A stretch of 64,000 bases of DNA, taken from Sinorhizobium garamanticum. GTDB taxonomy: Bacteria > Pseudomonadota > Alphaproteobacteria > Rhizobiales > Rhizobiaceae. The stretch spans positions 434,001-498,000 of the forward strand of contig NZ_CP120373.1 in NCBI RefSeq assembly GCF_029892065.1, in the 5' to 3' direction. The notes under the pieces are model-generated. The model ran no database searches. It had not been told where the DNA came from and was given only the letters and a program-made list of their open reading frames with translations. Each line of letters begins with the position of its first letter. The stretch's first letter is position 1. Made by a program: the position numbers and the translations under genes. Positions 1-64,000 of this stretch are shown here, piece by piece.

Positions 1-603
1 CAGGCGCGTCCGGTCGCTTACCGTCCGCAGATGCCGGCGGCCACCCGGAAACAGTTCGAAAGACGCCAGGTAAACCGCAGGTCCGGGCCGGCACTGGTTC
101 AGCCGGTTGCGGCAGTGCGCGCGCAAAAGCCGGTAAAGACGAAGCTCGATCCGCAGTTCCTGCCGCAAACCGTGGCCTATGACGGTCCGGAAAAACCCGG
201 CACGATCGTGATCGACACCAACAATCGTTTTCTCTATCTCGTCACCGGCAAAGGTGAGGCCCGTCGCTATGGCGTGGGTGTCGGCAAGCCGGGCTTCGAA
301 TGGGCCGGCGCGCACCGGATTACGCGGAAGGCAGAGTGGCCGAGCTGGACGCCGCCACAGGAAATGATCGCGCGGGAAGCTGCGAAGGGACACTATCTGC
401 CGGCCCGCATGGACGGCGGCCCGGCAAATCCGCTCGGCGCCCGGGCCATGTATCTCGGCTCGACGCTCTACCGCATTCACGGCACCAACGCGCCCTGGAC
501 GATCGGCTACGGCGTTTCGTCCGGCTGCATCCGCATGCGCAACGAGGATGTCGTCGATCTCTATGAACGGGTGAATGTCGGCACCAAGGTTATCGTGATA
601 TAA
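1..603 (+). CDS. L,D-transpeptidase (YkuD/ErfK family), 5' end outside window
   Basis: The reading frame is open to base 1, so the N-terminus (probably signal peptide and linker) lies outside the window; the ATG at 31 is only the first internal Met. The visible C-terminal part is a YkuD domain. It has the start of the fold (PGTIVIDTNNRFLYLV), the catalytic-side HGTN near codon 160 and the cysteine motif SSGCIRM near codon 173. Members of this family make 3-3 peptidoglycan crosslinks or anchor proteins to peptidoglycan in the periplasm, using the Cys as nucleophile. The next gene on the same strand is a clear paralogue with the same motifs, suggesting tandem duplication. Which crosslink or anchoring reaction it performs cannot be told from sequence. 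Confidence 0.93.
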   Translation, partial: QARPVAYRPQMPAATRKQFERRQVNRRSGPALVQPVAAVRAQKPVKTKLDPQFLPQTVAYDGPEKPGTIVIDTNNRFLYLVTGKGEARRYGVGVGKPGFEWAGAHRITRKAEWPSWTPPQEMIAREAAKGHYLPARMDGGPANPLGARAMYLGSTLYRIHGTNAPWTIGYGVSSGCIRMRNEDVVDLYERVNVGTKVIVI

Positions 604-636
604 ATGCGCTTGTGCGCTGAATAACCCGCGCGCGGT

Positions 637-682
637 TTGCGTTTGCACTGGGGAACAGTGGTGCAAACGCAACAGCTGTTCC
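637..682 (+). other. Strong stem-loop with overlapping alternative pairing
   Basis: Bases 637-648 (TTGCGTTTGCAC) pair perfectly with 661-672 (GTGCAAACGCAA), a 12-bp stem with a 12-nt loop. The loop holds GGAACAG (652-658), which can pair with CTGTTCC at 676-682 just beyond the stem. The structure sits between the two L,D-transpeptidase genes and has no U-tract. It may be a processing or stability element, an attenuator-like switch or a repeat-derived palindrome. Confidence 0.6.
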
Positions 683-793
683 GATAGATACAAGTTACGC
701 CATCGGCTGTGCTCTATCTGATATGGCGCAGGCTTGACCTTGCAGGTAATTTACCGAACCTGCACGCGATCAAGGGTTGAGAGGGAATCATTA

Positions 794-1489
794 ATGAAAT
801 TTCATGCCAAGAAGGTGGTGGCGTTCGCTGCCGCGGCGACGGTGCTGTTTGCCGTGACAAATGCATCGGCGTTCACGCCGGCGAACGCACCGGAGCCCGC
901 CGCCAAGCGTTCCGACGTTCTGTTGGTCGCCCATCAAAAGCGGCCGCCGCAAAAATATTGGCGCACCAAGGTCCGTTTCCGGACGAATGAGGCTCCCGGT
1001 ACCATTATCGTCGATACGAACAACAAGTATCTCTATTACATCGACGGCCCGAACCGCGCGACGCGCTACGGCATCGGCGTCGGCCGCGAAGGCTTCGGCT
1101 GGTCCGGCGTCGTCAAGGTCGGCCGCAAGGCCGAGTGGCCAGCCTGGACGCCGCCGGCGGAAATGCGCGTGCGCGAACGGGCGAAGGGCCGCATCCTGCC
1201 GATCACCCAGGAAGGCGGCATCGACAATCCGCTCGGCGCTCGCGCCCTTTATCTCTACAAGGGTGGCCGCGACACCATCTTCCGCATCCACGGAACGAAC
1301 CAGCCCTGGACCATTGGCCAGAACATGTCGTCGGGATGCATCCGGATGATGAACGAGGATGTCGAGCACCTTTACGATCGTGCCGGCATCGGTACGAAAG
1401 TAATCGTCATCGGGCCTGGCAGCAAACCCGGCGATGTCCACTATGATGACCGCGGCGTCGACATTTTCCGCCAGATCTTCGGCGGCTGA
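794..1489 (+). CDS. L,D-transpeptidase (YkuD/ErfK family)
   Basis: A 231-aa protein starting at ATG 794, chosen because GAGGGA lies just upstream and the first residues form a signal peptide (MKFHAKKVVAFAAAATVLF, then an ASA-type cleavage site). The mature part is a YkuD domain with GTIIVDTNNKYLYYI, HGTN and SSGCIRM; the Cys of the last motif is the expected nucleophile. It should act in the periplasm on peptidoglycan peptide stems. It resembles the preceding gene throughout the domain, including the shared EWPxWTPPxEM stretch, but has a longer C-terminal tail (about 20 residues after the KVIVI end). The gene converges with glcF, with palindromes between them. Confidence 0.95.
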   Translation: MKFHAKKVVAFAAAATVLFAVTNASAFTPANAPEPAAKRSDVLLVAHQKRPPQKYWRTKVRFRTNEAPGTIIVDTNNKYLYYIDGPNRATRYGIGVGREGFGWSGVVKVGRKAEWPAWTPPAEMRVRERAKGRILPITQEGGIDNPLGARALYLYKGGRDTIFRIHGTNQPWTIGQNMSSGCIRMMNEDVEHLYDRAGIGTKVIVIGPGSKPGDVHYDDRGVDIFRQIFGG

Positions 1490-1510
1490 TGGGATAGGCG
1501 GGTAGTTTGC

Positions 1511-1600
1511 CCCCTCTCCCCAGCCCTCTCCCCGCACGCGGGGAGAGGGGGTTTTGAGCGGACGCCGCAAGTCCCCTTCGCCCCGCCTGCGGGGAGAAGG
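1511..1600. repeat. Two GC-rich palindromes between convergent genes
   Basis: 1524-1549 is a perfect inverted repeat (CCCTCTCCCCGC, 2-nt spacer, GCGGGGAGAGGG). A second, slightly imperfect one lies at 1573-1600 with the same CCCCGC/GCGGGG core. They fill the gap between the convergent transpeptidase and glcF genes and could end transcription from either side, though there is no clear T-tract. The CCCTCTCCCC wording is a common dispersed palindrome in rhizobia (recalled, not searched). Confidence 0.7.
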
Positions 1601-1646
1601 TGGCCGGCAGGCTGGATGAGGGGCAGACGCGATCACTCTTCAGGCT

Positions 1647-2942
1647 TCACAACCCCGCGGGCTTCGGCCCTCCATAGGCCCAATCCAGCAGTTCGACGGT
1701 ATGCACGATCGGAAGCGTCGTCCCGGTCGCGATCTGGGTGATGCAACCGATATTGCCCGTCGCAATCACGTCCGGTTTCGTCGCTTCGATGTTTCGGACT
1801 TTGCGCGCCTTGAGTTTCGCCGATATCTCCGACTGCAGGATGTTGTAGGTGCCGGCCGATCCGCAGCAAAGATGACCCTCCGCCGGCTCGCGAACTGTGA
1901 AACCCGCTCGTTTCAAGAGCTCCTTCGGCACTGTCGTAATCTTCTGGCCATGCTGCATCGAGCAGGCGGAATGATAGGCAACCGTCATCCCCCGCGCCTC
2001 CCGCTGCGGCAGTTCGAGCCCAGCCAGGTATTCGGTGACGTCTTTTGCCAATGCGGACACTTTCGCGGCCTTTTCCGCATATCCCGGATCCAGCCTCAGC
2101 ATATGGCCGTAATCCTTGATCGTGGTGCCGCAGCCTGAGGCGGTAATGATGATCGCGTCGAGACCGTCTTCTTCGGCTGCCTTCAGCCAGATATCGACGT
2201 TACGGCGCGCAGCCTTGAGCGCCTGCTCCTCCCGTCCCATGTGGTGGACCAGCGCGCCGCAGCAGCCCTCGCCGGCGGAGACGACAACCTCGATCCCCTG
2301 TCCGGTCAGCAGCCGGATCGCCGCTTCGTTGATCTCGGGCTTCAAGACCGGCTGCGCACAGCCGGTCAGGATCGCGACCCGGCCGCGGCGCTCGCCCTTC
2401 GTCGCGTAAGTGGCGGGCCTTGTCCCTGCAGACACTGGCGGCACCGCCTTCGGAGCAAGGTCGAGCATGACACCAAAGGTCTTCAGCCACGCGATCCGCT
2501 TCGCCAGCCCCGCCAACGGGCGGGCAACGCCGGCCGCGCGCAACGCGAAGCGGAACCGTCTGGGATAGGGTAGCACCGCGGCGAGAACGGAGCGCGCGAA
2601 GCGATCCTTCAACGGTCTTTTGTAGGTCTTCTCGATGTGGATGCGGGCATGGTCGACCAGATGCATGTAGTCGACGCCCGACGGACAGGTGGTGAGACAG
2701 GAAAGACAGGAAAGACAGCGGTCGATATGCGTAACGGTTTCCCGGTCCGCCGCCCGGCCGTTTTCGAGCATGTCCTTGATCAGGTAGATCCGCCCGCGGG
2801 GACTGTCGAGTTCGTCGCCGAGGACAACGTAGGTGGGACAGGTGGCCGTGCAGAAACCGCAGTGAACGCATCTGTGCAGGATCTTTTCGGATTCGGCGAC
2901 ATGCGGATCGGCGAGTTGCGCGGGTGAGAAATTGGTCTGCAA
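1647..2942 (-). CDS. glcF: Glycolate oxidase iron-sulfur subunit GlcF
   Basis: A 431-aa protein, the electron-transfer subunit of glycolate oxidase (GlcDEF), which oxidises glycolate to glyoxylate at the membrane. Two ferredoxin-type clusters are visible near the N-terminus (CVHCGFCTATCP and CLSCLSCLTTCP), followed by two CCG domains (GEGCCG and HLCCGSAGTYN). The start is taken as TTG at 2942, giving LQTNFSPAQLADPHVAESEK, which matches the usual GlcF beginning; GGAG lies 7 nt upstream. Extending the frame upstream reads into a RIME repeat and gives a spurious MLHVLSLNRLRF sequence. The gene is separated from glcE by a membrane-protein gene and repeats, so it may have its own promoter. Confidence 0.95.
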   Translation of the reverse strand: MQTNFSPAQLADPHVAESEKILHRCVHCGFCTATCPTYVVLGDELDSPRGRIYLIKDMLENGRAADRETVTHIDRCLSCLSCLTTCPSGVDYMHLVDHARIHIEKTYKRPLKDRFARSVLAAVLPYPRRFRFALRAAGVARPLAGLAKRIAWLKTFGVMLDLAPKAVPPVSAGTRPATYATKGERRGRVAILTGCAQPVLKPEINEAAIRLLTGQGIEVVVSAGEGCCGALVHHMGREEQALKAARRNVDIWLKAAEEDGLDAIIITASGCGTTIKDYGHMLRLDPGYAEKAAKVSALAKDVTEYLAGLELPQREARGMTVAYHSACSMQHGQKITTVPKELLKRAGFTVREPAEGHLCCGSAGTYNILQSEISAKLKARKVRNIEATKPDVIATGNIGCITQIATGTTLPIVHTVELLDWAYGGPKPAGL

Positions 2943-2973
2943 CCGAATACTCCAATTGGCAGGCCTTGCGAGC

Positions 2974-3080
2974 CTACTGCATGTTTCCTTAAATCGTAGC
3001 CGATTTAAGGACAAAACGTGCAGCAATTCAAAGTGCTACAGCGTCCTTTTGCGCGTCTGATAAGACGCGCGGCGCTGTAG
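2974..3080 (+). repeat. RIME-type palindromic element
   Basis: A 107-bp element beginning CTACTGCATG and ending GGCGCTGTAG. It has two imperfect palindromes: TTAAATCG..CGATTTAAGG flanked by CATG, and CTACAGCG..GCGCTGTAG around GCGTCT..AGACGC. It lies 32 bp upstream of the glcF start. Confidence 0.9.
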
Positions 3081-3133
3081 GCCGCGACGATTCGGATCGG
3101 ACCGATCCATGGCCGTCGAACCATTCCTATAAC

Positions 3134-3240
3134 CTACTGCATGTTTCCTTAAATCGTACTCGATTTAAGGATAAAAACATGCAGCAATTCAAAGTGCTAC
3201 AGCGTCCCTTGCGCGTCGGATAAGACGCGCGGCGCTGTAG
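3134..3240 (+). repeat. RIME-type palindromic element
   Basis: A second copy in the same orientation, 53 bp after the previous one, nearly identical in sequence and length. It lies just downstream of the DUF4870-like gene (which reads leftward and ends at 3295) and upstream of glcF. Confidence 0.9.
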
Positions 3241-3294
3241 GGCGGAATGCAGGCGAAGACATCAGCGCGCCGCATTTCGCCCTGGGTTCCCAAG

Positions 3295-3675
3295 CTAGAC
3301 CAGCCAGCTCTCGGGATTGGTGATCGGCTCCTCCCGGGCCGCCCTCTGGAGACCGATTACGCATCTGACGACAATCCACACCGCCGTGACGACAAAGCCT
3401 AGAACGCCAATGATCATAACAGTGAGCAGCGCCGAAACGATGCAGAAAAGCAAGGCGATCCAGAAGGTACGGATCGCCCATATATAATGGGTCCTTGCCC
3501 ATGGCTCCGCCTTGTCGCGGTTGAGATAGGCGAGCACGATCCCGATGAGCGCGGTGATACCGATGACAAATGCGATCAGGTAGAGCACGTAGATGATCTG
3601 AATATTGACCTTGCCCGGCTCCAGCCAGCGATCGGTCTGGCGGGAAAGCGGTGTCCGTGGACCGGTATCGCTCAT
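3295..3675 (-). CDS. DUF4870-like integral membrane protein
   Basis: A 126-aa protein from ATG 3675, preceded by AAGGGGGA at good spacing. After a short polar N-terminus it has about three hydrophobic segments (around IIYVLYLIAFVIGITALIGIV, FWIALLFCIVSALL and IIGVLGFVVTAVWIVV). The pattern of small membrane helices with an AEPWARTHYIWAIRTFW loop fits the DUF4870 / Tic20-like family, whose function is unknown. It lies between glcE and glcF on the same strand but is flanked by RIME elements on both sides, so co-transcription with the glycolate oxidase genes is uncertain. Confidence 0.85.
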   Translation of the reverse strand: MSDTGPRTPLSRQTDRWLEPGKVNIQIIYVLYLIAFVIGITALIGIVLAYLNRDKAEPWARTHYIWAIRTFWIALLFCIVSALLTVMIIGVLGFVVTAVWIVVRCVIGLQRAAREEPITNPESWLV

Positions 3676-3717
3676 CGAGTTCCCCCTTGGCATGTTTCGA
3701 ACGGATCGCGGTGGCGC

Positions 3718-3824
3718 CTACAGCGCCACGCATCTAATCAGACGCGCAAAGATCGCTGTAGAGCTTTGAGTTTCTGCGTGATTTTGTCCTCAAATCGATT
3801 CCGATTTAAGGAATCATGCAGTAG
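3718..3824 (-). repeat. RIME-type element overlapping the glcE stop
   Basis: An inverted-orientation copy (CTACAGCGCC... to ...CATGCAGTAG). Its last bases supply the final codons and TGA stop of glcE, which reads leftward into it. Confidence 0.9.
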
Positions 3825-5031
3825 GCCTTGCTGCCATCCGCCCCGGATTGAAAATCCGCGCTGGATCGAACCGAGCGCGGATGCGCTCCGTCAGTTGCGC
3901 GACGGCCGGTGCCTGCGGTTCGAAGGCCGGAACGCCGGCCCGCACGTCGTCGCCAGCCCTCACGAGGCTTGCGTGGCCCCCACCGAGCGCGCCGACATAG
4001 CGACGCACGAGTGCCGCCTCGGCATCCGCCTCCATCCGCAGCCAGACGAGCCCGCCCTGCCAATCATAAAAAGCATCGACACCTGTTTGAAGACGCAGCG
4101 CAGCGATGAGCTGGTGCCCAGCGGACGGCGCGACCGAAACCCGCCACAATGGCCGCCTCGTACCATCGGCGTAGGGTTTCACGTCGCGAATTTCCGCCCA
4201 CAATAGATGCGTCGCCTCGGCGTCGAGGCGTGAGACCGGCCCGAAGCGGGAAAGCGCCGCGGTGAGTTTCTCAGCACGCAGGTCGACGGAATCTGCCAAG
4301 CCTTCCAGCCTCAGCACGGTTGCGGCGCCGTCGGGAAGTGCGCCATCCAGGAATCGTCCGCGCACACTCTCTGGCAGATGCGCCGCGCCCGAAGCTTCCA
4401 CCGGCTGCGCCATCGTCTCGGCCATGACCGCGGCAGCTTCCGCGTCGTTGAGGCCCGAAACGACCACCGTCGCGGCCGCCGGCGGAACGGGCAGCACCTT
4501 GAAGGTGACTTCCGTCAGGATCCCGAGCGTGCCGTAGGAGCCCGCCATGAGCTTGACGAGGTCGAGCCCGGTGACGTTCTTCATGACCCGGCCGCCGGCC
4601 TTGATCATCTCGCCGGCGCCATTGACGAAGCGCACGCCGAGCAGGCTGTCGCGCGCGGCACCGGCGACGTAGCGCCGCGGTCCAGAAACATTCGCCGCGA
4701 ACACCCCACCGATCGTCGGTTCGCCCGACGTGGCGAAGATCGGCCTATGATCCATCGGTTCGAAGGAAAGCATCTGGCCTTTGGCTCGAAGCGCGGCTTC
4801 CACCTCGGCAAGCGGCGTTCCGGCGAGTGCGCTCATGGTCATTTCTGCCGGATTGTAAGTGACGATGCCGGAGAGGCGACGCGTCGAGAGCGTCCGGTCG
4901 GCCCGCACCGGATTGCCGAGGCCCGCGCGCGTGCCACCGCCGACGATTGCCAGAGTGACGCGCTCTGCTGCAGCGGAGCGCACCACGGAGGCGATCCCCT
5001 CCTCGCTGGCCGGCTCGAAATGGACGATCAT
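3814..5031 (-). CDS. glcE: Glycolate oxidase FAD-binding subunit GlcE
   Basis: A 405-aa FAD_binding_4 protein starting at ATG 5031. The start overlaps the glcD stop by 4 nt (ATGA), indicating translational coupling. The FAD-binding region is seen in VGGGTRAGLGNP, SGEPTIGGVFAANVSGPRR and GGRVMKNVTGLDL. The C-terminal RFDPARIFNPGRM is the typical end of this family. GlcE is the second flavoprotein of the GlcDEF complex. The last codons (about PTA) and the stop derive from a RIME element, so the native C-terminus has probably been replaced by a few residues. Confidence 0.95.
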   Translation of the reverse strand: MIVHFEPASEEGIASVVRSAAAERVTLAIVGGGTRAGLGNPVRADRTLSTRRLSGIVTYNPAEMTMSALAGTPLAEVEAALRAKGQMLSFEPMDHRPIFATSGEPTIGGVFAANVSGPRRYVAGAARDSLLGVRFVNGAGEMIKAGGRVMKNVTGLDLVKLMAGSYGTLGILTEVTFKVLPVPPAAATVVVSGLNDAEAAAVMAETMAQPVEASGAAHLPESVRGRFLDGALPDGAATVLRLEGLADSVDLRAEKLTAALSRFGPVSRLDAEATHLLWAEIRDVKPYADGTRRPLWRVSVAPSAGHQLIAALRLQTGVDAFYDWQGGLVWLRMEADAEAALVRRYVGALGGGHASLVRAGDDVRAGVPAFEPQAPAVAQLTERIRARFDPARIFNPGRMAARPTA

Positions 5032-6467
5032 GCTGCCGGCCGCCCTTCGAGCGGAAAGACTTTCGACGGATTGAGAATCCACTCGGGATCGAAGGCCGCG
5101 CGCGCGGCCATCTGCTGGTTGAGATCGGTCCGGCTGTACTGGTGCAACATCAGATCGCGCTTCTCTATGCCGACGCCATGTTCGCCCGTCAGGCAGCCGC
5201 CGGCATCGACGCAGAGCTTGAGGATATCGTTGCCGGCCGCTTCGGCTCGCGCCGCATCCTCCGGATCGTTTATGTTGTAGAGGATGAGCGGATGCATGTT
5301 GCCGTCGCCGGCATGGAAGACATTCGCCACCCGCAGGCCATAGCCGGCGACGATCTCGCCGGTCTTGCGCAACACATACGAAAGCTGGCTTAGCGGCACG
5401 GTACCATCCATGCAGATATAGTCCGCAATTCGGCCCGTTGCGCCAAAAGCCGATTTCCGCCCCTTCCAGATCAGCGCCGCCTCCAACGCGGATTGGCTCT
5501 CCCGGATCGTGGTGACGCCATGGCGGCGGGCGACCTCGACGATGCGTTGAAGCATCGCGTCCATCTCCGCCTCGGATCCCTCGACCTCGACGATCAGCAA
5601 AGCCTCGACGTCGAGCGGATAACCGGCATGCGCGAAGGCTTCGCAAATCTCGATCGCCGGCTTGTCCATGAATTCGATCGCAACTGGAATGATGCCCGCT
5701 CCGATGACATCGGCGACGCAGGCACCGGCCGCCTCGGACGAGGCGAAGCCGAAGAGCACCGGCCGCGCACCTTCCGGTTTGGCGATCAATCGCACCGTTG
5801 CTTCCGTGACGATGCCGAGCTGGCCTTCCGAACCGCAGACGAGCCCAAGCAGATCGTATCCGGCCGCGTCCAGGGCCTTGCCGCCGAGTTCGACCACGGT
5901 GCCGTCGAAAAGCACCATCTTCACGCCCAAGAGGTTATTGGTGGTGACTCCGTATTTCAGGCAATGGGCGCCGCCGGAGTTCATGCCGATATTGCCGCCG
6001 ATGGTGCAGGCAAGCTGCGAGCTCGGGTCGGGCGCATAGAAGAAGCCATCGGCGGAGACCGCCTCGGAGATATTGAGGTTGGTGACGCCCGCCTGAACCG
6101 TGGCCGTTCTGTTGAAGAGGTCGATGTCGAGGATGCGCGACATTTTCGAAAGACCGATGACGACGGCATCCTCCTGCGGGATGGCGCCGCCCGAGAGCGA
6201 CGTGCCGGCGCCGCGCGGCACGACGGGAACGCCGTAGCGGCTGCAATATTTGAGCACGGCAGCCACCTGTTCGGTCGTTTCCGGCAGAGCGACGGCAAGG
6301 GGCAACCGCCGATAGGCGAGGAACGCATCGGTCTCGAAGGGCTTCAGCTCTCGCTCCTTGCTGATCAGGCAGCCCTCGGGCAAGAGGTCCTTGAGATCGG
6401 CAACAATTTCCTGCCGGCGATCCAGAACGGCTTGTTTCGGTTTTAGAAACCCGATCATCTCCGGCAT
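5028..6467 (-). CDS. glcD: Glycolate oxidase catalytic subunit GlcD
   Basis: A 479-aa FAD-linked oxidase, the catalytic subunit that oxidises glycolate (or D-lactate) to the 2-oxoacid. The start at ATG 6467 (MPEMIGFLKPKQ) has GGGAGG 5 nt upstream; an earlier in-frame start at 6491 lacks this. The FAD-binding loop is VPRGAGTSLSGGA, with a second contact region IGGNIGMNSGGAHCLKYG. The C-terminal half has HAGDGNMHP and GEHGVGIEKR, typical of the FAD-oxidase C domain. It is first in the glcDE operon and divergent from a LysR-type regulator at 6759, with a RIME copy in the intergenic region. Confidence 0.96.
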   Translation of the reverse strand: MPEMIGFLKPKQAVLDRRQEIVADLKDLLPEGCLISKERELKPFETDAFLAYRRLPLAVALPETTEQVAAVLKYCSRYGVPVVPRGAGTSLSGGAIPQEDAVVIGLSKMSRILDIDLFNRTATVQAGVTNLNISEAVSADGFFYAPDPSSQLACTIGGNIGMNSGGAHCLKYGVTTNNLLGVKMVLFDGTVVELGGKALDAAGYDLLGLVCGSEGQLGIVTEATVRLIAKPEGARPVLFGFASSEAAGACVADVIGAGIIPVAIEFMDKPAIEICEAFAHAGYPLDVEALLIVEVEGSEAEMDAMLQRIVEVARRHGVTTIRESQSALEAALIWKGRKSAFGATGRIADYICMDGTVPLSQLSYVLRKTGEIVAGYGLRVANVFHAGDGNMHPLILYNINDPEDAARAEAAGNDILKLCVDAGGCLTGEHGVGIEKRDLMLHQYSRTDLNQQMAARAAFDPEWILNPSKVFPLEGRPAA

Positions 6468-6596
6468 AGGATCCTCCCAAACAAACCGCAACCAAGTGGT
6501 ATTTTTTGTTTACCACCAGCGCACCACGCGTTCAAATGCACGTGTAAAGCAATACGAATCTAGAGCATCTCATTCGCTTTGTGAAAGCGGAATGCA

Positions 6597-6700
6597 CTAC
6601 AGCGCAGCGCGTCTTATCATACGCGCAAAGGACGCTGTAGCACTTTGAATTGCTGCATGTTTTTCTTAAACCGGCGACGATTTAAGGAAACTTGCAGTAG
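6597..6700 (-). repeat. RIME-type element in the glcD-lysR divergent region
   Basis: An inverted-orientation copy (CTACAGCGCAGC... ...CTTGCAGTAG), somewhat diverged in the second palindrome. It is preceded at 6562-6596 by a small palindrome (TAGAGCATCTCATT, then CGCTTT-gtg-AAAGCG), which recurs next to the RIME copy near 9.95 kb. Confidence 0.85.
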
Positions 6701-6758
6701 GATCGGCACGCGGCAAATGCTAGTGACCTTTTCGTTTTGGCAATAATGGTCAAGATTG

Positions 6759-7655
6759 ATGACAAATCTCGGCGATCTCGAGATCTTTGCGCGGGTCGTC
6801 TCATCCGGCAGCATGTCGGCCGCAGGACGCCTCCTCAGCCTGTCTCCCGCGGTGATCTCCAAGCGCGTCAAGCGGCTGGAGGATAGACTCGGCACGCGGC
6901 TTCTCCAGCGCACCACGCGGCAAATTTCGCTGACGGAGGCCGGACAGGGCTTTTACGACCGCGTCCTCGGCATCCTCGCCGGTATCGAGGATGCGGAAGC
7001 CTACGCATCCGGCCGCTCGTCGCAGGCGCAGGGCACGCTGAGGATCAGCGCGCCAACGTCCTTCGGGCGCATGCACATCGCACCACATCTGACCGGCTTC
7101 ATGAAGGATCATCCGGACCTGAAACTCCACATTGTTCTCAGCGACGATTTCGCCGACATTGTCGCTGATGGCTTCGATCTTGCCGTCCGGATCGGCGAAC
7201 TCACCGATTCGAGCCTCGTCGCGCGCAAGCTTGCGCCTGTCCGCCGCCTCCTCTGCGCCGCGCCGAGCTATGTCGCCCGCCACGGTCTCCCGCGTGAGAT
7301 CGACGATCTCGCGAACCATGTATGCCTACCGGCCCACAACAACGACAACTGGAAGCTGGAAGGTCCCGGCGGCAGCCTGACCTATCGCCCGGAGGGACCT
7401 CTCGTCACCAACTCATCGGAGATCATCCGCGAGGCGGTGATCGCCGGGGCCGGCATCGCCCTGCGCTCGACGTGGGACGTCGGCAAGGAACTGCGCGCCG
7501 GACAGTTGGTCCAGGTGCTGCCGCAATGGGAAGGTTCCCGCAACCTGGCGCTCTCGGCCGTTTATCCAAGCCGTCAATTCCTGCCGGCCAAGGTCCGTCT
7601 CTTTATCGATTATCTTGCGGCACTTTACGGGCCGGTGCCCTATTGGGAGCAATAG
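6759..7655 (+). CDS. LysR-family transcriptional regulator
   Basis: A 298-aa LysR-type regulator. The N-terminal winged HTH reads LEIFARVVSSGSMSAAGRLL followed by SPAVISKRVKRLEDRLGTRLL. The effector domain begins around GTLRISAPTSFGRMHIAPHL, which places it in the CrgA/DsdC-like branch common in rhizobia. ATG 6759 is preferred; a TTG lies directly before it. It is divergent from glcD, so it is the natural candidate regulator of glycolate oxidase, but an intervening RIME element and another regulator (FadR type) at 9.2 kb make this an inference. Confidence 0.9.
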   Translation: MTNLGDLEIFARVVSSGSMSAAGRLLSLSPAVISKRVKRLEDRLGTRLLQRTTRQISLTEAGQGFYDRVLGILAGIEDAEAYASGRSSQAQGTLRISAPTSFGRMHIAPHLTGFMKDHPDLKLHIVLSDDFADIVADGFDLAVRIGELTDSSLVARKLAPVRRLLCAAPSYVARHGLPREIDDLANHVCLPAHNNDNWKLEGPGGSLTYRPEGPLVTNSSEIIREAVIAGAGIALRSTWDVGKELRAGQLVQVLPQWEGSRNLALSAVYPSRQFLPAKVRLFIDYLAALYGPVPYWEQ

Positions 7656-7674
7656 CCGCGCGGCGACCCGAATG

Positions 7675-8970
7675 TTATTTCTGCACGCTCTCTTCGTGGT
7701 GGCGACGGATGCGCCGGACGACGAGCCAGACGCCTATGACGGCAAAAGGGACCGCAAGGCCGGTCAAAAGGTTGGGATCGACCGGCAGTTCGTAGCTCAC
7801 GGCCTTGGCGAGATAGCCGAACAGCCCGACGACATAATAGGAAATGGCGGCAACCGACAGGCCTTCGACGGTCTGTTGGAGGCGCAACTGCAGCTTGGCC
7901 CGACGGTCCATCGAATTCAGCAGGGCGCTGTTCTGCTTTTCCAGCTCAACATCGATCCAGCTTCTGAGAAGCGCCGTGGCGCGCGCGAGCTTGCGCGAGA
8001 GGTTCGCCTGGCGCTCCTCGACCGACTGGCAGGTTCGCATCGCCGGCGCCAACCGGCGTTCGAGAAACGTGCCGATCGTCTCGTAGCCGGGCACGGCCGT
8101 CTCGGACAGCGTGCGGATGCGCTCCTGCACGATACCGTAATAGGCGCGGCTGGCACCGAAACGATAGAGGCTGAGGGCGGCACCGGCCTCGACGTCGGCG
8201 GCAAGCCGGGTGATTTCGGAGAGCATATCGTCGGCCTCTTCGCGGACGTTTTCCTTCATCCGCTGGGTAACCCCGGTCAGGCCGTCCTCCGTCCGGCGGA
8301 TTTCAGGCGACAGCGATTGCGCCAGCGGCAAGCCGAGCATGGCGAGGGTGCGATAGGTTTCGATATCGAGCAGGCGCTGCACGAGCGCGCCCGTGCCCGC
8401 CTCCGTCAGACCACGGTCAATGACGAGAATCTGCGTCAGCCCGTCGCCGTTCTGGCGAAAATCCGTCACCAGTACGGCCTGGCCGTTCTTGGTTTCGCTG
8501 CAGCAGAGGCTGGTCGGGTCGAAGACCTTGATCGCCTCACGCGTCTCCGGCGCGTCCGGCCGGATTTCGAGCCGAATACCGGAAATCAATGTGCCCGGCG
8601 GCGAAAACCCGTCACCGAACGGGTGGATGGGCACCTCGCCGCCGAAATGGTCGGGCGCCGGGGCGTCAAAGAAATAGGTGGAGAATTCCGTGTGGCGTTC
8701 CCAGCGCAACGTGCCTTTCCCCCAAGGAAGGGCATGGTGATTGGCATCACGGCCGGGCGGCGCGATGCCGCGTGAGCGCGACAGCTCGGACAATACTGCG
8801 TGGTCGACGATCGCGCCGCCGTCAGTCATGAAGGCAAGCTGAAAGATGACACGAGGCGTCGTCACCAGTGCATAGGGCCGCGAGTGAACCTCACCGAGAA
8901 CCTGCGCTCGCAGCGGCGCGGACGGAAATGCGAAACTGCCCTTTGCCATGAAGCGCTTCATCCCCCTCAC
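7675..8970 (-). CDS. DUF3422 family membrane-associated protein
   Basis: A 431-aa protein of the DUF3422 family, function unknown. The N-terminal FPSAPLRAQVLGEVHSRP is characteristic. The middle is rich in helices, and the C-terminal region has two hydrophobic segments (ISYYVVGLFGYLAK and LLTGLAVPFAVIGVWLVV) followed by a basic tail, so it is probably tail-anchored in the inner membrane. The start is uncertain: GTG 8970 has AAGGTGG about 9 nt upstream, while ATG 8961 and ATG 8949 (MAKGSFAFP) are alternatives. It ends 19 bp from the convergent LysR gene. Confidence 0.88.
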   Translation of the reverse strand: MRGMKRFMAKGSFAFPSAPLRAQVLGEVHSRPYALVTTPRVIFQLAFMTDGGAIVDHAVLSELSRSRGIAPPGRDANHHALPWGKGTLRWERHTEFSTYFFDAPAPDHFGGEVPIHPFGDGFSPPGTLISGIRLEIRPDAPETREAIKVFDPTSLCCSETKNGQAVLVTDFRQNGDGLTQILVIDRGLTEAGTGALVQRLLDIETYRTLAMLGLPLAQSLSPEIRRTEDGLTGVTQRMKENVREEADDMLSEITRLAADVEAGAALSLYRFGASRAYYGIVQERIRTLSETAVPGYETIGTFLERRLAPAMRTCQSVEERQANLSRKLARATALLRSWIDVELEKQNSALLNSMDRRAKLQLRLQQTVEGLSVAAISYYVVGLFGYLAKAVSYELPVDPNLLTGLAVPFAVIGVWLVVRRIRRHHEESVQK

Positions 8971-9059
8971 GCGTTCATCACCACCTTCTTATCAACCAGT
9001 CGGGCAAATTGAACAGGACGCATTGACGCAGTTTGACTTTTGTCAGTCCCGACCGTGAC

Positions 9060-9086
9060 AAAGTGGACAATCAATTTGACCACTTT
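9060..9086. promoter_or_regulatory. Palindromic operator candidate upstream of the FadR-type gene
   Basis: A 27-bp inverted repeat with arms AAAGTGGaCAA and TTGaCCACTTT around a 5-nt centre; only the eighth position breaks symmetry. Just upstream is a looser CTTTTGTCA..TGACAAAG pair. It lies 74 bp before the GTG start of the FadR-type regulator and 90 bp from the divergent DUF3422 gene, as expected for an autoregulatory GntR/FadR operator. Confidence 0.6.
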
Positions 9087-9159
9087 TCCCAGCCTGCTAG
9101 ATTGCAGCCGGCATGGAGGAGAAGGCGGGAAGCGTCTTGCTCCATCAGGAGAAATTGCC

Positions 9160-9951
9160 GTGACTGAAGACCAGCTCGACCTCTATGCGCGCATCAGCCA
9201 CAGCCGCACGGCGGACGAGGTCGTGCAGCAGATCGAGCTTCTGATCCTCGAAGGCGTTTTGCGCGACGGTGACCGGTTGCCGGGCGAGCGGGAACTGTCG
9301 AAGCGTTTCGACGTATCGAGACCGATCCTGCGCGAAGCCCTCAAGGAGCTGGAGGCACGTGGACTCTTGGAAAGCCGGCATGGCGGCGGCACATTCGTCG
9401 CCGACGTGGTCGGCCAGATCTTCTCGAAACCGCTGATCGAGCTCATCGGGCGCCACCACAAGGCGACGCAGGACTACCTGGAATACCGGCGGGAACTCGA
9501 GGGCCTGACGGCGGGGCTGGCGGCAAGCCGCGCCACCGATTTCGACCGCGACATCCTCACGCGCGTCATCGAGCGGATGCGGGCGGCCCACCGCAACGGC
9601 GATTTCGACGAGGAGCTCGCGGCCGACATTGAGCTGCACAACGCGATTGGCGAGAGTGCGCACAACATCATCCTGCTGCATACGCTGCGCGCCTGCTACC
9701 GGCTTCTGACCCAAGGGATATTCTTCCACCGCACTTCGGTGTTCGGCGCTCCCGGCGCGCGCGACCGGCTTCTCGCGCAGCACGAGGCAATCTACGACGC
9801 CATCATGGCCCGCGACCCGGAGGCCGCCAAGATTGCGGCGCAAAGCCATATCGATTTCGTCGCCGCTGCGGCATACGAAGCAGAGCGCACGGGCGAATGG
9901 GCGCGCATCGCCCGGCTGCGGCTTCAGCAGCGGGACCGCGCCCGATCCTAG
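9160..9951 (+). CDS. FadR-subfamily GntR transcriptional regulator
   Basis: A 263-aa GntR-family regulator. The winged HTH includes RLPGERELSKRFDVSRP and ILREALKELEARGLLESRHGGGTFV, followed by an all-helical FCD domain with the metal or ligand histidines in ELHNAIGESAHN and HEAIYDAIMARD. The start is GTG 9160 (VTEDQLDLYARIS), with AGGAGA 9 nt upstream; longer frames run into the operator region. FCD proteins usually sense lactate, glycolate or other small carboxylates. It could act on glcDEF 3 kb away, but nothing in the sequence proves this. The TAG stop is also the first bases of a palindromic repeat. Confidence 0.92.
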   Translation: MTEDQLDLYARISHSRTADEVVQQIELLILEGVLRDGDRLPGERELSKRFDVSRPILREALKELEARGLLESRHGGGTFVADVVGQIFSKPLIELIGRHHKATQDYLEYRRELEGLTAGLAASRATDFDRDILTRVIERMRAAHRNGDFDEELAADIELHNAIGESAHNIILLHTLRACYRLLTQGIFFHRTSVFGAPGARDRLLAQHEAIYDAIMARDPEAAKIAAQSHIDFVAAAAYEAERTGEWARIARLRLQQRDRARS

Positions 9952-10134
9952 AGCATCCCGCTTTCAAGTGGCATCACTGAAAGCGGATAGGAGCGTCCTT
10001 TGTGCGTTCATTTGAACGTGCGGCGCTCTACTGCATGAGTCCTCAAATCGGAGTCGATTTAAGGACAAAATCATGCAGCAATTCAAAGTTCTACAGCGAC
10101 CTTTGCGCGTCTGATTAGACGCGCGGCGCTGTAG
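9949..10134 (+). repeat. Mosaic repeat: short palindrome plus RIME
   Basis: 9949-10027 begins TAGAGCATCCCGCTTTCA, with a GCTTTCA..TGAAAGC palindrome and a damaged copy of the GCGTCC..GGCGCT half-element. 10028-10134 is a full direct-orientation RIME (CTACTGCATG to GGCGCTGTAG). The rest of the gap to the Nudix gene (10135-10337) shows no gene. Confidence 0.85.
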
Positions 10135-10346
10135 GCCTGTCATCAGAATTTCATGGAAACGCATTCGCCGGGAACGGGACCGGGGCCTTTGCGTTATGTA
10201 TAGTCGCAACGAGTGATGACGTGTCGGAACTTCGCCGTCATCTCGCCGGTTATGGGGTGTACAAACGTCATTTACAGGCAAGCTGGACGAGTCATACTTG
10301 CGAAACTGCTAATGCCTGTTGATTCGCATAAGGAGTATTGATCCCC

Positions 10347-10850
10347 TTGAACTTTTTGAACCGGTTAGCTGCTGATGTGCATCTGATGCTGCGTCGCCCG
10401 GCGCGCATGCAATATGCTGCGCTCTGCTACCGGATCCGCAAGAAGACGGGTGCGCTGGAGATCCTCCTGATCACCAGCCGCGATACCGGCCGCTGGGTCA
10501 TTCCCAAGGGCTGGCCGATGCAAGGCAAGCGGGCCCATGAGGTCGCGGAACGCGAGGCCTATGAAGAGGCCGGAGTGAAAGGCAAGGCGCAGAGGGCCGC
10601 AATCGGCGCCTATGTCTACCAGAAGCGCATGAACCACGGGCTCAAGATCTCCTGCAAGGTCCAGGTGCACGCGCTCGAATTCGATGACTTCTGCAAGAAC
10701 TTCCCCGAAAAGGGCACGCGGCGCCTTGAATGGGTCGACTACAAGGAAGCGGCAAGCCGTGTTGCCGAACCCTCGCTGAAGAGCCTCATACTGGCGTTCG
10801 GCGAACGGATGGCGGCGCCTACATCCCTTCCCAAGAGCGCAAACGGCTGA
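10347..10850 (+). CDS. Nudix hydrolase
   Basis: A 167-aa Nudix protein. The motif region reads RWVIPKGWPMQGKRAHEVAE followed by REAYEEAGVKG; the catalytic REAYEEAG core is intact, while the first Glu of the textbook box is replaced by Lys. This PKGWPM-type variant resembles diphosphoinositol-polyphosphate phosphohydrolase-like Nudix proteins common in alphaproteobacteria, so a nucleotide or inositol-pyrophosphate substrate is possible. The start is uncertain: AAGGAG at 10330-10335 is 2 nt from TTG 10338 and 11 nt from TTG 10347, and there is no nearby ATG. Confidence 0.88.
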   Translation: MNFLNRLAADVHLMLRRPARMQYAALCYRIRKKTGALEILLITSRDTGRWVIPKGWPMQGKRAHEVAEREAYEEAGVKGKAQRAAIGAYVYQKRMNHGLKISCKVQVHALEFDDFCKNFPEKGTRRLEWVDYKEAASRVAEPSLKSLILAFGERMAAPTSLPKSANG

Positions 10851-10985
10851 CGCAGGACGTCGGCGGACGGCATCGGCCGTACTTGAAAAACCGGCCATCG
10901 GCCATTGCGGCCGTTCTCCCTTCAATTCCGCTTGAACGCGCTCGCCCGTACCGCTACTGGCGATTATGACAATGGAGATCGACCC

Positions 10986-12482
10986 GTGCCGCGTCCGCGC
11001 CTGGAAAAGCTGACCCTGGACAAGGACCTCGACAAGCTCAGTCTTGCCGAGGAAGCGTCACATCACGTGAGGCGCAGGTTGGCGGCCCCCGGCCTGGCGC
11101 TGCTCTTCCTCCTTCTCAGCATGGCGTTCGCGGCAATCTATGTGGTCGGCTCGTCGGGTGCCGCCATCGTCGTCGCGGCAGCGGCGATGGCCGGCTACAT
11201 GGCCATGAACATCGGCGCCAACGACGTGACGAACAACGTCGGCGCCGCCGTCGGCGCAAAGGCGATGACGATGGCGACGGCCTTGGCGATCGCCGCCGTC
11301 TTCGAAATCGCCGGTGCTTTGATCGCGGGGCGGAAGGTCACGCTTACGATCGAGGCGGGCATCGTCGACGGCGGGCTCGTCGATCCTCACACGCTCGTGT
11401 GGGTGATGATGTCCGCGCTGATCTCGTCCGCAGCCTGGATCAACATCGCCACCTATTCGCGCGCGCCGGTATCTACCACCCACTCGATCATCGGCGGCAT
11501 CGCCGGCGCCGGCATGACCGCCGCCGGTCTTTCCAGTGTCAAATGGTGGGCGCTCGCCGGCATTACGGCAAGCTGGTCGATATCGCCGCTGCTTGGCGGC
11601 GCCATCGCAGCGATTTTCCTGGCCTTCCTCAAGGAATTCATCATCTATCGCGAGGACAAGATCGAGGCCGCGCGACGCTGGATGCCGATCGTCCTGGGTG
11701 TGACGGCGGGCGCCTTCACCGCCTACGTGGCGGTTTTCGCGCTCGTTCATGTGGCCGTCATTTCGCTTTCGACCTGTCTTCTGATCGGCCTGTTCATGGG
11801 CATCGTCTGCTATGTGTCGAGCAAGCCGTGGATCCACCGCCAGTCGGAGGGTCTCGACAACCGCAATCAGTCGCTGCGCAAGCTGTTCCGCATGCCGTTG
11901 ATATTTTCAGCGGCGCTGCTTTCCTTTGCGCACGGTGCCAATGACGTTTCCAACGCGATTGGTCCGCTGTCCGCGATCGTGTCCGCTGTCGATGGCGCCG
12001 TATCAACCGAAAGCGCGAGGGCGCCCTTTTGGGTGCTGCTGATCGGCGCGCTCGGTATCTCGCTCGGCCTGCTGCTCTACGGGCCGCTTCTGATCCGGGT
12101 CGTCGGCGAAGACATCACCCGTCTCAATCCCATGCGCGCCTTCTGCGTTGCGCTTGCCACAGCAGTCACCGTGTTGCTTGCATCCGCACTCGGCCTGCCG
12201 ATCAGTTCTACGCACACGGCGGTCGGCGCGGTCTTCGGCGTCGGCTTCTTCCGCGAGTGGTACACGCGCCGCTCCAGGCGCCGGCTCGAGTACGTTCGAC
12301 GAAAGACGGGGCAGGAAGATTTCATGGGCGCGGCGGAAGCCAACTTCGCCGAGGTGCGTCGACGCCGGCTGGTGCGCCGCTCCCATTTCCTGACCATCAT
12401 TGCGGCCTGGGTCATCACCGTGCCGGCGTCCGCCCTGCTCTCCGCATTCGTCTATCTCATCCTTTCCGGCTTTTTCCTCTGA
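10986..12482 (+). CDS. PiT-family inorganic phosphate transporter
   Basis: A 498-aa membrane protein starting at GTG 10986 (GGAG 8 nt upstream). It has both PiT signatures, [10 protein letters not shown] in the N-terminal half and [10 protein letters not shown] in the C-terminal half, each followed by the STTHS or SSTHT loop ([25 protein letters not shown]). The family imports phosphate (often as metal phosphate) by proton or sodium symport. About 60 cytoplasmic residues precede the first membrane segment, and a long basic loop (around [20 protein letters not shown]) is present near the C-terminus, giving a protein longer than the minimal Pit. rsmE follows after 11 bp and may be co-transcribed. 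Confidence 0.92.
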
Positions 12483-12493
12483 AGGTGACCGAA

Positions 12494-13231
12494 TTGCGTG
12501 CCAATTTCCGTATGCAGCGCCTGTTCTTGGAAAGCCCGCTTCATGCCGGTTCGATACACGAGGCCAGCAAGGAACAGTACAACTACCTCGTCAATGTGTT
12601 GCGCTTCGACGAAGGCGCGTCGCTGCTAGTCTTCAATGGTCGCGACGGCGAATGGCGGGCGGAGCTTTCGCTGCCGTCCAAGAAGCGTCTCCTGCTTACC
12701 GCGGTCGAACAGACGCGTCCGCAGCCCGCTCCTTGCGACCTCGTCTATCTCTTCGCGCCGCTCAAAGTCGGCCGGCTCGACTATCTGGTCCAGAAGGCCG
12801 TCGAAATGGGGGCCGGCCGACTGCAGCCGGTGATGACGCAGCACGTTCAAGGCAAGATCGGCAGCCTCGACCGGGTGCGTGCGAATGTGATCGAAGCGGC
12901 CGAACAATGCGGCGTGCTTGGCATTCCTCCGGTCGACACCCCGAGAAAACTCGAAGATCTTCTTCAGACCTGGCCGCGTGATCGCCGCATCGTCTACTGC
13001 GACGAAGGCAACGAAAGCCAGAATCCGCTGCCGATCCTGCAAGCAATTACCGAGCGCAAGCTCGCCCTGCTGATCGGCCCCGAAGGCGGCTTTTCCGAAG
13101 CCGAGCGGACGCTGCTGCGCAGCCTCGACTTCGTGACGGCGATCCCGCTCGGACCGCGGATCCTGCGGGCGGATACGGCGGCCGTCGCGGCAATGGCCGT
13201 CATCCAGGCGGCGGTCGGCGACTGGCGATGA
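12494..13231 (+). CDS. rsmE: 16S rRNA m3U1498 methyltransferase RsmE
   Basis: A 245-aa SPOUT-class methyltransferase that modifies U1498 of 16S rRNA. The N-terminal PUA-like part ([29 protein letters not shown]) is followed by a knotted domain with the SAM-binding loop [13 protein letters not shown] and the C-terminal [18 protein letters not shown]; both are diagnostic for RsmE. The start is taken as TTG 12494 with AAGGTG 7 nt upstream, 11 bp after the phosphate-transporter stop; ATG 12512 is the alternative. Two tandem RIME elements follow. Confidence 0.95.
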
Positions 13232-13254
13232 TCCGTCGCCCTCTCGCACGCTCT

Positions 13255-13362
13255 CTACAGCGCCGCGTGTCCAATCAGACGCGCAAAGGACGCTGTAGCA
13301 CTTTGAATTTGCTGCATGTTTTCACCCTTAAATCGACTACGATTTAAGAAAGCATGCAGTAG
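13255..13362 (-). repeat. RIME-type element (first of a tandem pair)
   Basis: An inverted-orientation copy downstream of rsmE (CTACAGCGCC... ...CATGCAGTAG), with one extra base in the TTTGAATTTGCTGC stretch. Confidence 0.88.
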
Positions 13363-13460
13363 CGCCGCGCGTCCAACCAGATGCGCAAAGCACGCTGTAG
13401 CTCTTTGAATTGCTGCATGATTTGCCCTTAAGTCGACTCCGATTTAAGGAATCCCGCAGC
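13361..13460 (-). repeat. RIME-type element (second of a tandem pair)
   Basis: A head-to-tail second copy in the same orientation that shares the junction bases AG with the first. It lacks the leading CTACAG half and has a diverged right end (AATCCCGCAGC). Together the pair fills the gap between rsmE and gshA; 13461-13579 holds no other recognisable feature. Confidence 0.85.
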
Positions 13461-13579
13461 ACGGAGTTTTTTTGAGGAGATCTTGAAAGAAATTCACTTG
13501 CGCCGCACGTAATTACGGTTCAAGCACCCATCATTGCCCCTGCTGCCCGGCGGGCGCCGCTCAAACAAAGAAGACGCAT

Positions 13580-14953
13580 ATGGCCCGAGATACCACCGAC
13601 CAGACGCCGGTTACCTCTGTCGCTGAACTGACCGCCTACCTGGAGTCCGGATCGAAGCCGAAGGAGAAGTTTCGGATCGGTACGGAGCACGAGAAATTCG
13701 CCTTCTTCAAGGCGGACAACAGTCCCGTGCCCTATTTCGGCGAAGCCAGCATTCAGGCGCTTCTGAACGGGATGGCCGAGAAAAGCGGCTGGGAAGCGAT
13801 CCTCGACGAGGGCAACATCATCGGACTCGCCGAGCATTCTGGCAATGGCGCCATTTCTCTGGAACCTGGCGGGCAGTTCGAGCTCTCCGGCGCGCCGCTC
13901 GAGAACCTGCATCAGACCTGCAAGGAATCCAACCAGCACCTGGCCGTTCTTCGGGAAATTGCCGAACCACTCGGCATTCGCTTCCTCGGCATCGGCGGCA
14001 GTCCGAAATGGACATTTGCCGAGACGCCGCGCATGCCGAAATCGCGATATGGCATCATGACGCGCTACATGCCGAAGGTCGGTACCAAGGGCCTCGACAT
14101 GATGTATCGCACCTGCACCATCCAGGTGAATCTCGACTTCTCCTCCGAGGAGGACATGCGGCGCAAGATGCAGGTATCGATGAAACTGCAGCCACTCGCG
14201 ACTGCCCTTTTCGCAAGCTCTCCCTTCACCGACGGCAAGCCCAACGGCCTGCTTTCCTGGCGGGGCGACATCTGGCGCGATACCGATAATCAGCGCGCCG
14301 GTCTGCTGCCAGCTGCCTTCAGGCCGGAATTCGGCTTTGCCGATTATGTCGAATGGGCGCTCGACGTACCGATGTATTTCGTCGTACGCGATGGGCACTA
14401 CCATGACTGTACCCACGTGACGTTCCGGCAATTCATGGCCGGTGCGCTCAAGGGCGAGATCGCCGAATGGCAGCCCAATATGGGCGACTGGGCAAATCAC
14501 CTCTCGACGCTCTTCCCCGATGTCCGGCTGAAGCGCTTCCTCGAGATGCGCGGCGCCGATGGCGGCCCCTGGCGCCGGATCTGCGCGCTGCCGGCCTTCT
14601 GGGTCGGCCTGCTCTATGATGACGAGGCGCTTGCCGCGGCCGAGGGACTGACCCGTAGCTGGAGCTACGAGAACGTTCAGGCGTTGCGCGATGCCGTGCC
14701 CGCCCAGGCGCTTTCCGCGAAGCTCGGCACGACCTCCCTCTTCGACATCGCGCGTGAAGTTCTGGCGATTTCGCGCGCTGGCCTGAAGCGGCGCAATCGA
14801 CTGAACGGCGATGGAGTAGACGAAAGCCAGTTCCTGGCGCCACTCGACGAAGTGCTGGCGAAGAAGGCGACACTCGCCGAAGACCTGCTGGCGCTTTATA
14901 ACGGCCGCTGGAACGGTTCTGTCGAGCCGGTATTCGCCGAATACCAGTATTGA
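13580..14953 (+). CDS. gshA: Glutamate-cysteine ligase
   Basis: A 457-aa enzyme of the plant/alphaproteobacterial GCS2 type, which joins glutamate and cysteine in the ATP-dependent first step of glutathione synthesis. Typical stretches are FRIGTEHEKFAFF near the N-terminus, ISLEPGGQFELSGAPLENLH, and MMYRTCTIQVNLDFSSEEDM. Its length matches the family. It is monocistronic in appearance, between RIME elements and the DUF937 gene. In rhizobia glutathione is needed for stress resistance and symbiosis, so the LsrB-like regulator 1.8 kb downstream is worth noting, but no direct link is shown here. Confidence 0.96.
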   Translation: MARDTTDQTPVTSVAELTAYLESGSKPKEKFRIGTEHEKFAFFKADNSPVPYFGEASIQALLNGMAEKSGWEAILDEGNIIGLAEHSGNGAISLEPGGQFELSGAPLENLHQTCKESNQHLAVLREIAEPLGIRFLGIGGSPKWTFAETPRMPKSRYGIMTRYMPKVGTKGLDMMYRTCTIQVNLDFSSEEDMRRKMQVSMKLQPLATALFASSPFTDGKPNGLLSWRGDIWRDTDNQRAGLLPAAFRPEFGFADYVEWALDVPMYFVVRDGHYHDCTHVTFRQFMAGALKGEIAEWQPNMGDWANHLSTLFPDVRLKRFLEMRGADGGPWRRICALPAFWVGLLYDDEALAAAEGLTRSWSYENVQALRDAVPAQALSAKLGTTSLFDIAREVLAISRAGLKRRNRLNGDGVDESQFLAPLDEVLAKKATLAEDLLALYNGRWNGSVEPVFAEYQY

Positions 14954-15052
14954 GCGCGCCGAGGCATTCGCTCGCTTAAAAAGGCGGTTTGCAGTCCCCC
15001 ATTTCCCGTTATAGTGCGGTGAGATGCGTCGTTCGGCTGGGAAGGAACTGGG

Positions 15053-15871
15053 ATGGCACCGCTTTTTGACATGTTCGCGCAGGCGCAGAACGGCAAGGCC
15101 ATCGAGATGATGGCGAAGCAATACGGCCTCGCCCAGGAACAAATGATGAAGGCGACGGCGGCGCTTCTGCCCGCTTTCTCAACGGCCTTCAAGCGCAACA
15201 CCGCCAATCCTTATGATTTCGGTGCGCTGCTGGGCGCGCTTTCAACCGGCAATTATGCAAAATATTTCGAGGACATGAGCCAAGCCTTCACGCCGCAGGG
15301 CATGGCCGACGGCAACGGCGTCCTCGGTCAGTTGTTCGGCTCCAAGGAGATGTCGCGCGCGATTGCCGCACAAGCCGCACAGATGACCGGCATCGGCCAG
15401 GAGATTTACAAGCAGATGCTGCCGGTGATGGCGAGCACCCTGATGGGCGGCCTCTTCAAACAAACGACCGGCGCGTCCGGAGATGCCTTCGCCAACAATC
15501 CCATGATGGTGATGATGCAGCAATGGATGGAGGCAACGGGGCTGGCCAAAAAACCCGATCCCGCCCCGACCGCCTTCGACAATCCCTTCATTCAGGCGAT
15601 GCAGGGATTCTTCGGTACGGCAAAGACGGAAGGCAAGCCGAAGACGCCGGACATCTTCGCCGACAATCCTTTCTTCAAGGCGTTTCAGGACATGATGCAA
15701 AGAGGTGCGAGCACACCCGAAAAAACACCCGCGGAAAACCCGGCCTTTGCGCAGTTTTCCGAGATGATGAACACGATGTTCGACAGCGGGCTCGAGATGC
15801 AGAAGGAATATCAGAAGAACATCGACGCCCTGTTCGAGAGCTACAAGAAAAGTTCCGGCGACAAGACATAG
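15053..15871 (+). CDS. DUF937-domain protein with NPF-containing repeats
   Basis: A 272-aa protein starting at ATG 15053, preceded by GGAAGGAA. The first ~110 residues (LFDMFAQAQNGKAIEMMAKQ, LLPAFSTAFKRN) fit DUF937, a helical domain of unknown role. The C-terminal half holds three related segments spaced about 45-50 residues apart: DNPFIQAMQGFFG, DNPFFKAFQDMMQ and ENPAFAQFSEMM. It is rich in Met, Ala and Gln and has no signal peptide. The TAG stop also begins a palindromic repeat. No function can be assigned. Confidence 0.85.
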   Translation: MAPLFDMFAQAQNGKAIEMMAKQYGLAQEQMMKATAALLPAFSTAFKRNTANPYDFGALLGALSTGNYAKYFEDMSQAFTPQGMADGNGVLGQLFGSKEMSRAIAAQAAQMTGIGQEIYKQMLPVMASTLMGGLFKQTTGASGDAFANNPMMVMMQQWMEATGLAKKPDPAPTAFDNPFIQAMQGFFGTAKTEGKPKTPDIFADNPFFKAFQDMMQRGASTPEKTPAENPAFAQFSEMMNTMFDSGLEMQKEYQKNIDALFESYKKSSGDKT

Positions 15872-15964
15872 ATCATTTCACCGCTTCATTGAAACAGCGA
15901 AATAAGCTCTGAAACGACGCAATCCCGGACGGAACACCGTTACACACTTTTCCTGGAATTGCTT
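15869..15964 (+). repeat. Second dispersed palindromic repeat family, copy A
   Basis: It begins with the stop codon of the DUF937 gene (TAGATCATTTCACCG) and contains TTTCACCGCTTC..GAAACAGCGAAA and CCCGGACGG..TCCTGGAATTGC. Related copies occur at about 58382-58460 and 58898-58966. This is a familiar type of rhizobial intergenic palindrome, distinct from RIME (family assignment from memory). Confidence 0.75.
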
Positions 15965-16030
15965 GAAGGCACATTGCATTCAAACGGATTCATCTGACGC
16001 CTTCGACAGCGCCCTTGCAGAACCGCGCGT

Positions 16031-16067
16031 AAAAAAGCCCGGTGCATGTCTTGGTCATGCACCGGGC
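16031..16067 (-). terminator. Rho-independent terminator of the DUF1127 gene
   Basis: On the minus strand, a perfect 12-bp stem (GCCCGGTGCATG / CATGCACCGGGC) with a 7-nt loop is followed directly by TTTTTT. It lies 157 bp past the stop of the leftward DUF1127 gene. Between them is another hairpin (TGATCCGC..GCGGATCA, around 16149-16182). Confidence 0.85.
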
Positions 16068-16223
16068 AAGCGGCAGGGTCTATTGGCTCATACCCTGCGG
16101 GGAACGTTTCGGTGCGGGTCGGCGCACCGTGAACCGGATTTCGACGGCATGATCCGCAAAGGCGGCAACCGATCGCGGATCATGCCGTATGGCGCATCCA
16201 AGGCGGAGGGATGCGCCAAGGGG

Positions 16224-16520
16224 TTAATCGTGGCGTACCCCCCGGTAGAAGAGGTTCGCCCGGTTTCGGGAGGCGCGCGTCAGATAGCTGCCCGGATTGT
16301 CGAAGAACGAGGAGGTCAAAGCCTCGTGCAGGTCTTCGCGTTTCAATCCCATGTCGAGCAACTGCCGGTCGTCAAGATCTTGCAGACGTGCGATCTGGCG
16401 GCGGTTGCGGAACAGGCGCCAGACAGTCGTCAGCACGCCGGTCACGCCTGCCGTGCGGGATGCAAGCGGCTGCTTTCCTGCAACGAGGTCGAGATCGAAG
16501 GCGTGTTGGGTCGTGCGCAT
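16224..16520 (-). CDS. DUF1127 (YjiS-like) small protein
   Basis: A 98-aa protein with a C-terminal half matching DUF1127: RNRRQIARLQDLDDRQLLDMGL, the arginine-rich helix and the LxDLDDRxLxDMGL signature. DUF1127 proteins bind RNA or small-molecule regulators in some alphaproteobacteria and take part in stress or phosphate responses; this member's role is unknown. It has an N-terminal extension of about 30 residues before the domain. It is divergent from the LsrB-like regulator and has a strong terminator downstream. Confidence 0.88.
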   Translation of the reverse strand: MRTTQHAFDLDLVAGKQPLASRTAGVTGVLTTVWRLFRNRRQIARLQDLDDRQLLDMGLKREDLHEALTSSFFDNPGSYLTRASRNRANLFYRGVRHD

Positions 16521-16725
16521 GGCGGTACTCCTTTTTCAGGCACGAAGAAGCCCACTCCCTGCGGGGAGGTCATACGCAGGGGCAGGCAGTAAAGTTTCGG
16601 AGTCAGCGACGAATTTCGCGGACAGGACTGATGTGATTTGCACGCTATTAGTCGCAAATGCTTATTGATCAGTCCAACGAATGTTTTTAATGATATTCAT
16701 CAAACAATCTTATGGGTATACGGCC

Positions 16726-17676
16726 ATGTCAGCACCGCTCGATATCGACCAGTTGCAAACCTTCGTTGCCATTGCAGATACGGGTAGCTTCACCAAGGCT
16801 GCCGATCGTGTGTTCAAGACGCAATCGGCTGTGTCGATGCAGATGCGGCGCCTGGAAGAGCGCATCGGCAAGGCGCTTTTCATGAAGGACGGGCGCGGCA
16901 ACCGGCTGACCGTCGAAGGCGATAGACTCCTGAATTTCGCGCGCCGGATGATCCGCCTCAACAACGAGGCGATTGCCTCCTTCGACGACAACCGGCTCGA
17001 AGGCACACTCAGGATCGGCACGCCGGACGACTATGCCGATCGCTACATGCCGGAGATCATCGTCCGTTTCGCCAAGACCCACCCGAACGTCGAGCTCTAC
17101 ATCGTCTGCGAGCCCTCGGTCGACCTCGCCGAAAAAATGGCAAAGGGCGATCTCGACATCGCGCTCGTCACCCACAATCCCAGGGCGCGGGCCTCCGACG
17201 TGGTGCGGACGGAGCCGCTTTGCTGGGTGAGTTCGATCAACCACCCGCTGCCGGAAAACGCGCCGATCCCGCTTGCTGTCGGCCGCCGCGACTGTCAGTG
17301 GCGGCAGGCCGCCTGCGCGGCGCTTGACGCGACGGGCAAGGAATATCAGATCCTGTTCACGAGTTGGTCGTCGACCGTCGTCGCCGCGGCCGTGCTCGCC
17401 GGCATGGCGGTTTCGGTGCTGCCGGAATCGGCGCTGCGGCCCGGCATGAAGGTGCTGACACTGGCCGATGGCTTCCCGGCGCTGGCTCCGGTTCAGATCG
17501 GCATCATGAAGCGCCCCGGCCTGTCGCCGTCACTCTCCAACGCGATCACCAACCACATCACCGCCTGCCTCGACAACATCACGCCGATCACGGTCAACGA
17601 TGACCTCGACGGCGATTTGAAGAGCTATCCGCGTTATCCGCGCCTCAGGCAGAGCCATATGCTGCCCGGGTGGTAA
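16726..17676 (+). CDS. LysR-family regulator, LsrB-like
   Basis: A 316-aa LysR-type regulator. The start is ATG 16726 (MSAPLDIDQLQTFVAIADTG), where the family homology begins; the upstream in-frame ATG at 16681 adds an AT-rich, unlikely N-terminus. The HTH is SFTKAADRVFKTQSAVSMQM. The effector domain has GTPDDYADRYMPEI, CQWRQAACAALDA and FTSWSSTVVAAAVLAGMA, a pattern I recall from rhizobial LsrB, an oxidative-stress regulator, so it may be that gene or a paralogue. The Cys residues in the effector domain could be redox sensors, as in LsrB. It is divergent from DUF1127 and may control it. Confidence 0.9.
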   Translation: MSAPLDIDQLQTFVAIADTGSFTKAADRVFKTQSAVSMQMRRLEERIGKALFMKDGRGNRLTVEGDRLLNFARRMIRLNNEAIASFDDNRLEGTLRIGTPDDYADRYMPEIIVRFAKTHPNVELYIVCEPSVDLAEKMAKGDLDIALVTHNPRARASDVVRTEPLCWVSSINHPLPENAPIPLAVGRRDCQWRQAACAALDATGKEYQILFTSWSSTVVAAAVLAGMAVSVLPESALRPGMKVLTLADGFPALAPVQIGIMKRPGLSPSLSNAITNHITACLDNITPITVNDDLDGDLKSYPRYPRLRQSHMLPGW

Positions 17677-17793
17677 GAGCCACGCGTTTTTCGTCAAAGC
17701 GAAGGCCGCGCATCCGGAGGGAGGCATGGCCTTCTCGATTGATGCCGGAGCCGAAGCTGGCCCGTTCAACCTGCCCGGCAGCCCATTCGGTTG

Positions 17794-18669
17794 TCAGGCG
17801 AGTTTTGCCTTCAGGAACTCGACCGTACGGCTCCAGGCGAGATCGGCTGCGGCCTTGTCGTAGCGGGCTGCCGACGTGTCATTGTTGAAGGCGTGGTTGA
17901 CGCCGTCGTAAACATAGATCGTGAAGTCCTTGCCGCTGGCGGTCAGCGCCTTGCGATAGTCTTCGATGCCGGCATTGATGCGCTCGTCGAGCCCGGCATA
18001 ATGCATTAGCATTGCGGCCTTGATCTTCGGAACATCCTCGGCCTTCGGTTGGGCACCATAGTAGGCGACCCCGGCCTTAAGGTCGGGTGAGCTTACGGCG
18101 AGGCGGTTGACGAGCCCGCCGCCCCAGCAAAAGCCGATGGCACCGACATTGCCAGTGCTTCCTTCGTGGCCCTTGAGGAAGGTGACAGTCGCAACCGCGT
18201 TTTCGTTGGTTGCGCCGGCATCAAGCGCACTGATCATCTCACGGGCCTTGTCTTCGTCGCTCGGCGTTCCTCCGTCGGGAGAAAGGAAATCGGGCGCAAG
18301 GGCGACAAAACCCTCCAGCGCCATACGGCGCGCGACGTCGCGAATATGCGGGTTGAGACCGCGGTTTTCGTGGATGACAATCACCGCCGGCAGCTTGCCG
18401 GAGGCATCGGCAGGCCTGACGAGGTACCCCTTCATGTCGCCGTCGGCGCCCGGATAGGTAATGTCCTCGCCCTTGATGCGCTGATCGGTGTCGGCAATCA
18501 TCTCCGCCTTGGCACTATTTGCCGCCAGCATCGGAGCAATCGCCGCAGCGGCCGCGGCGGAACCGGCCAGCGCTGTCAGCGTCTCCATGAAACGGCGGCG
18601 GTCCAGTGTCAGATGCGTATATTCGTCATAGGCATCGATCATCGCTTGGGTGATGACGGGTTCGTTCAT
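17794..18669 (-). CDS. Dienelactone hydrolase family protein with Tat-like signal
   Basis: A 291-aa alpha/beta hydrolase. The nucleophile motif is GFCWGGG (Cys), with NHAFNND holding the catalytic His and GLDERINA probably holding the Asp, as in dienelactone hydrolase. The N-terminus contains LDRRRFMETLTALAGSAAAA, a twin-arginine type signal preceded by about 25 residues, so export by Tat is likely. Classical dienelactone hydrolases open lactones in chlorocatechol breakdown, but exported bacterial members act on unknown esters. It stands alone between the LysR gene and the alcohol dehydrogenase remnant. Confidence 0.9.
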   Translation of the reverse strand: MNEPVITQAMIDAYDEYTHLTLDRRRFMETLTALAGSAAAAAAIAPMLAANSAKAEMIADTDQRIKGEDITYPGADGDMKGYLVRPADASGKLPAVIVIHENRGLNPHIRDVARRMALEGFVALAPDFLSPDGGTPSDEDKAREMISALDAGATNENAVATVTFLKGHEGSTGNVGAIGFCWGGGLVNRLAVSSPDLKAGVAYYGAQPKAEDVPKIKAAMLMHYAGLDERINAGIEDYRKALTASGKDFTIYVYDGVNHAFNNDTSAARYDKAAADLAWSRTVEFLKAKLA

Positions 18670-18832
18670 AGCGCCCTCCTTCGGCTATCCTCTCCGTAGG
18701 CGGTATCGGAAGGAAAGCCGCCCGCCGACAAGATAGGTCAACCGGCGCGCGCATGGCGTACAAAACTACGTTACCGGCAGCACTGGATCGGGCGAAGCGG
18801 GGCGAGAACCCCGCCCCGTCCCATTTCACTGC

Positions 18833-18983
18833 CTAGCCGTTGAGATCGAGGACGATGCGACCGTCGATCCTGCCCTCCTCCATGCGCTCGAAGATGGCGT
18901 TCATGTTCTCGAGCTTGTCCCAGGAAAAGTGGGCCGCGACCTTGCCCTCGCCCGCAAATTCCAGCGCCTCGTCCAGAGCGCTC
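18833..18983 (-). pseudogene. C-terminal remnant of a zinc alcohol dehydrogenase
   Basis: Reading leftward, an uninterrupted ~49-codon stretch ends at the TAG at 18833-18835. It reads ALDEALEFAGEGKVAAHFSW, DKLENMNAIFERMEEG and RIDGRIVLDLNG, which matches the last ~50 residues of zinc-dependent alcohol dehydrogenases (AdhP type). No Rossmann fold or zinc ligands lie upstream; the homology stops abruptly near 18983 and unrelated sequence continues to the MAPEG gene. It is therefore a deletion remnant, not a gene. Confidence 0.8.
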
Positions 18984-19058
18984 GGTCACGCATCAAGGAG
19001 GGGTCGTTCGGTGGAGAAATCGTCTCAGATCTGAAACAGTCGTGCCGGCAAACAGCGA

Positions 19059-19475
19059 TCAGCTGGTCGCCATCCAGATGCAGAGCCAGCCCCACATGGC
19101 GAGCAGTGTCACGAAACTGGTGATGAACAGCGGGCGGCGATAACGGAGCCGGTTGCTGGTGACGTGAACGCCGGCATGGACGTAGCGCAGAGCGACGAAG
19201 AGCCAGGCGAGACCGAGGGAGACAAGGTTGTCGGCTTCGGTGATGTAGAGCAGCACGCAGCAGACATGGAAGAGCACCGGCAACTCGAATTGGTTGGCGA
19301 TGCTGTTGCGGACGACAAGGCTCTCGGCCGGCTCGTGGCGGTTTTCGCGGAACTGCGACGCCTCGACCTTGCCCGTTCGAACAAGCGAAGCGCGACGTGC
19401 CGAGAGCAGCGCATAGAGCGCGAAAACCAGCGCAGCATGCGCGACCATTGGCCAGAAGATCTCGAAGCCTGTCAT
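19059..19475 (-). CDS. MAPEG family membrane protein
   Basis: A 138-aa protein with four hydrophobic segments and the MAPEG pattern: an N-terminal helix (FWPMVAHAALVFALYALLSA), then ESLVVRNSIANQFELPVLFH, and LAWLFVALRYVHAGVHVTSN with the family-typical RYVHxxVH. MAPEG proteins include microsomal glutathione transferases; bacterial members like this often have unknown activity. It lies downstream of guaB on the same strand, separated by a perfect hairpin. Confidence 0.88.
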   Translation of the reverse strand: MTGFEIFWPMVAHAALVFALYALLSARRASLVRTGKVEASQFRENRHEPAESLVVRNSIANQFELPVLFHVCCVLLYITEADNLVSLGLAWLFVALRYVHAGVHVTSNRLRYRRPLFITSFVTLLAMWGWLCIWMATS

Positions 19476-19506
19476 CGGTGTTCCGCGTCAAAGTATCGGG
19501 TGGAGC

Positions 19507-19526
19507 GGGACGCCGGACGGCGTCCC
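19507..19526. terminator. Perfect hairpin downstream of guaB
   Basis: GGGACGCCG and CGGCGTCCC flank a 2-nt centre, 10 bp after the guaB stop (minus strand). There is no T-tract, so termination strength is uncertain; it may also protect the mRNA 3' end. Confidence 0.5.
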
Positions 19527-19535
19527 GTGGAGATG

Positions 19536-21164
<1,629 letters not shown>

Positions 21165-21168
21165 TCAA

Positions 21169-21189
21169 GGCCCGGAAATCTCCCGGGCC
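21169..21189 (-). terminator. Hairpin between the metallohydrolase gene and guaB
   Basis: GGCCCGG and CCGGGCC flank a 7-nt loop, about 40 bp past the stop of the leftward metallohydrolase gene. Only a weak T-rich tail (TTGACTATT on the minus strand) follows, so terminator function is tentative. Confidence 0.45.
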
Positions 21190-21227
21190 CTGGAAATTCT
21201 TGTTGCAGGGCAACATTTCTCCGCTGC

Positions 21228-22211
21228 TCAGATATCGAACTGATAGGTCGCCGGCACGAAGCGGTAGCCGAGATCATTCCGTTCGACGAAACCGACCGCT
21301 GGGAACGGCATGTGATAGCCGATAAAGGGCAGGCGATCGGTGGCGATCATGTCGAAGACCTTGCGGCGCGCAGCGGTTGCAGCGGCCTTGTCCATGTCGA
21401 AACGAACTTCCCAATCGGGCCGCTGCAGCGACAGGACATAATGATTGGCCGTGTCCGCCGTCAGCATCAGCGCCTCGTTGTCGGAATCAAGCCGGAACAC
21501 CACGTGCCCCGGAGAATGGCCGAAGGCCGCGAGCGCCGTTATGCCCGGCACAACTTCGGCACCATCGGCGATGAAAGTGGTCTTTTCCGCGAGTGGAACG
21601 ACCTTTTCGAGCACGGCCTTGTGGCCATTTTCAGCAGGCGTGCCGACGCGTGCCTCGTCCTTCCAGAAATCGTACTCGACCTGCCCGGTGACGTAGCGCG
21701 CATTCGGAAAGGTCGGCTTTCCGGCTGTCATGAGGCCACCGATATGGTCGCCATGCATGTGGGTGATCACTACCACCGAGACCTGGTCGGGCGTGTAGCC
21801 GGCGGCTTTCAGCCCATCGACGAGCTTACCCGTTCCCATTTGCCGGCCGGCCTCACCAAAGCCGGTATCGAAAAGCACGATATCGGTTCCGGTATCGACC
21901 AGCGCCGGTGAGAACCCGTTGACGAAGCCGTCGGCGGGCAGGAAATTCTCCGTGAGCAGGGTTGAAACCGCATCAGCCGGCTGATTGAGCCCGTAGGTCT
22001 CGTGTGGGTTCCCCGACATGCGCGTGCCATCGCTGATCACCGTGATCTTGGCGGTGCCGAGTTTGAGCGTCTTGAAAGCCGTGCCGTTCGTCATGACCGG
22101 TGGCTCCGTCGCGTCTTGAGCCCTGGCGAACTCCGTCAACAAGGTCGGAGCCGCGAGAGCGCCCGCTGCTCCCGTTCCGAACAGCGTTCGGCGCGTCAGT
22201 GAAAACGTCAT
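21228..22211 (-). CDS. Exported metallo-beta-lactamase-fold hydrolase
   Basis: A 327-aa protein with a twin-arginine signal (LTRRTLFGTGAAGALAAPTL) and a metallo-beta-lactamase fold. The zinc motif THMHGDHIGG, the downstream ligands in FGHSPGHVVF and LTADTANH, and the C-terminal GYHMPFPAVG are visible. This group includes quorum-quenching lactonases and alkylsulfatase-like enzymes, but nothing here fixes the substrate. It is probably folded with metal in the cytoplasm and exported by Tat. It lies upstream of guaB on the same strand, with a hairpin between them. Confidence 0.92.
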   Translation of the reverse strand: MTFSLTRRTLFGTGAAGALAAPTLLTEFARAQDATEPPVMTNGTAFKTLKLGTAKITVISDGTRMSGNPHETYGLNQPADAVSTLLTENFLPADGFVNGFSPALVDTGTDIVLFDTGFGEAGRQMGTGKLVDGLKAAGYTPDQVSVVVITHMHGDHIGGLMTAGKPTFPNARYVTGQVEYDFWKDEARVGTPAENGHKAVLEKVVPLAEKTTFIADGAEVVPGITALAAFGHSPGHVVFRLDSDNEALMLTADTANHYVLSLQRPDWEVRFDMDKAAATAARRKVFDMIATDRLPFIGYHMPFPAVGFVERNDLGYRFVPATYQFDI

Positions 22212-22367
22212 CGTCGTCCCTCCATCCTACAACTATGCCCGTTGCCACGACGTGCGTGACAGGCAGGAAGTAGGGTCCCGATGAAAATGGACAGACGGGT
22301 TCACAGGCTTTTGATCTGCAATCGCTGGTTTGGTTTGCGCTTCGACGGCATTCGTGTTTTTAGACGC

Positions 22368-22475
22368 CTGCTGCATGTTTCCCTAAATCGTAGCCGATTT
22401 AAGGACAAAAACATGCAGCAACTCAAAAGTGCTACGGCGTCCTTTGCGCGTCTCATAAGACGCGCGGCGCTGTAG
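22368..22475 (+). repeat. RIME-type element
   Basis: A direct-orientation copy (CTGCTGCATG to GGCGCTGTAG) in the gap between the divergent metallohydrolase and MFS genes. The rest of this gap (22212-22367, 22476-22567) shows no gene. Confidence 0.9.
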
Positions 22476-22567
22476 GGTCGCGGTTGCGCTTTGACCGACC
22501 ATAATTTCCTGAATTCGATTCAACTTCCGGGAATTATGCTATAGGCCGTCATTGTCGCGCCACGCCC

Positions 22568-24001
22568 GTGCCACTCACGCCAGGGCCTTTCCGCATGAAT
22601 CGTGTCGTCCCGTTGATCCTTGCCATAGCTTTGTTCATGGAGCAGATGGATTCCACGGTTATTTCGACTTCACTGCCGGCAATCGCCCACGACATCGGTG
22701 TTGGCCCAATCACCCTGAAACTGGCGCTGACGTCCTACATGGTGGCGCTCGCGATCTTCATACCGTTGAGCGGCTGGATGGCCGACCGCTTCGGCGCCAA
22801 GCGCATTTTTCGCACGGCGATTCTCGTCTTCATCGTCGGCTCGGTGCTCTGCGCCATCTCGAACAGCCTCATCGCCTTCGTCCTGTCACGCTTCCTGCAG
22901 GGTATGGGCGGCGCAATGATGACGCCGGTCGCTCGCCTCGTTCTCGTCCGAGGCGCGCCGCGCAGTGAGCTCGTCTCGGCCATGGCGTTGCTGACTATCC
23001 CGGCACTCGTCGGACCGCTTGCCGGCCCACCGCTCGGCGGCTTCATCACCACCTATTTTTCCTGGCACTGGATCTTCCTGATCAACGTCCCAGTCGGCAT
23101 CGCCGGCTACGTGCTTTCCGGTATCTACCTGCCCGAGATGGAGCGGCGAAACCCGCCGCCGGTCGACATTCTGGGCTTCCTGCTTGGCGGCATCGCCGCC
23201 TCGGGCATCGTCTTCGGCCTGTCGGTCATCAGCCTGCCGGCGCTGCCGACGGCGATCGGCTTTGCATCCGTTTCGGCCGGTATCGCCGCCACGTTCCTCT
23301 ATATTGTCCACGCTCGCCGGCATCCCGCACCGGTGCTCGATCTGAAGCTGTTTAGGGACAGCGCCTTCCGCGCGGCCACGATTGGCGGCACGATCTTCCG
23401 CATCTCGGTCGGCGCGATCCCCTTCCTGATGCCGCTGATGCTGCAGATCGGCTTCGGTCTCAATCCATTCCAGTCGGGCCTCATCACCTTCGTCGGCGCG
23501 GTCGGCGCCATCACCACCAAATTTCTAGCGCGCCGCGTTCTCGCCTTTGCCGGCTTCCGCACCACGCTGATCGTTGCGGCCGTCGTCGGCGCCCTGATGA
23601 CCTTCGCCAACGGCTTCTTCACGCCCGCGACACCCTATTTGGTGATGATGTCCATCCTGCTGATTGCCGGCTTCGCCCGGTCGTTCTTCTTCACCAGCGT
23701 CAACGCTCTTTCCTTCGCCGATATCGACGATGCGGATGCCAGCAAGGCAACCTCGATGAGCGCAGTGCTGCAGCAGATCAGCCTCGCGCTTGGCGTTGCC
23801 GTCGCCGGCGCGATTCTTGAAGTGGAAACGGCGATCAGCGGCGACCCGCTGGGTCTGGAAGACTTCCACATCGCCTTCATGATCATCGCCGGCGCGAATC
23901 TGCTGGGAGCGATCCCCTTCCTGACGATGGCGAAGAATGCCGGGGCTTCCGTTTCCGGCCACCGCCTGCAGATGCGCGAAGCCGAAACGACGGCCAAATA
24001 G
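22568..24001 (+). CDS. DHA2-family MFS drug efflux transporter
   Basis: A 477-aa major-facilitator protein with about 14 hydrophobic segments. The DHA2 signature MEQMDSTVISTSLPAIAHDI lies at the end of helix 1, GWMADRFGAKRIF is the loop 2-3 motif A, and LVGPLAGPPLGGFITTYFSW is antiporter motif C in helix 5. These mark a proton-driven multidrug exporter of the EmrB/MdtD type. The start is GTG 22568 or ATG 22595. There is no adjacent regulator or membrane-fusion protein; the VOC gene is convergent. Confidence 0.92.
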   Translation: MPLTPGPFRMNRVVPLILAIALFMEQMDSTVISTSLPAIAHDIGVGPITLKLALTSYMVALAIFIPLSGWMADRFGAKRIFRTAILVFIVGSVLCAISNSLIAFVLSRFLQGMGGAMMTPVARLVLVRGAPRSELVSAMALLTIPALVGPLAGPPLGGFITTYFSWHWIFLINVPVGIAGYVLSGIYLPEMERRNPPPVDILGFLLGGIAASGIVFGLSVISLPALPTAIGFASVSAGIAATFLYIVHARRHPAPVLDLKLFRDSAFRAATIGGTIFRISVGAIPFLMPLMLQIGFGLNPFQSGLITFVGAVGAITTKFLARRVLAFAGFRTTLIVAAVVGALMTFANGFFTPATPYLVMMSILLIAGFARSFFFTSVNALSFADIDDADASKATSMSAVLQQISLALGVAVAGAILEVETAISGDPLGLEDFHIAFMIIAGANLLGAIPFLTMAKNAGASVSGHRLQMREAETTAK

Positions 24002-24028
24002 GGAAGGCTCGATAGCGACAGCGCCGCT

Positions 24029-24412
24029 TTATTCCGGCCGCTCGCAGACGGCCGACAGCTTGTTGCCGTCCGGATCGCGGACGTAAGCGGCATAGAAATT
24101 CGGATGGAACGGCCTTAAGCCGGGTGCGCCCTCGTCCGTGCCGCCATTGGCGAGTGCGGCGGCGTAGAAGGCATCGACGGCAGCGCGGTTTTCCGCCTGG
24201 AGCGCGACCATCGAACCGTTGCCGATCGTTGCCGCCTTGCCGTTGAACGGCGTCACCACCCAGAGGCGGCAGCGGACATCGCTTTCGGCGCCGTAGCCGA
24301 TCTCGACTTCGTCCTGCTTCCGGCGCTCAAGACCGAGTGTCGCGAGCGTCTTGTCGTAAAAGGCGCCTGCGCGGTCGAGGTCGTTCGTGCCGAGCGTCAC
24401 GTAAAGCAGCAT
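24029..24412 (-). CDS. VOC family (glyoxalase-like) protein
   Basis: A 127-aa single VOC module: LYVTLGTNDLDRAGAFYDKT at the N-terminus and AAYVRDPDGNKLSAVCE at the C-terminus. The family comprises glyoxalases, dioxygenases and resistance proteins; similar short proteins are usually annotated only as VOC. It is 3 bp from rlmE and on the same strand, so it is probably the last gene of the ppx-rlmE-VOC operon. Confidence 0.9.
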   Translation of the reverse strand: MLLYVTLGTNDLDRAGAFYDKTLATLGLERRKQDEVEIGYGAESDVRCRLWVVTPFNGKAATIGNGSMVALQAENRAAVDAFYAAALANGGTDEGAPGLRPFHPNFYAAYVRDPDGNKLSAVCERPE

Positions 24413-24415
24413 GTT

Positions 24416-25144
24416 CTACTCCGTTGCGGCATCTTCCGCTGGTTCCGTCGCCCGCCGCCCCTTGAAGCCCTTGGCGAGCAGGAACATCTCGACCGATTCG
24501 GCGCGAGACGAGGCCGGCTTGACATGGATGACCTGACGGAAATTCTGCTTCAGCATGTTCAGGAGTTCACGCTCGGTGCCGCCCTGGAACGTCTTTGCCA
24601 GGAAGTGGCCGCCTTCGGCGAGCACATCGACGGCAAAATGTGCCGCGACCTCGCAAAGATGCATCGTCCTGAGATGGTCGGTCTGGCGATGGCCGGTCGT
24701 CGGCGCCGCCATGTCGGAGATCACGAGGTCGGGCGTTCCACCGACCGCCTCCTTCAGCCTGTCGGGCGCCTCAGGGTCGAGAAAATCCATCTGCAGGAAG
24801 CGGACACCGGGGATCGGGTCCATTTCAAGAAAGTCGATCGCCGCCACACGCGGGTCGGCGTCGGTCGAATTCGTCACCTTGGCGGCGATCTGCGACCAGC
24901 TTCCGGGTGCAGCACCAAGGTCGATGATTCGCCTAGCGCCGGCAAGTATCTTGTGCTTTTCGTCGATTTCGAGAAGCTTGAACGCCGCCCGGGCGCGATA
25001 ACCTTCGAGCTGCGCCCGCTGGACGTAAGGATCGTTGATGTGGCGCTCCAGCCAGCGGCGCGAGGAAGCCTTGAGCTTGCCCTTCTTCACCTTCTGGCCA
25101 AGCTTGCGGCCGCTGCGGTTGCCGCCGATCGGCGATTTCGTCAT
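24416..25144 (-). CDS. rlmE: 23S rRNA 2'-O-methyltransferase RlmE
   Basis: A 242-aa RrmJ/FtsJ-type methyltransferase that modifies U2552 of 23S rRNA. The sequence shows the basic N-terminal extension, [13 protein letters not shown] with the catalytic Lys, the SAM motif [28 protein letters not shown] with the catalytic Asp, and LAKTFQGG with the second Lys. Its ATG overlaps the ppx stop by 4 nt (ATGA), so the two are translationally coupled. Confidence 0.96.
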
Positions 25145-26766
25145 GCTTCATTTCCCCCGTGGGCCTTGTTCCCCTCGTGGGTCCTGTTCCCTTCGTGGGC
25201 CTTGTTTCCTTCCTGGTTCGCCGATCCGCCATTGAAGCTGCGCTGGTGCCGGCGCGGGCGCCCGCGGCGCCAGGCGCCGTCGTCCGCCATCATATCGGTC
25301 AGCAGGCCTTCGCGCAGACCGCGATCGGCCACGCGCATGCGCGTCGACGGCCAGCGGCGGCGGATCGCCTCGAGGATCGCGCAGCCGGCGAGCACCAGAT
25401 CGGCACGATCCGGCCCGATGCAAGGATTTGCGGCGCGAGCGGCGAAATCCCAGGAAAGCAGGCGGGATTGCATCGCCGAAACCTCGTCGTCGGACAGCCA
25501 CAGCCCATCGACCTTGCGCCGGTCGTAACGCGGCAGATCGAGATGAACGCCAGCAAGGGTCGTCACCGTTCCCGAGGTTCCGATCAGATGAAAGCCGTCG
25601 CCGCCATTCGCAAGAGCCTCGACCGGTGGGCTGTCGAAGCGGGCGAGCATGCCCTCGACCTCGCGCACCATCGCCTCGAAGCTCTGCGGCGTCACATGTT
25701 CGCCGCCATGGCGTTCCGAAAGGGTGACGACCCCGACGGGGAGCGACGTCCAATGGGTGATGTGGTTGGCCAGCCGGCTCGACCGGTTGTCGCCGATGCG
25801 GATGATGGCAATCTCGGACGAGCCGCCGCCGATATCGAAGAGGACGACGGATCTCGTCTCGCGATCGACCAGCGACGAGCAACCGGAAACCGCCAGCCGC
25901 GCCTCGGTCTGGCGATCGATGATCTCGAGTTCCAGTCCGGTTTCCTCCGCCACGCGCTTCAAAAAGGATTCGCCATTGGCGGCCGAACGCGCAGCTTCCG
26001 TCGCGATCAGTCGGCGGCGGCGGATCGAACGGGCATTGAGTTTCGCGGCGCAAATCTTGAGTGCCTCGACGGATCGCTCCATTGCGTCGTCCGAAAGGCG
26101 CCCGCTCGCTCCGAGCCCCTCGCCGAGCCGGACGATGCGGGAGAACGCGTCGACCACGCGAAACTGACCCGGCCGGGTCGGCTGTGCGACCAGCAGGCGG
26201 CAATTGTTGGTGCCGAGGTCGAGCGCTGCGTAAAGCGGTGCCGGCGGTTCACCCGTCGCAACAAAGGGTGCGCGCAGATTTTCCGGCCGAGGTGCCTGCG
26301 CCGGCTGCGAAGCCGCGGCAGCCTCGGCACCGCGTGTATCGCCCGGCCGGTCAGCAGCATGCGATTTGCCGTTCGAAGCAAGCGGCCGTCCCTGAAGCCC
26401 GCGCCGATGACGTGCCTTCTTGCTGCGCTTATGGCCCTTCTTGTCGGTGATAGCCGCAACGACAAGCTCGACGCTTTCGCCGGAAATGGCGGCCACGACC
26501 TGGCCCTGCGGTCTTGCTGCTTTCGAGCGCCGGCGCCGTTTGCGCTTGCGCGCCGGCTCCGTCACTTCCAGTCCTGCGGGACGCCCTGCTTCTCCGGCTT
26601 GGCCGGATTGGCTGGCAACTGCAGACGGCGAGCCGGACGGCCTGCGCCGCCTCCGCTTGCCTTTTCCGCCGCGCGGCGCGCCCTTGCGCACCTCGCCACG
26701 ACCTGCTGCCGACGCCCCAGATTCAGACGGCTTTTCGCCGTGATCGGGGTCTCTCACGTGTCTCAA
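25141..26766 (-). CDS. Ppx/GppA exopolyphosphatase-family protein with disordered termini
   Basis: A 541-aa protein. Residues from about 175 on form the ASKHA fold of Ppx/GppA phosphatases ([63 protein letters not shown]), which degrade polyphosphate or pppGpp. The N-terminal ~170 residues are low-complexity and Lys/Arg-rich ([20 protein letters not shown]) and probably bind nucleic acid or polyphosphate. The C-terminus ends in a hexapeptide repeat (GNKAHE-type) encoded by 18-bp tandem repeats. Such extended forms are usual in rhizobia. It overlaps rlmE by 4 nt. Whether the substrate is polyphosphate or pppGpp is not decidable here. Confidence 0.93.
25144..25215 (-). repeat. 18-bp tandem repeat inside the 3' end of ppx
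   Basis: Three and a half copies of an 18-bp unit coding GN(K/R)(A/T)H(E/G). The unit is in frame, so copy-number changes would lengthen or shorten the Ppx tail without a frameshift. Confidence 0.85.
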
Positions 26767-26876
26767 CCATGGCGCCGCGCGAAGCCTGATGGCCGCTCAA
26801 GGCGCTCTCTCGATTTTGCGTTGGCGCGACTGTACCAGCGCCGCCCCTTTTCGCCAAACCTTTTTTGACGTGCGGT

Positions 26877-26982
26877 GGCTGCACGTTTCGTTAAATCGAA
26901 ATCGATTTAAGGACAAAAACATGCAGTGATTCCAAGTGCGGCAGCATCCTTTGCATGTCTGGTGAGGCGCGCCGCGCTTGAG
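26877..26982 (+). repeat. Degenerate RIME-type element
   Basis: Recognisable by GCACGTTTCGTTAAATCG, CGATTTAAGGACAAAAACATG and a decayed second palindrome (GCAGCATCCTTTGCATGTCT). It is the most diverged full-length copy in the window and lies between ppx and the tRNA-Gln gene. The rest of 26767-27110 shows no gene. Confidence 0.7.
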
Positions 26983-27116
26983 GCCGGCAAACCGAGGTCG
27001 GTCCTAGGCTTACGGGTAGACAGTCAGGTGCCGGTCGTTCCGCCCCCTGCCCGGCCCTGGCGCGTGAAATAAAGTGGCTGGCCACAGGCCAGTCGCATTT
27101 TTTTGCCAGAAGGTAT

Positions 27117-27144
27117 TTGCATCGGCCATTCTTTTGTTTATAAG
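27117..27144 (+). promoter_or_regulatory. Promoter of tRNA-Gln
   Basis: TTGCAT and TATAAG are separated by 16 nt, about 45 bp upstream of the tRNA. Both match the housekeeping consensus well. Confidence 0.6.
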
Positions 27145-27187
27145 CCCGCCACACCGACGCGGCGGGCCACGCTCTGCCAGCGAGCCT

Positions 27188-27261
27188 TGGGGAATAGGTT
27201 AACGGTAGACCAGCGGACTCTGACTCCGTTAGTCCTGGTTCGAATCCAGGTTCCCCAGCCA
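27188..27261 (+). tRNA. tRNA-Gln (anticodon CTG)
   Basis: A 74-nt cloverleaf: acceptor arms TGGGGAA / TTCCCCA, anticodon stem GCGGA / TCCGT around loop CTCTGAC (anticodon CTG), T-arm CCTGG-TTCGAAT-CCAGG, discriminator G and encoded CCA. The gene is intact. Two downstream partial copies of its 3' half show that it is an integration site for mobile elements. Confidence 0.95.
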
Positions 27262-27333
27262 ACCACTTTCAGCAGCAAAATCAAGAAGTTAAGGCAACGC
27301 CATCTTGGCCAAACGGCCTTTTTCATGTCGCGT

Positions 27334-27413
27334 CATGTTGCAAAAGAATTCCGTTGATTTTCAACGACTACCGTGCAGACACGGCGACTCCACGCAACAC
27401 GGAATGCAACATG
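27334..27413. repeat. 80-bp imperfect inverted repeat just inside the island
   Basis: The outer arms CATGTTGCA (27334-27342) and TGCAACATG (27405-27413) match exactly. Inner arms TTCCGTTG and CAACACGGAA match with one extra base. It lies 73 bp after the tRNA and may be a recombinase or excisionase binding region or a terminator. Confidence 0.55.
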
Positions 27414-27461
27414 TTTAGGAGATGACCACCGGGGAATGATTTCCAATCGCGCCGGATCAGG

Positions 27462-27713
27462 TTAAGCGGACGCGTTGTTCTCTTCGATGGCAAACGCCAC
27501 CTGCAGTTCCATCTGTACCGCGTGCATGAATAGGCCGGCTTGGCGCGATATCTCTTCCTCGACAACGCCCGACCTTCTCAGCGCCGCGGCAAAGTCGGCC
27601 ATTTCAGACCGCCAGAAACGGTTTGCTTGCTCTCCATGGAGCCGCTGGAGGGCTTCAGCGCATCGTTTGACATCGCCCGTGCGCCGATCGGCCGGGAACT
27701 GCAGAACCGTCAT
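27462..27713 (-). CDS. DUF6074-like small protein
   Basis: An 83-aa protein from ATG 27713 (GGAGG upstream) reading MTVLQFPADRRTGDVKRCAE, then EALQRLHGEQANRFWRSEMAD. This pattern fits the DUF6074 family found in rhizobial phages and islands, function unknown. A longer frame starts at GTG 27839 and overlaps the upstream gene by 4 nt, so a 125-aa form is possible. It is the last gene of a leftward group of four. Confidence 0.7.
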   Translation of the reverse strand: MTVLQFPADRRTGDVKRCAEALQRLHGEQANRFWRSEMADFAAALRRSGVVEEEISRQAGLFMHAVQMELQVAFAIEENNASA

Positions 27714-27835
27714 GCCGCCTCCATCGTTGCCAGGCGATTCGCCTGCGGATGGGGCTACAATCGCCGCCAGTCCTTCACAAAGATTGAACAGATTGCTTAT
27801 GCCGGCTCCAAGAAGGCGACCCACGCCGACATGGC

Positions 27836-28282
27836 TCACAGCGAGTCGACGCCCTTAGCCTTTCTCGGCTTCCTCTTGGCTGGCTTGCGTTTCGGTGCCG
27901 CACTCGCTCTGGCCGCCTTCGCCTCGGCTTCGCGCTTCCTCCGAAGATCCTCGTAGAGGCGCTCAAGGTCGTCAAAAGCATCATCCATTTCGCGCTGACC
28001 GTGTTTAATTTGAAGTTGCTGATGAAGCAAAGTCGACGCGGTCACTTGCAGCGCACCTCTGACCGTCCGCTGCATTGCAAGCTTCCTTCGGCCAAACAGC
28101 GAATCGTAGTCTCTTATCTCCTCGTCCTCGAGCATCAGCGCGTTTGCGACGGAGGCTTCAGACGGCATCCTTCCGACCCTGTTGTGGAATTCGATCGCGG
28201 CCTTCACCACCTCGTCGCATCGCAGAATCACCTCATAAGGCCGGCCAGCGCCTCTCACGACCCGGGTGATGTTTGCGGCCAA
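27836..28282 (-). CDS. Hypothetical protein, basic C-terminus
   Basis: A 148-aa protein. The N-terminal ~75 residues are of mixed composition (VKAAIEFHNRVGRMPSEASV). A helical, charged region follows (REMDDAFDDLERLYEDLRRK), ending in a lysine/arginine/proline-rich tail (KRKPAKRKPRKAKG) that could bind nucleic acid. I do not recognise the family. It overlaps the 3' end of the next upstream gene by 28 bp on the same strand. Confidence 0.65.
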   Translation of the reverse strand: MAANITRVVRGAGRPYEVILRCDEVVKAAIEFHNRVGRMPSEASVANALMLEDEEIRDYDSLFGRRKLAMQRTVRGALQVTASTLLHQQLQIKHGQREMDDAFDDLERLYEDLRRKREAEAKAARASAAPKRKPAKRKPRKAKGVDSL

Positions 28283-28389
28283 GCCACCAGTTCGCTGTCG
28301 AAGTGCTGTTGGGCCATGCGCTTGTTAGGCTTCGGATGTGGATTGTCCGCGACTACAGTGAGCTTCGGCCGATCTTGATCATCGCTCAT
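28255..28389 (-). CDS. Hypothetical 44-aa protein
   Basis: From ATG 28389: MSDDQDRPKLTVVADNPHPK followed by PNKRMAQQHFDSEL. It has GGAGGGG upstream at a long spacing and overlaps the following gene. The TVVADNPxPKPN wording is reminiscent of short rhizobial phage or plasmid proteins, but no function is known. Confidence 0.5.
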   Translation of the reverse strand: MSDDQDRPKLTVVADNPHPKPNKRMAQQHFDSELVAWPQTSPGS

Positions 28390-28488
28390 GGAAAATCCTG
28401 CCCCTCCAAGCAAAAAGGGCAGGGCGAGTCTGTTGTCGTGATCTGGCAAGGCCTTCTGATGGCGGCCCTTATGCCCTTCTCATGATGA

Positions 28489-28857
28489 TCATGACTGTTT
28501 CTTGCCCCAATATGCTGCCTGGTAGGCCTTATGCAATTGGCGCGCGCGCCGGTCGAGTTCATAGGCCATGAAGGTGATGTTCGCTCGCGATTCGGCGCAG
28601 ACGATCGCGTCCGCATCGGGATCGGTGTTTCTGAAACCGAGTGCCGCCTGAAACTCAAACTCGATGAGGTCGTGAAGCACGGTCGCCATCTGCATGACCG
28701 CGCCCACCTCGCATTCGAGTTCGCGCATGGATGAGACGACCGCTCGGCCATTGGTCTGGGCAACGATGGATTCAGCCTCTTTGTTCAGACGGTCGAGCTT
28801 GGGCAGGGCTTCAGCGACGGCAGGCGTGGGTTGATGCAGCATTGGTCTCGTCCCCAT
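28489..28857 (-). CDS. Hypothetical prophage early protein
   Basis: A 122-aa protein from ATG 28857 (ATG 28842 is an alternative). It is predicted helical with no membrane segment: EALPKLDRLNKEAESIVAQT, then MATVLHDLIEFEFQAALGFR. It is the first gene of the leftward group and divergent from the XRE repressor, so probably repressor-controlled. Family not recognised. Confidence 0.65.
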   Translation of the reverse strand: MGTRPMLHQPTPAVAEALPKLDRLNKEAESIVAQTNGRAVVSSMRELECEVGAVMQMATVLHDLIEFEFQAALGFRNTDPDADAIVCAESRANITFMAYELDRRARQLHKAYQAAYWGKKQS

Positions 28858-28869
28858 TGAGTTAAGATT

Positions 28870-28926
28870 ACACTTCTGATACAACCTTGCACAAATCACA
28901 AGTCAACACTTTTGATGTAAGGTTGC
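28870..28926. promoter_or_regulatory. Repeated operator candidate between divergent prophage genes
   Basis: Two related 21-bp units in direct orientation start at 28870 and 28906. Both follow ACACTTyTGATryAA and end in TTGC, 36 bp apart. They occupy the intergenic region between the XRE repressor and the leftward genes, where lambdoid-type operators would be expected. Confidence 0.55.
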
Positions 28927-28931
28927 TAATT

Positions 28932-29186
28932 TTGTCTATCACATCGGAACAGTGCCGTGCGGGTCGTGCCATATTGGGATGGTCTCAAGAACAGCTCGCC
29001 AGTGCCTCGAAGGTAGCCAAGGCGACGATTGCCAATTTCGAGGCGGGTAAACGGACGCCATACGATCGCACCCTGCAGGACATGCGGGAAGCGATGGAGG
29101 CGGCCGGCGTGATCTTCCAGGCTGAAGGCGAGATGGTCGACGGCGGCCCTGGAGTGAGGCTGAGAAGCGGAGGCGATCAGTCATGA
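28932..29186 (+). CDS. XRE-family transcriptional regulator
   Basis: An 84-aa helix-turn-helix protein from TTG 28932 (TAAGG 9 nt upstream). The HTH covers most of the protein: QCRAGRAILGWSQEQLASAS, then KVAKATIANFEAGKRTPY. It resembles short XRE regulators common in alphaproteobacterial prophages (the EQCRAGRAxLGWSQ type). There is no cleavage or oligomerisation domain. It probably represses the divergent leftward genes and itself through the direct-repeat sites just upstream. Confidence 0.85.
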   Translation: MSITSEQCRAGRAILGWSQEQLASASKVAKATIANFEAGKRTPYDRTLQDMREAMEAAGVIFQAEGEMVDGGPGVRLRSGGDQS

Positions 29187-29226
29187 TTCCGATCGGCAAA
29201 GCCAGAGAGCGAGAAAATACAGGCGG

Positions 29227-29580
29227 TTAAGCCTTTTCGTCTTCATCGCATCCAAAGACATAAACCCGGATTAGCTTAGGGTCTGCCTCTAGCTTTCCAA
29301 TGATTTCATCGATGAATTTCTGCACCCTTCCGTCAGCTTCAGAAGGGTCCTTACCTACTTCAATCAGGTCTCTCTTGCCTTCCTGGTAGAGACGGTCTGC
29401 CTTCACCCTCTGGGCTGCCTCTGAGACCTTGTTGCCTGCGTGCCTGTAGGCTTCCGCTAAGATCCTGTGCACGGCAGTGCAGTGGAAGTAGTGATACCTG
29501 GGGACGTGTCGCTTCCGTTCCTGTGCGGAGACAGCGGTCGAAAGCGAAAGTATGAGAGCCGCAACAAGCTGAAGTTTCAT
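29227..29580 (-). CDS. Exported hypothetical protein
   Basis: A 117-aa protein with a clear signal peptide (MKLQLVAALILSLSTAVSAQ). The mature part is charged and helical with two Cys (YFHCTAVHR and VFGCDEDEKA) that could form a disulfide. I do not recognise the family; it is probably a cargo gene of the element. Confidence 0.7.
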   Translation of the reverse strand: MKLQLVAALILSLSTAVSAQERKRHVPRYHYFHCTAVHRILAEAYRHAGNKVSEAAQRVKADRLYQEGKRDLIEVGKDPSEADGRVQKFIDEIIGKLEADPKLIRVYVFGCDEDEKA

Positions 29581-29611
29581 GTCGGATTAAAGCCCCTTGC
29601 CCCAAAAGGCC

Positions 29612-29830
29612 TTAGTCAGCCCTTTTCTTCGCACCTCGTCTAGCCTGTTCCTTCTCCTGCTTTTCGATCCATTGCAGGAGGGTGGATTTCCTGGCGGCCA
29701 CGGTTCTGCCTATCCGGAAGGCCGGTAGGTTCCCCTTGCTCGTCATGCCAGGAGACTTGCCGGGTGCGTAATACCGAGGAAGCGGGCGATCTCTTGCTTT
29801 GCCGATCGCTGCAGGCTCTCGATCAGACAT
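29612..29830 (-). CDS. Small basic protein, possible excisionase-like HTH
   Basis: A 72-aa protein from ATG 29830 (GGGAAGG just upstream, short spacing). The segment FRIGRTVAARKSTLLQWIEK resembles the second half of MerR/excisionase-type winged helices, where a recognition wing is followed by LxxWIE. The C-terminus is very basic. It could be a recombination directionality factor, but the first helices are not convincing. Confidence 0.45.
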   Translation of the reverse strand: MSDREPAAIGKARDRPLPRYYAPGKSPGMTSKGNLPAFRIGRTVAARKSTLLQWIEKQEKEQARRGAKKRAD

Positions 29831-30082
29831 AGCCTTCCCGCCCAAAATCCCCGCGTAGGAGACGGATTTCTGCCGGCCGACATCGCGCCGATACAGAGAC
29901 ATAGGGAAAGCCTTGCCCGAGCATTTTCCTGCTGTGGGGAGCCGTCGGCTTCGGCGCGGGTTTGATTTCCGTTTGATTAAATTCAATCAGGGCGGACTTT
30001 GGAGGCATACAGAATGCGCACACAAGCAGCGCGGAGGGCATATCCCGGAGGCCCGCCCTTTTCTCTAACCTCTTCCCGCCAA

Positions 30083-30442
30083 TTACGGTCTCAGACTCTC
30101 GCGTAGCGAAGCTTCCAGGAAAGGCATCACGTAATCCACCATTTCGGTACTGTGCAGGCGCATTTCCTTGTCATGCGGCCAATGATTTTTGTTAGCGTGG
30201 TCAATATGCTGCACCAGTTGTCTCGGGTCTGGTGTGCGAGAATTGTAGAATCTTACCAGTACATACTTCTTGCGAACCTTCACTTCGGCAAATATGCGAT
30301 TGATCGAGTAGGTAAGCCGTTGCTGGGGCGTCGCATCTTCTTTTATTCGTCTGTCTAGCATCAAAATCCGCCTTCTCAGTCCGTCCAGAATGGGGCGGAC
30401 TTCAGGTTCGGCGTATGCGATGTGCTCTTCAATCATGCCCAT
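30083..30442 (-). CDS. DUF5655-like protein
   Basis: A 119-aa protein. VRPILDGLRRRILMLDRRIK near the N-terminus and the alternating strands YVLVRFYNSRTPDPRQLV fit DUF5655, a small predicted nuclease-like or nucleic-acid-binding domain found alone or next to nucleases. There is no signal peptide. It lies among unknown genes of the prophage-like segment. Confidence 0.55.
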   Translation of the reverse strand: MGMIEEHIAYAEPEVRPILDGLRRRILMLDRRIKEDATPQQRLTYSINRIFAEVKVRKKYVLVRFYNSRTPDPRQLVQHIDHANKNHWPHDKEMRLHSTEMVDYVMPFLEASLRESLRP

Positions 30443-30627
30443 GGATCGATTTCTCCGGGTTCCGGGTCGGCGAGGTTATTGCACAGGAAAGACGTTGGAG
30501 CTCGTGATTGTACGCAAATGCCGTCTGCAATCACACTAACCCCTTTGGGCGGCGCCATAATCCTTGACTGCAGCGTGCACTGTGCGACCCTTCAAGCTCC
30601 TGGTTGTAGTGCGTGGGACGGACGCCG

Positions 30628-31068
30628 ATGATCCGCGACTTTTCTAGGAGCGCAGCGCTGGTCTGCCTCTGCACCTTCCTTTCTGGATGCTGGCCAGGGG
30701 AGTGCTATCCGCCATTGCCTCCGCTGCTGCGCGATTTAGAAGCCTCGGGAGGCTGGTGGACCAACGGGTGCCCCCCTCCCGAAGATTTTCTTCGTAGCCG
30801 CATGCGAGAAGGCGTTTCACCGGAGCTCACAAAGCGATTGCGGATGCGGTTCCCGGCCGGCAGTGATGCGGCGGCGTTGGAACGATACCTGCAGGGAGAA
30901 GGGTTCCAGATTTCCTCACCTTGTGGTGAGCGTGCTCCGAGAGTGCGTCTGGGTCAGTTTCACCAAGAGGGTTGCCCGTACCCGATGAATGCGAAGATAG
31001 CTTGGGAGCGAGCAGAGGACGGAACAGTGACCTGGGTAAAAGGTCACGTCTTTTACAAATACCCGTAG
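30628..31068 (+). CDS. Hypothetical lipoprotein
   Basis: A 146-aa protein from ATG 30628 with a lipoprotein signal (AALVCLCTFLSGC, lipobox LSGC). The mature part has paired Cys residues and shows no family I recognise. It may be a lysogenic-conversion or envelope protein of the element. It converges with the nuclease gene at 31120. Confidence 0.65.
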   Translation: MIRDFSRSAALVCLCTFLSGCWPGECYPPLPPLLRDLEASGGWWTNGCPPPEDFLRSRMREGVSPELTKRLRMRFPAGSDAAALERYLQGEGFQISSPCGERAPRVRLGQFHQEGCPYPMNAKIAWERAEDGTVTWVKGHVFYKYP

Positions 31069-31119
31069 GCTCGCGTTACGCCGCCGATCGCTCCTGCTGG
31101 TCTCGTGGGGCGTGCCATC

Positions 31120-31836
31120 TTATCCGCACCACGACGGCTTGAAGCCAAGCCAATGGTGAGCAAGCCCCTCGTCGACGAGTTGTGCCCCGAGCGATCGGCC
31201 GCCTCGGTAGACCTCGCGCAGCTTCCGACCGTATTTGTCCTCATCGCTGAGGCCTGCTTTGAGACCGAAGGCGCCGGCGTTCAGAAGCGATTGAAGGCGG
31301 AGCTTGGCCTGCTCGCCTAGCGCCTTCTCCTCTGCGCAACACGGCTCGCTGATCTCCGGCGTGTCGACGTCCGAGATCCCGTACTTGATGCCCTCGAGCC
31401 AGAATGTATCACCGTCCACGACGCAGGTTATCCGCGCGTCCGATGCGCATATGGGGAAGGATGCGGAAATGGTGTCTTCCGGCGGCACGGTTGCCCAGCC
31501 GTAGGCTCCACCTATCACGATGCCAGCGAGAGGCAACATAAACACCCAGGGGGATAAACCCCTTCTAGGCGCCGCCGGGCCTTTGATCGGATTGAATTCG
31601 GTGAATCCCCCCACGGCCTCCCGCGACGCTCGCGGCTTCTTGCCTGTCCGACCAAACAAGGAATTGGCGACAAGTATCGCGCAAACTAGCACGCCGCCTA
31701 TGACCAGCGCGAAGGGCGAGCGACTTCCGCCTCCACCGCCCCCTCGCCTGCGCGCCTCGGCGTCATTTGGAAGCAAAAGCAGAAGTGGGCCGAGCACCAA
31801 AGCGCGGCGGCTTAACTGGGATGGCGTGACGCGCAT
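31120..31836 (-). CDS. Membrane-anchored thermonuclease-family (SNase) protein
   Basis: A 238-aa protein. An N-terminal signal-like segment (RRALVLGPLLLLLP), a Gly-rich stretch and two membrane segments (FALVIGGVLVCAILVAN and VFMLPLAGIVIGGAYGW) precede a C-terminal SNase domain. The nuclease part shows ITCVVDGDTFWLEGIKYGIS, VDTPEI with the catalytic Asp region, GEQAKLRLQSLLN, and DKYGRKLREVYRGGRSLG with the active-site Arg region. The active site is probably periplasmic, where it could degrade incoming DNA. The fusion to membrane segments is unusual compared with soluble micrococcal nucleases. Confidence 0.85.
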   Translation of the reverse strand: MRVTPSQLSRRALVLGPLLLLLPNDAEARRRGGGGGGSRSPFALVIGGVLVCAILVANSLFGRTGKKPRASREAVGGFTEFNPIKGPAAPRRGLSPWVFMLPLAGIVIGGAYGWATVPPEDTISASFPICASDARITCVVDGDTFWLEGIKYGISDVDTPEISEPCCAEEKALGEQAKLRLQSLLNAGAFGLKAGLSDEDKYGRKLREVYRGGRSLGAQLVDEGLAHHWLGFKPSWCG

Positions 31837-32002
31837 CTGGTCCCCTCAACCGAAACTGCACAAACCCCTCTTTCATATGGAAGCACAAAGGAGACAGTGA
31901 GTCGAGTAGAGGCAGAGCTGCGCGCGTGAGTTGCGAGACTCGGCGCAAATAATTTTGACGGTCGGTTCTGGCACGGCCTGATCTTTGCGGCAGATCGGAT
32001 AT

Positions 32003-32635
32003 CTATGCGGCGGCCTTCAGTTCCACGGCATCCGCCTCTCGGGCCATGCGCATGAACTTGTGCGCGATATGCAGGGATAAACCCGACTTTTCCTGGACCC
32101 AGAGCGTGAAATGGCCGTGTGGCAAGCTCCGTTTGATCCCGGTCAGCTCGCGACCGTATTGAATCTCCTGTTCCTTGGTTCGGCGGACGCGCTTCGCGTA
32201 CTTTTCGGTTGCGCCCTTCCCCGCCAGGCTCTTTTGCGCCTTCACCCAGAGCTGGTAATGGATGACGCCGGCCAGGGCATAGCGCTGGCGAACAACGCCG
32301 CGAAGCTGGGAAGTGATGTAGCAGATCCATCCCATCGGGAGCTCGTCGAGCCAGTCGAGGAACTGGGACGTATGTTCTTCGACCCATTCAGGGCATGCCC
32401 TAATCAGATCACTGAAAGCCCAGAGCGTGAACACGTCGATCAGCCCTTCCTTGCCTTTAGTTTCCGCCAACTCGGTCATGACCATGCGGAAATGCCCTTC
32501 GCCGTGTTTCGCGATAATCCGGGCCATCGTGGCTACGGCGCGAGTCTCACCAGGCATGGGGAAGACGTTTCCCGGAACGATCTTGATTCCGTATTCATCG
32601 CATATGGAGCGGGCGAGCGCTTCGGACATGGTCAA
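32003..32635 (-). CDS. Hypothetical prophage protein
   Basis: A 210-aa protein from ATG 32635 with a mainly helical, charged sequence (TMARIIAKHGEGHFRMVMTE, LIDVFTLWAFSDLIRACPEW). It has no membrane segment or signal peptide. I recall similar proteins in rhizobial prophages but know no function. It is immediately downstream, in transcription order, of the tail-protein fragment. Confidence 0.7.
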   Translation of the reverse strand: MTMSEALARSICDEYGIKIVPGNVFPMPGETRAVATMARIIAKHGEGHFRMVMTELAETKGKEGLIDVFTLWAFSDLIRACPEWVEEHTSQFLDWLDELPMGWICYITSQLRGVVRQRYALAGVIHYQLWVKAQKSLAGKGATEKYAKRVRRTKEQEIQYGRELTGIKRSLPHGHFTLWVQEKSGLSLHIAHKFMRMAREADAVELKAAA

Positions 32636-32644
32636 CTCCTTTGT

Positions 32645-32870
32645 TTAGGACGCCGGGAACCGTTCGGCCGGCGGCGTGAAGCTCGCGGTAAATCGGCAAG
32701 CCTCCGTGACGCGCAACTCGTCGAGATAGCCATTCCACGAACAGTTGTCGGGGGCGGTGGAAGCTCGCCCGACATCGAAACTGTTAGGCAGCGTCGCGGT
32801 GTTGGTGTTGCTGATCGACTGCAGGACGCCGTCGATGAAGCAGCGCACCACGTTCGCGGCGACATTCCGA
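32645..32870 (-). pseudogene. LamG-type phage tail protein, C-terminal remnant
   Basis: Reading leftward, a ~75-codon stretch contains VRCFIDGVLQSISNTNTATL, FDVGRASTAPD and NGYLDELRVTEACRF, then TASFTPP. This is the end of a concanavalin/LamG domain as found in phage tail and fibre proteins. Homology begins abruptly near 32870, where the integrase remnant on the opposite strand starts, so a deletion joined the two. Confidence 0.75.
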
Positions 32871-33520
32871 CCAATGCTGAGATCCGGGCCATTCTCGACG
32901 CTGCTACCGGCCGATATCGCCCGCTCTTGGTGACTATGATCTTCACTGGCATCCGAGCCAGCGAGGCGCGCGGACTGCGGTGGGAAGATGTCGACCTGAA
33001 GCAAGCAATCCTGCACGTGAGGCAGCGAGCCGACCGCTATGGCGATGTCGGGATGCCAAAGTCCGAAGCAGGGCAGCGAACCGTTCCCCTGCCCCCGATC
33101 GCCGTCAACACACTGAAGGAATGGAAGTTGGCTTGCCCCAAGAGCGAGGCCGGGCTTGCCTTCCCCAATTCGGTCGGGAACATCGAGAACCACCAGAACA
33201 TGCTCAAGCGCGGTCTGTGGCCGATTCTGATCGCCGCGGGCGTCACCACCACCACCGACGAATTGGACAAGGATGGAAAGCCGATCCTTGCGCCGAAGTA
33301 TTCAGGCTTTCATGCGTTACGCCATTGGTTCGCGAGCTGGTGCATCAACCGGAAGGCAGATGGAGGCTTAGAGCTGACGGCTAAGGCCGTTCAGGTGCGA
33401 ATGGGCCATAGCTCCATTCAGGTCACGTTCGACACCTATGGGCACCTGTTCCCGACAGTGGATGAAGCAGCGGAAATGGCGGCAGCCGAGCATGCCCTGT
33501 TCGCGATCGACCCGACATAG
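32859..33520 (+). pseudogene. Tyrosine recombinase (phage integrase), N-terminally truncated
   Basis: The catalytic domain is nearly complete. It starts near GDIPTNAEIRAIL and includes FTGIRASEARGLRWEDVDL (first catalytic Arg), HALRHWFASW (HxxR), MGHSSIQVTFDTYGHLFP (second His and the Tyr nucleophile) and a normal C-terminus. The core-binding and arm-binding N-terminal domains are missing; the frame continues upstream only through unrelated sequence overlapping the tail-protein remnant. It ends 50 bp before the tRNA-derived repeat. Probably inactive, although the catalytic residues remain. Confidence 0.85.
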
Positions 33521-33569
33521 ACGCGACATGCAGCAAAAAAGATGAGCCTTTTCAACGGTGGGTGGAACA

Positions 33570-33610
33570 CTCTCACTCCGTTAGTCCTGGTTCGAACCCA
33601 AGGTCCCCAG
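33570..33610 (+). repeat. Attachment-site copy: tRNA-Gln anticodon-to-T-arm duplicate
   Basis: 41 nt matching tRNA-Gln bases 27218-27258 with four mismatches (one in the anticodon loop, three in the T-arm). The stretch ACTCCGTTAGTCCTGGTTCG is exact. It cannot form a tRNA because the 5' half is absent. Confidence 0.85.
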
Positions 33611-34255
33611 GTAGGCACAATTTACGCCTGTAGCGCCCCATTCTGATCTGCCGATCGTCTCCAAAAATTCTGCAGATTTTACAGCCACATGCTACCTTTT
33701 CCGCGCCGGTAGCCGCAGCCTCGCGCTACTCCGATGTCGCAATCTACGATCGCACGAAAATTGGCTGGGGACCCAATTTCCTTCGGAGCGCGGCTACGGA
33801 AACTTGTGACCCTTTCCGGACGTTCGCTCGCCCGGGGAACGACCCGTTTCTTACCCAGAGCGGGCTACGACACCGGTACCAAGCGTTAGATTTTAGCCAC
33901 TAGGGTAGTCGTTAAGCCGCGATCAGGCTGCTGATCGCCGGTGCGATCGGCTACGGGTACGCACTCAATTGTCGAGCGGGTCAGCGAGAGCGCCCAGAAG
34001 GTCTCGACACCAGGCTTGGGGCCAACACCCTGAAGGTGACCGGCTACATGCGCCGAGCCTGGCTTTTGTTCCATTCGTCGGCCGGCGCCAACTGGCATGG
34101 GCTCTGATCCCTCAGCAAAGGATGCGCCCCTCCCTGAATTTCCAACAACTTTAGGACTTAACCGCGCAGCGTTGTTTGCTCTGACGAGGCTGCCGGTATA
34201 AAGTTGTGCCCATCGGCCAAGAACAAGTGCCGGAATCGTCCAGGGGAGGATTTCG
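33611..34255. other. Gene-free segment after the first att copy
   Basis: No supported coding sequence. Six-frame reading gives only short frames without recognisable domains, and base composition is mixed. It probably represents decayed island sequence. Confidence 0.6.
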
Positions 34256-34705
34256 ATGCGCTACTTTCTAGCGTCTTTTTGTTTCATCGCACTCGTTATC
34301 GGTGAACCTGCCGGTGCCCAGACAGCCCAATCAAGCATAGAGGCGAACAATGCCGACTTCGTCGCCAAGTTTGCCGCTAAGGATGCGAAAGGCCTGGCTC
34401 AACACTATACCGAAGACGCAGTAGCGTTTCCTCCCAACGAGAACCGGATCGCCGGCCGCGAAAGCGTTCAGAAGATGTGGCAGAGCTGGATTGATGCCGG
34501 ATTGACCGATCTGACACTGAAAGCGGCGCAGGTCGAGGAGAGTGGCAATCTCGCGTATGAGGAGGGCACCTACTCTATCAAGATTCCCGGCAAGGACGGC
34601 AAGACCAGCGAGGAAATCGGCAAATACATTGTCGTATGGAAGAAGGGCGACGACGGCGAGTGGCGACTGCATCGGGATATCTGGAATACGAACCCTGCCA
34701 AGTAG
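34256..34705 (+). CDS. Exported SnoaL/NTF2-like protein (DUF4440 type)
   Basis: A 149-aa protein from ATG 34256 (GGGGAGGA upstream) with a signal peptide (FLASFCFIALVIGEPAGA). The mature part has the cone-shaped NTF2-like fold pattern: NNADFVAKFAAKDAKGLAQH, YTEDAVAFPPNENRIAGRES and a C-terminal WRLHRDIWNTN. It corresponds to ketosteroid-isomerase-like DUF4440 proteins of unknown substrate. A 9-bp stem (34688-34696 with 34704-34712) overlaps its stop codon. Confidence 0.85.
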   Translation: MRYFLASFCFIALVIGEPAGAQTAQSSIEANNADFVAKFAAKDAKGLAQHYTEDAVAFPPNENRIAGRESVQKMWQSWIDAGLTDLTLKAAQVEESGNLAYEEGTYSIKIPGKDGKTSEEIGKYIVVWKKGDDGEWRLHRDIWNTNPAK

Positions 34706-34712
34706 GGTTCGT
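34688..34712 (+). terminator. Hairpin spanning the stop codon of the SnoaL-like gene
   Basis: ACGAACCCT and AGGGTTCGT flank a 7-nt loop. There is no T-tract. The sequence from 34713 to 35061 shows no gene. Confidence 0.4.
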
Positions 34713-35061
34713 GCTCGCGTTGCCGCTCGGCTGCGGCATGCAAACGCTTCCTGCGCGCTATGTCAAAGCGATTTAGAGACGCGATGCATCCAGCAGGTTA
34801 AAAATGCGACAGTCTCGGCGTTTCACAAGGGCAGGGTCCGACCCACGCGGTCGCTCGGGTTCACCATCGCTCTGGCGCAAGTTGGCGCTTTCTGCGCGTT
34901 CAGATCCACGGCAGCAATGTGAACTTTCCACCCTCTCGCGACCTGTGAGGAACTTGAAAGGCCCATCCACGACGGATGGAACCGAAAGATCGACCCGAAA
35001 CGGCCGTTGAGTCGCGCAGTTCCTGCCTGCTAGTCTAGCTTGAGAAAACAGGGTAGTGCCT

Positions 35062-35399
35062 ATGACACAGACTGCGCATGGCAAGTGTCACTGTGGAGCG
35101 GTTCAGCTATCGGTGCCCCGCCTGCCTGCGATGTGACGGAATGCCACTGCTCGATTTGTCGTCGCTATGGTGCCTGGTGGGCCTACTACAAGGTGGAGGA
35201 AGTCTCCTTCACGGGGCCGACTGAGGTGTATGTTTGGGGGCGTAAATACATCACCTTTCACCGATGCTCAAAATGTGGATGTGTAGTCGCCTGGACACCG
35301 CGAGGGGACTACCCTGAATGCGCGGTGAATGCGAGAACGCTTGAAGGGCTTGATCTCGATACCGTGCGCGTCATCGTGGAAGAAGATGCTTCGGTGTAG
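35062..35399 (+). pseudogene. GFA/Mss4-like zinc protein with a frameshift
   Basis: The N-terminus from ATG 35062 reads MTQTAHGKCHCGAVQLSV and stops at 35134. From about 35115 the next frame continues the same family: CDVTECHCSICRRYG, FHRCSKCGCVVAW and a normal end. The CxC...CxxC and CxxCGC zinc ligands of the glutathione-dependent formaldehyde-activating (GFA) fold are all present but split by a one-base shift in the GGTGCCCCGCCTGCC run. This is either a recent pseudogene or a sequencing error. Confidence 0.75.
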
Positions 35400-35689
35400 T
35401 TCTTATATCCGAAGAGTGGCCGCTTGCCGGCGCATGGAAGCGGTCGCAATCTACCGTGATGGCCGGCGGCTTTCCACCCGACCGCGACATTCCGGCCGAC
35501 TCTGGTTTTCTTCTGAGCGCTCCGTTTCACTTGTGAAATTGACAGCGAACTGCCGCCTTGAGCGTCGTTCGGTGGTGCCGGTAGAAGTGCCGTTGGTCGC
35601 CGCATTCGGCGGTTGCGTCGCCCCATCCCTGACCCCTGCGCGGCTACGGTGACGCTCGCTGCACCTGATCTGGCGCGCGCCCCGTTTCC

Positions 35690-35923
35690 ATGGAACCGGT
35701 TCGTCCCGACGCAGGCCTTCATGTCCTCACGCCGGAACAAAATCGCGCGCCCGCATCTGAGCGGCGGATTGCCTGATGTGAAGACGATCTGTTCGTCGCT
35801 GCGCATGCGCAGCACTTCGTGCGGCATGATCAGCGGCCGACGGCTGAGCCAGTGGTTGAACCAGTCGTCTAACGAGCGCAACCGTTCGCCTTCGGATGTT
35901 GCTTTACCTCAAGCTCGTTCTCC
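35690..35923 (-). pseudogene. VirD4-like coupling protein, C-terminal remnant
   Basis: Reading leftward: RRPLIMPHEVLRMRSDEQIV, FTSGNPPLRCGRAILFRRED and MKACVGTNRF. This corresponds to the last ~60 residues of VirD4-type type IV secretion coupling proteins. Upstream sequence carries a stop codon in this frame, and the ATPase core is absent. The reading frame continues past the expected end into unrelated low-complexity sequence. It indicates that the island once had a conjugative or mobilisation module. Confidence 0.65.
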
Positions 35924-35977
35924 CAGAACCAGTGGCAGCCCGTTATCCGCACCCAAGTCGCGATCGGCGATCGGCGA

Positions 35978-37000
35978 TCAAGCGGACTGCCTCGCGACGA
36001 TCTCAAAATCGATTTCAATCATGGGCTCGACAGTCTCGCCGGAAATTTTTCTTAGTATTGACCGCGCGGCCTTTGTGCCGATCATGCGCCGGTCGATGCG
36101 GACCGTTGTCAATGACGGATAAGTGTGAGGCGCGAAGTCGAAGTCGCCGAACCCAACAATTGCGACATCCTCCGGAACTCTGCACCCCCTTGCTATGGCT
36201 TCCGTCAGCGCCCCATGCGCGACCACATCGGAGCTTCCAAATACAGCTAGCGATCCCGATCCCCGATAGAGTAACTGACTCAGTGCTTTCCGCCCGTCGC
36301 TAAAGGTCGACGGCGAGTTCATCTCGATATGAGGAAGTTCCACCGCCGCGACGCCAGAGAGCCGCTTTATGAACCCATCTCTGCGTTGAATGGCGCGAGG
36401 ATCGTTGGCGCCGATTTGCGCATATCGGCTATACCCCTTCGCCATAAGATATTCGGCCACCAAAGCCCCGACGTCATGGTGCGAAAAGCCGACAGCGGTA
36501 TCGAGCGGTGACGGCGTCGAATCCCAGATCTCAACGATTGGCAAGCCCGCCCCTGACAACATCGCTCGCGTTTCCTTCAGGTGAGTGATGCCGGTTAGGA
36601 TTATGCCATCGGGACGTCGTGCGAGGATGGCTCGCGTCAGTTCCATCTCCCGCTTTTGGTCATAGCCGGACAGGCCCAGTAGGAGTTGATAGCCTTCCGC
36701 GACGAGTTCGGCATTCAAACCTTCGATCGCCTCAGCGAAGATCGTGCTGGATACCGATGGAACGATTGCCGCCACCAGCCGTGTCCGTCGCGAGGCGAGG
36801 CCACCGGCCAGCAGGTTCGGCACATAGCCTGTCCTGGCGATGACGCGTTCGATAGCTTCAAGCGTCTTCGGCTTGACCAGGCGCGGCGTGTTGATCGCGC
36901 GGGAAACCGTTACGGGAGAGACGCCTGCAAGCCTGGCGATGTCCGCCAGCGTCACGGGGCTGGGTCGCTCTATTTGGCTGCTACTTTCCTGTCTGGACAT
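35978..37000 (-). CDS. LacI-family repressor of the TTT/sugar-acid module
   Basis: A 340-aa LacI-type regulator. The HTH VTLADIARLAGVSPVTVSRA is followed by the hinge and a periplasmic-binding-type core (LVAAIVPSVSSTIFAEAIEG, EDVAIVGFGDFDFAPHTYPS). The sequence is close to the GntR/gluconate-repressor branch, whose ligands are aldonates or their phosphates. It is divergent from the transporter genes, and the space between holds a perfect ATGAAAGC-GCTTTCAT palindrome plus a half-conserved second copy near its own start. It probably represses both itself and the catabolic operon. Confidence 0.92.
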   Translation of the reverse strand: MSRQESSSQIERPSPVTLADIARLAGVSPVTVSRAINTPRLVKPKTLEAIERVIARTGYVPNLLAGGLASRRTRLVAAIVPSVSSTIFAEAIEGLNAELVAEGYQLLLGLSGYDQKREMELTRAILARRPDGIILTGITHLKETRAMLSGAGLPIVEIWDSTPSPLDTAVGFSHHDVGALVAEYLMAKGYSRYAQIGANDPRAIQRRDGFIKRLSGVAAVELPHIEMNSPSTFSDGRKALSQLLYRGSGSLAVFGSSDVVAHGALTEAIARGCRVPEDVAIVGFGDFDFAPHTYPSLTTVRIDRRMIGTKAARSILRKISGETVEPMIEIDFEIVARQSA

Positions 37001-37019
37001 GACCGTCTCCCAAATTGAA

Positions 37020-37036
37020 ATGATTTACGCTTTCAT
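37020..37036. promoter_or_regulatory. LacI-type operator candidate, imperfect
   Basis: On the minus strand it reads ATGAAAGCG followed by TAAATCAT: one half equals the perfect operator at 37153 and the other half is degenerate. It lies 20 bp upstream of the repressor start. Confidence 0.6.
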
Positions 37037-37152
37037 TTCGTCGTTTATCAAGTCCTCCGGTAAAAAAGTTTCCAATATTCACCCAAGTAACTGAAGTTAC
37101 TCATTAAAAATGGATGCGGCCAAGTCTTGCGAGACAAAATTAAATTGGTAAG

Positions 37153-37168
37153 ATGAAAGCGCTTTCAT
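37153..37168. promoter_or_regulatory. LacI-type operator, perfect palindrome
   Basis: The 16-bp symmetric ATGAAAGCGCTTTCAT has the central CG usual for LacI/GalR-family operators. It lies 66 bp upstream of the binding-protein gene and 116 bp from the imperfect copy, allowing looping. Confidence 0.75.
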
Positions 37169-37234
37169 TCCGAGCGAGGAGTCGGAATATAGGTTTCCAA
37201 TGTGCGCTGAGCGCCAAAGCGGGAGGAGGAATTC

Positions 37235-38212
37235 ATGCCCTTAAAGCGTTTCATCAAATTCGCGGCCATAGCCGCATGCATCTGTGCAGTGGCAGCAGCA
37301 GGCCACGCCCAGGACTATCCTTCGAAGACCGTAACGGTCATTGTTCCCTTTGCCGCTGGCGGCAATACCGATACCTTCGGCCGCCTCGTGGCCGAACAAC
37401 TGGACAAGCGCCTCGGCCAGCGCTTCATCGTGGAGAACAAGCCGGGAGCTGGCGGCAATGTCGGTCTGGGCGACCTCGCCCGCGCTGAGCCCGATGGCTA
37501 TACGATCGGCATGGGAACGGTCAGTTCCAATGCGATCAACCAGACCCTGTTCAAGACCTTGCCCTATGACAAAGAAAAGGGCTTTGCGCCGCTATCGCTG
37601 ATCGCCCGGATGCCGAACGTTCTGGTAGTCAATCCGGAAAAGCTGCCGGTCAATTCCGTCCAGGAACTGATTGAACTGCTGAAGAAGGAGCCTGGCAAGC
37701 ACACCTACGCGTCGTCAGGTGTGGGCACTTCTATCCACCTCGCCGGCGAATTGCTTGCCACCAGGGCAGGCGTCAAGATTACCCACGTGCCTTACAAGGG
37801 CAGCAGTCAGGCGATCATGGACGTGGTCGCCGGCCATATCGACTTCATGTTCGACAACATTCCGACGGCAGCCCAGCAGGTCAAGGCCGGCAAGCTGCGC
37901 GCGCTCGCGGTGACCAGCCTCGATAAGGCATCGCTCCTGCCCGACGTCCCGACCATGGACAGCGTCATTCCCGGCTTTGAGGCAACCTCCTGGCACGGCC
38001 TCTTCGCACCTCCCGGCACGCCACCGGAAATCGTCGAGAAGCTCAGCAAGGAAGTTCAGGCCATCCTTCACGACCCTGCCATGAAGGAGAAGATCGAAGG
38101 CATGGGCGCAACACCGGTCGGCAATACGTCCGAGGAATTTGCCACCTTCATCAAGGGCGAAACCGACAAATGGGCAGAGGTCATCAAGGCGGCGAACGTC
38201 CCGCTGCAGTGA
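37235..38212 (+). CDS. Tripartite tricarboxylate transporter binding protein (TctC/Bug family)
   Basis: A 325-aa periplasmic binding protein with a signal peptide (FIKFAAIAACICAVAAAGHA). Bug-family hallmarks are YPSKTVTVIVPFAAGGNTDT, VENKPGAGGNVG and THVPYKGSSQAIMDVVAGHI. It captures a carboxylate for the TctA-TctB membrane complex encoded next. Bug proteins bind varied carboxylates, so the substrate is not given by the fold; the downstream dehydratase and lyase suggest a sugar acid. It is the first gene of the operon, with GGGAGGAGG upstream. Confidence 0.95.
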   Translation: MPLKRFIKFAAIAACICAVAAAGHAQDYPSKTVTVIVPFAAGGNTDTFGRLVAEQLDKRLGQRFIVENKPGAGGNVGLGDLARAEPDGYTIGMGTVSSNAINQTLFKTLPYDKEKGFAPLSLIARMPNVLVVNPEKLPVNSVQELIELLKKEPGKHTYASSGVGTSIHLAGELLATRAGVKITHVPYKGSSQAIMDVVAGHIDFMFDNIPTAAQQVKAGKLRALAVTSLDKASLLPDVPTMDSVIPGFEATSWHGLFAPPGTPPEIVEKLSKEVQAILHDPAMKEKIEGMGATPVGNTSEEFATFIKGETDKWAEVIKAANVPLQ

Positions 38213-38259
38213 CATTTCCCACCGGCCGGCGCATCGCGTCGGCCGGTGCTTTCTGACCT

Positions 38260-38748
38260 ATGGATCGTGAAGCCATGTTGAAGATTAGAAACGGTCGCGA
38301 CTTTGTCGGCGGCGCGGCGATGGTCATCGTCAGCCTACTGTTCATCTGGTTCGGGCGAGACCTCGATGTCGGGAACTCGTTCCAGATGGGACCCGGCTAC
38401 TTCCCCGTCATGCTGAGCCTGCTGCTGATCGGCATCGGAGTTCTCATCATGGTTCAGTCTCTGGTGGTTACCGTCAAGGGCGAACCGGATGCGCCCGCAA
38501 ACTGGAAGGCCTACGCGCTGGTCATCTTGGCGCCGGTGTTCTTCGGGCTGGCAATATCTCGCCTCGGACTCGTCCCGACCATGTTCCTGATGATCGTCAC
38601 GGTCAGCTCTGCCAGCAAATATGCCGATTGGCGTCATTCGATCGCACTCGCACTGTTCATGACGATCTGTTCGGTCGTCTTATTTACACGGCTTCTGTCG
38701 CTTCCCGTCAGCTCCTTCGGGCCATGGATCCCCTTCCTCGGAAACTGA
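38260..38748 (+). CDS. Tripartite tricarboxylate transporter small subunit TctB
   Basis: A 162-aa membrane protein with four hydrophobic segments in the TctB pattern (DFVGGAAMVIVSLLFIWFGR, FPVMLSLLLIGIGVLIM and two later helices). The GPGYFP motif is typical. ATG 38260 or ATG 38275 may be the start; neither has a strong ribosome binding site. It forms the membrane part with TctA, 27 bp downstream. Confidence 0.92.
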   Translation: MDREAMLKIRNGRDFVGGAAMVIVSLLFIWFGRDLDVGNSFQMGPGYFPVMLSLLLIGIGVLIMVQSLVVTVKGEPDAPANWKAYALVILAPVFFGLAISRLGLVPTMFLMIVTVSSASKYADWRHSIALALFMTICSVVLFTRLLSLPVSSFGPWIPFLGN

Positions 38749-38775
38749 CCGACAACATCCGCCAGGAGTTCTGTG

Positions 38776-40275
38776 ATGGATATCTTTTCCAATCTCTTGC
38801 TGGGCGCTGCGACCGCCTTCCAGCCGATAAATTTAGTCTATGCCTTCATCGGTTGTTTGCTCGGCACGGCCATCGGCGTTCTGCCGGGGCTGGGACCGAC
38901 TGCGACGATCGCCATGCTGTTGCCAATCACCTTTGGACTGCAGCCGGAGTCGGCATTAATTATGCTCGCCGGCATCTTCTATGGGGCCCAGTATGGCGGC
39001 TCGACCACGGCGATCCTGATCAATCTTCCGGGCGAAAGCTCGTCCGTCGTTACCGCGATCGACGGTTACCAGATGGCCCGCCGTGGGCGCGCCGGTGCAG
39101 CACTGGCAACGGCGGCACTTGGGTCCTTCTTTGCCGGAAGCGTGGCGACCATACTACTTGCGGTCGCTGCCCCGCCGCTCGCCGCGGTCGCCCTGAACTT
39201 CGGTCCCGCCGAATATTTCTCGCTCATGGTCCTCGGCCTTGTGGCATCCGTGGCGCTCGCCAGCGGCTCGCTCCTGAAGGCGTTTGCCATGATCGCCTTC
39301 GGCCTGCTGCTTGGTTCGGTCGGCACCGACGTGGAAAGCGGCATGCCGCGATACATCTTCGGCATCCCAGAGCTTTATGACGGTCTCAATTTCGTCGCAG
39401 TCAGCATGGGCATATTCGGCATCTGCGAGATCCTCCGCAATCTCGAGAACGAGCATGAGCGTTCGGTCGGAGTAAAGAAGGTGACTGGCCTGATGCTTAC
39501 CCGCGACGATTTCAGGCGCATCCGCGGTCCAGTCCTGCGCGGCACAGCGCTCGGCTCGTTCCTGGGCGTGCTGCCGGGCGGAGGCGCCATGCTATCCTCC
39601 TTCGCCGCCTATGCGCTGGAAAAGCGCATCTCGCCAAACAGGGCCGAATTCGGAAAGGGCGCGATCGAGGCAGTCGCGGCGCCGGAATCTGCCAATAATG
39701 CCGGAGCGCAAACCTCGTTCATTCCGATGCTGACACTTGGCATACCCGGTAACCCGGTCATGGCCCTGATGGTCGGCGCGATGATCATCCAGGGCATCAC
39801 GCCCGGCCCCAACGTCATCTCCGAGGAACCCGATTTGTTCTGGGGCATGATAGTCTCCATGTGGTCGGGAAACCTGATGCTGGTGATCCTCAATTTGCCG
39901 TTGATCGGGTTGTGGGTACGAATGCTGACCATTCCCTATCACTTGCTGTTTCCCGCAATCATCGGCTTCTGCTGCATCGGCGCCTACAGCATCAACAACA
40001 GCGTTTTCGACGTTTTTATCATGGCGGGCTTCAGCGTCGTCGGCTTTGCGCTCTCCAAGCTGCGCTTCGAGCCTGCACCGCTGTTGCTCGGCTTCATCCT
40101 GGGGCCGATGCTGGAGGAGAACCTTCGCCGCGCCATGCTAATCAGCCAGGGCGATCCGACAATCTTCGTGCGCAGCCCGCTCAGCCTTTCGTTGCTGATC
40201 GTCGCCGTGATCGTGCTGGGCCTAGTGCTTTCTCCCTCGATCAGCCGCAAGCGCGACGAAGCCTTCACGGAGTGA
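38776..40275 (+). CDS. Tripartite tricarboxylate transporter large subunit TctA
   Basis: A 499-aa protein from ATG 38776 (AGGAG 7 nt upstream) with about 11-12 membrane segments. Family motifs are GVLPGLGPTATIAMLLPITF, YGAQYGGSTTAILINLPGES, and in the second half GVLPGGGAMLSSFAAYALEK and LTLGIPGNPVMALMVGAM, showing the internal duplication. It is the ion-coupled permease of the system. Confidence 0.95.
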   Translation: MDIFSNLLLGAATAFQPINLVYAFIGCLLGTAIGVLPGLGPTATIAMLLPITFGLQPESALIMLAGIFYGAQYGGSTTAILINLPGESSSVVTAIDGYQMARRGRAGAALATAALGSFFAGSVATILLAVAAPPLAAVALNFGPAEYFSLMVLGLVASVALASGSLLKAFAMIAFGLLLGSVGTDVESGMPRYIFGIPELYDGLNFVAVSMGIFGICEILRNLENEHERSVGVKKVTGLMLTRDDFRRIRGPVLRGTALGSFLGVLPGGGAMLSSFAAYALEKRISPNRAEFGKGAIEAVAAPESANNAGAQTSFIPMLTLGIPGNPVMALMVGAMIIQGITPGPNVISEEPDLFWGMIVSMWSGNLMLVILNLPLIGLWVRMLTIPYHLLFPAIIGFCCIGAYSINNSVFDVFIMAGFSVVGFALSKLRFEPAPLLLGFILGPMLEENLRRAMLISQGDPTIFVRSPLSLSLLIVAVIVLGLVLSPSISRKRDEAFTE

Positions 40276-40311
40276 CCCGGTGCGAATTTTACCGAGATAA
40301 GGAAGCAGCCG

Positions 40312-41214
40312 ATGACCGAAAATCTACGCACGGCCCTGACAGGCATCTCCGGCATCCTCGTCACACCTTATAATGACGCCGGGGAGATAAATCCCGGTCG
40401 ACAAAAGCCGATTGTTGACAAGGCGATAGCAGCGGGCGTGCACGTTCTGGTCGCGAACGGCAATACGGGCGAATTCTATGCCCTGACGGTCGAGGAGGCC
40501 GAGGCCATGGTACGCGCTTCGGCCGAGCATATCGGCGGACGCGTCCCTCTTCTGGCGGGCGTCGGTCGAGGCGTACGGGATGCGTGCCGGTTGGCGCGAA
40601 CATCGATTGCAGCTGGGGCCGCAGCCCTGATGATCCACCAGCCGCCGGATCCGTTCTCGTCCCCTCGTGGCCTAGCCGACTATGTGAAAGCCGTAGCCGA
40701 CGCCGCGGAGGGCTTGCCCGTCGTGCTCTACCTGCGCAACGACGCCATCGGCATCAAAGCCGTAAGGGAACTTTGCAAACTGCCCTCCGTCGTCGGCGTA
40801 AAGTGGGCGACGCCGAATCCGCTGAAACTGGCCGAGGCGATCGCCGCCACCGATCCCGACATCATCTGGGTCGGCGGACTGGCCGAAGTCTGGGCTCCAG
40901 CCTTCTATGCGGTCGGCGCACGGGGCTTTACGTCTGGGCTGATCAATGTCTGGCCCGAGCGCTCGGTTGCTATCCACGCGGCGCTGGAAGCGGGAGACTA
41001 CCGCAAGGCCAACGATCTGATCACCGGTATGAGAGCCTTTGAGGAGATTCGCGCCGAGGAACTGAACGGCACCAATGTAACTGGGGTCAAGGCGGCGCTG
41101 GCAGCAATCGGTTATGACTGCGGCACCACCCGGCCGCCTTCGGCCTGGCCGCTCACGTCATCCCAGCATGCGGCACTGCAGGCATTCATCACATCAAACG
41201 AAATCCGCTTCTGA
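40312..41214 (+). CDS. Dihydrodipicolinate synthase-family lyase/aldolase
   Basis: A 300-aa class I lyase (TIM barrel). The Schiff-base Lys is in SVVGVKWATPN, the substrate loop is VANGNTGEFYALTVEEA, and the family Tyr is probably in VVLYLRND. Given the neighbouring IlvD/Edd dehydratase, a role as 2-keto-3-deoxy-sugar-acid aldolase or dehydratase (KdgD, L-KDA dehydratase type) is more likely than lysine synthesis. ATG 40312 has AAGGAAG upstream. It is the fourth gene of the TTT operon. Confidence 0.9.
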   Translation: MTENLRTALTGISGILVTPYNDAGEINPGRQKPIVDKAIAAGVHVLVANGNTGEFYALTVEEAEAMVRASAEHIGGRVPLLAGVGRGVRDACRLARTSIAAGAAALMIHQPPDPFSSPRGLADYVKAVADAAEGLPVVLYLRNDAIGIKAVRELCKLPSVVGVKWATPNPLKLAEAIAATDPDIIWVGGLAEVWAPAFYAVGARGFTSGLINVWPERSVAIHAALEAGDYRKANDLITGMRAFEEIRAEELNGTNVTGVKAALAAIGYDCGTTRPPSAWPLTSSQHAALQAFITSNEIRF

Positions 41215-41251
41215 CGAAGCCAATGCGGTCGAAGACCGGCCGGAGACGTCA

Positions 41252-42988
41252 ATGACACCGAAAAAGACCTACGAGCAACTGCGATCCGCCCGCTGGATGG
41301 TGCCGGACGATCAGCGTTCCTTCGGCCACCGTTCGAGGACCATGCAGATGGGATACGATCCGGTGGACTGGGAGGGCCGGCCTATCATCGCGATCCTCAA
41401 CACCTGGTCGGATGCCCAGCCTTGCCACATGCATTTCAAGGACCGCGTGGAATGGGTCAAACGCGGCGTCCTGCAGGCCGGTGGTTTTCCCATGGAGCTG
41501 CCGGCGCTGTCGCTTTCGGAAAACTTCGTCAAGCCGACGACCATGCTTTACCGTAACCTGCTGGCGATGGAAACCGAGGAGTTGCTGCGCTCGCATCCTG
41601 TTGACGGCGCCGTTTTGATGGGCGGCTGCGACAAAACTACGCCTGCCCTTATCATGGGCGCGCTCAGCATGGGCCTGCCCTTCATCTTCCTGCCGGCCGG
41701 ACCGATGCTGCGCGGCAATCATGCCGGCAAGTATCTGGGCTCCGGTACAGACGGCTTCAAATACTGGGACGAGCGCCGCGCCGGCACGATCTCAAAAGAA
41801 GAGTGGCAGGGCATCGAGGGCGGCATCGCTCGCTCCTACGGTCATTGCATGACCATGGGCACGGCCTCGACAATGACCGCGATCGCTGAAGCCATGGGCC
41901 TTTCCCTGCCCGGCGCCTCGTCTATCCCTGCCGCTGATGCCAGCCACCAGCGCATGTCGACCCAATGCGGCCGCCGGGTCGTCGAGATGATCTGGGAAGA
42001 CCTCACGCCGGATAAGATCGTTACGCCAGCGGCGGTCGAGAATGCAGTGACGGTGGCCATGGCAACGGGGTGCTCCACTAATGCCATCATCCATGTAATC
42101 GCCATGGCGCGACGGGCTGGCATTCCGCTTGAACTCGACGATCTCGATCGGATAGGCCGCACCACGCCAGTCATCGCCAACATCAGGCCATCCGGTAGCA
42201 ATTACCTGATGGAGGACTTCTACTATGCCGGCGGCCTGCGCGCGCTGATGAAGCAGCTTGGTAAAAAGCTCGACAGTTCCGCGATCACGGTTACCGGCAG
42301 ACCGCTGACCGATGGGCTCGAAGCGGTGAAGGTCTGGAACGAGGATGTGATCCGGCCCCTCGCCAATCCGGTCTATCACGAGGGATCGCTCGCCGTGCTG
42401 AAGGGCAATCTTTGCCCTGGTGGCGCCGTGATCAAGCCAGCGGCCTGCGACCCGAAATTCCACCGGCACAAGGGACCGGCGCTGGTGGCCGACAGCTATG
42501 CTGAACTGAAGAAGATCATCGACGATCCGGATTATCCGCTGACGCCGGATACGGTGCTGGTGCTGAGAAACGCCGGCCCGCAAGGCGGGCCGGGTATGCC
42601 GGAATGGGGCATGATCCCCATGCCGAAGGCACTTTTGAAGCTCGGCCTGCGCGACATGATGCGCATCTCCGATGCCCGCATGTCGGGCACATCTTTCGGG
42701 GCATGTGTGTTGCATGCGGCTCCCGAGGCCTATGTCGGTGGACCACTTGCGCTGCTCCGGACCGGCGACATGGTCCAGATGGATATTCCCGCACGCAGTC
42801 TGAATATGCTTGTGTCGGACGATGAGCTGGCGGCACGACGCGCCGCCTGGACGCCGCCGGCCCCGCGCTACGGGCGCGGATACGGCCTGATGTTCTCGAA
42901 ACATATCGAGCAGGCTGACAAGGGCTGCGACTTCGATTTTCTCAAGACGGATTTCGGCCCCAGGGTCGATGAACCGGCGATCAACTGA
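41252..42988 (+). CDS. IlvD/Edd-family sugar-acid dehydratase
   Basis: A 578-aa dehydratase with the three Fe-S cluster cysteines in AQPCHMHF, GGCDKTTPA and MATGCSTNA. Family stretches also include ADASHQRMSTQCGRR, LCPGGAVIKPAACDP and SDARMSGTSFGACVLHAAPE. Sequence features and context suit an aldonate dehydratase (L-arabonate, D-xylonate or related), forming a 2-keto-3-deoxy acid. The start at ATG 41252 is where homology begins; the frame extends upstream over the lyase gene without purpose. Confidence 0.92.
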   Translation: MTPKKTYEQLRSARWMVPDDQRSFGHRSRTMQMGYDPVDWEGRPIIAILNTWSDAQPCHMHFKDRVEWVKRGVLQAGGFPMELPALSLSENFVKPTTMLYRNLLAMETEELLRSHPVDGAVLMGGCDKTTPALIMGALSMGLPFIFLPAGPMLRGNHAGKYLGSGTDGFKYWDERRAGTISKEEWQGIEGGIARSYGHCMTMGTASTMTAIAEAMGLSLPGASSIPAADASHQRMSTQCGRRVVEMIWEDLTPDKIVTPAAVENAVTVAMATGCSTNAIIHVIAMARRAGIPLELDDLDRIGRTTPVIANIRPSGSNYLMEDFYYAGGLRALMKQLGKKLDSSAITVTGRPLTDGLEAVKVWNEDVIRPLANPVYHEGSLAVLKGNLCPGGAVIKPAACDPKFHRHKGPALVADSYAELKKIIDDPDYPLTPDTVLVLRNAGPQGGPGMPEWGMIPMPKALLKLGLRDMMRISDARMSGTSFGACVLHAAPEAYVGGPLALLRTGDMVQMDIPARSLNMLVSDDELAARRAAWTPPAPRYGRGYGLMFSKHIEQADKGCDFDFLKTDFGPRVDEPAIN

Positions 42989-43006
42989 CCAGATCAGGAG
43001 CATTCC

Positions 43007-43732
43007 ATGTCCGACTATATATTGTCTGATGCCACACGCGCCAAGCTCATGAAGGTGTCGACGGCCTCCGTGGCAACCGCCCTCTACAAGCGCGGCCTGC
43101 GCAATCAGTTCATCCAGAATGTCCATCCCGTCTCCTGGAAGGGTGTCAACATGGTGGGCCAGGCCTTTACGCTGCGCTATATTCCGGCGCGCGAGGACCG
43201 CAATGCAATCACTGTCTTCCGCAATGCCGACCATCCACAGCGGGTGGCGGTGGAGACCTGCCCAGCCGGCCATGTGCTGGTGATGGACAGCCGCAAGGAC
43301 CCGCGGGCAGCGTCCGCCGGCTCCATCCTCGTCACTCGGCTGGCCGTGCGCGGCTGTGCCGGCGTCGTCTCCGACGGCGGCTTTCGCGATGCGGAGGGTA
43401 TTGGCGAGCTGGACATGCCGGCCTATCACCAGCGACCATCCGCACCGACCAACCTGACGCTACACGAGGCGTTGGACATCAACGTGCCGATCTCCTGCGG
43501 AGATGCCCCGGTCTTTCCTGGCGATGTGATGCTTGGAGACGGCGACGGCGTCATGGTGATCCCGGCGCATCTCGCCGACGAGATCGCCGAGGAATGCACC
43601 GGAATGGAGAGCTATGAAGACTTTGTACTGGATCAGGTAAGGGCTGGCGAGCCGATTATAGGTCTTTACCCCCGGACCAAGGATGAATATCTGCCTAAGT
43701 TCGAGGCATGGCGCAAAGAGAAGGCTCGCTGA
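43007..43732 (+). CDS. RraA-family protein (HMG/CHA aldolase-like)
   Basis: A 241-aa protein of the RraA / 4-hydroxy-4-methyl-2-oxoglutarate aldolase family (PF03737). Conserved features are STASVATALYKRGLRN, a binding-site stretch SAGSILVTRLAVRGCAGVVS, DGGFRD (the substrate Arg and metal Asp region) and a GDGDGVMVIP strand. In catabolic operons such proteins are class II aldolases or decarboxylases of oxoacids. As last gene of the module it probably handles the 2-keto acid or its C4 product; this is inference. ATG 43007 has AGGAG upstream. Confidence 0.9.
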   Translation: MSDYILSDATRAKLMKVSTASVATALYKRGLRNQFIQNVHPVSWKGVNMVGQAFTLRYIPAREDRNAITVFRNADHPQRVAVETCPAGHVLVMDSRKDPRAASAGSILVTRLAVRGCAGVVSDGGFRDAEGIGELDMPAYHQRPSAPTNLTLHEALDINVPISCGDAPVFPGDVMLGDGDGVMVIPAHLADEIAEECTGMESYEDFVLDQVRAGEPIIGLYPRTKDEYLPKFEAWRKEKAR

Positions 43733-44434
43733 GCTCAGGTTCGACAACACGATCCGAGCGGCTACCACGATCGTGGTGAGAACACAGGAGTTGAGAATGG
43801 TCTTCAAGTCCCACGGAAGCATCTCATTGGCGGCGATTGAATCAGGATAAAGGAAACTTTCCTGAACGAGCCTGCCGCGACCCTTCCGGAGGTGAATCGC
43901 ACAAAAAACTGCTTGGCGAACGGGCCGCGCGCGCCCTCGCCAATCGGCATGAACTTGCCGGCTAGTTCCGTGGCGCGGTTGAATTTCTTCGTCGGCTGGG
44001 AGCTTGTGGATGCAGGCCAGGAGCAAATCCACTTTGCTTTGGTTTTCGCCCCAAAGATGGAGAGCTGCCGCCGCTAGAAGCTCTTCCGGAAACTGTGAGC
44101 CTGATCGGGTTTGTCCTGCTGACTGTAATCGGCGGCGGGGTTGCCGAGCGGTTTTGGAGAAAGGCTTGATCGAGCAGAACCGCTGGGGACAGTCGGTCCC
44201 GGGTCCGATCCTGCGGGCGGCGCTTCTCTAATCCGGTGTGTCGAGGTGAAGACGTTCCCGTTGCTGCGAGGAAATGACATTCATCGTCAGCAGTCGACCC
44301 AAAACGGTCAGCGAAGGCAGATGCCATGAATGGCTCGATTGGAGCTCTTCGGAGACGTTCGCTCAGGCGATACGCGGGTGAGGTGATTCCACGCCCCTGC
44401 CCAGATCTCCGCCATTACCCGGTAGTCTTTTTCG
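43733..44434. other. Gene-free segment between the two catabolic modules
   Basis: No supported gene. A leftward frame around 43.5-44.0 kb overlaps the RraA gene and contains a hydrophobic patch but no recognisable domain. A short palindrome (CACGATCGTGGTGAG region, about 43766-43780) is the only structure seen. It is probably a module junction with decayed DNA. Confidence 0.55.
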
Positions 44435-45517
44435 TCACAGACCGCAATTGTATCGGGTGTGCACCAGGATCTGCGAATAGGACGGCTCCACGGTTACGCC
44501 CCCGACGTTGTCACGGATCCATTTGGCGGCTGTCGCCAGCTCGCCGCTGAAGTCGTGCGAAATGACATAGTCCATGACCCCGGATTCCAGCAGGTTTCGC
44601 GAGTGGTTGGTTAACTCGTGGCCGACGAAGATTGTGTCACGGGCCCTTCCAGCGTGCTCCAGTGCCGCTGCCACGCCGCGATTAGCGCCGGCGACATTGT
44701 AGATCGCGGCCGGGTGACCATGTGCCTCGAAATAGCGGGTCAACTGCTCACAAGTGCTCTCCGGCCTGTCGTCAGAAATCACACGTTCCTCGATCTTCAA
44801 GTATGGAAAATCGGAACGGAGCACCCTTCGAAACCCCATCTCACGCTCCTGCTGGCAGCGGAACGCCACGCTCATGACGATCAGAATATTGTTACGCTCC
44901 TTCGGAAGCGCATTGCCGATCAACAGAGCGGCCACGCTGCCGGCGGCATACTGGTCATTGCCTATGTAGACGCTGCGACGGGAACTCGGCAGATCGGTCG
45001 TCAGGCAGACGACGGGAATTTCAATGGACCGCAGCTTGCGTATCGCGCGGTTGATCGCCGGATGCTCGCGAGCGATGACTACGGCACCATCCGCGGCGCT
45101 ACCTTCCTGCTCAATCCGGCGCGCAAACGATGAAGGCTCGACTTCGCTCGTGGTTAGGTAATCTCCCTCAATCTCGATGCCGGCAAGGGTTCGGTTGACC
45201 TCAGTTACAGCGGCCGCCATTGCTGCATTGAAGGTTTCGCCGGAGTCACAAAATAGACGAATGTGCAAAGGGATGTCGCGGTCCGCGCTTTCGTTCTTCA
45301 GCTTTTCGAGCGCCCCCAGGACGCGGGCTCTCGTTCGTTCTCGGACGCCGCTGCGGTTGTTAAGGACCCTGTCGACCGTCGCGGGACCGACTCCTGCGAG
45401 CTTGGCAATTTCCTGGACTTTGGGGCCTTTCCATGTCCGATTTTGCAGGTGATCGATCACAGCTTTCTCCAGTTTCCGCCTAAAAACTGATGGTAAAAAC
45501 ATCATCTCGGAAGTCAT
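44435..45517 (-). CDS. LacI-family repressor of the sugar ABC module
   Basis: A 360-aa regulator with HTH KVQEIAKLAGVGPATVDRVL (LacI type, with Gly-Pro-Ala in the turn as in inositol/rhizopine-type regulators) and a sugar-binding core of the periplasmic-binding type 4 fold (VYIGNDQYAAGSVAALLIGN, IYNVAGANRGVAAALE). It is divergent from the ABC transporter operon, and palindromes in the intergenic region are its likely operators. Confidence 0.92.
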   Translation of the reverse strand: MTSEMMFLPSVFRRKLEKAVIDHLQNRTWKGPKVQEIAKLAGVGPATVDRVLNNRSGVRERTRARVLGALEKLKNESADRDIPLHIRLFCDSGETFNAAMAAAVTEVNRTLAGIEIEGDYLTTSEVEPSSFARRIEQEGSAADGAVVIAREHPAINRAIRKLRSIEIPVVCLTTDLPSSRRSVYIGNDQYAAGSVAALLIGNALPKERNNILIVMSVAFRCQQEREMGFRRVLRSDFPYLKIEERVISDDRPESTCEQLTRYFEAHGHPAAIYNVAGANRGVAAALEHAGRARDTIFVGHELTNHSRNLLESGVMDYVISHDFSGELATAAKWIRDNVGGVTVEPSYSQILVHTRYNCGL

Positions 45518-45578
45518 TACTCATCGCAACGCCAAATTTTTGAACGGCTTGCCACTATGTTGTGCGACATCGATCTTC

Positions 45579-45595
45579 TGATGTATTTCGCATCA
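45579..45595. promoter_or_regulatory. Minor palindrome upstream of the ABC operon
   Basis: TGATG and CATCA flank a 7-nt centre; a possible auxiliary operator for the divergent LacI regulator. Confidence 0.4.
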
Positions 45596-45621
45596 TAAAA
45601 TGGCCTCCGTCTTCCTTGTCT

Positions 45622-45650
45622 GATGTGATTTCAATCCAGATAATCACATC
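45622..45650. promoter_or_regulatory. Palindromic operator candidate of the ABC operon
   Basis: Arms GATGTGATT and AATCACATC are exact inverted repeats around an 11-nt centre, 20 bp upstream of the binding-protein ATG. This is a good position for repression of the operon. Confidence 0.65.
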
Positions 45651-45670
45651 GTTAACGGAGGAGGAACCCC

Positions 45671-46702
45671 ATGAAATTCGGAAATTCGATTCTGCTTTCT
45701 GCCTTGATGGCCGCCACCGCACTTGGAGGCATAGCCAATGCGCAGGACGGCGAAAAGCAATATCGCTTCGTCATGGTCTCTCACATCGGATCGAACGATC
45801 CGAACATGGGTTGGCTGACGAAGTCGATGGAGGAGTTCGAGAAGAAATATCCGAACGTCAAAACCGAATACATCTCCACCAACAACTATTCGGTCCAGGA
45901 ACACGTTCGCCTTCTCGAGCAGGCTATCTCGACCCAGCCCGATGGCATCGCCGTGCCGATCGTCAGTTCCGATGCCTTCGAAGGGCCGCTGCGCAAGGCC
46001 ATCGAAGCCGGCATTCCGGTCGTTGCCTTCAATATTCCGGACGGCCGGCCTGAGGGCGAGCGCATTCCCTACCTGACCTATGTCGGCGGCGACGAATATC
46101 TCACGGGCAAGAAGCTCGGCGAATACGCGCTCGAAAAGGCAGAAGCCGGCGAAATCCCGAAACCGACCCATGTCGTCTGCGCAAGCCATGACTCCGCCCA
46201 CCAGGGTCTCAAGGCTCGTTGTGCCGGGATGAAGGACGCAATGGAGAAGGCCGGCGCGAAGGTTGATGAACTCTTCATCGGCGCCGAACCGGCGACGGCA
46301 CGCAACACCTTGCAGTCCTTCCTGCAGGCCAACCCGGACACCAACTACATCTTCACGGTTGCTGGCTGGTCTTCACCCTGGGCATGGGGTGTCGCCAATG
46401 AGATGAAGCTCGACCCGGATGTCGACGACAAGGGCGTGACTGTCCTGACGGTTGACGAGGGTCCGGTTTCGATCGAGGGCGTGCGCGCCGGGCATGTGCT
46501 GGCGACGAACAGCCAGGGCTTCTGGCTGCAGGGCTACGCTCCGATGGAATGGCTCTACTGGAACAAGGAGTTCGGCTACGCGCCGCAGTCGAATATCCTG
46601 ACCGGTCCCGTGATCATCAACAAGGATAACGCAGACAAGTGGGCCGAACTGGTCCGCGGCGTCTTTGGCGACAAGGCCTACGACGAGCAGAACACCTGGT
46701 AA
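45671..46702 (+). CDS. Sugar ABC transporter substrate-binding protein
   Basis: A 343-aa periplasmic-binding protein (type 4 fold, RbsB-like) with signal peptide SILLSALMAATALGGIANA. Ligand-fold motifs are FVMVSHIGSNDPNMGWL, YSVQEHVRLLEQAISTQPDG, VAFNIPDGRPEGERIPYLTY and VGGDEYLTGKKLGEYA. ATG 45671 is preceded by GGAGGAGGAA. It delivers a monosaccharide or polyol to the permeases below; ligand unknown. Confidence 0.94.
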   Translation: MKFGNSILLSALMAATALGGIANAQDGEKQYRFVMVSHIGSNDPNMGWLTKSMEEFEKKYPNVKTEYISTNNYSVQEHVRLLEQAISTQPDGIAVPIVSSDAFEGPLRKAIEAGIPVVAFNIPDGRPEGERIPYLTYVGGDEYLTGKKLGEYALEKAEAGEIPKPTHVVCASHDSAHQGLKARCAGMKDAMEKAGAKVDELFIGAEPATARNTLQSFLQANPDTNYIFTVAGWSSPWAWGVANEMKLDPDVDDKGVTVLTVDEGPVSIEGVRAGHVLATNSQGFWLQGYAPMEWLYWNKEFGYAPQSNILTGPVIINKDNADKWAELVRGVFGDKAYDEQNTW

Positions 46703-46804
46703 GGGTTCCTCCCGGAGGGGCGGCCGGCTGCGACGAGGAGCGCCGGCTGCCCCGACCCATTTGTGCGCCTGACATCGCACATTGAAACCAGCGAGCAGAG
46801 TGTC

Positions 46805-47761
46805 ATGAAACAGCTTGTGCGAAGCCAAGGCTTCGGCGCGATCATCGGCGTCGTCGTCATGCTTGTCGTGTTTTCCCTGATCGACTTTTCCGGCTGGTGG
46901 ACCGCCCAGACCATCACCAATGTCACGCAGTTCACAGCCATCTTGTCCTTCGTCGCCATGGGCCAGGCCCTTGTCATCATGACGAAGGAAATCGACCTGT
47001 CTGTCGGCTCCGTTTACGGGCTGGCTGGCGTTGCCTTCATCACGCTGGAACCGAGTTTCGGTGTGCCCGGATCGCTCGTCATAGCGCTGGTCATGGCTGC
47101 CTTCGTCGGCCTTCTTCAGGCGTTTGCCGTGGTGAAGGGGCACTTGCCGTCGATGATCGTGACGCTCGGCGGCCTCTTTGCGGTCCGCGGGATCATCTAT
47201 GTCTGGACGGGTGGCTCGGTCCACAATTTCTCAGCCGATGCACGCATCCATCCGGTGACCCGTCTGTTCGGCGGCGAACTGTTCGGTGTCGAAGCGGCCA
47301 TATTCTGGCTTGTCGTGGTCGCCGCCGTTCTCGGTATCGTCCTCTGGGCCACACCCTTCGGAAATCGCCTTCTGGCCACCGGGGGAAGCCGCGAAAGCGC
47401 GGAATCGCGCGGCGTTCGCACCGACCGAGTGAAGATCTGGACCTTCGTCCTTTGCTCGCTGCTCGCCGGATTCGCCGGCATCCTGACCCTATGCAACCAG
47501 CCGCAAACCCATGTCACGCTCGGCGAAAACATGGAGCTCGAGGCCATTTCTGCCGCGGTCATCGGCGGCTGCCTGCTGACTGGCGGACGCGGCTCGATCA
47601 TTGGAGCCGTACTCGGAGCTCTCATCGTCGTCAGCTTCCGCTACGAACTCATCGCTCTTGGCGCGCCCTCGTCCTGGTACATCACCTTCGTCGGTGTCGT
47701 GCTCATCGTGGCGATCATCTTCAATCAGAAACTGGCCCGTTTCCTCGGACACAGCGTTTGA
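46805..47761 (+). CDS. Sugar ABC transporter permease (first)
   Basis: A 318-aa RbsC/BPD_transp_2 type permease with about 8-10 membrane segments. Motifs include MTKEIDLSVGSVYGLAGVAF and the coupling-helix loop NRLLATGGSRESAESRGVRT, then LEAISAAVIGGCLLTGGRGS. The start ATG 46805 (MKQLVRSQGFG) has only a weak ribosome binding site. It pairs with the second permease two genes on, so the membrane channel is probably a heterodimer. Confidence 0.92.
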   Translation: MKQLVRSQGFGAIIGVVVMLVVFSLIDFSGWWTAQTITNVTQFTAILSFVAMGQALVIMTKEIDLSVGSVYGLAGVAFITLEPSFGVPGSLVIALVMAAFVGLLQAFAVVKGHLPSMIVTLGGLFAVRGIIYVWTGGSVHNFSADARIHPVTRLFGGELFGVEAAIFWLVVVAAVLGIVLWATPFGNRLLATGGSRESAESRGVRTDRVKIWTFVLCSLLAGFAGILTLCNQPQTHVTLGENMELEAISAAVIGGCLLTGGRGSIIGAVLGALIVVSFRYELIALGAPSSWYITFVGVVLIVAIIFNQKLARFLGHSV

Positions 47762-47778
47762 CGCGGGAGGACATCAAA

Positions 47779-48555
47779 ATGGCGAACAGCACCCCCCTCA
47801 TTCAGGTGAAGAACCTTGATCTCCACTTCGGCGCTTTCCACGCCCTCAAGAACGTCTCGGTGGACTTTCACGCCGGTGAGCTGATTGGCCTGGTCGGCGA
47901 CAACGGCGCCGGCAAGACAACGCTGATCCGCGTCCTTTGCGGCATTTACGCCCCGACGTCGGGCGGGGTCTTTTTCGATGGCAATAAGGTGGAGAAATTT
48001 CACCCGAAGCTTGCGATCGACCAGGGCATCGAGACGATTCAGCAGTCCGTCGGCCTCTGCGACAACCTGTCGATCGCGCGCAATTTCTATCTCGGACGCG
48101 AGCCGGTTAAGCGTGTTCTCGGCATCCCCTTCCTCGATATGGGCAAGATGCGAGAGAAGTCTACACGCGTGATCCGGCAATTCGGCTTGCGTGCAAATGT
48201 CTCCGCGGACGACGAGGTGGAACGCCTGTCAGGCGGAGAACGTCAGTCCGTGAAGATCGGTCGCGCGGTCGAATTCAAGAACAGGGTCGTCATCATGGAC
48301 GAGCCGACCAACCATCTGTCGGTACGCGAACGCGAGCACGTCAACGAGCTCGCCGTCCAGCTCAAGGAGCAGGGCCTGCTCGTCATCTACATCACTCACG
48401 ACATCTTCCAGGTGCACAGGCTCGCCGACCGAATTGTGATCATGGAGAATGGCGAAAAGGTCGCGGACGCAACGACGGATTCCATGACGGCGGAAGAACT
48501 CGAAGAGGTAATCCGCCAGGGCGGGCGCGTCGTGGAAAAGCGGGAGGCGGTCTGA
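47779..48555 (+). CDS. Sugar ABC transporter ATP-binding protein, single domain
   Basis: A 258-aa ATPase from ATG 47779 (GGGAGG upstream). Walker A is GDNGAGKTT, the signature LSGGERQSVKIGRAVEF, Walker B VVIMDEPTNHLS and the H-loop YITHD. It has a single nucleotide-binding domain, not the fused double domain of RbsA-type sugar transporters, so it should work as a homodimer. Its stop overlaps the next start by one base (TGATG). Confidence 0.94.
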   Translation: MANSTPLIQVKNLDLHFGAFHALKNVSVDFHAGELIGLVGDNGAGKTTLIRVLCGIYAPTSGGVFFDGNKVEKFHPKLAIDQGIETIQQSVGLCDNLSIARNFYLGREPVKRVLGIPFLDMGKMREKSTRVIRQFGLRANVSADDEVERLSGGERQSVKIGRAVEFKNRVVIMDEPTNHLSVREREHVNELAVQLKEQGLLVIYITHDIFQVHRLADRIVIMENGEKVADATTDSMTAEELEEVIRQGGRVVEKREAV

Positions 48556-49529
48556 TGGCTCTCTCCTCCGCCAAACCTCTTATTCGGCGTCACGCGGAGA
48601 TCGGGATCATCCTGATCGGCGCCGTTCTGATCGTCATCTTCGCCTCAACATCGGACGGTCGGTGGGCCAATCTCTACAATATCGGCACCATCCTGCAGGT
48701 GACGGCAACGCTAGGCTTGATGAGCCTCGGCGTCGCTCTGGTGATCGGGACGGGCGAGATCGACATCTCGGTCGGTTCGACTTTCGGCATGGGCGCGCTG
48801 GCCTATCTCTGGCTTGCGACCCAGGTTGACCCGTCGATCGCCGCAGTTGCTACGGTGTTGGTCGGCGCCGCGATCGGACTGTTCAACGGCTTGCTGGTCA
48901 CCCGAACCGGCACGCCATCCCTCATCATCACGCTTGGGACGCTGATGATCTTCCGCGGCATCGCCATCGCTCTGACCGAGGGATTTTCGTTCTCTATTCC
49001 CTATGCAGCGCGCAAGGGCTGGACCTACTTCGTCCTCGGCGGCGGTGACTTCCTGGGCTTCAACACCGCGCTCTACTGGCTCATGACGTTGACCGTTATT
49101 CTCCTGGTGGCGTTGAAAGCAACGCCTTTCGGCAACCGCCTTCTCGCCGTTGGCGGGTCCGCCGAAAGCGCGCATTCGCGTGGCGTTCGCGTTGATCGCA
49201 TCAAACTGTCCGCTTTTGTCCTGTGCGGCATGTTGGCGGGTTTCGCTGGCACGCTCGAGGCCGGCAAGCTTGGCTTCGCAGACGGCTCGATGGGGCGCCT
49301 GATGGAACTGCAGGCGATTGCCTCGTGCGTGCTTGGCGGCTGCCTGCTCGCCGGCGGCAGGATCTCGCTGCCAGGTGCGCTGATGGGGGCCTTCGTTCTG
49401 TCCTCCATCCAATCCTATCTCGTGGTTACGGGCGTCCGTCCACAATGGTTCATCCTCGTCCTTGGTCTCATCGTGGTACTCGCCGCCTACGGCGACCGAT
49501 CGCTGCGGCAATGGGCGCTTCGCAAGTAA
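48555..49529 (+). CDS. Sugar ABC transporter permease (second)
   Basis: A 324-aa permease of the same family as the first, with VALVIGTGEIDISVGSTFGM, the loop NRLLAVGGSAESAHSRGVRV and LMELQAIASCVLGGCLLAGG. It overlaps the ATPase gene by one base. The two permeases share many positions, implying duplication. Confidence 0.92.
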   Translation: MALSSAKPLIRRHAEIGIILIGAVLIVIFASTSDGRWANLYNIGTILQVTATLGLMSLGVALVIGTGEIDISVGSTFGMGALAYLWLATQVDPSIAAVATVLVGAAIGLFNGLLVTRTGTPSLIITLGTLMIFRGIAIALTEGFSFSIPYAARKGWTYFVLGGGDFLGFNTALYWLMTLTVILLVALKATPFGNRLLAVGGSAESAHSRGVRVDRIKLSAFVLCGMLAGFAGTLEAGKLGFADGSMGRLMELQAIASCVLGGCLLAGGRISLPGALMGAFVLSSIQSYLVVTGVRPQWFILVLGLIVVLAAYGDRSLRQWALRK

Positions 49530-49539
49530 AGGGTTCAAA

Positions 49540-50550
49540 ATGTCTGTCAGAGTAGCGATCATAGGCGCGGGTATCATGGGGGCCGATCACGCCCGCATTG
49601 TCGCCGAAGATCTTCCGGGAGCCTCGCTGCAGGTTGTGTGCGACGCCTCGCAGGAGCGTGCGCGCAAGGCGGCCAACGAATACGGCGCAGGTGACGTCTC
49701 GGACGATCCGCTTGCCACCATCAGACGCGATGACGTTGATGCCATTCTGATTGCCAGCCCCGACGAAACCCATGCGCCGCTTGCGCTTGCGGCCATCGAG
49801 GCTGCAAAGCCCGTGCTTTGCGAGAAGCCACTCTCGCAAAGCTCGAAGGAGTGCCAGGACGTCATCGAGGCGGAAGTGTCCCGCGGCCGGCAGTTCGTCC
49901 AACTGGGCTTCATGCGCCGCTTCGATCCGTCCTATCGGGAAATGAAAGCGGCCTTGGACGACGGCTCCCTCGGGGCCGCGATCATGATGCACAATTTCCA
50001 CCGGAACGTGGAAGCGCCTGCAAACTTCACGGGCCGGATGGCTATCACCAACTCTGCCCCCCACGAGTTCGATGTCGCACGGTTCGTCCTCGGCGCCGAT
50101 TACAAGGCGATCTCCGTCTTCCAGCCGGCCGGGATAGACGCTTCCAGGACGGGAGCGCCGGTCTTCATGGTCCTGGAGACCGACAAGGGCCAGCTGGTCA
50201 ACATCGAGATCAACAACAACGCCGCCTACGGCTATGACGTCCGCGGTGAGCTCGTCGGCGAAAAGGGGTCAGTCTTTCTCAACGCGCCGATCCATACGCG
50301 ACAGAACGGCCGGCTCATGTCCTACGAGCGTTATGCGCCGGACTGGAGGCCGCGATTTGCGGAAGCCTATCGGCTTCAGAACAAGGCCTTTCTCAATTTC
50401 GTCCGAACCGGGGAGTTCCCTCCCATCGCGGCGGACGCTTGGGACGGCTACTGCGCAGCGCGCGTTGCGGAAGCGGGCGTCGAAGCCCTTCAGAAGGGCG
50501 CGCGCGTCACCCTTGCGGGAGCGGAAAAGCCGTCCCTCTACAAGCATTAA
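49540..50550 (+). CDS. Gfo/Idh/MocA family oxidoreductase
   Basis: A 336-aa NAD(P)-dependent dehydrogenase. The Rossmann motif is VAIIGAGIMGADHARI, the signature EKP lies in PVLCEKPLS, and a catalytic His is in NSAPHEFDVARF. The family includes inositol 2-dehydrogenase and MocA, and the gene lies next to a sugar transporter and a TIM-barrel isomerase. It probably oxidises a hydroxyl of the imported sugar or cyclitol. The start is ATG 49540, 10 bp after the permease stop. Confidence 0.93.
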   Translation: MSVRVAIIGAGIMGADHARIVAEDLPGASLQVVCDASQERARKAANEYGAGDVSDDPLATIRRDDVDAILIASPDETHAPLALAAIEAAKPVLCEKPLSQSSKECQDVIEAEVSRGRQFVQLGFMRRFDPSYREMKAALDDGSLGAAIMMHNFHRNVEAPANFTGRMAITNSAPHEFDVARFVLGADYKAISVFQPAGIDASRTGAPVFMVLETDKGQLVNIEINNNAAYGYDVRGELVGEKGSVFLNAPIHTRQNGRLMSYERYAPDWRPRFAEAYRLQNKAFLNFVRTGEFPPIAADAWDGYCAARVAEAGVEALQKGARVTLAGAEKPSLYKH

Positions 50551-50562
50551 AGGATTAAAGAG

Positions 50563-51522
50563 ATGAAACTCGGCTTCGTTTCCGACAGCCTCGGCGGAAT
50601 GACCTTCGACGGGCTTCTCGACAGCGCCGCGCGCCTTGGTGTCTCGGGCGTGGAGGTCAACACAGGCGGCTGGTCGACCGCTCCGCACTTCGACCTAAAG
50701 ACGATGAAGGCAAGCGCCGATGCTCGCCGCGCCTTCACTCGCGCCTTCGAAACCCGCGGGCTCGAGATTATTGCGTTGAACGCCAACGGCAATCCCTTGC
50801 ATCCGACCCAACCCGAGCAGGGCGAGTGCCTCAAGGACACGATCCGCATCGCCGGCGAGATGGGGATCAAGACCGTCTGCACCATGTCCGGACTGCCGGC
50901 AGGACGTAACGGCGATCTGATGCCGAACTGGGTCGTCTCTTCCTGGCCGCCGGAAACGCAGGAGATCCTGCGTTACCAGTGGGAGGACAAGCTCCTCCCC
51001 TTCTGGACCGAGACCGTGGCACTCGCCGAGGAGAATGGCGTCGAGCGCATCGCGCTCGAGCTTCACGGCAACCAGTGCGTCTACAACGTTCCCTCGCTTC
51101 TGAAGCTCCGGGCGGCCGTCGGCCCGATCGTCGGCGCCAATCTCGATCCATCGCATCTGTTCTGGATGGGGGCGGATCCCCTCGTCGTCGCCGAAGCACT
51201 CGGCGAGGCCGTCTATCACGTCCATGCCAAGGACACGATGCTCAACGCGCCTGTCCAGGCAACAACTTCGCTCCTCGAGAACGGCTCGCTCATGGACATT
51301 CCGGCGCGAAGCTGGTCCTACATCACCCTCGGCTTCGGCCATGGCGAGGAGTGGTGGCGACAGTTCTGCTACCGCCTGAAGATGGCAGGCTATGACGGCT
51401 GGCTGTCGATCGAGCACGAGGACGTGCTGCTCAATAGCCTCGAAGGGTTGGAGAAATCCGTCGCCCTGCTCAACGGGGTGATGCCCGTCGCGCCGAGTGA
51501 CTTCAAGCCGCAGGCAATTTGA
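50563..51522 (+). CDS. Sugar phosphate isomerase/epimerase family TIM barrel
   Basis: A 319-aa xylose-isomerase-like barrel (AP_endonuc_2, PF01261). Metal ligands are seen in IALELHGNQCVYN (Glu), GANLDPSHLFWMGA (Asp/His), VYHVHAKDT (His/Asp) and WLSIEHEDVL (Glu). With the adjacent MocA-type dehydrogenase this forms the usual oxidoreductase-isomerase pair of sugar or inositol breakdown. ATG 50563 is 12 bp after the previous stop. Exact substrate unknown. Confidence 0.93.
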   Translation: MKLGFVSDSLGGMTFDGLLDSAARLGVSGVEVNTGGWSTAPHFDLKTMKASADARRAFTRAFETRGLEIIALNANGNPLHPTQPEQGECLKDTIRIAGEMGIKTVCTMSGLPAGRNGDLMPNWVVSSWPPETQEILRYQWEDKLLPFWTETVALAEENGVERIALELHGNQCVYNVPSLLKLRAAVGPIVGANLDPSHLFWMGADPLVVAEALGEAVYHVHAKDTMLNAPVQATTSLLENGSLMDIPARSWSYITLGFGHGEEWWRQFCYRLKMAGYDGWLSIEHEDVLLNSLEGLEKSVALLNGVMPVAPSDFKPQAI

Positions 51523-51595
51523 GGGTCGAACGACGGTGGGCCCAAATTCACATGGACATCCGTAGTTGCCGCTCAGATCTGGAGAACAGTAGGGG

Positions 51596-51913
51596 ATGCG
51601 AGGCCTGAATGAAGGTGCACCACCAAGCAGTCTTTCGGAACTGAAGTCGATGATCGCCTCGAGACAGCTCGAATTCCCAGATCAGCTTGAACGGGTTGTC
51701 CGCTGCGCCCTCGTCACTCCGGAACTAATCGCCTTTGGTAGCTCCAATTCGGTGGCACTTGCCTGTTCGGTGTCACCGACGACCGTGGTCCGGCTCGCCG
51801 GCTTCCTCGGCTTCGAGAACTATCGAGACCTTCGAACCTTGTTTCGGGAGCATTTGCGGAGACGTGCCGCACGAGTGCCGGCGTCCGGCTCAGCGACCGG
51901 GCTAGCCGGATAG
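51596..51913 (+). pseudogene. Truncated RpiR/MurR-type regulator (HTH only)
   Basis: A 105-aa frame whose first ~90 residues are the N-terminal domain of RpiR regulators: SLSELKSMIASRQLEFPDQL, VALACSVSPTTVVRLAGFLG and FENYRDLRTLFREHLRRRAA. The sugar-binding SIS domain (about 150 residues) is missing, and the following DNA has no matching sequence. It could still bind DNA, but is best read as a remnant cut by the event that formed the island end. Confidence 0.7.
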
Positions 51914-52998
51914 CCTGTTCACGGGGACCTGTGGGTGGAATGTGAGTGTGGCCGCTTGGAGCTATAAACTGTGCCATTTGGCGCGATGGCCGCTGTTGGG
52001 CACATTCCGGTCTCATCGGCCGAGACAGCCGAACTTCCGCAGTCCACCCATTGCTGCTGGTGCCGACCCGCCAGTGAAGGCGCGCTTAGGGCCCAGAAGC
52101 GGAAATAATTGCCGCTCTACGCACGTGTTGACTGAGGCCCAAAGCCAGGGCACAAAGGTGGCATCCACGGTCGCCCGCGACGGAAAAACAGAGGGAATTC
52201 AAAGGCACTTTCGTTAAGCCTTTGAAATCATGTGAGAATCCAGGTTCCCCAGCCACTCCTTATTTTTCCTTTGTTTTCAAGCGCTTAGCGAATATCATAA
52301 ATCGCTAGCCGTAACAGTTTTCCGGTGCATAATTCGGCATCATGGCGCGCCTTTCAGTCGTGGTTCACAATGCACCATTCTCCATCATCGCCTATCATGG
52401 CTAGATCTCACGACAACACCACCTCTGCCTCGACCTAGAAACAGGGAGAGCATCATGCCCGAAACTATCCGATGCTGCCCCGGGGATGCTCTTGACGGGC
52501 TGAACCCTCTTGGGTGCTAGCATGCAGCGGTGAATTCGACGCCACCGCAATGACCGGCCGCATCTGTTTGTTGTGCGTCTAAAACCAGCGGTCGAGTCCG
52601 GATTTGATGACAATGGCCCATTGCCTGTGCCCTTTAAAGAGCGCATGCTGTCAACTTCAGTAGCCATTTTCCGGGCGCTGCTGCTTCGGGGCCTCGGTGT
52701 CCTGGCCCCAACGAAAGGAGGACAGCCTGTCTTCCGACCTCCACGTTCACATCACCGCTCGTAACCTCGTCAGCGTTAGCGGATTTGGATACGGCGAAAA
52801 CGTTCGGCTTCAGCAAATTCGTAAAGCCGAATCAGCGGTCGCACCGCGCATCAAGCGATTCAATTCGGCAACGCCGCGCGAAGGCCTTTCCTGCCTTCGT
52901 GGCGGAACATTACGTTTTTGCTGAGTGAGGCAACGTACGGCGATGCCGCTGTATTGAAAGCTGCAGCCGAAAATCAACCGAAAATCCAGGAGGACCAA
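51914..52998. other. Gene-free stretch across the island's right end
   Basis: No supported gene on either strand, apart from the 20-nt tRNA-derived copy at 52236-52255. Frames between 52.4 and 52.9 kb are short and without recognisable domains. The stretch is interrupted only by the small gene starting at 52999. Confidence 0.6.
52236..52255 (+). repeat. Attachment-site copy: 3' end of tRNA-Gln
   Basis: Twenty bases (GAATCCAGGTTCCCCAGCCA) identical to tRNA-Gln 27242-27261, covering half of the T-loop, the T-stem, the acceptor strand and CCA. It marks the right boundary of the composite island. Confidence 0.85.
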
Positions 52999-53139
52999 AT
53001 GGCTAAAGGCCAAGCAAGAAGCAATCGTGAAGTTCGAAAGCCAAAAAAAGACAAGGCGGTGGCACCGGTTACCGCTGTGCAGGGAAGTCAGGTTAAGTTC
53101 GCAAACAGCGGGCCCAGCCTCGGCAAAAAGCAGAAATAG
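52999..53139 (+). CDS. Small basic protein, 46 aa
   Basis: Starts at ATG 52999 with an excellent CCAGGAGGA upstream: MAKGQARSNREVRKPKKDKA, ending FANSGPSLGKKQK. It is highly basic with no membrane segment. Similar MAKGQxRSNREVRKPKK proteins are, as I recall, widespread but uncharacterised in alphaproteobacteria. A longer frame from 52918 has no ribosome binding site. Confidence 0.75.
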   Translation: MAKGQARSNREVRKPKKDKAVAPVTAVQGSQVKFANSGPSLGKKQK

Positions 53140-53414
53140 CTCCGGTGGAAGCAGGGGTGCCTCTGGCATGCCGCCTCTGGCACCCGAGGCACCACGGTCG
53201 TTGGTCTTTCGACGGCGAGCGGCGGGGAGCCTTGAATGAGGCGGTGGGCGTCGCCACATGAAGGTTGCGTTTTCAGCCTTTCGGCTACCTGATCTCACCG
53301 GCTCGTCCGGCTGCTTGGCAATCCCCGACTTGCAAACGTTCCGAACTCCGCTCTGGCGGGAGAAATTTGCGCTGAACGCTATTGCGTTGCGCATCCACGT
53401 TTTAGGACACTCTT

Positions 53415-53627
53415 ATGATGAATACAGCCCGCCTCGCGGCGGAAAACCTGTTCCGGCCGGCAGCGCCAGAAGGCTCGAATGCAACCAAGCTGCAGAAGAT
53501 ACGCGCCAGACAGATCCTCCGAATGCGCGAGCGCAGGCCCGTTGAGCGGCAGCAACGCCTCGAGAAACGTATGAGCCGTTCCCGCGACACTCTCTTTGCA
53601 TCCAAGGAGCGCATTCATGACGTTTGA
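53415..53627 (+). CDS. Hypothetical 70-aa basic protein
   Basis: MMNTARLAAENLFRPAAPEG, then an Arg/Gln-rich helix (MRERRPVERQQRLEKRM). AGGA lies 7 nt upstream. It overlaps the next gene by 11 bp. No family recognised; it is the first of three small co-directional genes. Confidence 0.55.
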   Translation: MMNTARLAAENLFRPAAPEGSNATKLQKIRARQILRMRERRPVERQQRLEKRMSRSRDTLFASKERIHDV

Positions 53628-53868
53628 TTACAGTGCCGGCGCGGGACTATATCCCTGCAAGACCGTGAGAAGAACGAGCCGGCTTCGGTACCAGCGGTTT
53701 GATTCGGTTGCCGAAGCGCTTCGCTTTGCGGTTGAGGACATGCCGGCGTCGATGCTCCGCGGCTCTGTTCTTGAGGTCGAGGAAGCCCGCTACAATGGCC
53801 AGCAGATACGGGAGCTTTATGACGCGGACGCATACCCTTTGCCGCGGCGAGGCCATCAGAAACTTTGA
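53617..53868 (+). CDS. Hypothetical 83-aa protein
   Basis: ATG 53617 is preceded by AAGGAG. The sequence contains RFDSVAEALRFAVEDMPASM and RGSVLEVEEARYNGQQIREL YD, the pattern of a small compact alpha/beta protein often seen in rhizobial genomes without known role. It overlaps its upstream neighbour by 11 bp and probably couples with it. Confidence 0.7.
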   Translation: MTFDYSAGAGLYPCKTVRRTSRLRYQRFDSVAEALRFAVEDMPASMLRGSVLEVEEARYNGQQIRELYDADAYPLPRRGHQKL

Positions 53869-53933
53869 GCGGTTTTGAGAACCCGGGGGTTGTGCCGGTT
53901 GGCGTCGGCTGCGCGACTTCAAATGAGCGCCTG

Positions 53934-54062
53934 ATGGCGGAATTCGCAGCTGCCGAAATCGCGGAGAGGAAAGCAGCCGAAGGCGGCGCGTTGGCCGACG
54001 AAGCTGCGCGCAAAGCCGAGCGCGATCGCCGTTCCGCGGCACGCAAGGCTCGTCGGGTCTAA
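53934..54062 (+). CDS. Hypothetical 42-aa helical protein
   Basis: From ATG 53934: MAEFAAAEIAERKAAEGGAL, then ADEAARKAERDRRSAARKAR, a highly charged Ala-rich helix. The frame is open back to TTG 53865, which overlaps the previous stop, so a 65-aa form is possible. No ribosome binding site clearly decides the start. Confidence 0.45.
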   Translation: MAEFAAAEIAERKAAEGGALADEAARKAERDRRSAARKARRV

Positions 54063-54330
54063 CACTTCAACAACTTACGTGCATCACCTGTCGAGCAGTA
54101 TCCCTTACTACAGACTGCCGCAAGTACTGGGCGATCACCCGCAGCTCGCGCATATCGGCCGCATCACTCCTTGGGAAAGCTTGCAATGCCTTAGGCTCGT
54201 TCTTTGGGATGACAGACGCCAAAAACTCGTTTCATTCCAAGATGCTGCAGTGCGGCGGTTCGCTCATAAACAGGACTTCATGACGCCTCATAGAAACTCG
54301 ACTCAAGTCCGCAACGATGTCCAGAGATCG

Positions 54331-55104
54331 TCACTCCATACTGCAGACTCCACCGCGGAGCTGATACGGCCGGTTGCACTCCCAGGCGTTACCGGAAGGA
54401 CCGAGATGCGCGTTTTCAGGAAGCTTGATTTCTGAACATGTGGTTCCTTTCGCTTCAAAGCCGCGATCACATTTCCATTTCTGGCCGTAGGAATTGTCCG
54501 CGAAGATTGCATTTTTGGGAACCTTTACAGCAGCACAGGTCTGGTCCTTCTTTTCAAAACCACGATCGCATATCCATTCGTTGCCGCTGGTCGTCAGATA
54601 GGCATGGTCAGGAACGATCAACGCGACGCATTCGCGGCCGACAATCTGGTAACCTCGTTCACATTCCCATCCCTCATTAAACGTCGAGTCCGTCAGAAAC
54701 GCGTTGTCCGGCACCTCGATAAGGTCGCATCCAGTGTCGTTTTGACGATATCCCCGCATGCACTGCCAGCGATCACCATAGTACGGATCAAGATAGGCAT
54801 TGGCAGGCACCTGAACCTCAAGGCACCGGCTGCCCTTTTCAGAAAATCCGTAGTGACATTCCCAGCCCTTGCCATAGGATTCATTCGTCAGAAACGCGTG
54901 GTCGGGAGCCGTCACCGCAACGCAGGAATCGGCTTCTCTTCGGAATCCACGATTGCACTCCCAGCCTGATCCGTAGCGGCTTGCTTCGGCATTAGCGGGC
55001 ACCGGCGGCGTTCCTTGACCATATGCGCCGGGGATGAATAACAGAGTTGCGGATAGAAGCGCGCTCATTTGCAGAGCCGATGCCGGGCGGTATGGATGGG
55101 GCAT
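54331..55104 (-). CDS. Secreted protein of seven two-cysteine repeats
   Basis: A 257-aa protein from ATG 55104 (GGAG 8 nt upstream) with a signal peptide (ALLSATLLFIPGAYG). The rest is seven repeats of 31-33 residues, each following VPxxAxLxxxxxGxxW-C-x-RGF/Y-x(6-7)-C-xxV. Every repeat has exactly two Cys and one invariant Trp, so about seven disulfides or a bead-on-string extracytoplasmic structure are likely. Related repeats occur in some rhizobial exported proteins (from memory), function unknown. It has no neighbours on the same strand that suggest a role. Confidence 0.85.
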   Translation of the reverse strand: MPHPYRPASALQMSALLSATLLFIPGAYGQGTPPVPANAEASRYGSGWECNRGFRREADSCVAVTAPDHAFLTNESYGKGWECHYGFSEKGSRCLEVQVPANAYLDPYYGDRWQCMRGYRQNDTGCDLIEVPDNAFLTDSTFNEGWECERGYQIVGRECVALIVPDHAYLTTSGNEWICDRGFEKKDQTCAAVKVPKNAIFADNSYGQKWKCDRGFEAKGTTCSEIKLPENAHLGPSGNAWECNRPYQLRGGVCSME

Positions 55105-55202
55105 GTCTTTATCTCCGAATGAGCCCCTGTGTTGTTACAGGAGCGGGAAGCCATTGCGTCCTCTTCTCGCAGACTGGCACTTCCGTACCATGCAAGCGTT
55201 GT

Positions 55203-55496
55203 TCATCGCATAAGGCGTTGTAACTCGAGTGGAAGACCTTGGATTGCGTAGCGCCCCAACAAGGAACCCGACGGTTGCCTGTGCTTGCCGGCCTCCCCCA
55301 ACTGACACTTGAGCTTCGTTGCTAGTCCCGACCGGGAGTCAACCCCCGCAAGGAGCAGCTTAGTTACCAGCAATGCGGCAGTCTCGAAAAGTCTCGGATC
55401 ATGGATAAGGAGGTCAGCGCTGTAACCAGCCTCGTCTAAGACTGACTGGATCTTTTCTTGGTCGGTAGGCGAAATGTTGCGTACGGTGGAAGACAT
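55203..55496 (-). CDS. Hypothetical 97-aa protein
   Basis: From ATG 55496 (GAGGAC upstream): ISPTDQEKIQSVLDEAGYSA, LLVTKLLLAGVDSRSGLATK and LGRYAIQGLPLELQRL. The composition suggests a small helical cytoplasmic protein. Family not recognised. The 5' region 55497-55790 contains no other gene, only a short GGGGGCTAGGG..TAGCCCTC hairpin. Confidence 0.65.
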   Translation of the reverse strand: MSSTVRNISPTDQEKIQSVLDEAGYSADLLIHDPRLFETAALLVTKLLLAGVDSRSGLATKLKCQLGEAGKHRQPSGSLLGRYAIQGLPLELQRLMR

Positions 55497-55790
55497 GGCG
55501 TCCTCCTTGATCGGGGGCTAGGGTATCTAGCCCTCAAGCAGTAGCGCCCGTGACATCTGCTACTGAAGGTTGGACACTGCGCCTTTGTTATAAGAATAGC
55601 AACCGCTCTTAGGTCTTATTCAGTTAACCGCGGAACGCCCCGCTCTAAATTCCGCCAATGGTACACAACGCAGAAGACTCGGCGAACCTGGTCACAAGCC
55701 AGCTCTGGCGGCTGAAAGACGGGCCGATACGGCGATCTGATGCCGCAAACAGCAGATCACCACGCCCGACCTATTGCCTCTCCAGCCCCG

Positions 55791-56156
55791 CTACTCCGCC
55801 GACCTGAACTGCAGCGTGAACACATTCCCGGCGATCTCGTCGGCGAGTGCCTTTGAAAACTCCAGCGGCATGCAGCCTTGCAGCGCCTCGGTCGCCGCTG
55901 CGACGAAGGCCTTGCGCTGTGTCTCGTCTCCGGTGACGCGGATCGCGGTCGGTTGCGGCGGACCCATCAGCGTTCCGTTGCCTTTGAAGCCGAACTTCAA
56001 GGTGACGAAGGAATCCTTGATGCCCGACGGCGGGGTCCAGCATTTGCCGAGGGCGTTGCCGACATCCTCGATGGTCAGCAACGGCTCCGCCCACGACGGA
56101 CCCGTTGCGGTGACGAGGAATAAGCCCGCCAGAACCCACAGTGCAACGACTCTCAT
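55791..56156 (-). CDS. Exported hypothetical protein
   Basis: A 121-aa protein with a signal peptide (VALWVLAGLFLVTATGPSWA). The mature part (IEDVGNALGKCWTPPSGIKD, VTLKFGFKGNGTLMGPP, EALQGCMPLEFS) has two Cys and resembles the C-terminal fold of TonB/TolA-like periplasmic proteins (LGKCWxPP...L.F.F..DG). Such short exported proteins are frequent in rhizobia, role unknown. Its ATG overlaps the end of the FAH pseudogene frame (ATGA). Confidence 0.75.
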   Translation of the reverse strand: MRVVALWVLAGLFLVTATGPSWAEPLLTIEDVGNALGKCWTPPSGIKDSFVTLKFGFKGNGTLMGPPQPTAIRVTGDETQRKAFVAAATEALQGCMPLEFSKALADEIAGNVFTLQFRSAE

Positions 56157-56790
56157 TGTGATCTCAACCCACTTCGAACGAACCGGTAATCAAACCCACT
56201 CAAGATTGCGTATAACTGCGCCTCGAGGCAAGCAAGTCGTCCGGCATCTTCCACAAGCGGCAAATGTTTCCATGCCTGCAGCAATCCGCGTTTCGCAAGA
56301 TTGCGCATCAGCGCCGTCATGCCAAAGGTCCATGGCGGGCCTTCGGTCGCAAGCCGTACCGTATTGACGAGGCTGCCGAGCGCAGGACTTGAAATCGTCA
56401 CGCCGAGCTTGTGGGTGAACCCCTGCCCGGGCTCGTCGCGATCCTCGACAGGCGCGAACAGCGCGCCCATGAACACCATCACCCCATCCGGATACTGATG
56501 ATGCGGCCGATGGTCTGGGCGACGAGATCGAGCGGGTCACGGCTGATCTCGCGCATCGTGCTCGCACCTTCAAGACGGAAGCCGTCGGACCCTTCGATCA
56601 GCAGGTCGAGATCGACATTGCGCACATCATCGATCGAATAGGTCTCGTCGAAATGCCGGATAAATGGCCCGATCGCGCAGGAGGCATTGTTGTCCTTGGC
56701 CCTGCCGAGAAGCAACGCGGAGCGCCCCTCGACATCGCGCAGATTGTCATCGTTGCCGAGTGTGGCGCCCTTGACGGACGTCAAACCCGC
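56153..56790 (-). pseudogene. FAH-family (AraD1-type) pseudogene: truncated and frameshifted
   Basis: Leftward from about 56790: KGATLGNDDNLRDVEGRSAL, DNNASCAIGPFIRHF and ISRDPLDLVAQTIG, which is the C-terminal half of the fumarylacetoacetate-hydrolase-like AraD1 family. After that, one base is missing near 56507: the expected GRHHQYPDGVM continues only in the next frame (MVFMGALFAPVEDRDEPGQG, TFGMTALMRNLAKRGLL). The N-terminal ~150 residues are absent, and the normal stop after RGLL is lost. Intact members hydrate or cleave sugar-acid derivatives. Confidence 0.8.
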
Positions 56791-57128
56791 CCGACGAAGG
56801 TTCCCGATTGATATGCAGCAGTCATTTGCTCCTCTCGATGCATGCAGCGTTTTCGCGGCATCCAAGCGAGCTTTTTTGCAGTTACGACACGTATCTGTAA
56901 AGCACCTTTGCGCGGCAAATTGTAGCTCGCGCCGCCTGCGACGGAACCTAGCAAGATCTGGAACGTTTTAATATTTCATCGTGGCTCTCACCGGCCGCGG
57001 TGAGGTCGCGACTATACTTGCGATGGTACGGAGTCCCTCCTTAAGTCACTGCTGATTTAGGGAGCCACATGCCGGCATTTGCTTTGCTTCGCCGGCAATG
57101 GATGATGTCCAGAAAGGATGTGAATGCG
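56791..57128. other. Gene-free gap with one RIME-like half palindrome
   Basis: No gene seen. Bases 57031-57063 (TCCCTCCTTAAGTCACTG, then CTGATTTAGGGA) resemble the first palindrome of the RIME element without the second. Confidence 0.5.
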
Positions 57129-57500
57129 ATGAATCAGCATGAAGAATTGAAGGACAAGCCGCTCATCGATCCCGTGACCGGCCAGCCGACGACCCGGGAC
57201 CCCGAGATGCGCGGCAAATTGTCGAGCCGCAGCAGTTGGCCCTTGCTGATAATTCTGCTTGCGGGGCTGGTGCTGGCGCTTATCGCTTGGCTGCCCGCAG
57301 AATTGACCAGGGACACGGAAGAGGCGACACCGCCACCGGCAACCTCGGACCAGTCGACGACAACGCCGCCATCGACCGCCACACCTCCGGCCGGACAAGC
57401 GACGCCCGGCACGCCGCCAGCCGCACCGGAGACCCCGGCAACGCCACCGGCAAGCCCGGCACCGCAACCGCAGACGACGCCGGCACAACCAGCGCAATAA
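57129..57500 (+). CDS. Single-pass membrane protein with Pro/Thr-rich tail
   Basis: A 123-aa protein from ATG 57129 (AAAGGA upstream): a polar N-terminus (MNQHEELKDKPLIDPVTGQP), one membrane helix (SWPLLIILLAGLVLALIAWL), then about 65 residues made almost only of Pro, Thr, Ala, Ser, Gly and Gln. The tail is probably periplasmic and may span peptidoglycan, as in other proline-rich linkers. Earlier in-frame ATGs exist. A RIME copy starts 4 bp after the stop. Confidence 0.75.
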   Translation: MNQHEELKDKPLIDPVTGQPTTRDPEMRGKLSSRSSWPLLIILLAGLVLALIAWLPAELTRDTEEATPPPATSDQSTTTPPSTATPPAGQATPGTPPAAPETPATPPASPAPQPQTTPAQPAQ

Positions 57501-57503
57501 GCC

Positions 57504-57603
57504 CTACAGCGCCGCGCGTCCTATCAGACGCGCAAAGGACGCTGTAGCACTTGAATTGCTGCATGTTTTGATCCCAGTTACGATTTAAGGAAACATGCAG
57601 CAG
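57504..57603 (-). repeat. RIME-type element
   Basis: An inverted-orientation copy (CTACAGCGCC... ...AACATGCAGCAG) with a shortened first palindrome. Confidence 0.88.
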
Positions 57604-57669
57604 CCAAAGGCTATCATAAACGGGGAGCACCAATCCTCCCCGTTTCGGTGATTGAAGCGAAGATATTGA

Positions 57670-57735
57670 TTACAGCGCCGCGCGTCTCAACAGACGCCAG
57701 AGAAGACGCTGTAGCACGTTGAATTGCTGCGCTGC
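57670..57735 (-). repeat. Half RIME-type element
   Basis: Only the second palindrome (TTACAGCGCC..GACGCTGTAGCACG and TTGAATTGCTGC) is present, ending 3 bp before the MgtC-like ATG. The Shine-Dalgarno region of that gene therefore lies within repeat-derived DNA. Confidence 0.8.
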
Positions 57736-57737
57736 TC

Positions 57738-58292
57738 ATGGAACAGATCCTCGCCGACATCCTTGCTCCAACGCAGGTTCCCTATCCGGTCATATTCGCG
57801 CGCTTCTGCGGCGCAATCCTGTTCGGGGCGCTGATTGGCATAGAGCGGGAAAAACGGCAGCGGCCGGCCGGACTCAGGACGCACATTCTCATCAGCCTCG
57901 CATCGTCGATTTTCGCCGTGATCGCGGTGGAAAGCGTGCATATGATGAGTCTTTCGGGACCCGAAGTGCGGATCGACCCGATACGGGTCGTGGAGGCGGT
58001 CACCGCGGGGGTGGCCTTCCTCGCGGCCGGCATGATCGTATTTTCGAAGGGCGAGGTCAAAGGGCTGACCACGGGAGCTGGCATGTGGCTCGCGGGTGCG
58101 GCGGGGCTGTCCGTCGGTTTTGGCTTCTGGCTTATCGCCGCCTTTGCCTCCTGCGCCAGCCTCGCCGTGCTTTTCATCCTCTGGCGGCTGGAGATCGCTC
58201 TCCACTGGAAGCCACCGGAGCCTTCCGAAGGTGGCGCGAACGGACGGCCCGCCGCGCCTCGGGACGCTACGGCCGTTTCGAAGGAAGGCTAA
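57738..58292 (+). CDS. MgtC/SapB family membrane protein
   Basis: A 184-aa protein with the MgtC N-terminal domain: RFCGAILFGALIGIEREKRQ, RPAGLRTHILISLASSIFAV, DPIRVVEAVTAGVAFLAAGM and several membrane segments. The soluble C-terminal domain of virulence-type MgtC is absent; the protein ends in a polar tail. MgtC proteins affect Mg2+ or acid stress survival and F1Fo ATPase activity. The translation start lies next to a half RIME, and the TAA stop is the first bases of another. Confidence 0.9.
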   Translation: MEQILADILAPTQVPYPVIFARFCGAILFGALIGIEREKRQRPAGLRTHILISLASSIFAVIAVESVHMMSLSGPEVRIDPIRVVEAVTAGVAFLAAGMIVFSKGEVKGLTTGAGMWLAGAAGLSVGFGFWLIAAFASCASLAVLFILWRLEIALHWKPPEPSEGGANGRPAAPRDATAVSKEG

Positions 58293-58382
58293 TGCATGTT
58301 TCCTTATAGCTAAGGAAACATGCAGCACATCAAAGTGCTGCAAACGCCCGTTGCGCGTTTGATAAGGCGCGCAGCGCTGGAG
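58289..58382 (+). repeat. RIME-type element, diverged, overlapping the mgtC-like stop
   Basis: CTAATGCATGTTTCCTTA with a shortened perfect palindrome (TGTTTCCTTA..TAAGGAAACA), then a decayed second half (CTGCAAACGCCC..GGCGCGCAGCGCT). Confidence 0.8.
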
Positions 58383-58460
58383 ATCATCTCACTGCTTCAT
58401 TGACAGTGAAATGATCCAACTCTTTGAAAAGCCGTCGCACGCCCTTTCTGGAATCGCTCT
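58382..58460 (+). repeat. Second palindromic repeat family, copy B
   Basis: GATCATCTCACTG..CAGTGAAATGATC palindrome followed by TTTCTGGAATCGCTC. Its right end overlaps the stop codon (TAG, minus strand) of the gene at 58459. Confidence 0.7.
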
Positions 58461-58728
58461 AACGGCTGGGAAAAGCAGATGGAACTTCCGGATCGGAATG
58501 ACCGTGAATGGGTGCTGAGCCTGCGCGCGGATTCCTCCGGATGGCCGGCCCTCTCTGTCGATGTGCCTGCAACATGGCGACCGCCCGGCGGGCATCTTCG
58601 GGCGTTTGGAATACCTGCCCGTCCAGCGGCCACACACTGTATTTGACAGCGACAAAGCGCAATTGTCCGTTGTCAGGTATCAGTGCGCCGACCGCCTCGC
58701 CGGCGAATTCTATCGTCTGCTTACTCAT
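58459..58728 (-). CDS. Hypothetical 89-aa protein
   Basis: From ATG 58728 (GGGAGGGAG about 10 nt upstream): MSKQTIEFAGEAVGALIPDN, GQLRFVAVKYSVWPLDG and DARRAVAMLQAHRQRG. A compact N-terminal beta-rich part is followed by a helix and a long basic tail. I do not recognise the family. The stop lies in a palindromic repeat. Confidence 0.6.
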   Translation of the reverse strand: MSKQTIEFAGEAVGALIPDNGQLRFVAVKYSVWPLDGQVFQTPEDARRAVAMLQAHRQRGPAIRRNPRAGSAPIHGHSDPEVPSAFPSR

Positions 58729-58897
58729 AGGCTTGAAACTCCCTCCCGGCGGCTCGCGGAGCGACGGGCAATCTTTCGCTGGGCAGGCGCCAACGAACCG
58801 AACCCTCGCCTTCAGCCACCGGCGAAACACGTGAGCGGCCGTTTGGTTCCACGCGGGGACAACAAAAACGGCAGCACGGTGCCACCATCGGGGAGGA

Positions 58898-58966
58898 AAA
58901 TGATCTAACTCTTTGGAACTACAAAATTCCAGACGGAAGACCGACGCACGCTTCCTGGAATAGCTA
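58898..58966 (+). repeat. Second palindromic repeat family, copy C
   Basis: AAAATGATCTAACTCTTTGG, ATTCCAGACGGAAGACC and CTTCCTGGAATAGCTAG; its right end contains the TAG stop of dadA (minus strand, 58964-58966). Confidence 0.7.
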
Positions 58967-60217
58967 GGCGAGGAAGCGCTCGGGCCGATAGGGAGCGATG
59001 TCGATCACGGTCTTTTCGCCGGTCATGGCCTCGGCAAGCGCGCGGCCGGTGACCGGGCCAAGCGTCATGCCGTGGTGGGCATGGCCGAAGGCGAGCCAGA
59101 GGCCCTCGTGCCGCGGTGCCTTGCCTATGATCGGCATCATATCGGGCGTGCAGGGCCGCGCACCCATCCATGGCTCCTCATCGCGGCGTTCGGCCAGCGG
59201 GAAGAACTCGCGCGCGACCCGTTCGGCCCGGGTCAACTGTACCGGCGTTTTCGGCGCGTCCCGCTGTGCAAATTCCGCGCCTGTCGTCAAGCGGATCCCG
59301 CGCAGCATCGGTGCCAGGAAGTAGCCCTTTTCGGCGTCGAGCACCCAGTTGTTAAGCGTCGCCCCTTCCTGGACACCATAGTGCATATGGTAGCCGCGCT
59401 TGACCGCGAGCGGAAAATGATAGCCGAGCTTGCGGGTCACCGTGTCGGCCCAGGGACCGAGCGCCACCACCACCTCGCGGGTTTCGAGCGGACCTTCCGG
59501 TGTCGCCACCCGCCAGCCGGCGCCCTCCAGAATGTGCTCCAATGTCGCAGCGTCTCCGGAGACGAGCCTGCCGCCGAGCGATTGGAAATAGGTAAGATAG
59601 GCCTTGTTGAGGCTATGCGGATCGCGGATCGACCAGGGGTCGGTCCAGCGCAGCCCGCCGGCGAGCTCGACGCGGATGGATGGTTCGATGGTCCTAAGCT
59701 CGCTCGTCGAAAGCTTCTGGTGATTGACGCCAAAACCGGCGGAGAGTTTTTCCGCGTCCTTGTAGGCGGCGTCGCGCTCCTTTTCCGTGCGAAACACCTT
59801 CATCCAGCCATCCTTGCGGATGAGGTCCCCGGCACCGGAAGCCTCGATCAGGTCCTTGTGCTCGGCGATCGAGTTTTCGATCAGCGGTGCATAGAGATGC
59901 GCGATCCTCTGGTGCTGGGTGAAGCCGGAATGCCACCAATAGCGCGCCAGAAAGGGCACCAGCCCCGGCAGCGCGCGAAAATGATAGCTGGCGTCGATGG
60001 TGTTGTTCAGCGCGTAGCGGAAGAGCGCACCGAAATTATGGGGAAAGCCGTAGGGAAAGACGCCTTCGCGCTGGATAAGCCCGGCATTGCCGTAAGACGT
60101 CTCCTCGCCCGGGCCGCGTCGGTCGAGAAGCACTACCGATTTCCCGCGTCGCGCTAGGTGGATGGCGGCGGAAATGCCGACGATGCCGGCGCCCAAAACC
60201 ACTACGTCAGTCTTCAT
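58964..60217 (-). CDS. dadA: D-amino-acid dehydrogenase
   Basis: A 417-aa FAD-dependent oxidoreductase of the DAO/DadA type that deaminates D-amino acids to 2-oxoacids, passing electrons to the respiratory chain. The start is ATG 60217, giving the FAD Rossmann motif VVVLGAGIVGISAAIHLARR directly at the N-terminus; the long upstream extension is not homologous. Other features are DRRGPGEETSYGNAGLIQ, VVVALGPWAD and the C-terminal GHAHHGMTLGPVTGRALAEA. No alanine racemase is adjacent. The final codons touch a palindromic repeat. Confidence 0.92.
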   Translation of the reverse strand: MKTDVVVLGAGIVGISAAIHLARRGKSVVLLDRRGPGEETSYGNAGLIQREGVFPYGFPHNFGALFRYALNNTIDASYHFRALPGLVPFLARYWWHSGFTQHQRIAHLYAPLIENSIAEHKDLIEASGAGDLIRKDGWMKVFRTEKERDAAYKDAEKLSAGFGVNHQKLSTSELRTIEPSIRVELAGGLRWTDPWSIRDPHSLNKAYLTYFQSLGGRLVSGDAATLEHILEGAGWRVATPEGPLETREVVVALGPWADTVTRKLGYHFPLAVKRGYHMHYGVQEGATLNNWVLDAEKGYFLAPMLRGIRLTTGAEFAQRDAPKTPVQLTRAERVAREFFPLAERRDEEPWMGARPCTPDMMPIIGKAPRHEGLWLAFGHAHHGMTLGPVTGRALAEAMTGEKTVIDIAPYRPERFLA

Positions 60218-60291
60218 ATGCCACTGCCCCGCTTGCTCGTTCACAAACCCGCCGCATGCGCCAGAAGTTGGCTGCATCAGTCGCGCCGCTA

Positions 60292-60792
60292 CTACTTTTT
60301 CAACTTGCTCATGATCTGCTCCAGGGAACCGAGGAGCACGGCCGAAACGACAAAAGCCAGATGCATGATCGTCGCCCACATCAGCTTTTCGCTCGTGAAC
60401 TGCTGGGCGTTGAGGAAGATCTGCAGCAGATGGATCGACGAGATCGCCACGATGGAGGAGGCGACCTTGATCTTCAGGCTGCCTGAATCAAGCTTGCCCA
60501 GGAAGGAGACTTCGCCCTCGCCCTCGTCGAAGCGGCTGACGAAGTTCTCGTATCCGGAAATCATCACCATGACGATCAGGCTTGCGACGAGTGCGGCGTC
60601 GATCAAGCCGAGCATTGCAAGGATCATCTGGGCATCGTCGTAGACAAAGACCAAGCCCGCAACCTTCAGGAACTTGTAGATGAAGGAAACGCCGTAGAGA
60701 GCAAGCGCTGCAACCAGCCCGAGATAAAAGAGGACCAGTAGCCATCGGCTCGAAAGGATAATGCGCTCGACGATGAGTTCCAGGGACTTCAT
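60292..60792 (-). CDS. YqhA family (UPF0114) membrane protein
   Basis: A 166-aa protein from ATG 60792 with four hydrophobic segments: LVLFYLGLVAALALYGVSFI, MILAMLGLIDAALVASLIVM and two near the C-terminus. MVMISGYENFVSRFD is a family hallmark. Function unknown. It lies upstream of dadA on the same strand but 74 bp away; whether they share a transcript is not clear. Confidence 0.9.
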   Translation of the reverse strand: MKSLELIVERIILSSRWLLVLFYLGLVAALALYGVSFIYKFLKVAGLVFVYDDAQMILAMLGLIDAALVASLIVMVMISGYENFVSRFDEGEGEVSFLGKLDSGSLKIKVASSIVAISSIHLLQIFLNAQQFTSEKLMWATIMHLAFVVSAVLLGSLEQIMSKLKK

Positions 60793-60945
60793 GAGATTGT
60801 TCTGTTCCTGACCGGTGGGCGGGTACCCGCATGAATAGCCAAGCGCATTGGCCGGAGCAAGAGAACTGAACACGGCTTGCAACGGAAAGGGGCGAAGCAT
60901 GGCGCTTCGCCCCTTTCTCGTTTATGAGCCCCCGGACTTGTCGCA

Positions 60946-61110
60946 TCAGGTTCTGCGTATCAATCCGGCAATGAGCGAAATCACCAAGAATACGAGGAAC
61001 AGGAAGAACAAGACCTGGGCGATGCCTGCCGAAGCTCCGGCAATACCACCAAATCCGAGAATTCCGGCAATGATGGCAACAATCAGAAAGACGAGAGCAT
61101 AGTAGAGCAT
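60946..61110 (-). CDS. DUF1328 (YtjA-type) small membrane protein
   Basis: A 54-aa protein from ATG 61110: [40 protein letters not shown] and [14 protein letters not shown]. Two membrane helices with a Gly/Ala-rich turn are typical of DUF1328, whose members are often stress-induced in alphaproteobacteria. An exact EcfG-type promoter lies 34-59 bp upstream. Confidence 0.93.
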
Positions 61111-61143
61111 CGATATCTCCAATGTCTGCGTTGGTGAAATTGG

Positions 61144-61169
61144 AACGCTTAGCTCATCGCCTTTGTTCC
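61144..61169 (-). promoter_or_regulatory. EcfG (RpoE2)-type promoter of the DUF1328 gene
   Basis: On the minus strand GGAAC (61165-61169), a 17-nt spacer and CGTT (61144-61147) match the general-stress sigma factor consensus exactly. It points at the DUF1328 gene. Confidence 0.8.
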
Positions 61170-61285
61170 GGGTTCCGTTTTTTCTCCCGGCGAGACCTCC
61201 AATGGCTTTTGGCCAAAAGAAAACCTTTCGTTAACCAACGAGCGGGAAATGGTCCAGAACCGGCACACGGCAACAAAATTCGCCA

Positions 61286-61310
61286 GGAACCTTCGATAGG
61301 GCTTGGCGTT
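61286..61310 (+). promoter_or_regulatory. EcfG (RpoE2)-type promoter of the 61340 gene
   Basis: GGAAC (61286-61290), a 16-nt spacer and CGTT (61307-61310), an exact consensus match. It is divergent from the DUF1328 promoter, and the -35 boxes are 117 bp apart. Confidence 0.8.
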
Positions 61311-61339
61311 GTTCCGGTAACGAAGCTCTTGGAAACGCA

Positions 61340-61543
61340 ATGAAGATTCCATCGCGACATATATGGAAATCGGTGACCGAGGTCGCCCGGCACAACGCGC
61401 CCGTGCGCAGGCATAACCTGCATATCGGCAGAACGATGCGTGATCTTCACATTCACACGGAAGAGAAGCGCAATAAACGCCTCCAGGCCCTTCTTGACGC
61501 TCTGGAAAAAGCCGAGAAAGCGCTACCCAAAGAGGATAAGTGA
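61340..61543 (+). CDS. Hypothetical 67-aa protein, stress-regulon candidate
   Basis: From ATG 61340: MKIPSRHIWKSVTEVARHNA, then MRDLHIHTEEKRNKRLQALL and DALEKAEKALPKEDK. It is positively charged at the N-terminus with a charged helix at the C-terminus. The ribosome binding site is weak; an internal ATG at 61436 would give 35 residues. Support comes mainly from the exact EcfG-type promoter 30 bp upstream. Family not recognised. Confidence 0.55.
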   Translation: MKIPSRHIWKSVTEVARHNAPVRRHNLHIGRTMRDLHIHTEEKRNKRLQALLDALEKAEKALPKEDK

Positions 61544-61602
61544 CGCATCATCGCAAGAAGCGCGTCGCGTCCGGCGAGGTTTCGTCAGCCCGTCTCAGCC
61601 CG

Positions 61603-61800
61603 TCAATGGCGCGATGCCCATTCGTCGATTTGGCGCTCCGCCTCTTCCTTGGCAATTCCGTAGCGCGCCTGAATGCGCCCGGCGAGTTCCTTCCGATTGC
61701 CGTTGATGATGTCGAGATCGTCGTTGGTGAGCTTTCCCCACTGCACCTGGGCCTTGCCCTTGAATTCGGTCCACCGACCTTCGATGATGTCCCAGTTCAT
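61603..61800 (-). CDS. CsbD-like stress protein
   Basis: A 65-aa protein: MNWDIIEGRWTEFKGKAQVQ, WGKLTNDDLDIINGNRKELA and GRIQARYGIAKEEAERQIDE. This is the CsbD/YjbJ family of abundant general-stress proteins with no known biochemical role. It starts 33 bp after the exported protein gene at 61834 on the same strand, so it is probably co-transcribed from that gene's EcfG-type promoter. Confidence 0.95.
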   Translation of the reverse strand: MNWDIIEGRWTEFKGKAQVQWGKLTNDDLDIINGNRKELAGRIQARYGIAKEEAERQIDEWASRH

Positions 61801-61833
61801 GATTACGCTCCTTTCAATCTTTGATGCCCAAAG

Positions 61834-62154
61834 TCACTTATCGCCGGACGAAGGACGGACACCGCCCGCAACCGCATAAGGCTCTTCATCCGGAGAGACG
61901 GTCACTTCCAGCTTTCCCGCAGGTGTGATCGTCCATTCGATCACCGCACTTTCGACGATGAGTGCAGGATCGACCTCGGCGCACTTGCCGTATGCCGTCT
62001 TGAAAACCTTGCCGACCTCCTCCATCGCGGGAGGAAGCAAGGTGTCGCATTCCTCCACGGTTTCGAAGGCAACCAACGGCGATGGCACCTCCCGGCACGC
62101 TGTCGTATTCTGCATGCAACCGACGAGAACCATGATGGCGGCAACATGTTCCAT
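61834..62154 (-). CDS. Exported or membrane-anchored hypothetical protein
   Basis: A 106-aa protein from ATG 62154 (AAAGGAG upstream); the longer frame to 62301 runs across the promoter and is not used. The N-terminus is a short hydrophobic segment (MEHVAAIMVLVGCMQNTTAC), possibly a lipoprotein-like or uncleaved signal. The rest has paired Cys (ACREV, EECDTLL, GKCAEVD) and a C-terminal beta segment. Family not recognised. It is first in a two-gene operon with csbD and has an exact EcfG-type promoter. Confidence 0.7.
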   Translation of the reverse strand: MEHVAAIMVLVGCMQNTTACREVPSPLVAFETVEECDTLLPPAMEEVGKVFKTAYGKCAEVDPALIVESAVIEWTITPAGKLEVTVSPDEEPYAVAGGVRPSSGDK

Positions 62155-62187
62155 TTCCGCGCTCCTTTGACGCCGACACCTGGAACA

Positions 62188-62213
62188 AACGGAAGAAGCC
62201 GGCAGCGGGTTCC
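62188..62213 (-). promoter_or_regulatory. EcfG (RpoE2)-type promoter of the 62154-csbD operon
   Basis: On the minus strand GGAAC (62209-62213), a 17-nt spacer and CGTT (62188-62191): an exact consensus match, ending 33 bp upstream of the ATG. Confidence 0.8.
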
Positions 62214-62352
62214 TCGTCCGCGTCAACAATTGCTTGGTAAGGGATTGCACTGCTTGGGTTGAAAATGGGCAGGTGGCCGATTGATCAGCGGCCTTTTGCA
62301 ATCAGGATGCGGACGCGCGACAACGATCATGCGCGACGGCGCATGGACACGC

Positions 62353-62377
62353 GGAACAAATGGTTGCAATCGGCGTT
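62353..62377 (+). promoter_or_regulatory. EcfG (RpoE2)-type promoter upstream of the lipoprotein genes
   Basis: GGAAC (62353-62357), a 16-nt spacer and CGTT (62374-62377), an exact match. The nearest ATG with a good ribosome binding site is 62431; the lipoprotein start proper is at 62629, implying a ~245-nt leader or an upstream start. Confidence 0.75.
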
Positions 62378-62628
62378 TTGGCAATAATAACAAGCGCCGC
62401 GGGCGGCGGCCACGTACAAGGGAGTGAGGAATGCGTGACCTAGTTGCGCCTGCAGCGATCAGCCAAACTATGCCAGGAACATGCTATGATCGTGGCGGCA
62501 TGAGCAATCGCCTACGGGTAACTTGGCCTCGCGACCGGCATTCTGTCGGCCTCCCGTCTTCGACCGGAGAACACGCACTTAACATCTTCCGCTGTTCGGT
62601 AAATAAACCTTGGATAGGGAAACGTACC

Positions 62629-62877
62629 ATGAAGAAGGTATTTATGGCAGCAGGCCTGATCCTTTCCCTGGCGGCCTGCACGCAGACGGAAAAAGGTGCG
62701 ACTATCGGCGCCGTTTCCGGCGGAATCATCGGCGGGGCCATCACCGATGATGTGGGAGGTGCCGCGGTCGGCGCAGTTGTTGGTGGCGTCGCCGGCGCCC
62801 TGATCGGCAGGGCAAACGAACCTGGACGCTGCATCTATCGTGACCGTTACGGGCGGCGCTACACGGCGCGTTGCTGA
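62629..62877 (+). CDS. Glycine-zipper lipoprotein (first copy)
   Basis: An 82-aa protein from ATG 62629: lipoprotein signal MKKVFMAAGLILSLAAC, then a Gly/Ala zipper (GATIGAVSGGIIGGAITDDV and VVGGVAGALIGRANEPG) and a conserved CIYRDRYGRRYTARC end. It resembles the 17-kDa surface antigen/Rickettsia-type glycine-zipper family of outer-membrane or periplasmic proteins. The reading frame is open back to ATG 62431, which itself has a good ribosome binding site. It is a close paralogue of the next gene. Confidence 0.88.
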   Translation: MKKVFMAAGLILSLAACTQTEKGATIGAVSGGIIGGAITDDVGGAAVGAVVGGVAGALIGRANEPGRCIYRDRYGRRYTARC

Positions 62878-62989
62878 TCCGGACATGCAAGACTGCAGGG
62901 GGGCCACCGCGCTCCTCCGCCCCGAAATTCGTGCCCAGACAAACCATCGTCTTCTCTCATAGCAACCAAACCTCGGATAGGAACGCACC

Positions 62990-63238
62990 ATGAAGAAGAT
63001 ACTTCTCGTAGCAAGCCTGATCCTTCCCCTGGCGGCCTGCACGGCAACGGAAAGGGGCGCCGGCATCGGTGCCGCATCCGGCGCGATCATCGGCGGGGCA
63101 ACCACCGGAAATGTTCGCGGAGCAGCCGTTGGCGCCGGGATCGGCGGCGTAGCCGGCGCCCTTATCGGCCGCGCGAACGAGCCCGGCTATTGCTACTACC
63201 GCGACCAATACGGCCGCCGCTACACCGCGCGTTGCTGA
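62990..63238 (+). CDS. Glycine-zipper lipoprotein (second copy)
   Basis: An 82-aa protein: MKKILLVASLILPLAAC, a Gly/Ala zipper (GAGIGAASGAIIGGATTGNV) and CYYRDQYGRRYTARC. It matches the preceding gene along its whole length, and even the leader (GGATAGG before the ATG) is similar, showing tandem duplication. No separate EcfG-type promoter was seen, so it may be transcribed from the one at 62353. A GC hairpin (AACCCGGC..GCCGGGTT, about 63254-63287) follows. Confidence 0.88.
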   Translation: MKKILLVASLILPLAACTATERGAGIGAASGAIIGGATTGNVRGAAVGAGIGGVAGALIGRANEPGYCYYRDQYGRRYTARC

Positions 63239-63360
63239 TCGGGATAGACAGCGCGAAACCCGGCCGGCTGCTACAATAATGCCGCCGGGTTGGCGCACGC
63301 CCTGCAAGCTCGCGCCTGCCGTGACGTGTCGTGCGAAGCCCGTCAATCAGACGGCGGGCA

Positions 63361-63555
63361 TCAGGGTCGCGACTGTGCGTTCTCGGCTGCGTCAAGACGT
63401 TCGAGCAATTCAATAAAGTGCTGCGGAATCGGTTCGTTTTCCAAGGCTTGGTAAAGCGCCTTCAATTTCGAAGCGATCTGTGCGCTCGCATCCGTCATTG
63501 AGGGAAGCTTGCCGGCACCGCCCGGCGCCTTGCGCCATCCGGAAGGCTCATTCAT
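63361..63555 (-). CDS. nepR: Anti-sigma factor NepR (RsiA-type)
   Basis: A 64-aa protein whose core QIASKLKALYQALENEPIPQ, HFIELLERLDAAE matches NepR, the anti-sigma factor that holds the general stress sigma factor EcfG/RpoE2 until phosphorylated PhyR binds it. A Gly/Pro-rich N-terminal stretch precedes it. It is divergent from phyR as in other alphaproteobacteria, but the sigma gene that usually follows nepR is absent downstream, where two lipoprotein genes converge instead. Confidence 0.92.
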   Translation of the reverse strand: MNEPSGWRKAPGGAGKLPSMTDASAQIASKLKALYQALENEPIPQHFIELLERLDAAENAQSRP

Positions 63556-63743
63556 TTTTCGCTTCCGCGCGCCGAAGGCCTTATCCCCCTGTTCCGGCCA
63601 TTCCTATCCCTTATGCCCGTCATCTGCTTACTCTAGGCTTTCCATAATCCAAAAGACGTGCTCAAAACATTGACGTATCTTGCTGCACGCCCATTGTCCG
63701 CAAGACCGGGACCATACCGGCACAATAGTTTAGGAAACCCTAA

Positions 63744-64000
63744 ATGTCACTTTCCACCAGGATTGCGCCACATCTTCCCTATCTGCGGCGCTATGCCCGC
63801 GCCGTCACGGGCTCGCAAGCCGCAGGCGATGCTTATGTCGCCGCCGTTCTCGAGGCGTTGATCGAGGACGTCAGTCTCTTCCCGACCGCCTCCAACGACC
63901 GGATCGGTCTCTACAAGCTGTTCTGCTCCCTGTTCGACAAGCTGGACATCGATCGCGCGCAATTGACGTCGCCCTTCGCCTGGGAGCGCAACGCCGCGGC
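63744..64000 (+). CDS. phyR: Stress response regulator PhyR (RsiB-type), 3' end outside window
   Basis: The first 85 residues from ATG 63744: MSLSTRIAPHLPYLRRYARA, VTGSQAAGDAYVAAVLEALI and LYKLFCSLFDKLDI. This is the sigma-factor-like domain of PhyR, which mimics EcfG and sequesters NepR once its receiver domain (beyond the window) is phosphorylated. It is divergent from nepR with a 188-bp gap in which no exact EcfG-type promoter was found. Confidence 0.93.
   Translation, partial: MSLSTRIAPHLPYLRRYARAVTGSQAAGDAYVAAVLEALIEDVSLFPTASNDRIGLYKLFCSLFDKLDIDRAQLTSPFAWERNAA

Follow-up and report, generated by a model that had tools for sequence, protein, structure and literature searches.

Three tandem islands at one tRNA-Gln gene of Sinorhizobium garamanticum, probably built by two site-specific recombination systems

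In Sinorhizobium garamanticum, an intact tRNA-Gln gene is followed by two partial copies of its 3' part, which raises the question of how many insertions the gene has received, by which systems, and where the foreign DNA ends. The initial annotation of the window (the whole stretch of 64,000 nucleotides that was analysed) proposed a composite island built by successive insertions at this one gene. ARAGORN, Rfam and alignment of the copies established that the gene and both copies are real:

27188-27261, plus strand: intact tRNA-Gln(CTG), the attachment gene (ARAGORN; Rfam tRNA)
33569-33610, plus strand: first partial tRNA copy, 38/42 identical to the tRNA-Gln, with 4 mismatches
52236-52255, plus strand: canonical 20-nt core equal to the tRNA-Gln 3' end, forming the junction of units B and C; 20/20 identical, ending at the CCA of the tRNA

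All 74 nt of the gene were unchanged in the 30 Ensifer relatives read. When the tRNA-Gln was searched against the whole genome (E<=10), five matches were obtained: the gene itself, its two partial copies, a genuine tRNA-Gln(TTG) at another locus and a stretch of 15 nt (E 1.5). That the copies are chance repeats of tRNA sequence, unrelated to integration, can practically be dismissed, as an exact 20-mer is expected only ~7e-8 times by chance in ~37 kb on both strands. Moreover, the right end of unit B, which lies beside the 20-mer, recurs in 13 of the 33 genomes of the genus and in 19 of 247 Rhizobiaceae genomes plus 23 plasmid records (at most three candidates being scored per genome in the family-wide survey), mostly adjoining the same core. 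Within 26500-57000, only the tRNA-Gln reached its Rfam gathering score. A tRNA-Ala called by ARAGORN at 51181-51265 was taken as false because it falls within a gene with a Pfam TIM-barrel match, and Rfam gave no tRNA hit there at E<=0.5. A repeat at 26871-26990, which we take to be a RIME, gave 12 match rows in the window (the self-match and two overlapping rows counted) and none inside 27262-55783 in the window-wide search, in agreement with the annotated absence of such elements from the island.

The two copies had been described as covering different parts of the tRNA, and this was borne out: identity to the tRNA begins at the anticodon loop in right ends like that of unit A and at GAATCC in those like that of unit B. 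The difference would be explained by two integration systems that, as the junctions suggest, use different places in the tRNA, the anticodon loop and the T-loop. We consider it highly probable that three tRNA-Gln islands stand in tandem at 27262-55782, produced by two such site-specific recombination systems.

The extent of the array was given by relatives with an empty site, found in 4 of 30 readable Ensifer genomes (G002, G020, G027 and G032), and the emptiness applies to the whole array, not to single units. The resident flank was not located in seven of the 30 (G008, G016, G017, G018, G019, G025 and G030). The empty site had been predicted to join 27261 directly to 52256; instead, the four genomes carry the tRNA, ~64 bp, and then the equivalent of window position 55783. 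The right edge of the foreign DNA is thus at ~55783, not 52255, and since the empty relatives resume there, a third unit exists behind the perfect copy:

52256-55782: unit C, a remnant, absent from empty sites
52256-52342, plus strand: type II left end of C, 70-81% identical over 30-66-nt stretches directly behind the tRNA in G003 and G026
55783-64000: resident chromosome, resuming ~64 bp past the tRNA in G002, G020, G027 and G032

Among 20 relatives compared, the genes of 27.3-52.2 kb were not found as a syntenic block shared by many chromosomes without tRNA copies. A single island at 27262-52255, in which a younger extension was added to an old phage insertion, with 52236-52255 as its right boundary and ordinary chromosome from 52256, would account for the existence of both copies, for the phage derivation of unit A, and for the two private mismatches among the four of the first copy, such as age would give. 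We nevertheless regard it as very unlikely, because 52256-55782 is missing from the four empty relatives, which continue with the equivalent of 55783, the DNA after 52255 resembles that directly behind the tRNA in G003 and G026, and the other two mismatches are common to other genomes. In the three-unit reading, the right end of C is lost, as neither an att copy nor a displaced tRNA fragment marking it was found near 55783; with this and the weak match of its left end, that C was once a complete unit is an assumption. DNA homologous to C was present within the G011 island and, in G001, G004 and G024, at other places. A defence role for A and C was considered and set aside: 9 of their 10 proteins had no PADLOC match, and the single match was weak and partial (30083-30442, PDC-S18, E 5e-5).

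The unit next to the tRNA was annotated as phage-type with a decayed integrase beside the first copy, and comparison with relatives agreed on both points:

27262-33593: unit A, a 6.3-kb putative remnant of a ~40-kb prophage-type island at the anticodon loop, with stretches shared with G004 and G010
27262-27414, plus strand: type I left end of A, 80-82% identical behind the tRNA in G004 and G010, and 72% over part of it in G022
32861-33520, plus strand: C-terminal catalytic half of a tyrosine integrase (Pfam PF00589), 94% identical to residues 183-401 of the 401-aa integrase of G004
33569-33593, plus strand: displaced tRNA fragment from anticodon loop to T-loop, the right end of A, with one private mismatch (comparison with relatives)

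The left end of A, the stretch 31116-31940 and the integrase are common to G010 and to a 39.6-kb island of G004, which opens with the left end of A; at its other end, the complete 401-aa integrase is followed by an exact displaced tRNA fragment and then by resident DNA. This island encodes portal, terminase, primase/helicase and endolysin; no phage structural genes were found among the scanned proteins of the 6.3-kb remnant. A junction equivalent to the right end of A, with exact tRNA sequence, occurs in G004, G010 and G022. Judged by these related islands, unit A appears to be the remnant of a tailed-phage-type prophage. Of its integrase, only the equivalent of residues 183-401 is left, from 32861, and the N-terminal half has been replaced by unrelated DNA.

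The metabolic cargo that the perfect copy was said to bound corresponds to unit B, whose right end lies at the 52236-52255 core:

33594-52241: unit B, an integrase-less metabolic cargo unit of the T-loop class, with its left end and 44411-52040 shared with G026, a widespread right end and no PF00589 match
33594-33613, plus strand: variant T-loop core at the left edge of B, not ending in CAGCCA
33614-33779, plus strand: type IV left end of B, without a clear open frame; 84-93% identical in G007, G011, G014, G015, G020, G026 and G029, and 78% in G010
35309-35881, minus strand: frame that contains a fragment of a Ti-type TraG/VirD4 coupling protein, its C-terminal ~52 residues (Pfam; NCBIfam TIGR02767)
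35978-43732: cargo 1, with LacI regulator, TctC/TctB/TctA tripartite transporter, DHDPS-like protein, IlvD/EDD dehydratase and RraA-like protein (Pfam)
44411-51913: cargo 2, with LacI regulator, periplasmic binding protein, ABC ATPase and permease, Gfo/Idh/MocA oxidoreductase, TIM-barrel isomerase and RpiR-type HTH fragment (Pfam)
52030-52235, plus strand: conserved right end of B, of which ~140 bp from 52097 are the part kept across genera

B has cores at both ends, and the TraG fragment is the only trace of conjugation genes among the scanned proteins; with no PF00589 match either, B has the flanks and gene content of a cis-mobilizable element (CIME). The stretch 44411-52040 recurs in G026 behind the same left end as in B, with cargo 2 being 84-85% identical. 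The right end of B had no match in 50,697 phage records, and ARAGORN found no tRNA-Gln gene in the stretches read around its plasmid or second-contig copies. Two interpretations of this sequence were set aside. Against coding sequence, its copies differ by 1, 2 and 4 bases in length, which breaks a common frame (by inspection of the alignment); as a conserved RNA or single-strand hairpin, it gave a weak RNAalifold result on 40 copies, with the core-proximal inverted repeat unpaired.

Related arrays in the relatives contain as many as seven units, of which the one nearest the tRNA encodes a single ~710-aa recombinase. The recombinase has a Pfam DUF6538 match and a weak Phage_integrase match, and adjoins the tRNA in G014, G015, G124, G147 and G257. 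A conserved 778-aa neighbour accompanies it. No trace of it was found in the window, and neither B nor C has a PF00589 match. Among 36 units compared, one pair of complete units was nearly identical: unit 3 of G014 and unit 2 of G029, without a recognised integrase, match at 98.96% identity across the full 17.5 kb between their junctions, and the two species show 78.6% identity over 1.3 kb just upstream of the tRNA. Sequence comparison places the nutrient block B in a family of cargo units of related bacteria that have matching ends and mostly no insertion enzyme of their own.

The core itself is linked to the left end that follows it. In a set of 44 junctions, several of them related by descent, the cores before type IV left ends did not end in CAGCCA at any of 12 junctions (nine typed by most of the left end and three by short stretches of 18-35 nt), and CAGCCA was present in 10 of 12 cores before types I, II and III or resident flank, the exceptions being G003 and G073. 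In none of the 30 relatives does a type IV left end lie next to the tRNA. The divergence of the first copy had been read as age; two of its four mismatches are instead the core variant common to other genomes and tied to the B-type left end that follows. The remaining two (anticodon and T-loop, one each) have so far been seen in this genome alone and may reflect age. Overall, the evidence supports a successive build-up at a single tRNA-Gln gene in which the first unit is phage-type and the second metabolic; it does not support the right bound at 52255, the 27261/52256 empty site or divergence as a simple measure of age.

We propose the following model for the assembly of the array. System 1 would be that of a prophage-type island whose right end carries a 401-aa integrase; it would recombine at the anticodon loop and have given rise to unit A. 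System 2 would recombine at the first T-loop bases (GAATCC) and give rise to units B and C, each system-2 unit ending in the conserved ~160-bp right end and the core; its likely enzyme is the ~710-aa DUF6538-type tyrosine recombinase of the tRNA-proximal units in relatives. On insertion, an incoming unit would supply its own 3' half of the core, so that canonical-core units could adjoin the tRNA; variant-core units (type IV, B among them) would damage the tRNA, and all those observed follow a core that had been displaced before. C would have inserted first, followed by prophage A at the tRNA; B would then have entered the displaced tRNA fragment that separated A from C. Later, A would have lost most of its genes and half its integrase, and C its right end. 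B, without a recognised integrase, would have to be moved in trans. This order rests on core logic, and deletion of intermediate units could give the same outcome; homologous recombination between the conserved ends could also have moved units.

The units might otherwise be decayed complete islands, each once equipped with an integrase and added by ordinary tandem accretion, now spreading mainly by homologous recombination through their conserved ends, with no working trans-mobilised class. We see this as a real though lesser possibility. Truncated ~710-aa recombinases do occur in units of G005, G007, G010 and G011, and tandem tRNA and tmRNA islands are known (PMC3146451, PMC11476347). However, none of 17 internal units in six genomes retained a trace of the ~710-aa recombinase (tblastn), the type IV units have a left end of their own and a core variant in common, and the unit common to G014 and G029 is an intact block in differing neighbourhoods, an observation still compatible with homologous recombination.

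One head recombinase, a row of cargo blocks and a recombination site at the 3' end of each block are the features of integrons. We entertain tentatively, and with slightly less than even conviction, that the T-loop arrays of Rhizobiaceae resemble them as a capture platform for very large cassettes. The ~710-aa DUF6538-type recombinase at the head, perhaps with its 778-aa neighbour, would insert and excise integrase-less multi-gene units through the ~160-bp right end and GAATCC; the core variant would make cargo units obligate followers, unable to occupy the tRNA, and conjugative plasmids would spread units between cells. Unlike integron cassettes, the blocks are 3-24 kb in size and multi-gene, and the site is a tRNA core; compared with attC, no consensus hairpin was found at the core, and the consensus fold of the 40 right ends is weak.

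Among known systems, the ssrA islands of Dehalococcoides are similar in lying in tandem behind one tmRNA gene, with 20-bp direct repeats of its 3' end, T-loop insertion and 15 members without an integration module that were suggested to be possibly cis-mobilizable (PMC3146451). In that account, the enzyme is a serine recombinase and the target ssrA, whereas here the candidate is a DUF6538-type tyrosine recombinase and the target tRNA-Gln, and the arrays considered here are further set apart by their conserved ~160-bp right end and by a core variant found at internal units only. The tandem tDNA islands of Islander likewise consist of a tRNA gene and displaced fragments, with crossover regions of two kinds, anticodon-centred and T-stem, that agree with the classes found here; the database counts 125 tandems of two or more and 4 of three or more, resolved only when each member has its own integrase and fragment (PMC4383910). 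In the genus of Sinorhizobium meliloti, tRNA-Gln(CUG) is a known island site; the accessible sections describe one tandem pair, at tRNA-Lys, with an integrase in each island studied, and do not describe integrase-less arrays or conserved ends (PMC11476347, PMC6328675). Arrays of this kind were not found in the literature searched, in which subscription journals are thinly covered, and may still have been described.

Tandem tRNA islands are therefore already known, and finders demanding one integrase per island, as under the Islander rule, would be expected to miss arrays of mostly integrase-less units. The linkage of core and left end yields a simple rule, open to testing, as to which units can adjoin the tRNA, and suggests that the crossover takes place inside GAATCC (~6 bp). 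Should integrase-less units indeed move by way of common ends and one recombinase at the head, some of the catabolic and restriction cargo carried by rhizobia and their plasmids would belong to one exchange system.

As shown by the following features, the tRNA-Gln gene was confirmed in the window together with both partial copies of its 3' part, and the central idea of the initial annotation, a composite island built by insertions at this one gene, holds.

27188-27261: tRNA-Gln(CTG) gene
32111-33520: reading frame of 469 aa in unit A
33569-33610: first partial tRNA-Gln 3' copy, 38/42 identical
33614-33779: type IV left end of unit B, common to other genomes
52030-52235: right end of unit B, common to other genomes
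52236-52255: second partial tRNA-Gln 3' copy, 20/20 identical

Apart from these three, the sole strong tRNA-Gln match in the genome (6.83 Mb, 3 contigs) was the real tRNA-Gln(TTG), and chance is excluded for the 20-mer at 52236-52255. The repeat at 26871-26990, a putative RIME element, gave 12 match rows across the window, counting itself, and none between 27262 and 55783. A tRNA-Ala(GGC) called by ARAGORN at 51181-51265 (-) looks false, as it sits in a Pfam-matched TIM-barrel gene where Rfam finds no tRNA.

Among 60 genomes compared (our own, 32 congeneric relatives and 27 from further away), the exact tRNA-Gln locus was readable in 30 of the 32 relatives, G009 and G023 being left out. In four of the 30 (G002, G020, G027, G032), a homologue of window 55783 onward lies about 64 bp behind the tRNA. 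Because these relatives go from the tRNA to window 55783, 27262-55782 is an insertion in full. The chromosomal flank had been placed from 52256 on; that boundary and the number of units both change, with a further unit, C, at 52256-55782. In the other 26 relatives, the 1.2-2.2 kb of sequence read past the tRNA did not contain the resident flank, and in seven of them (G008, G016, G017, G018, G019, G025, G030) it was located nowhere. Neither the ~64 bp of the empty sites nor any right-end tRNA copy was found near window 55783, so the right end of unit C was probably deleted. Nine of the 30 relatives (G006, G008, G012, G013, G016, G017, G021, G025, G030) carry other, unclassified DNA immediately behind the tRNA, in several cases starting CTTT or CTTG, and these may be further island classes.

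The start of unit C has 70-81% identity over 30-66 nt to the sequence that immediately follows the tRNA in G003 and G026, and homologues of its cargo lie inside the G011 island and elsewhere in G001, G004 and G024. In the last three genomes, a 257-aa protein (54331-55104, -) is 81-87% identical, away from the tRNA-Gln locus; it has no convincing family in Pfam, NCBIfam, PHROG or PADLOC.

Unit A (27262-33593) carries the decayed integrase noticed earlier beside the diverged copy, of which half of a 401-aa enzyme remains. Since the integrase part is confined to 32861-33520 (94% identity to residues 183-401 of a full-length integrase in G004), the 469-aa frame is a chance fusion. The first half has been replaced by DNA with a frame (32003-32635, -) matching PHROG family 22699, of unknown function. 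In G004, a 39.6-kb island opens with the left end of unit A and closes with the 401-aa integrase; next come an exact tRNA fragment that starts at the anticodon loop, and resident DNA. Seven of ten scanned proteins of that island had matches to PHROG families for portal, terminase, primase/helicase, endolysin, amidase, tail fibre or virion protein; of the others, one matched Arc-like regulators, one a family of unknown function and one nothing. These shared ends and phage genes identify unit A, by comparison, as a remnant of such a prophage.

The two partial copies span different parts of the tRNA because two attachment systems are involved: A-like right ends have ~45 nt in common with the tRNA, starting at the anticodon loop, whereas B-like right ends have 20 nt, starting at GAATCC in the T-loop. 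We tabulated the core, the 20-nt 3' end of the tRNA, at 44 junctions (two in the window and 42 elsewhere, contributed by 20 of the 22 further regions assembled, with none from G010 and G011), which are not independent, several being related by descent. With a type IV left end next, the core lacked the canonical CAGCCA ending at 12/12 junctions, the window's first copy among them (the type was assigned from most of the left end at nine and from short stretches at three). With types I, II, III or the resident flank next, it ended CAGCCA at 10/12 (exceptions G003 and G073); at 20 junctions without a classified left end, CAGCCA was present in five and missing in 15. The core type thus follows the next unit's left end, so its 3' half seems to travel with that unit; this locates the putative crossover within GAATCC. 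The diverged copy had been taken as the mark of an old insertion; two of its four mismatches are private (one in the anticodon, one in the T-loop) and may reflect age, but the other two are the core variant found elsewhere. Directly at the tRNA, a type IV unit would substitute its own sequence for the end of the gene, and none adjoined the gene in the 30 relatives. Unit B (33594-52241) therefore probably entered the tRNA fragment that A had displaced, with A on one side and an older C on the other, an order that we infer.

The cargo of unit B comprises two transport/catabolic clusters, each LacI-regulated according to Pfam. In G026, the cassette 44411-52040 recurs at 84-85% identity behind the same type IV left end. 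Directly before the core, window 52195-52230 holds an inverted repeat, AATTCAAAGGC..GCCTTTGAAAT, and each right end has one; both arms seem, by eye, to change between copies. The right end 52030-52235 had matches in 13/33 genomes of the genus and, queried with the core, in 19/247 family genomes (own included) and 14/109 genera, in a sample drawn evenly, with scoring limited to three candidates per genome; for 17 of those 19, a match extends into the core. No match was found in the phage records searched.

Several right ends stand in arrays: four in G014, with about 106 kb from tRNA to resident flank, four in G015, three each in G029 and G147, and seven full plus one partial in G257. Unit 3 of G014 (17,511 bp) and unit 2 of G029 (17,529 bp) share 98.96% identity over the full span between junctions, while their neighbours differ and the 1.3 kb directly upstream of the tRNA shows 78.6% identity; no second pair of this kind turned up among the 36 units compared, and neither member has a PF00589 match. 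Array units thus appear to move as blocks, by site-specific or homologous recombination.

The profile search of the genome found no PF00589 match in unit B, the sole one in this region being the half integrase of unit A. A ~710-aa recombinase, with DUF6538 and a below-cut-off Phage_integrase match in Pfam, adjoins the tRNA in G014, G015, G124, G147 and G257; the tRNA-proximal enzyme is truncated in G007 and broken in G029, and a further full-length one occurs in G073, in a stretch without a tRNA. It was not found in the 17 internal units of G007, G014, G015, G029, G147 and G257, one of which (a 182-aa frame, G257) had a PF00589 match; this profile rates even the ~710-aa enzyme below cut-off, and other diverged recombinases could go undetected. 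In G026 (C1:187136-187585), a different frame of 610 aa that matches PF00589 lies near that array's internal right end and junction; a core-like stretch lies alongside (17/20 matching). Behind the tRNA, a head module of ~14 kb is partly conserved among G014, G015, G147 and G257, including one protein beside the recombinase:

4556-6892 of L045 (-): 778-aa protein of the G014 head unit

It is 86-94% identical in the other three, has no Pfam match and had 1265 homologues among 8000 candidates scored, the ~65% identical relatives being named integrase by some sources. The boldest reading is that units would be moved in trans by one head recombinase.

The right end matched 23/72,556 plasmid records, two over at least 80% of the query. 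On pRL11 (Rhizobium johnstonii 3841; typed conjugative), two tRNA-like cores flank a unit that carries restriction genes, and the DNA read there contains no tRNA gene. On pRlX5 (R. ruizarguesonis; typed mobilizable), three right ends are lined up; behind one is a type IV left end, and behind another a type III. On the second contig of our own genome (C2 ~791.8-792.0 kb; L205), a right end, a decayed core and a type I left end lie together, and here too the DNA read contains no tRNA gene. G020, whose tRNA-Gln site is empty, carries on its second contig (C2 ~762-777 kb; L207, L208) a 14.7-kb unit bounded by two right ends. In unit B, the final ~52 residues of a Ti-type TraG are preserved in the frame 35309-35881, which hints at a plasmid in the unit's past. 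Given units and right ends on conjugative and mobilizable plasmids, plasmids are a plausible vehicle.

Sinorhizobium meliloti is reported to have islands at tRNA-Gln(CUG) (PMC6328675, PMC11476347) and one tandem pair at tRNA-Lys (PMC11476347), and the Islander paper gives four tandems of three or more, each member of which must have an integrase (PMC4383910). The closest published pattern found is that of the Dehalococcoides ssrA islands (PMC3146451). Our literature search found no description of these tRNA-Gln arrays, and the new part is the family of units to which B belongs.
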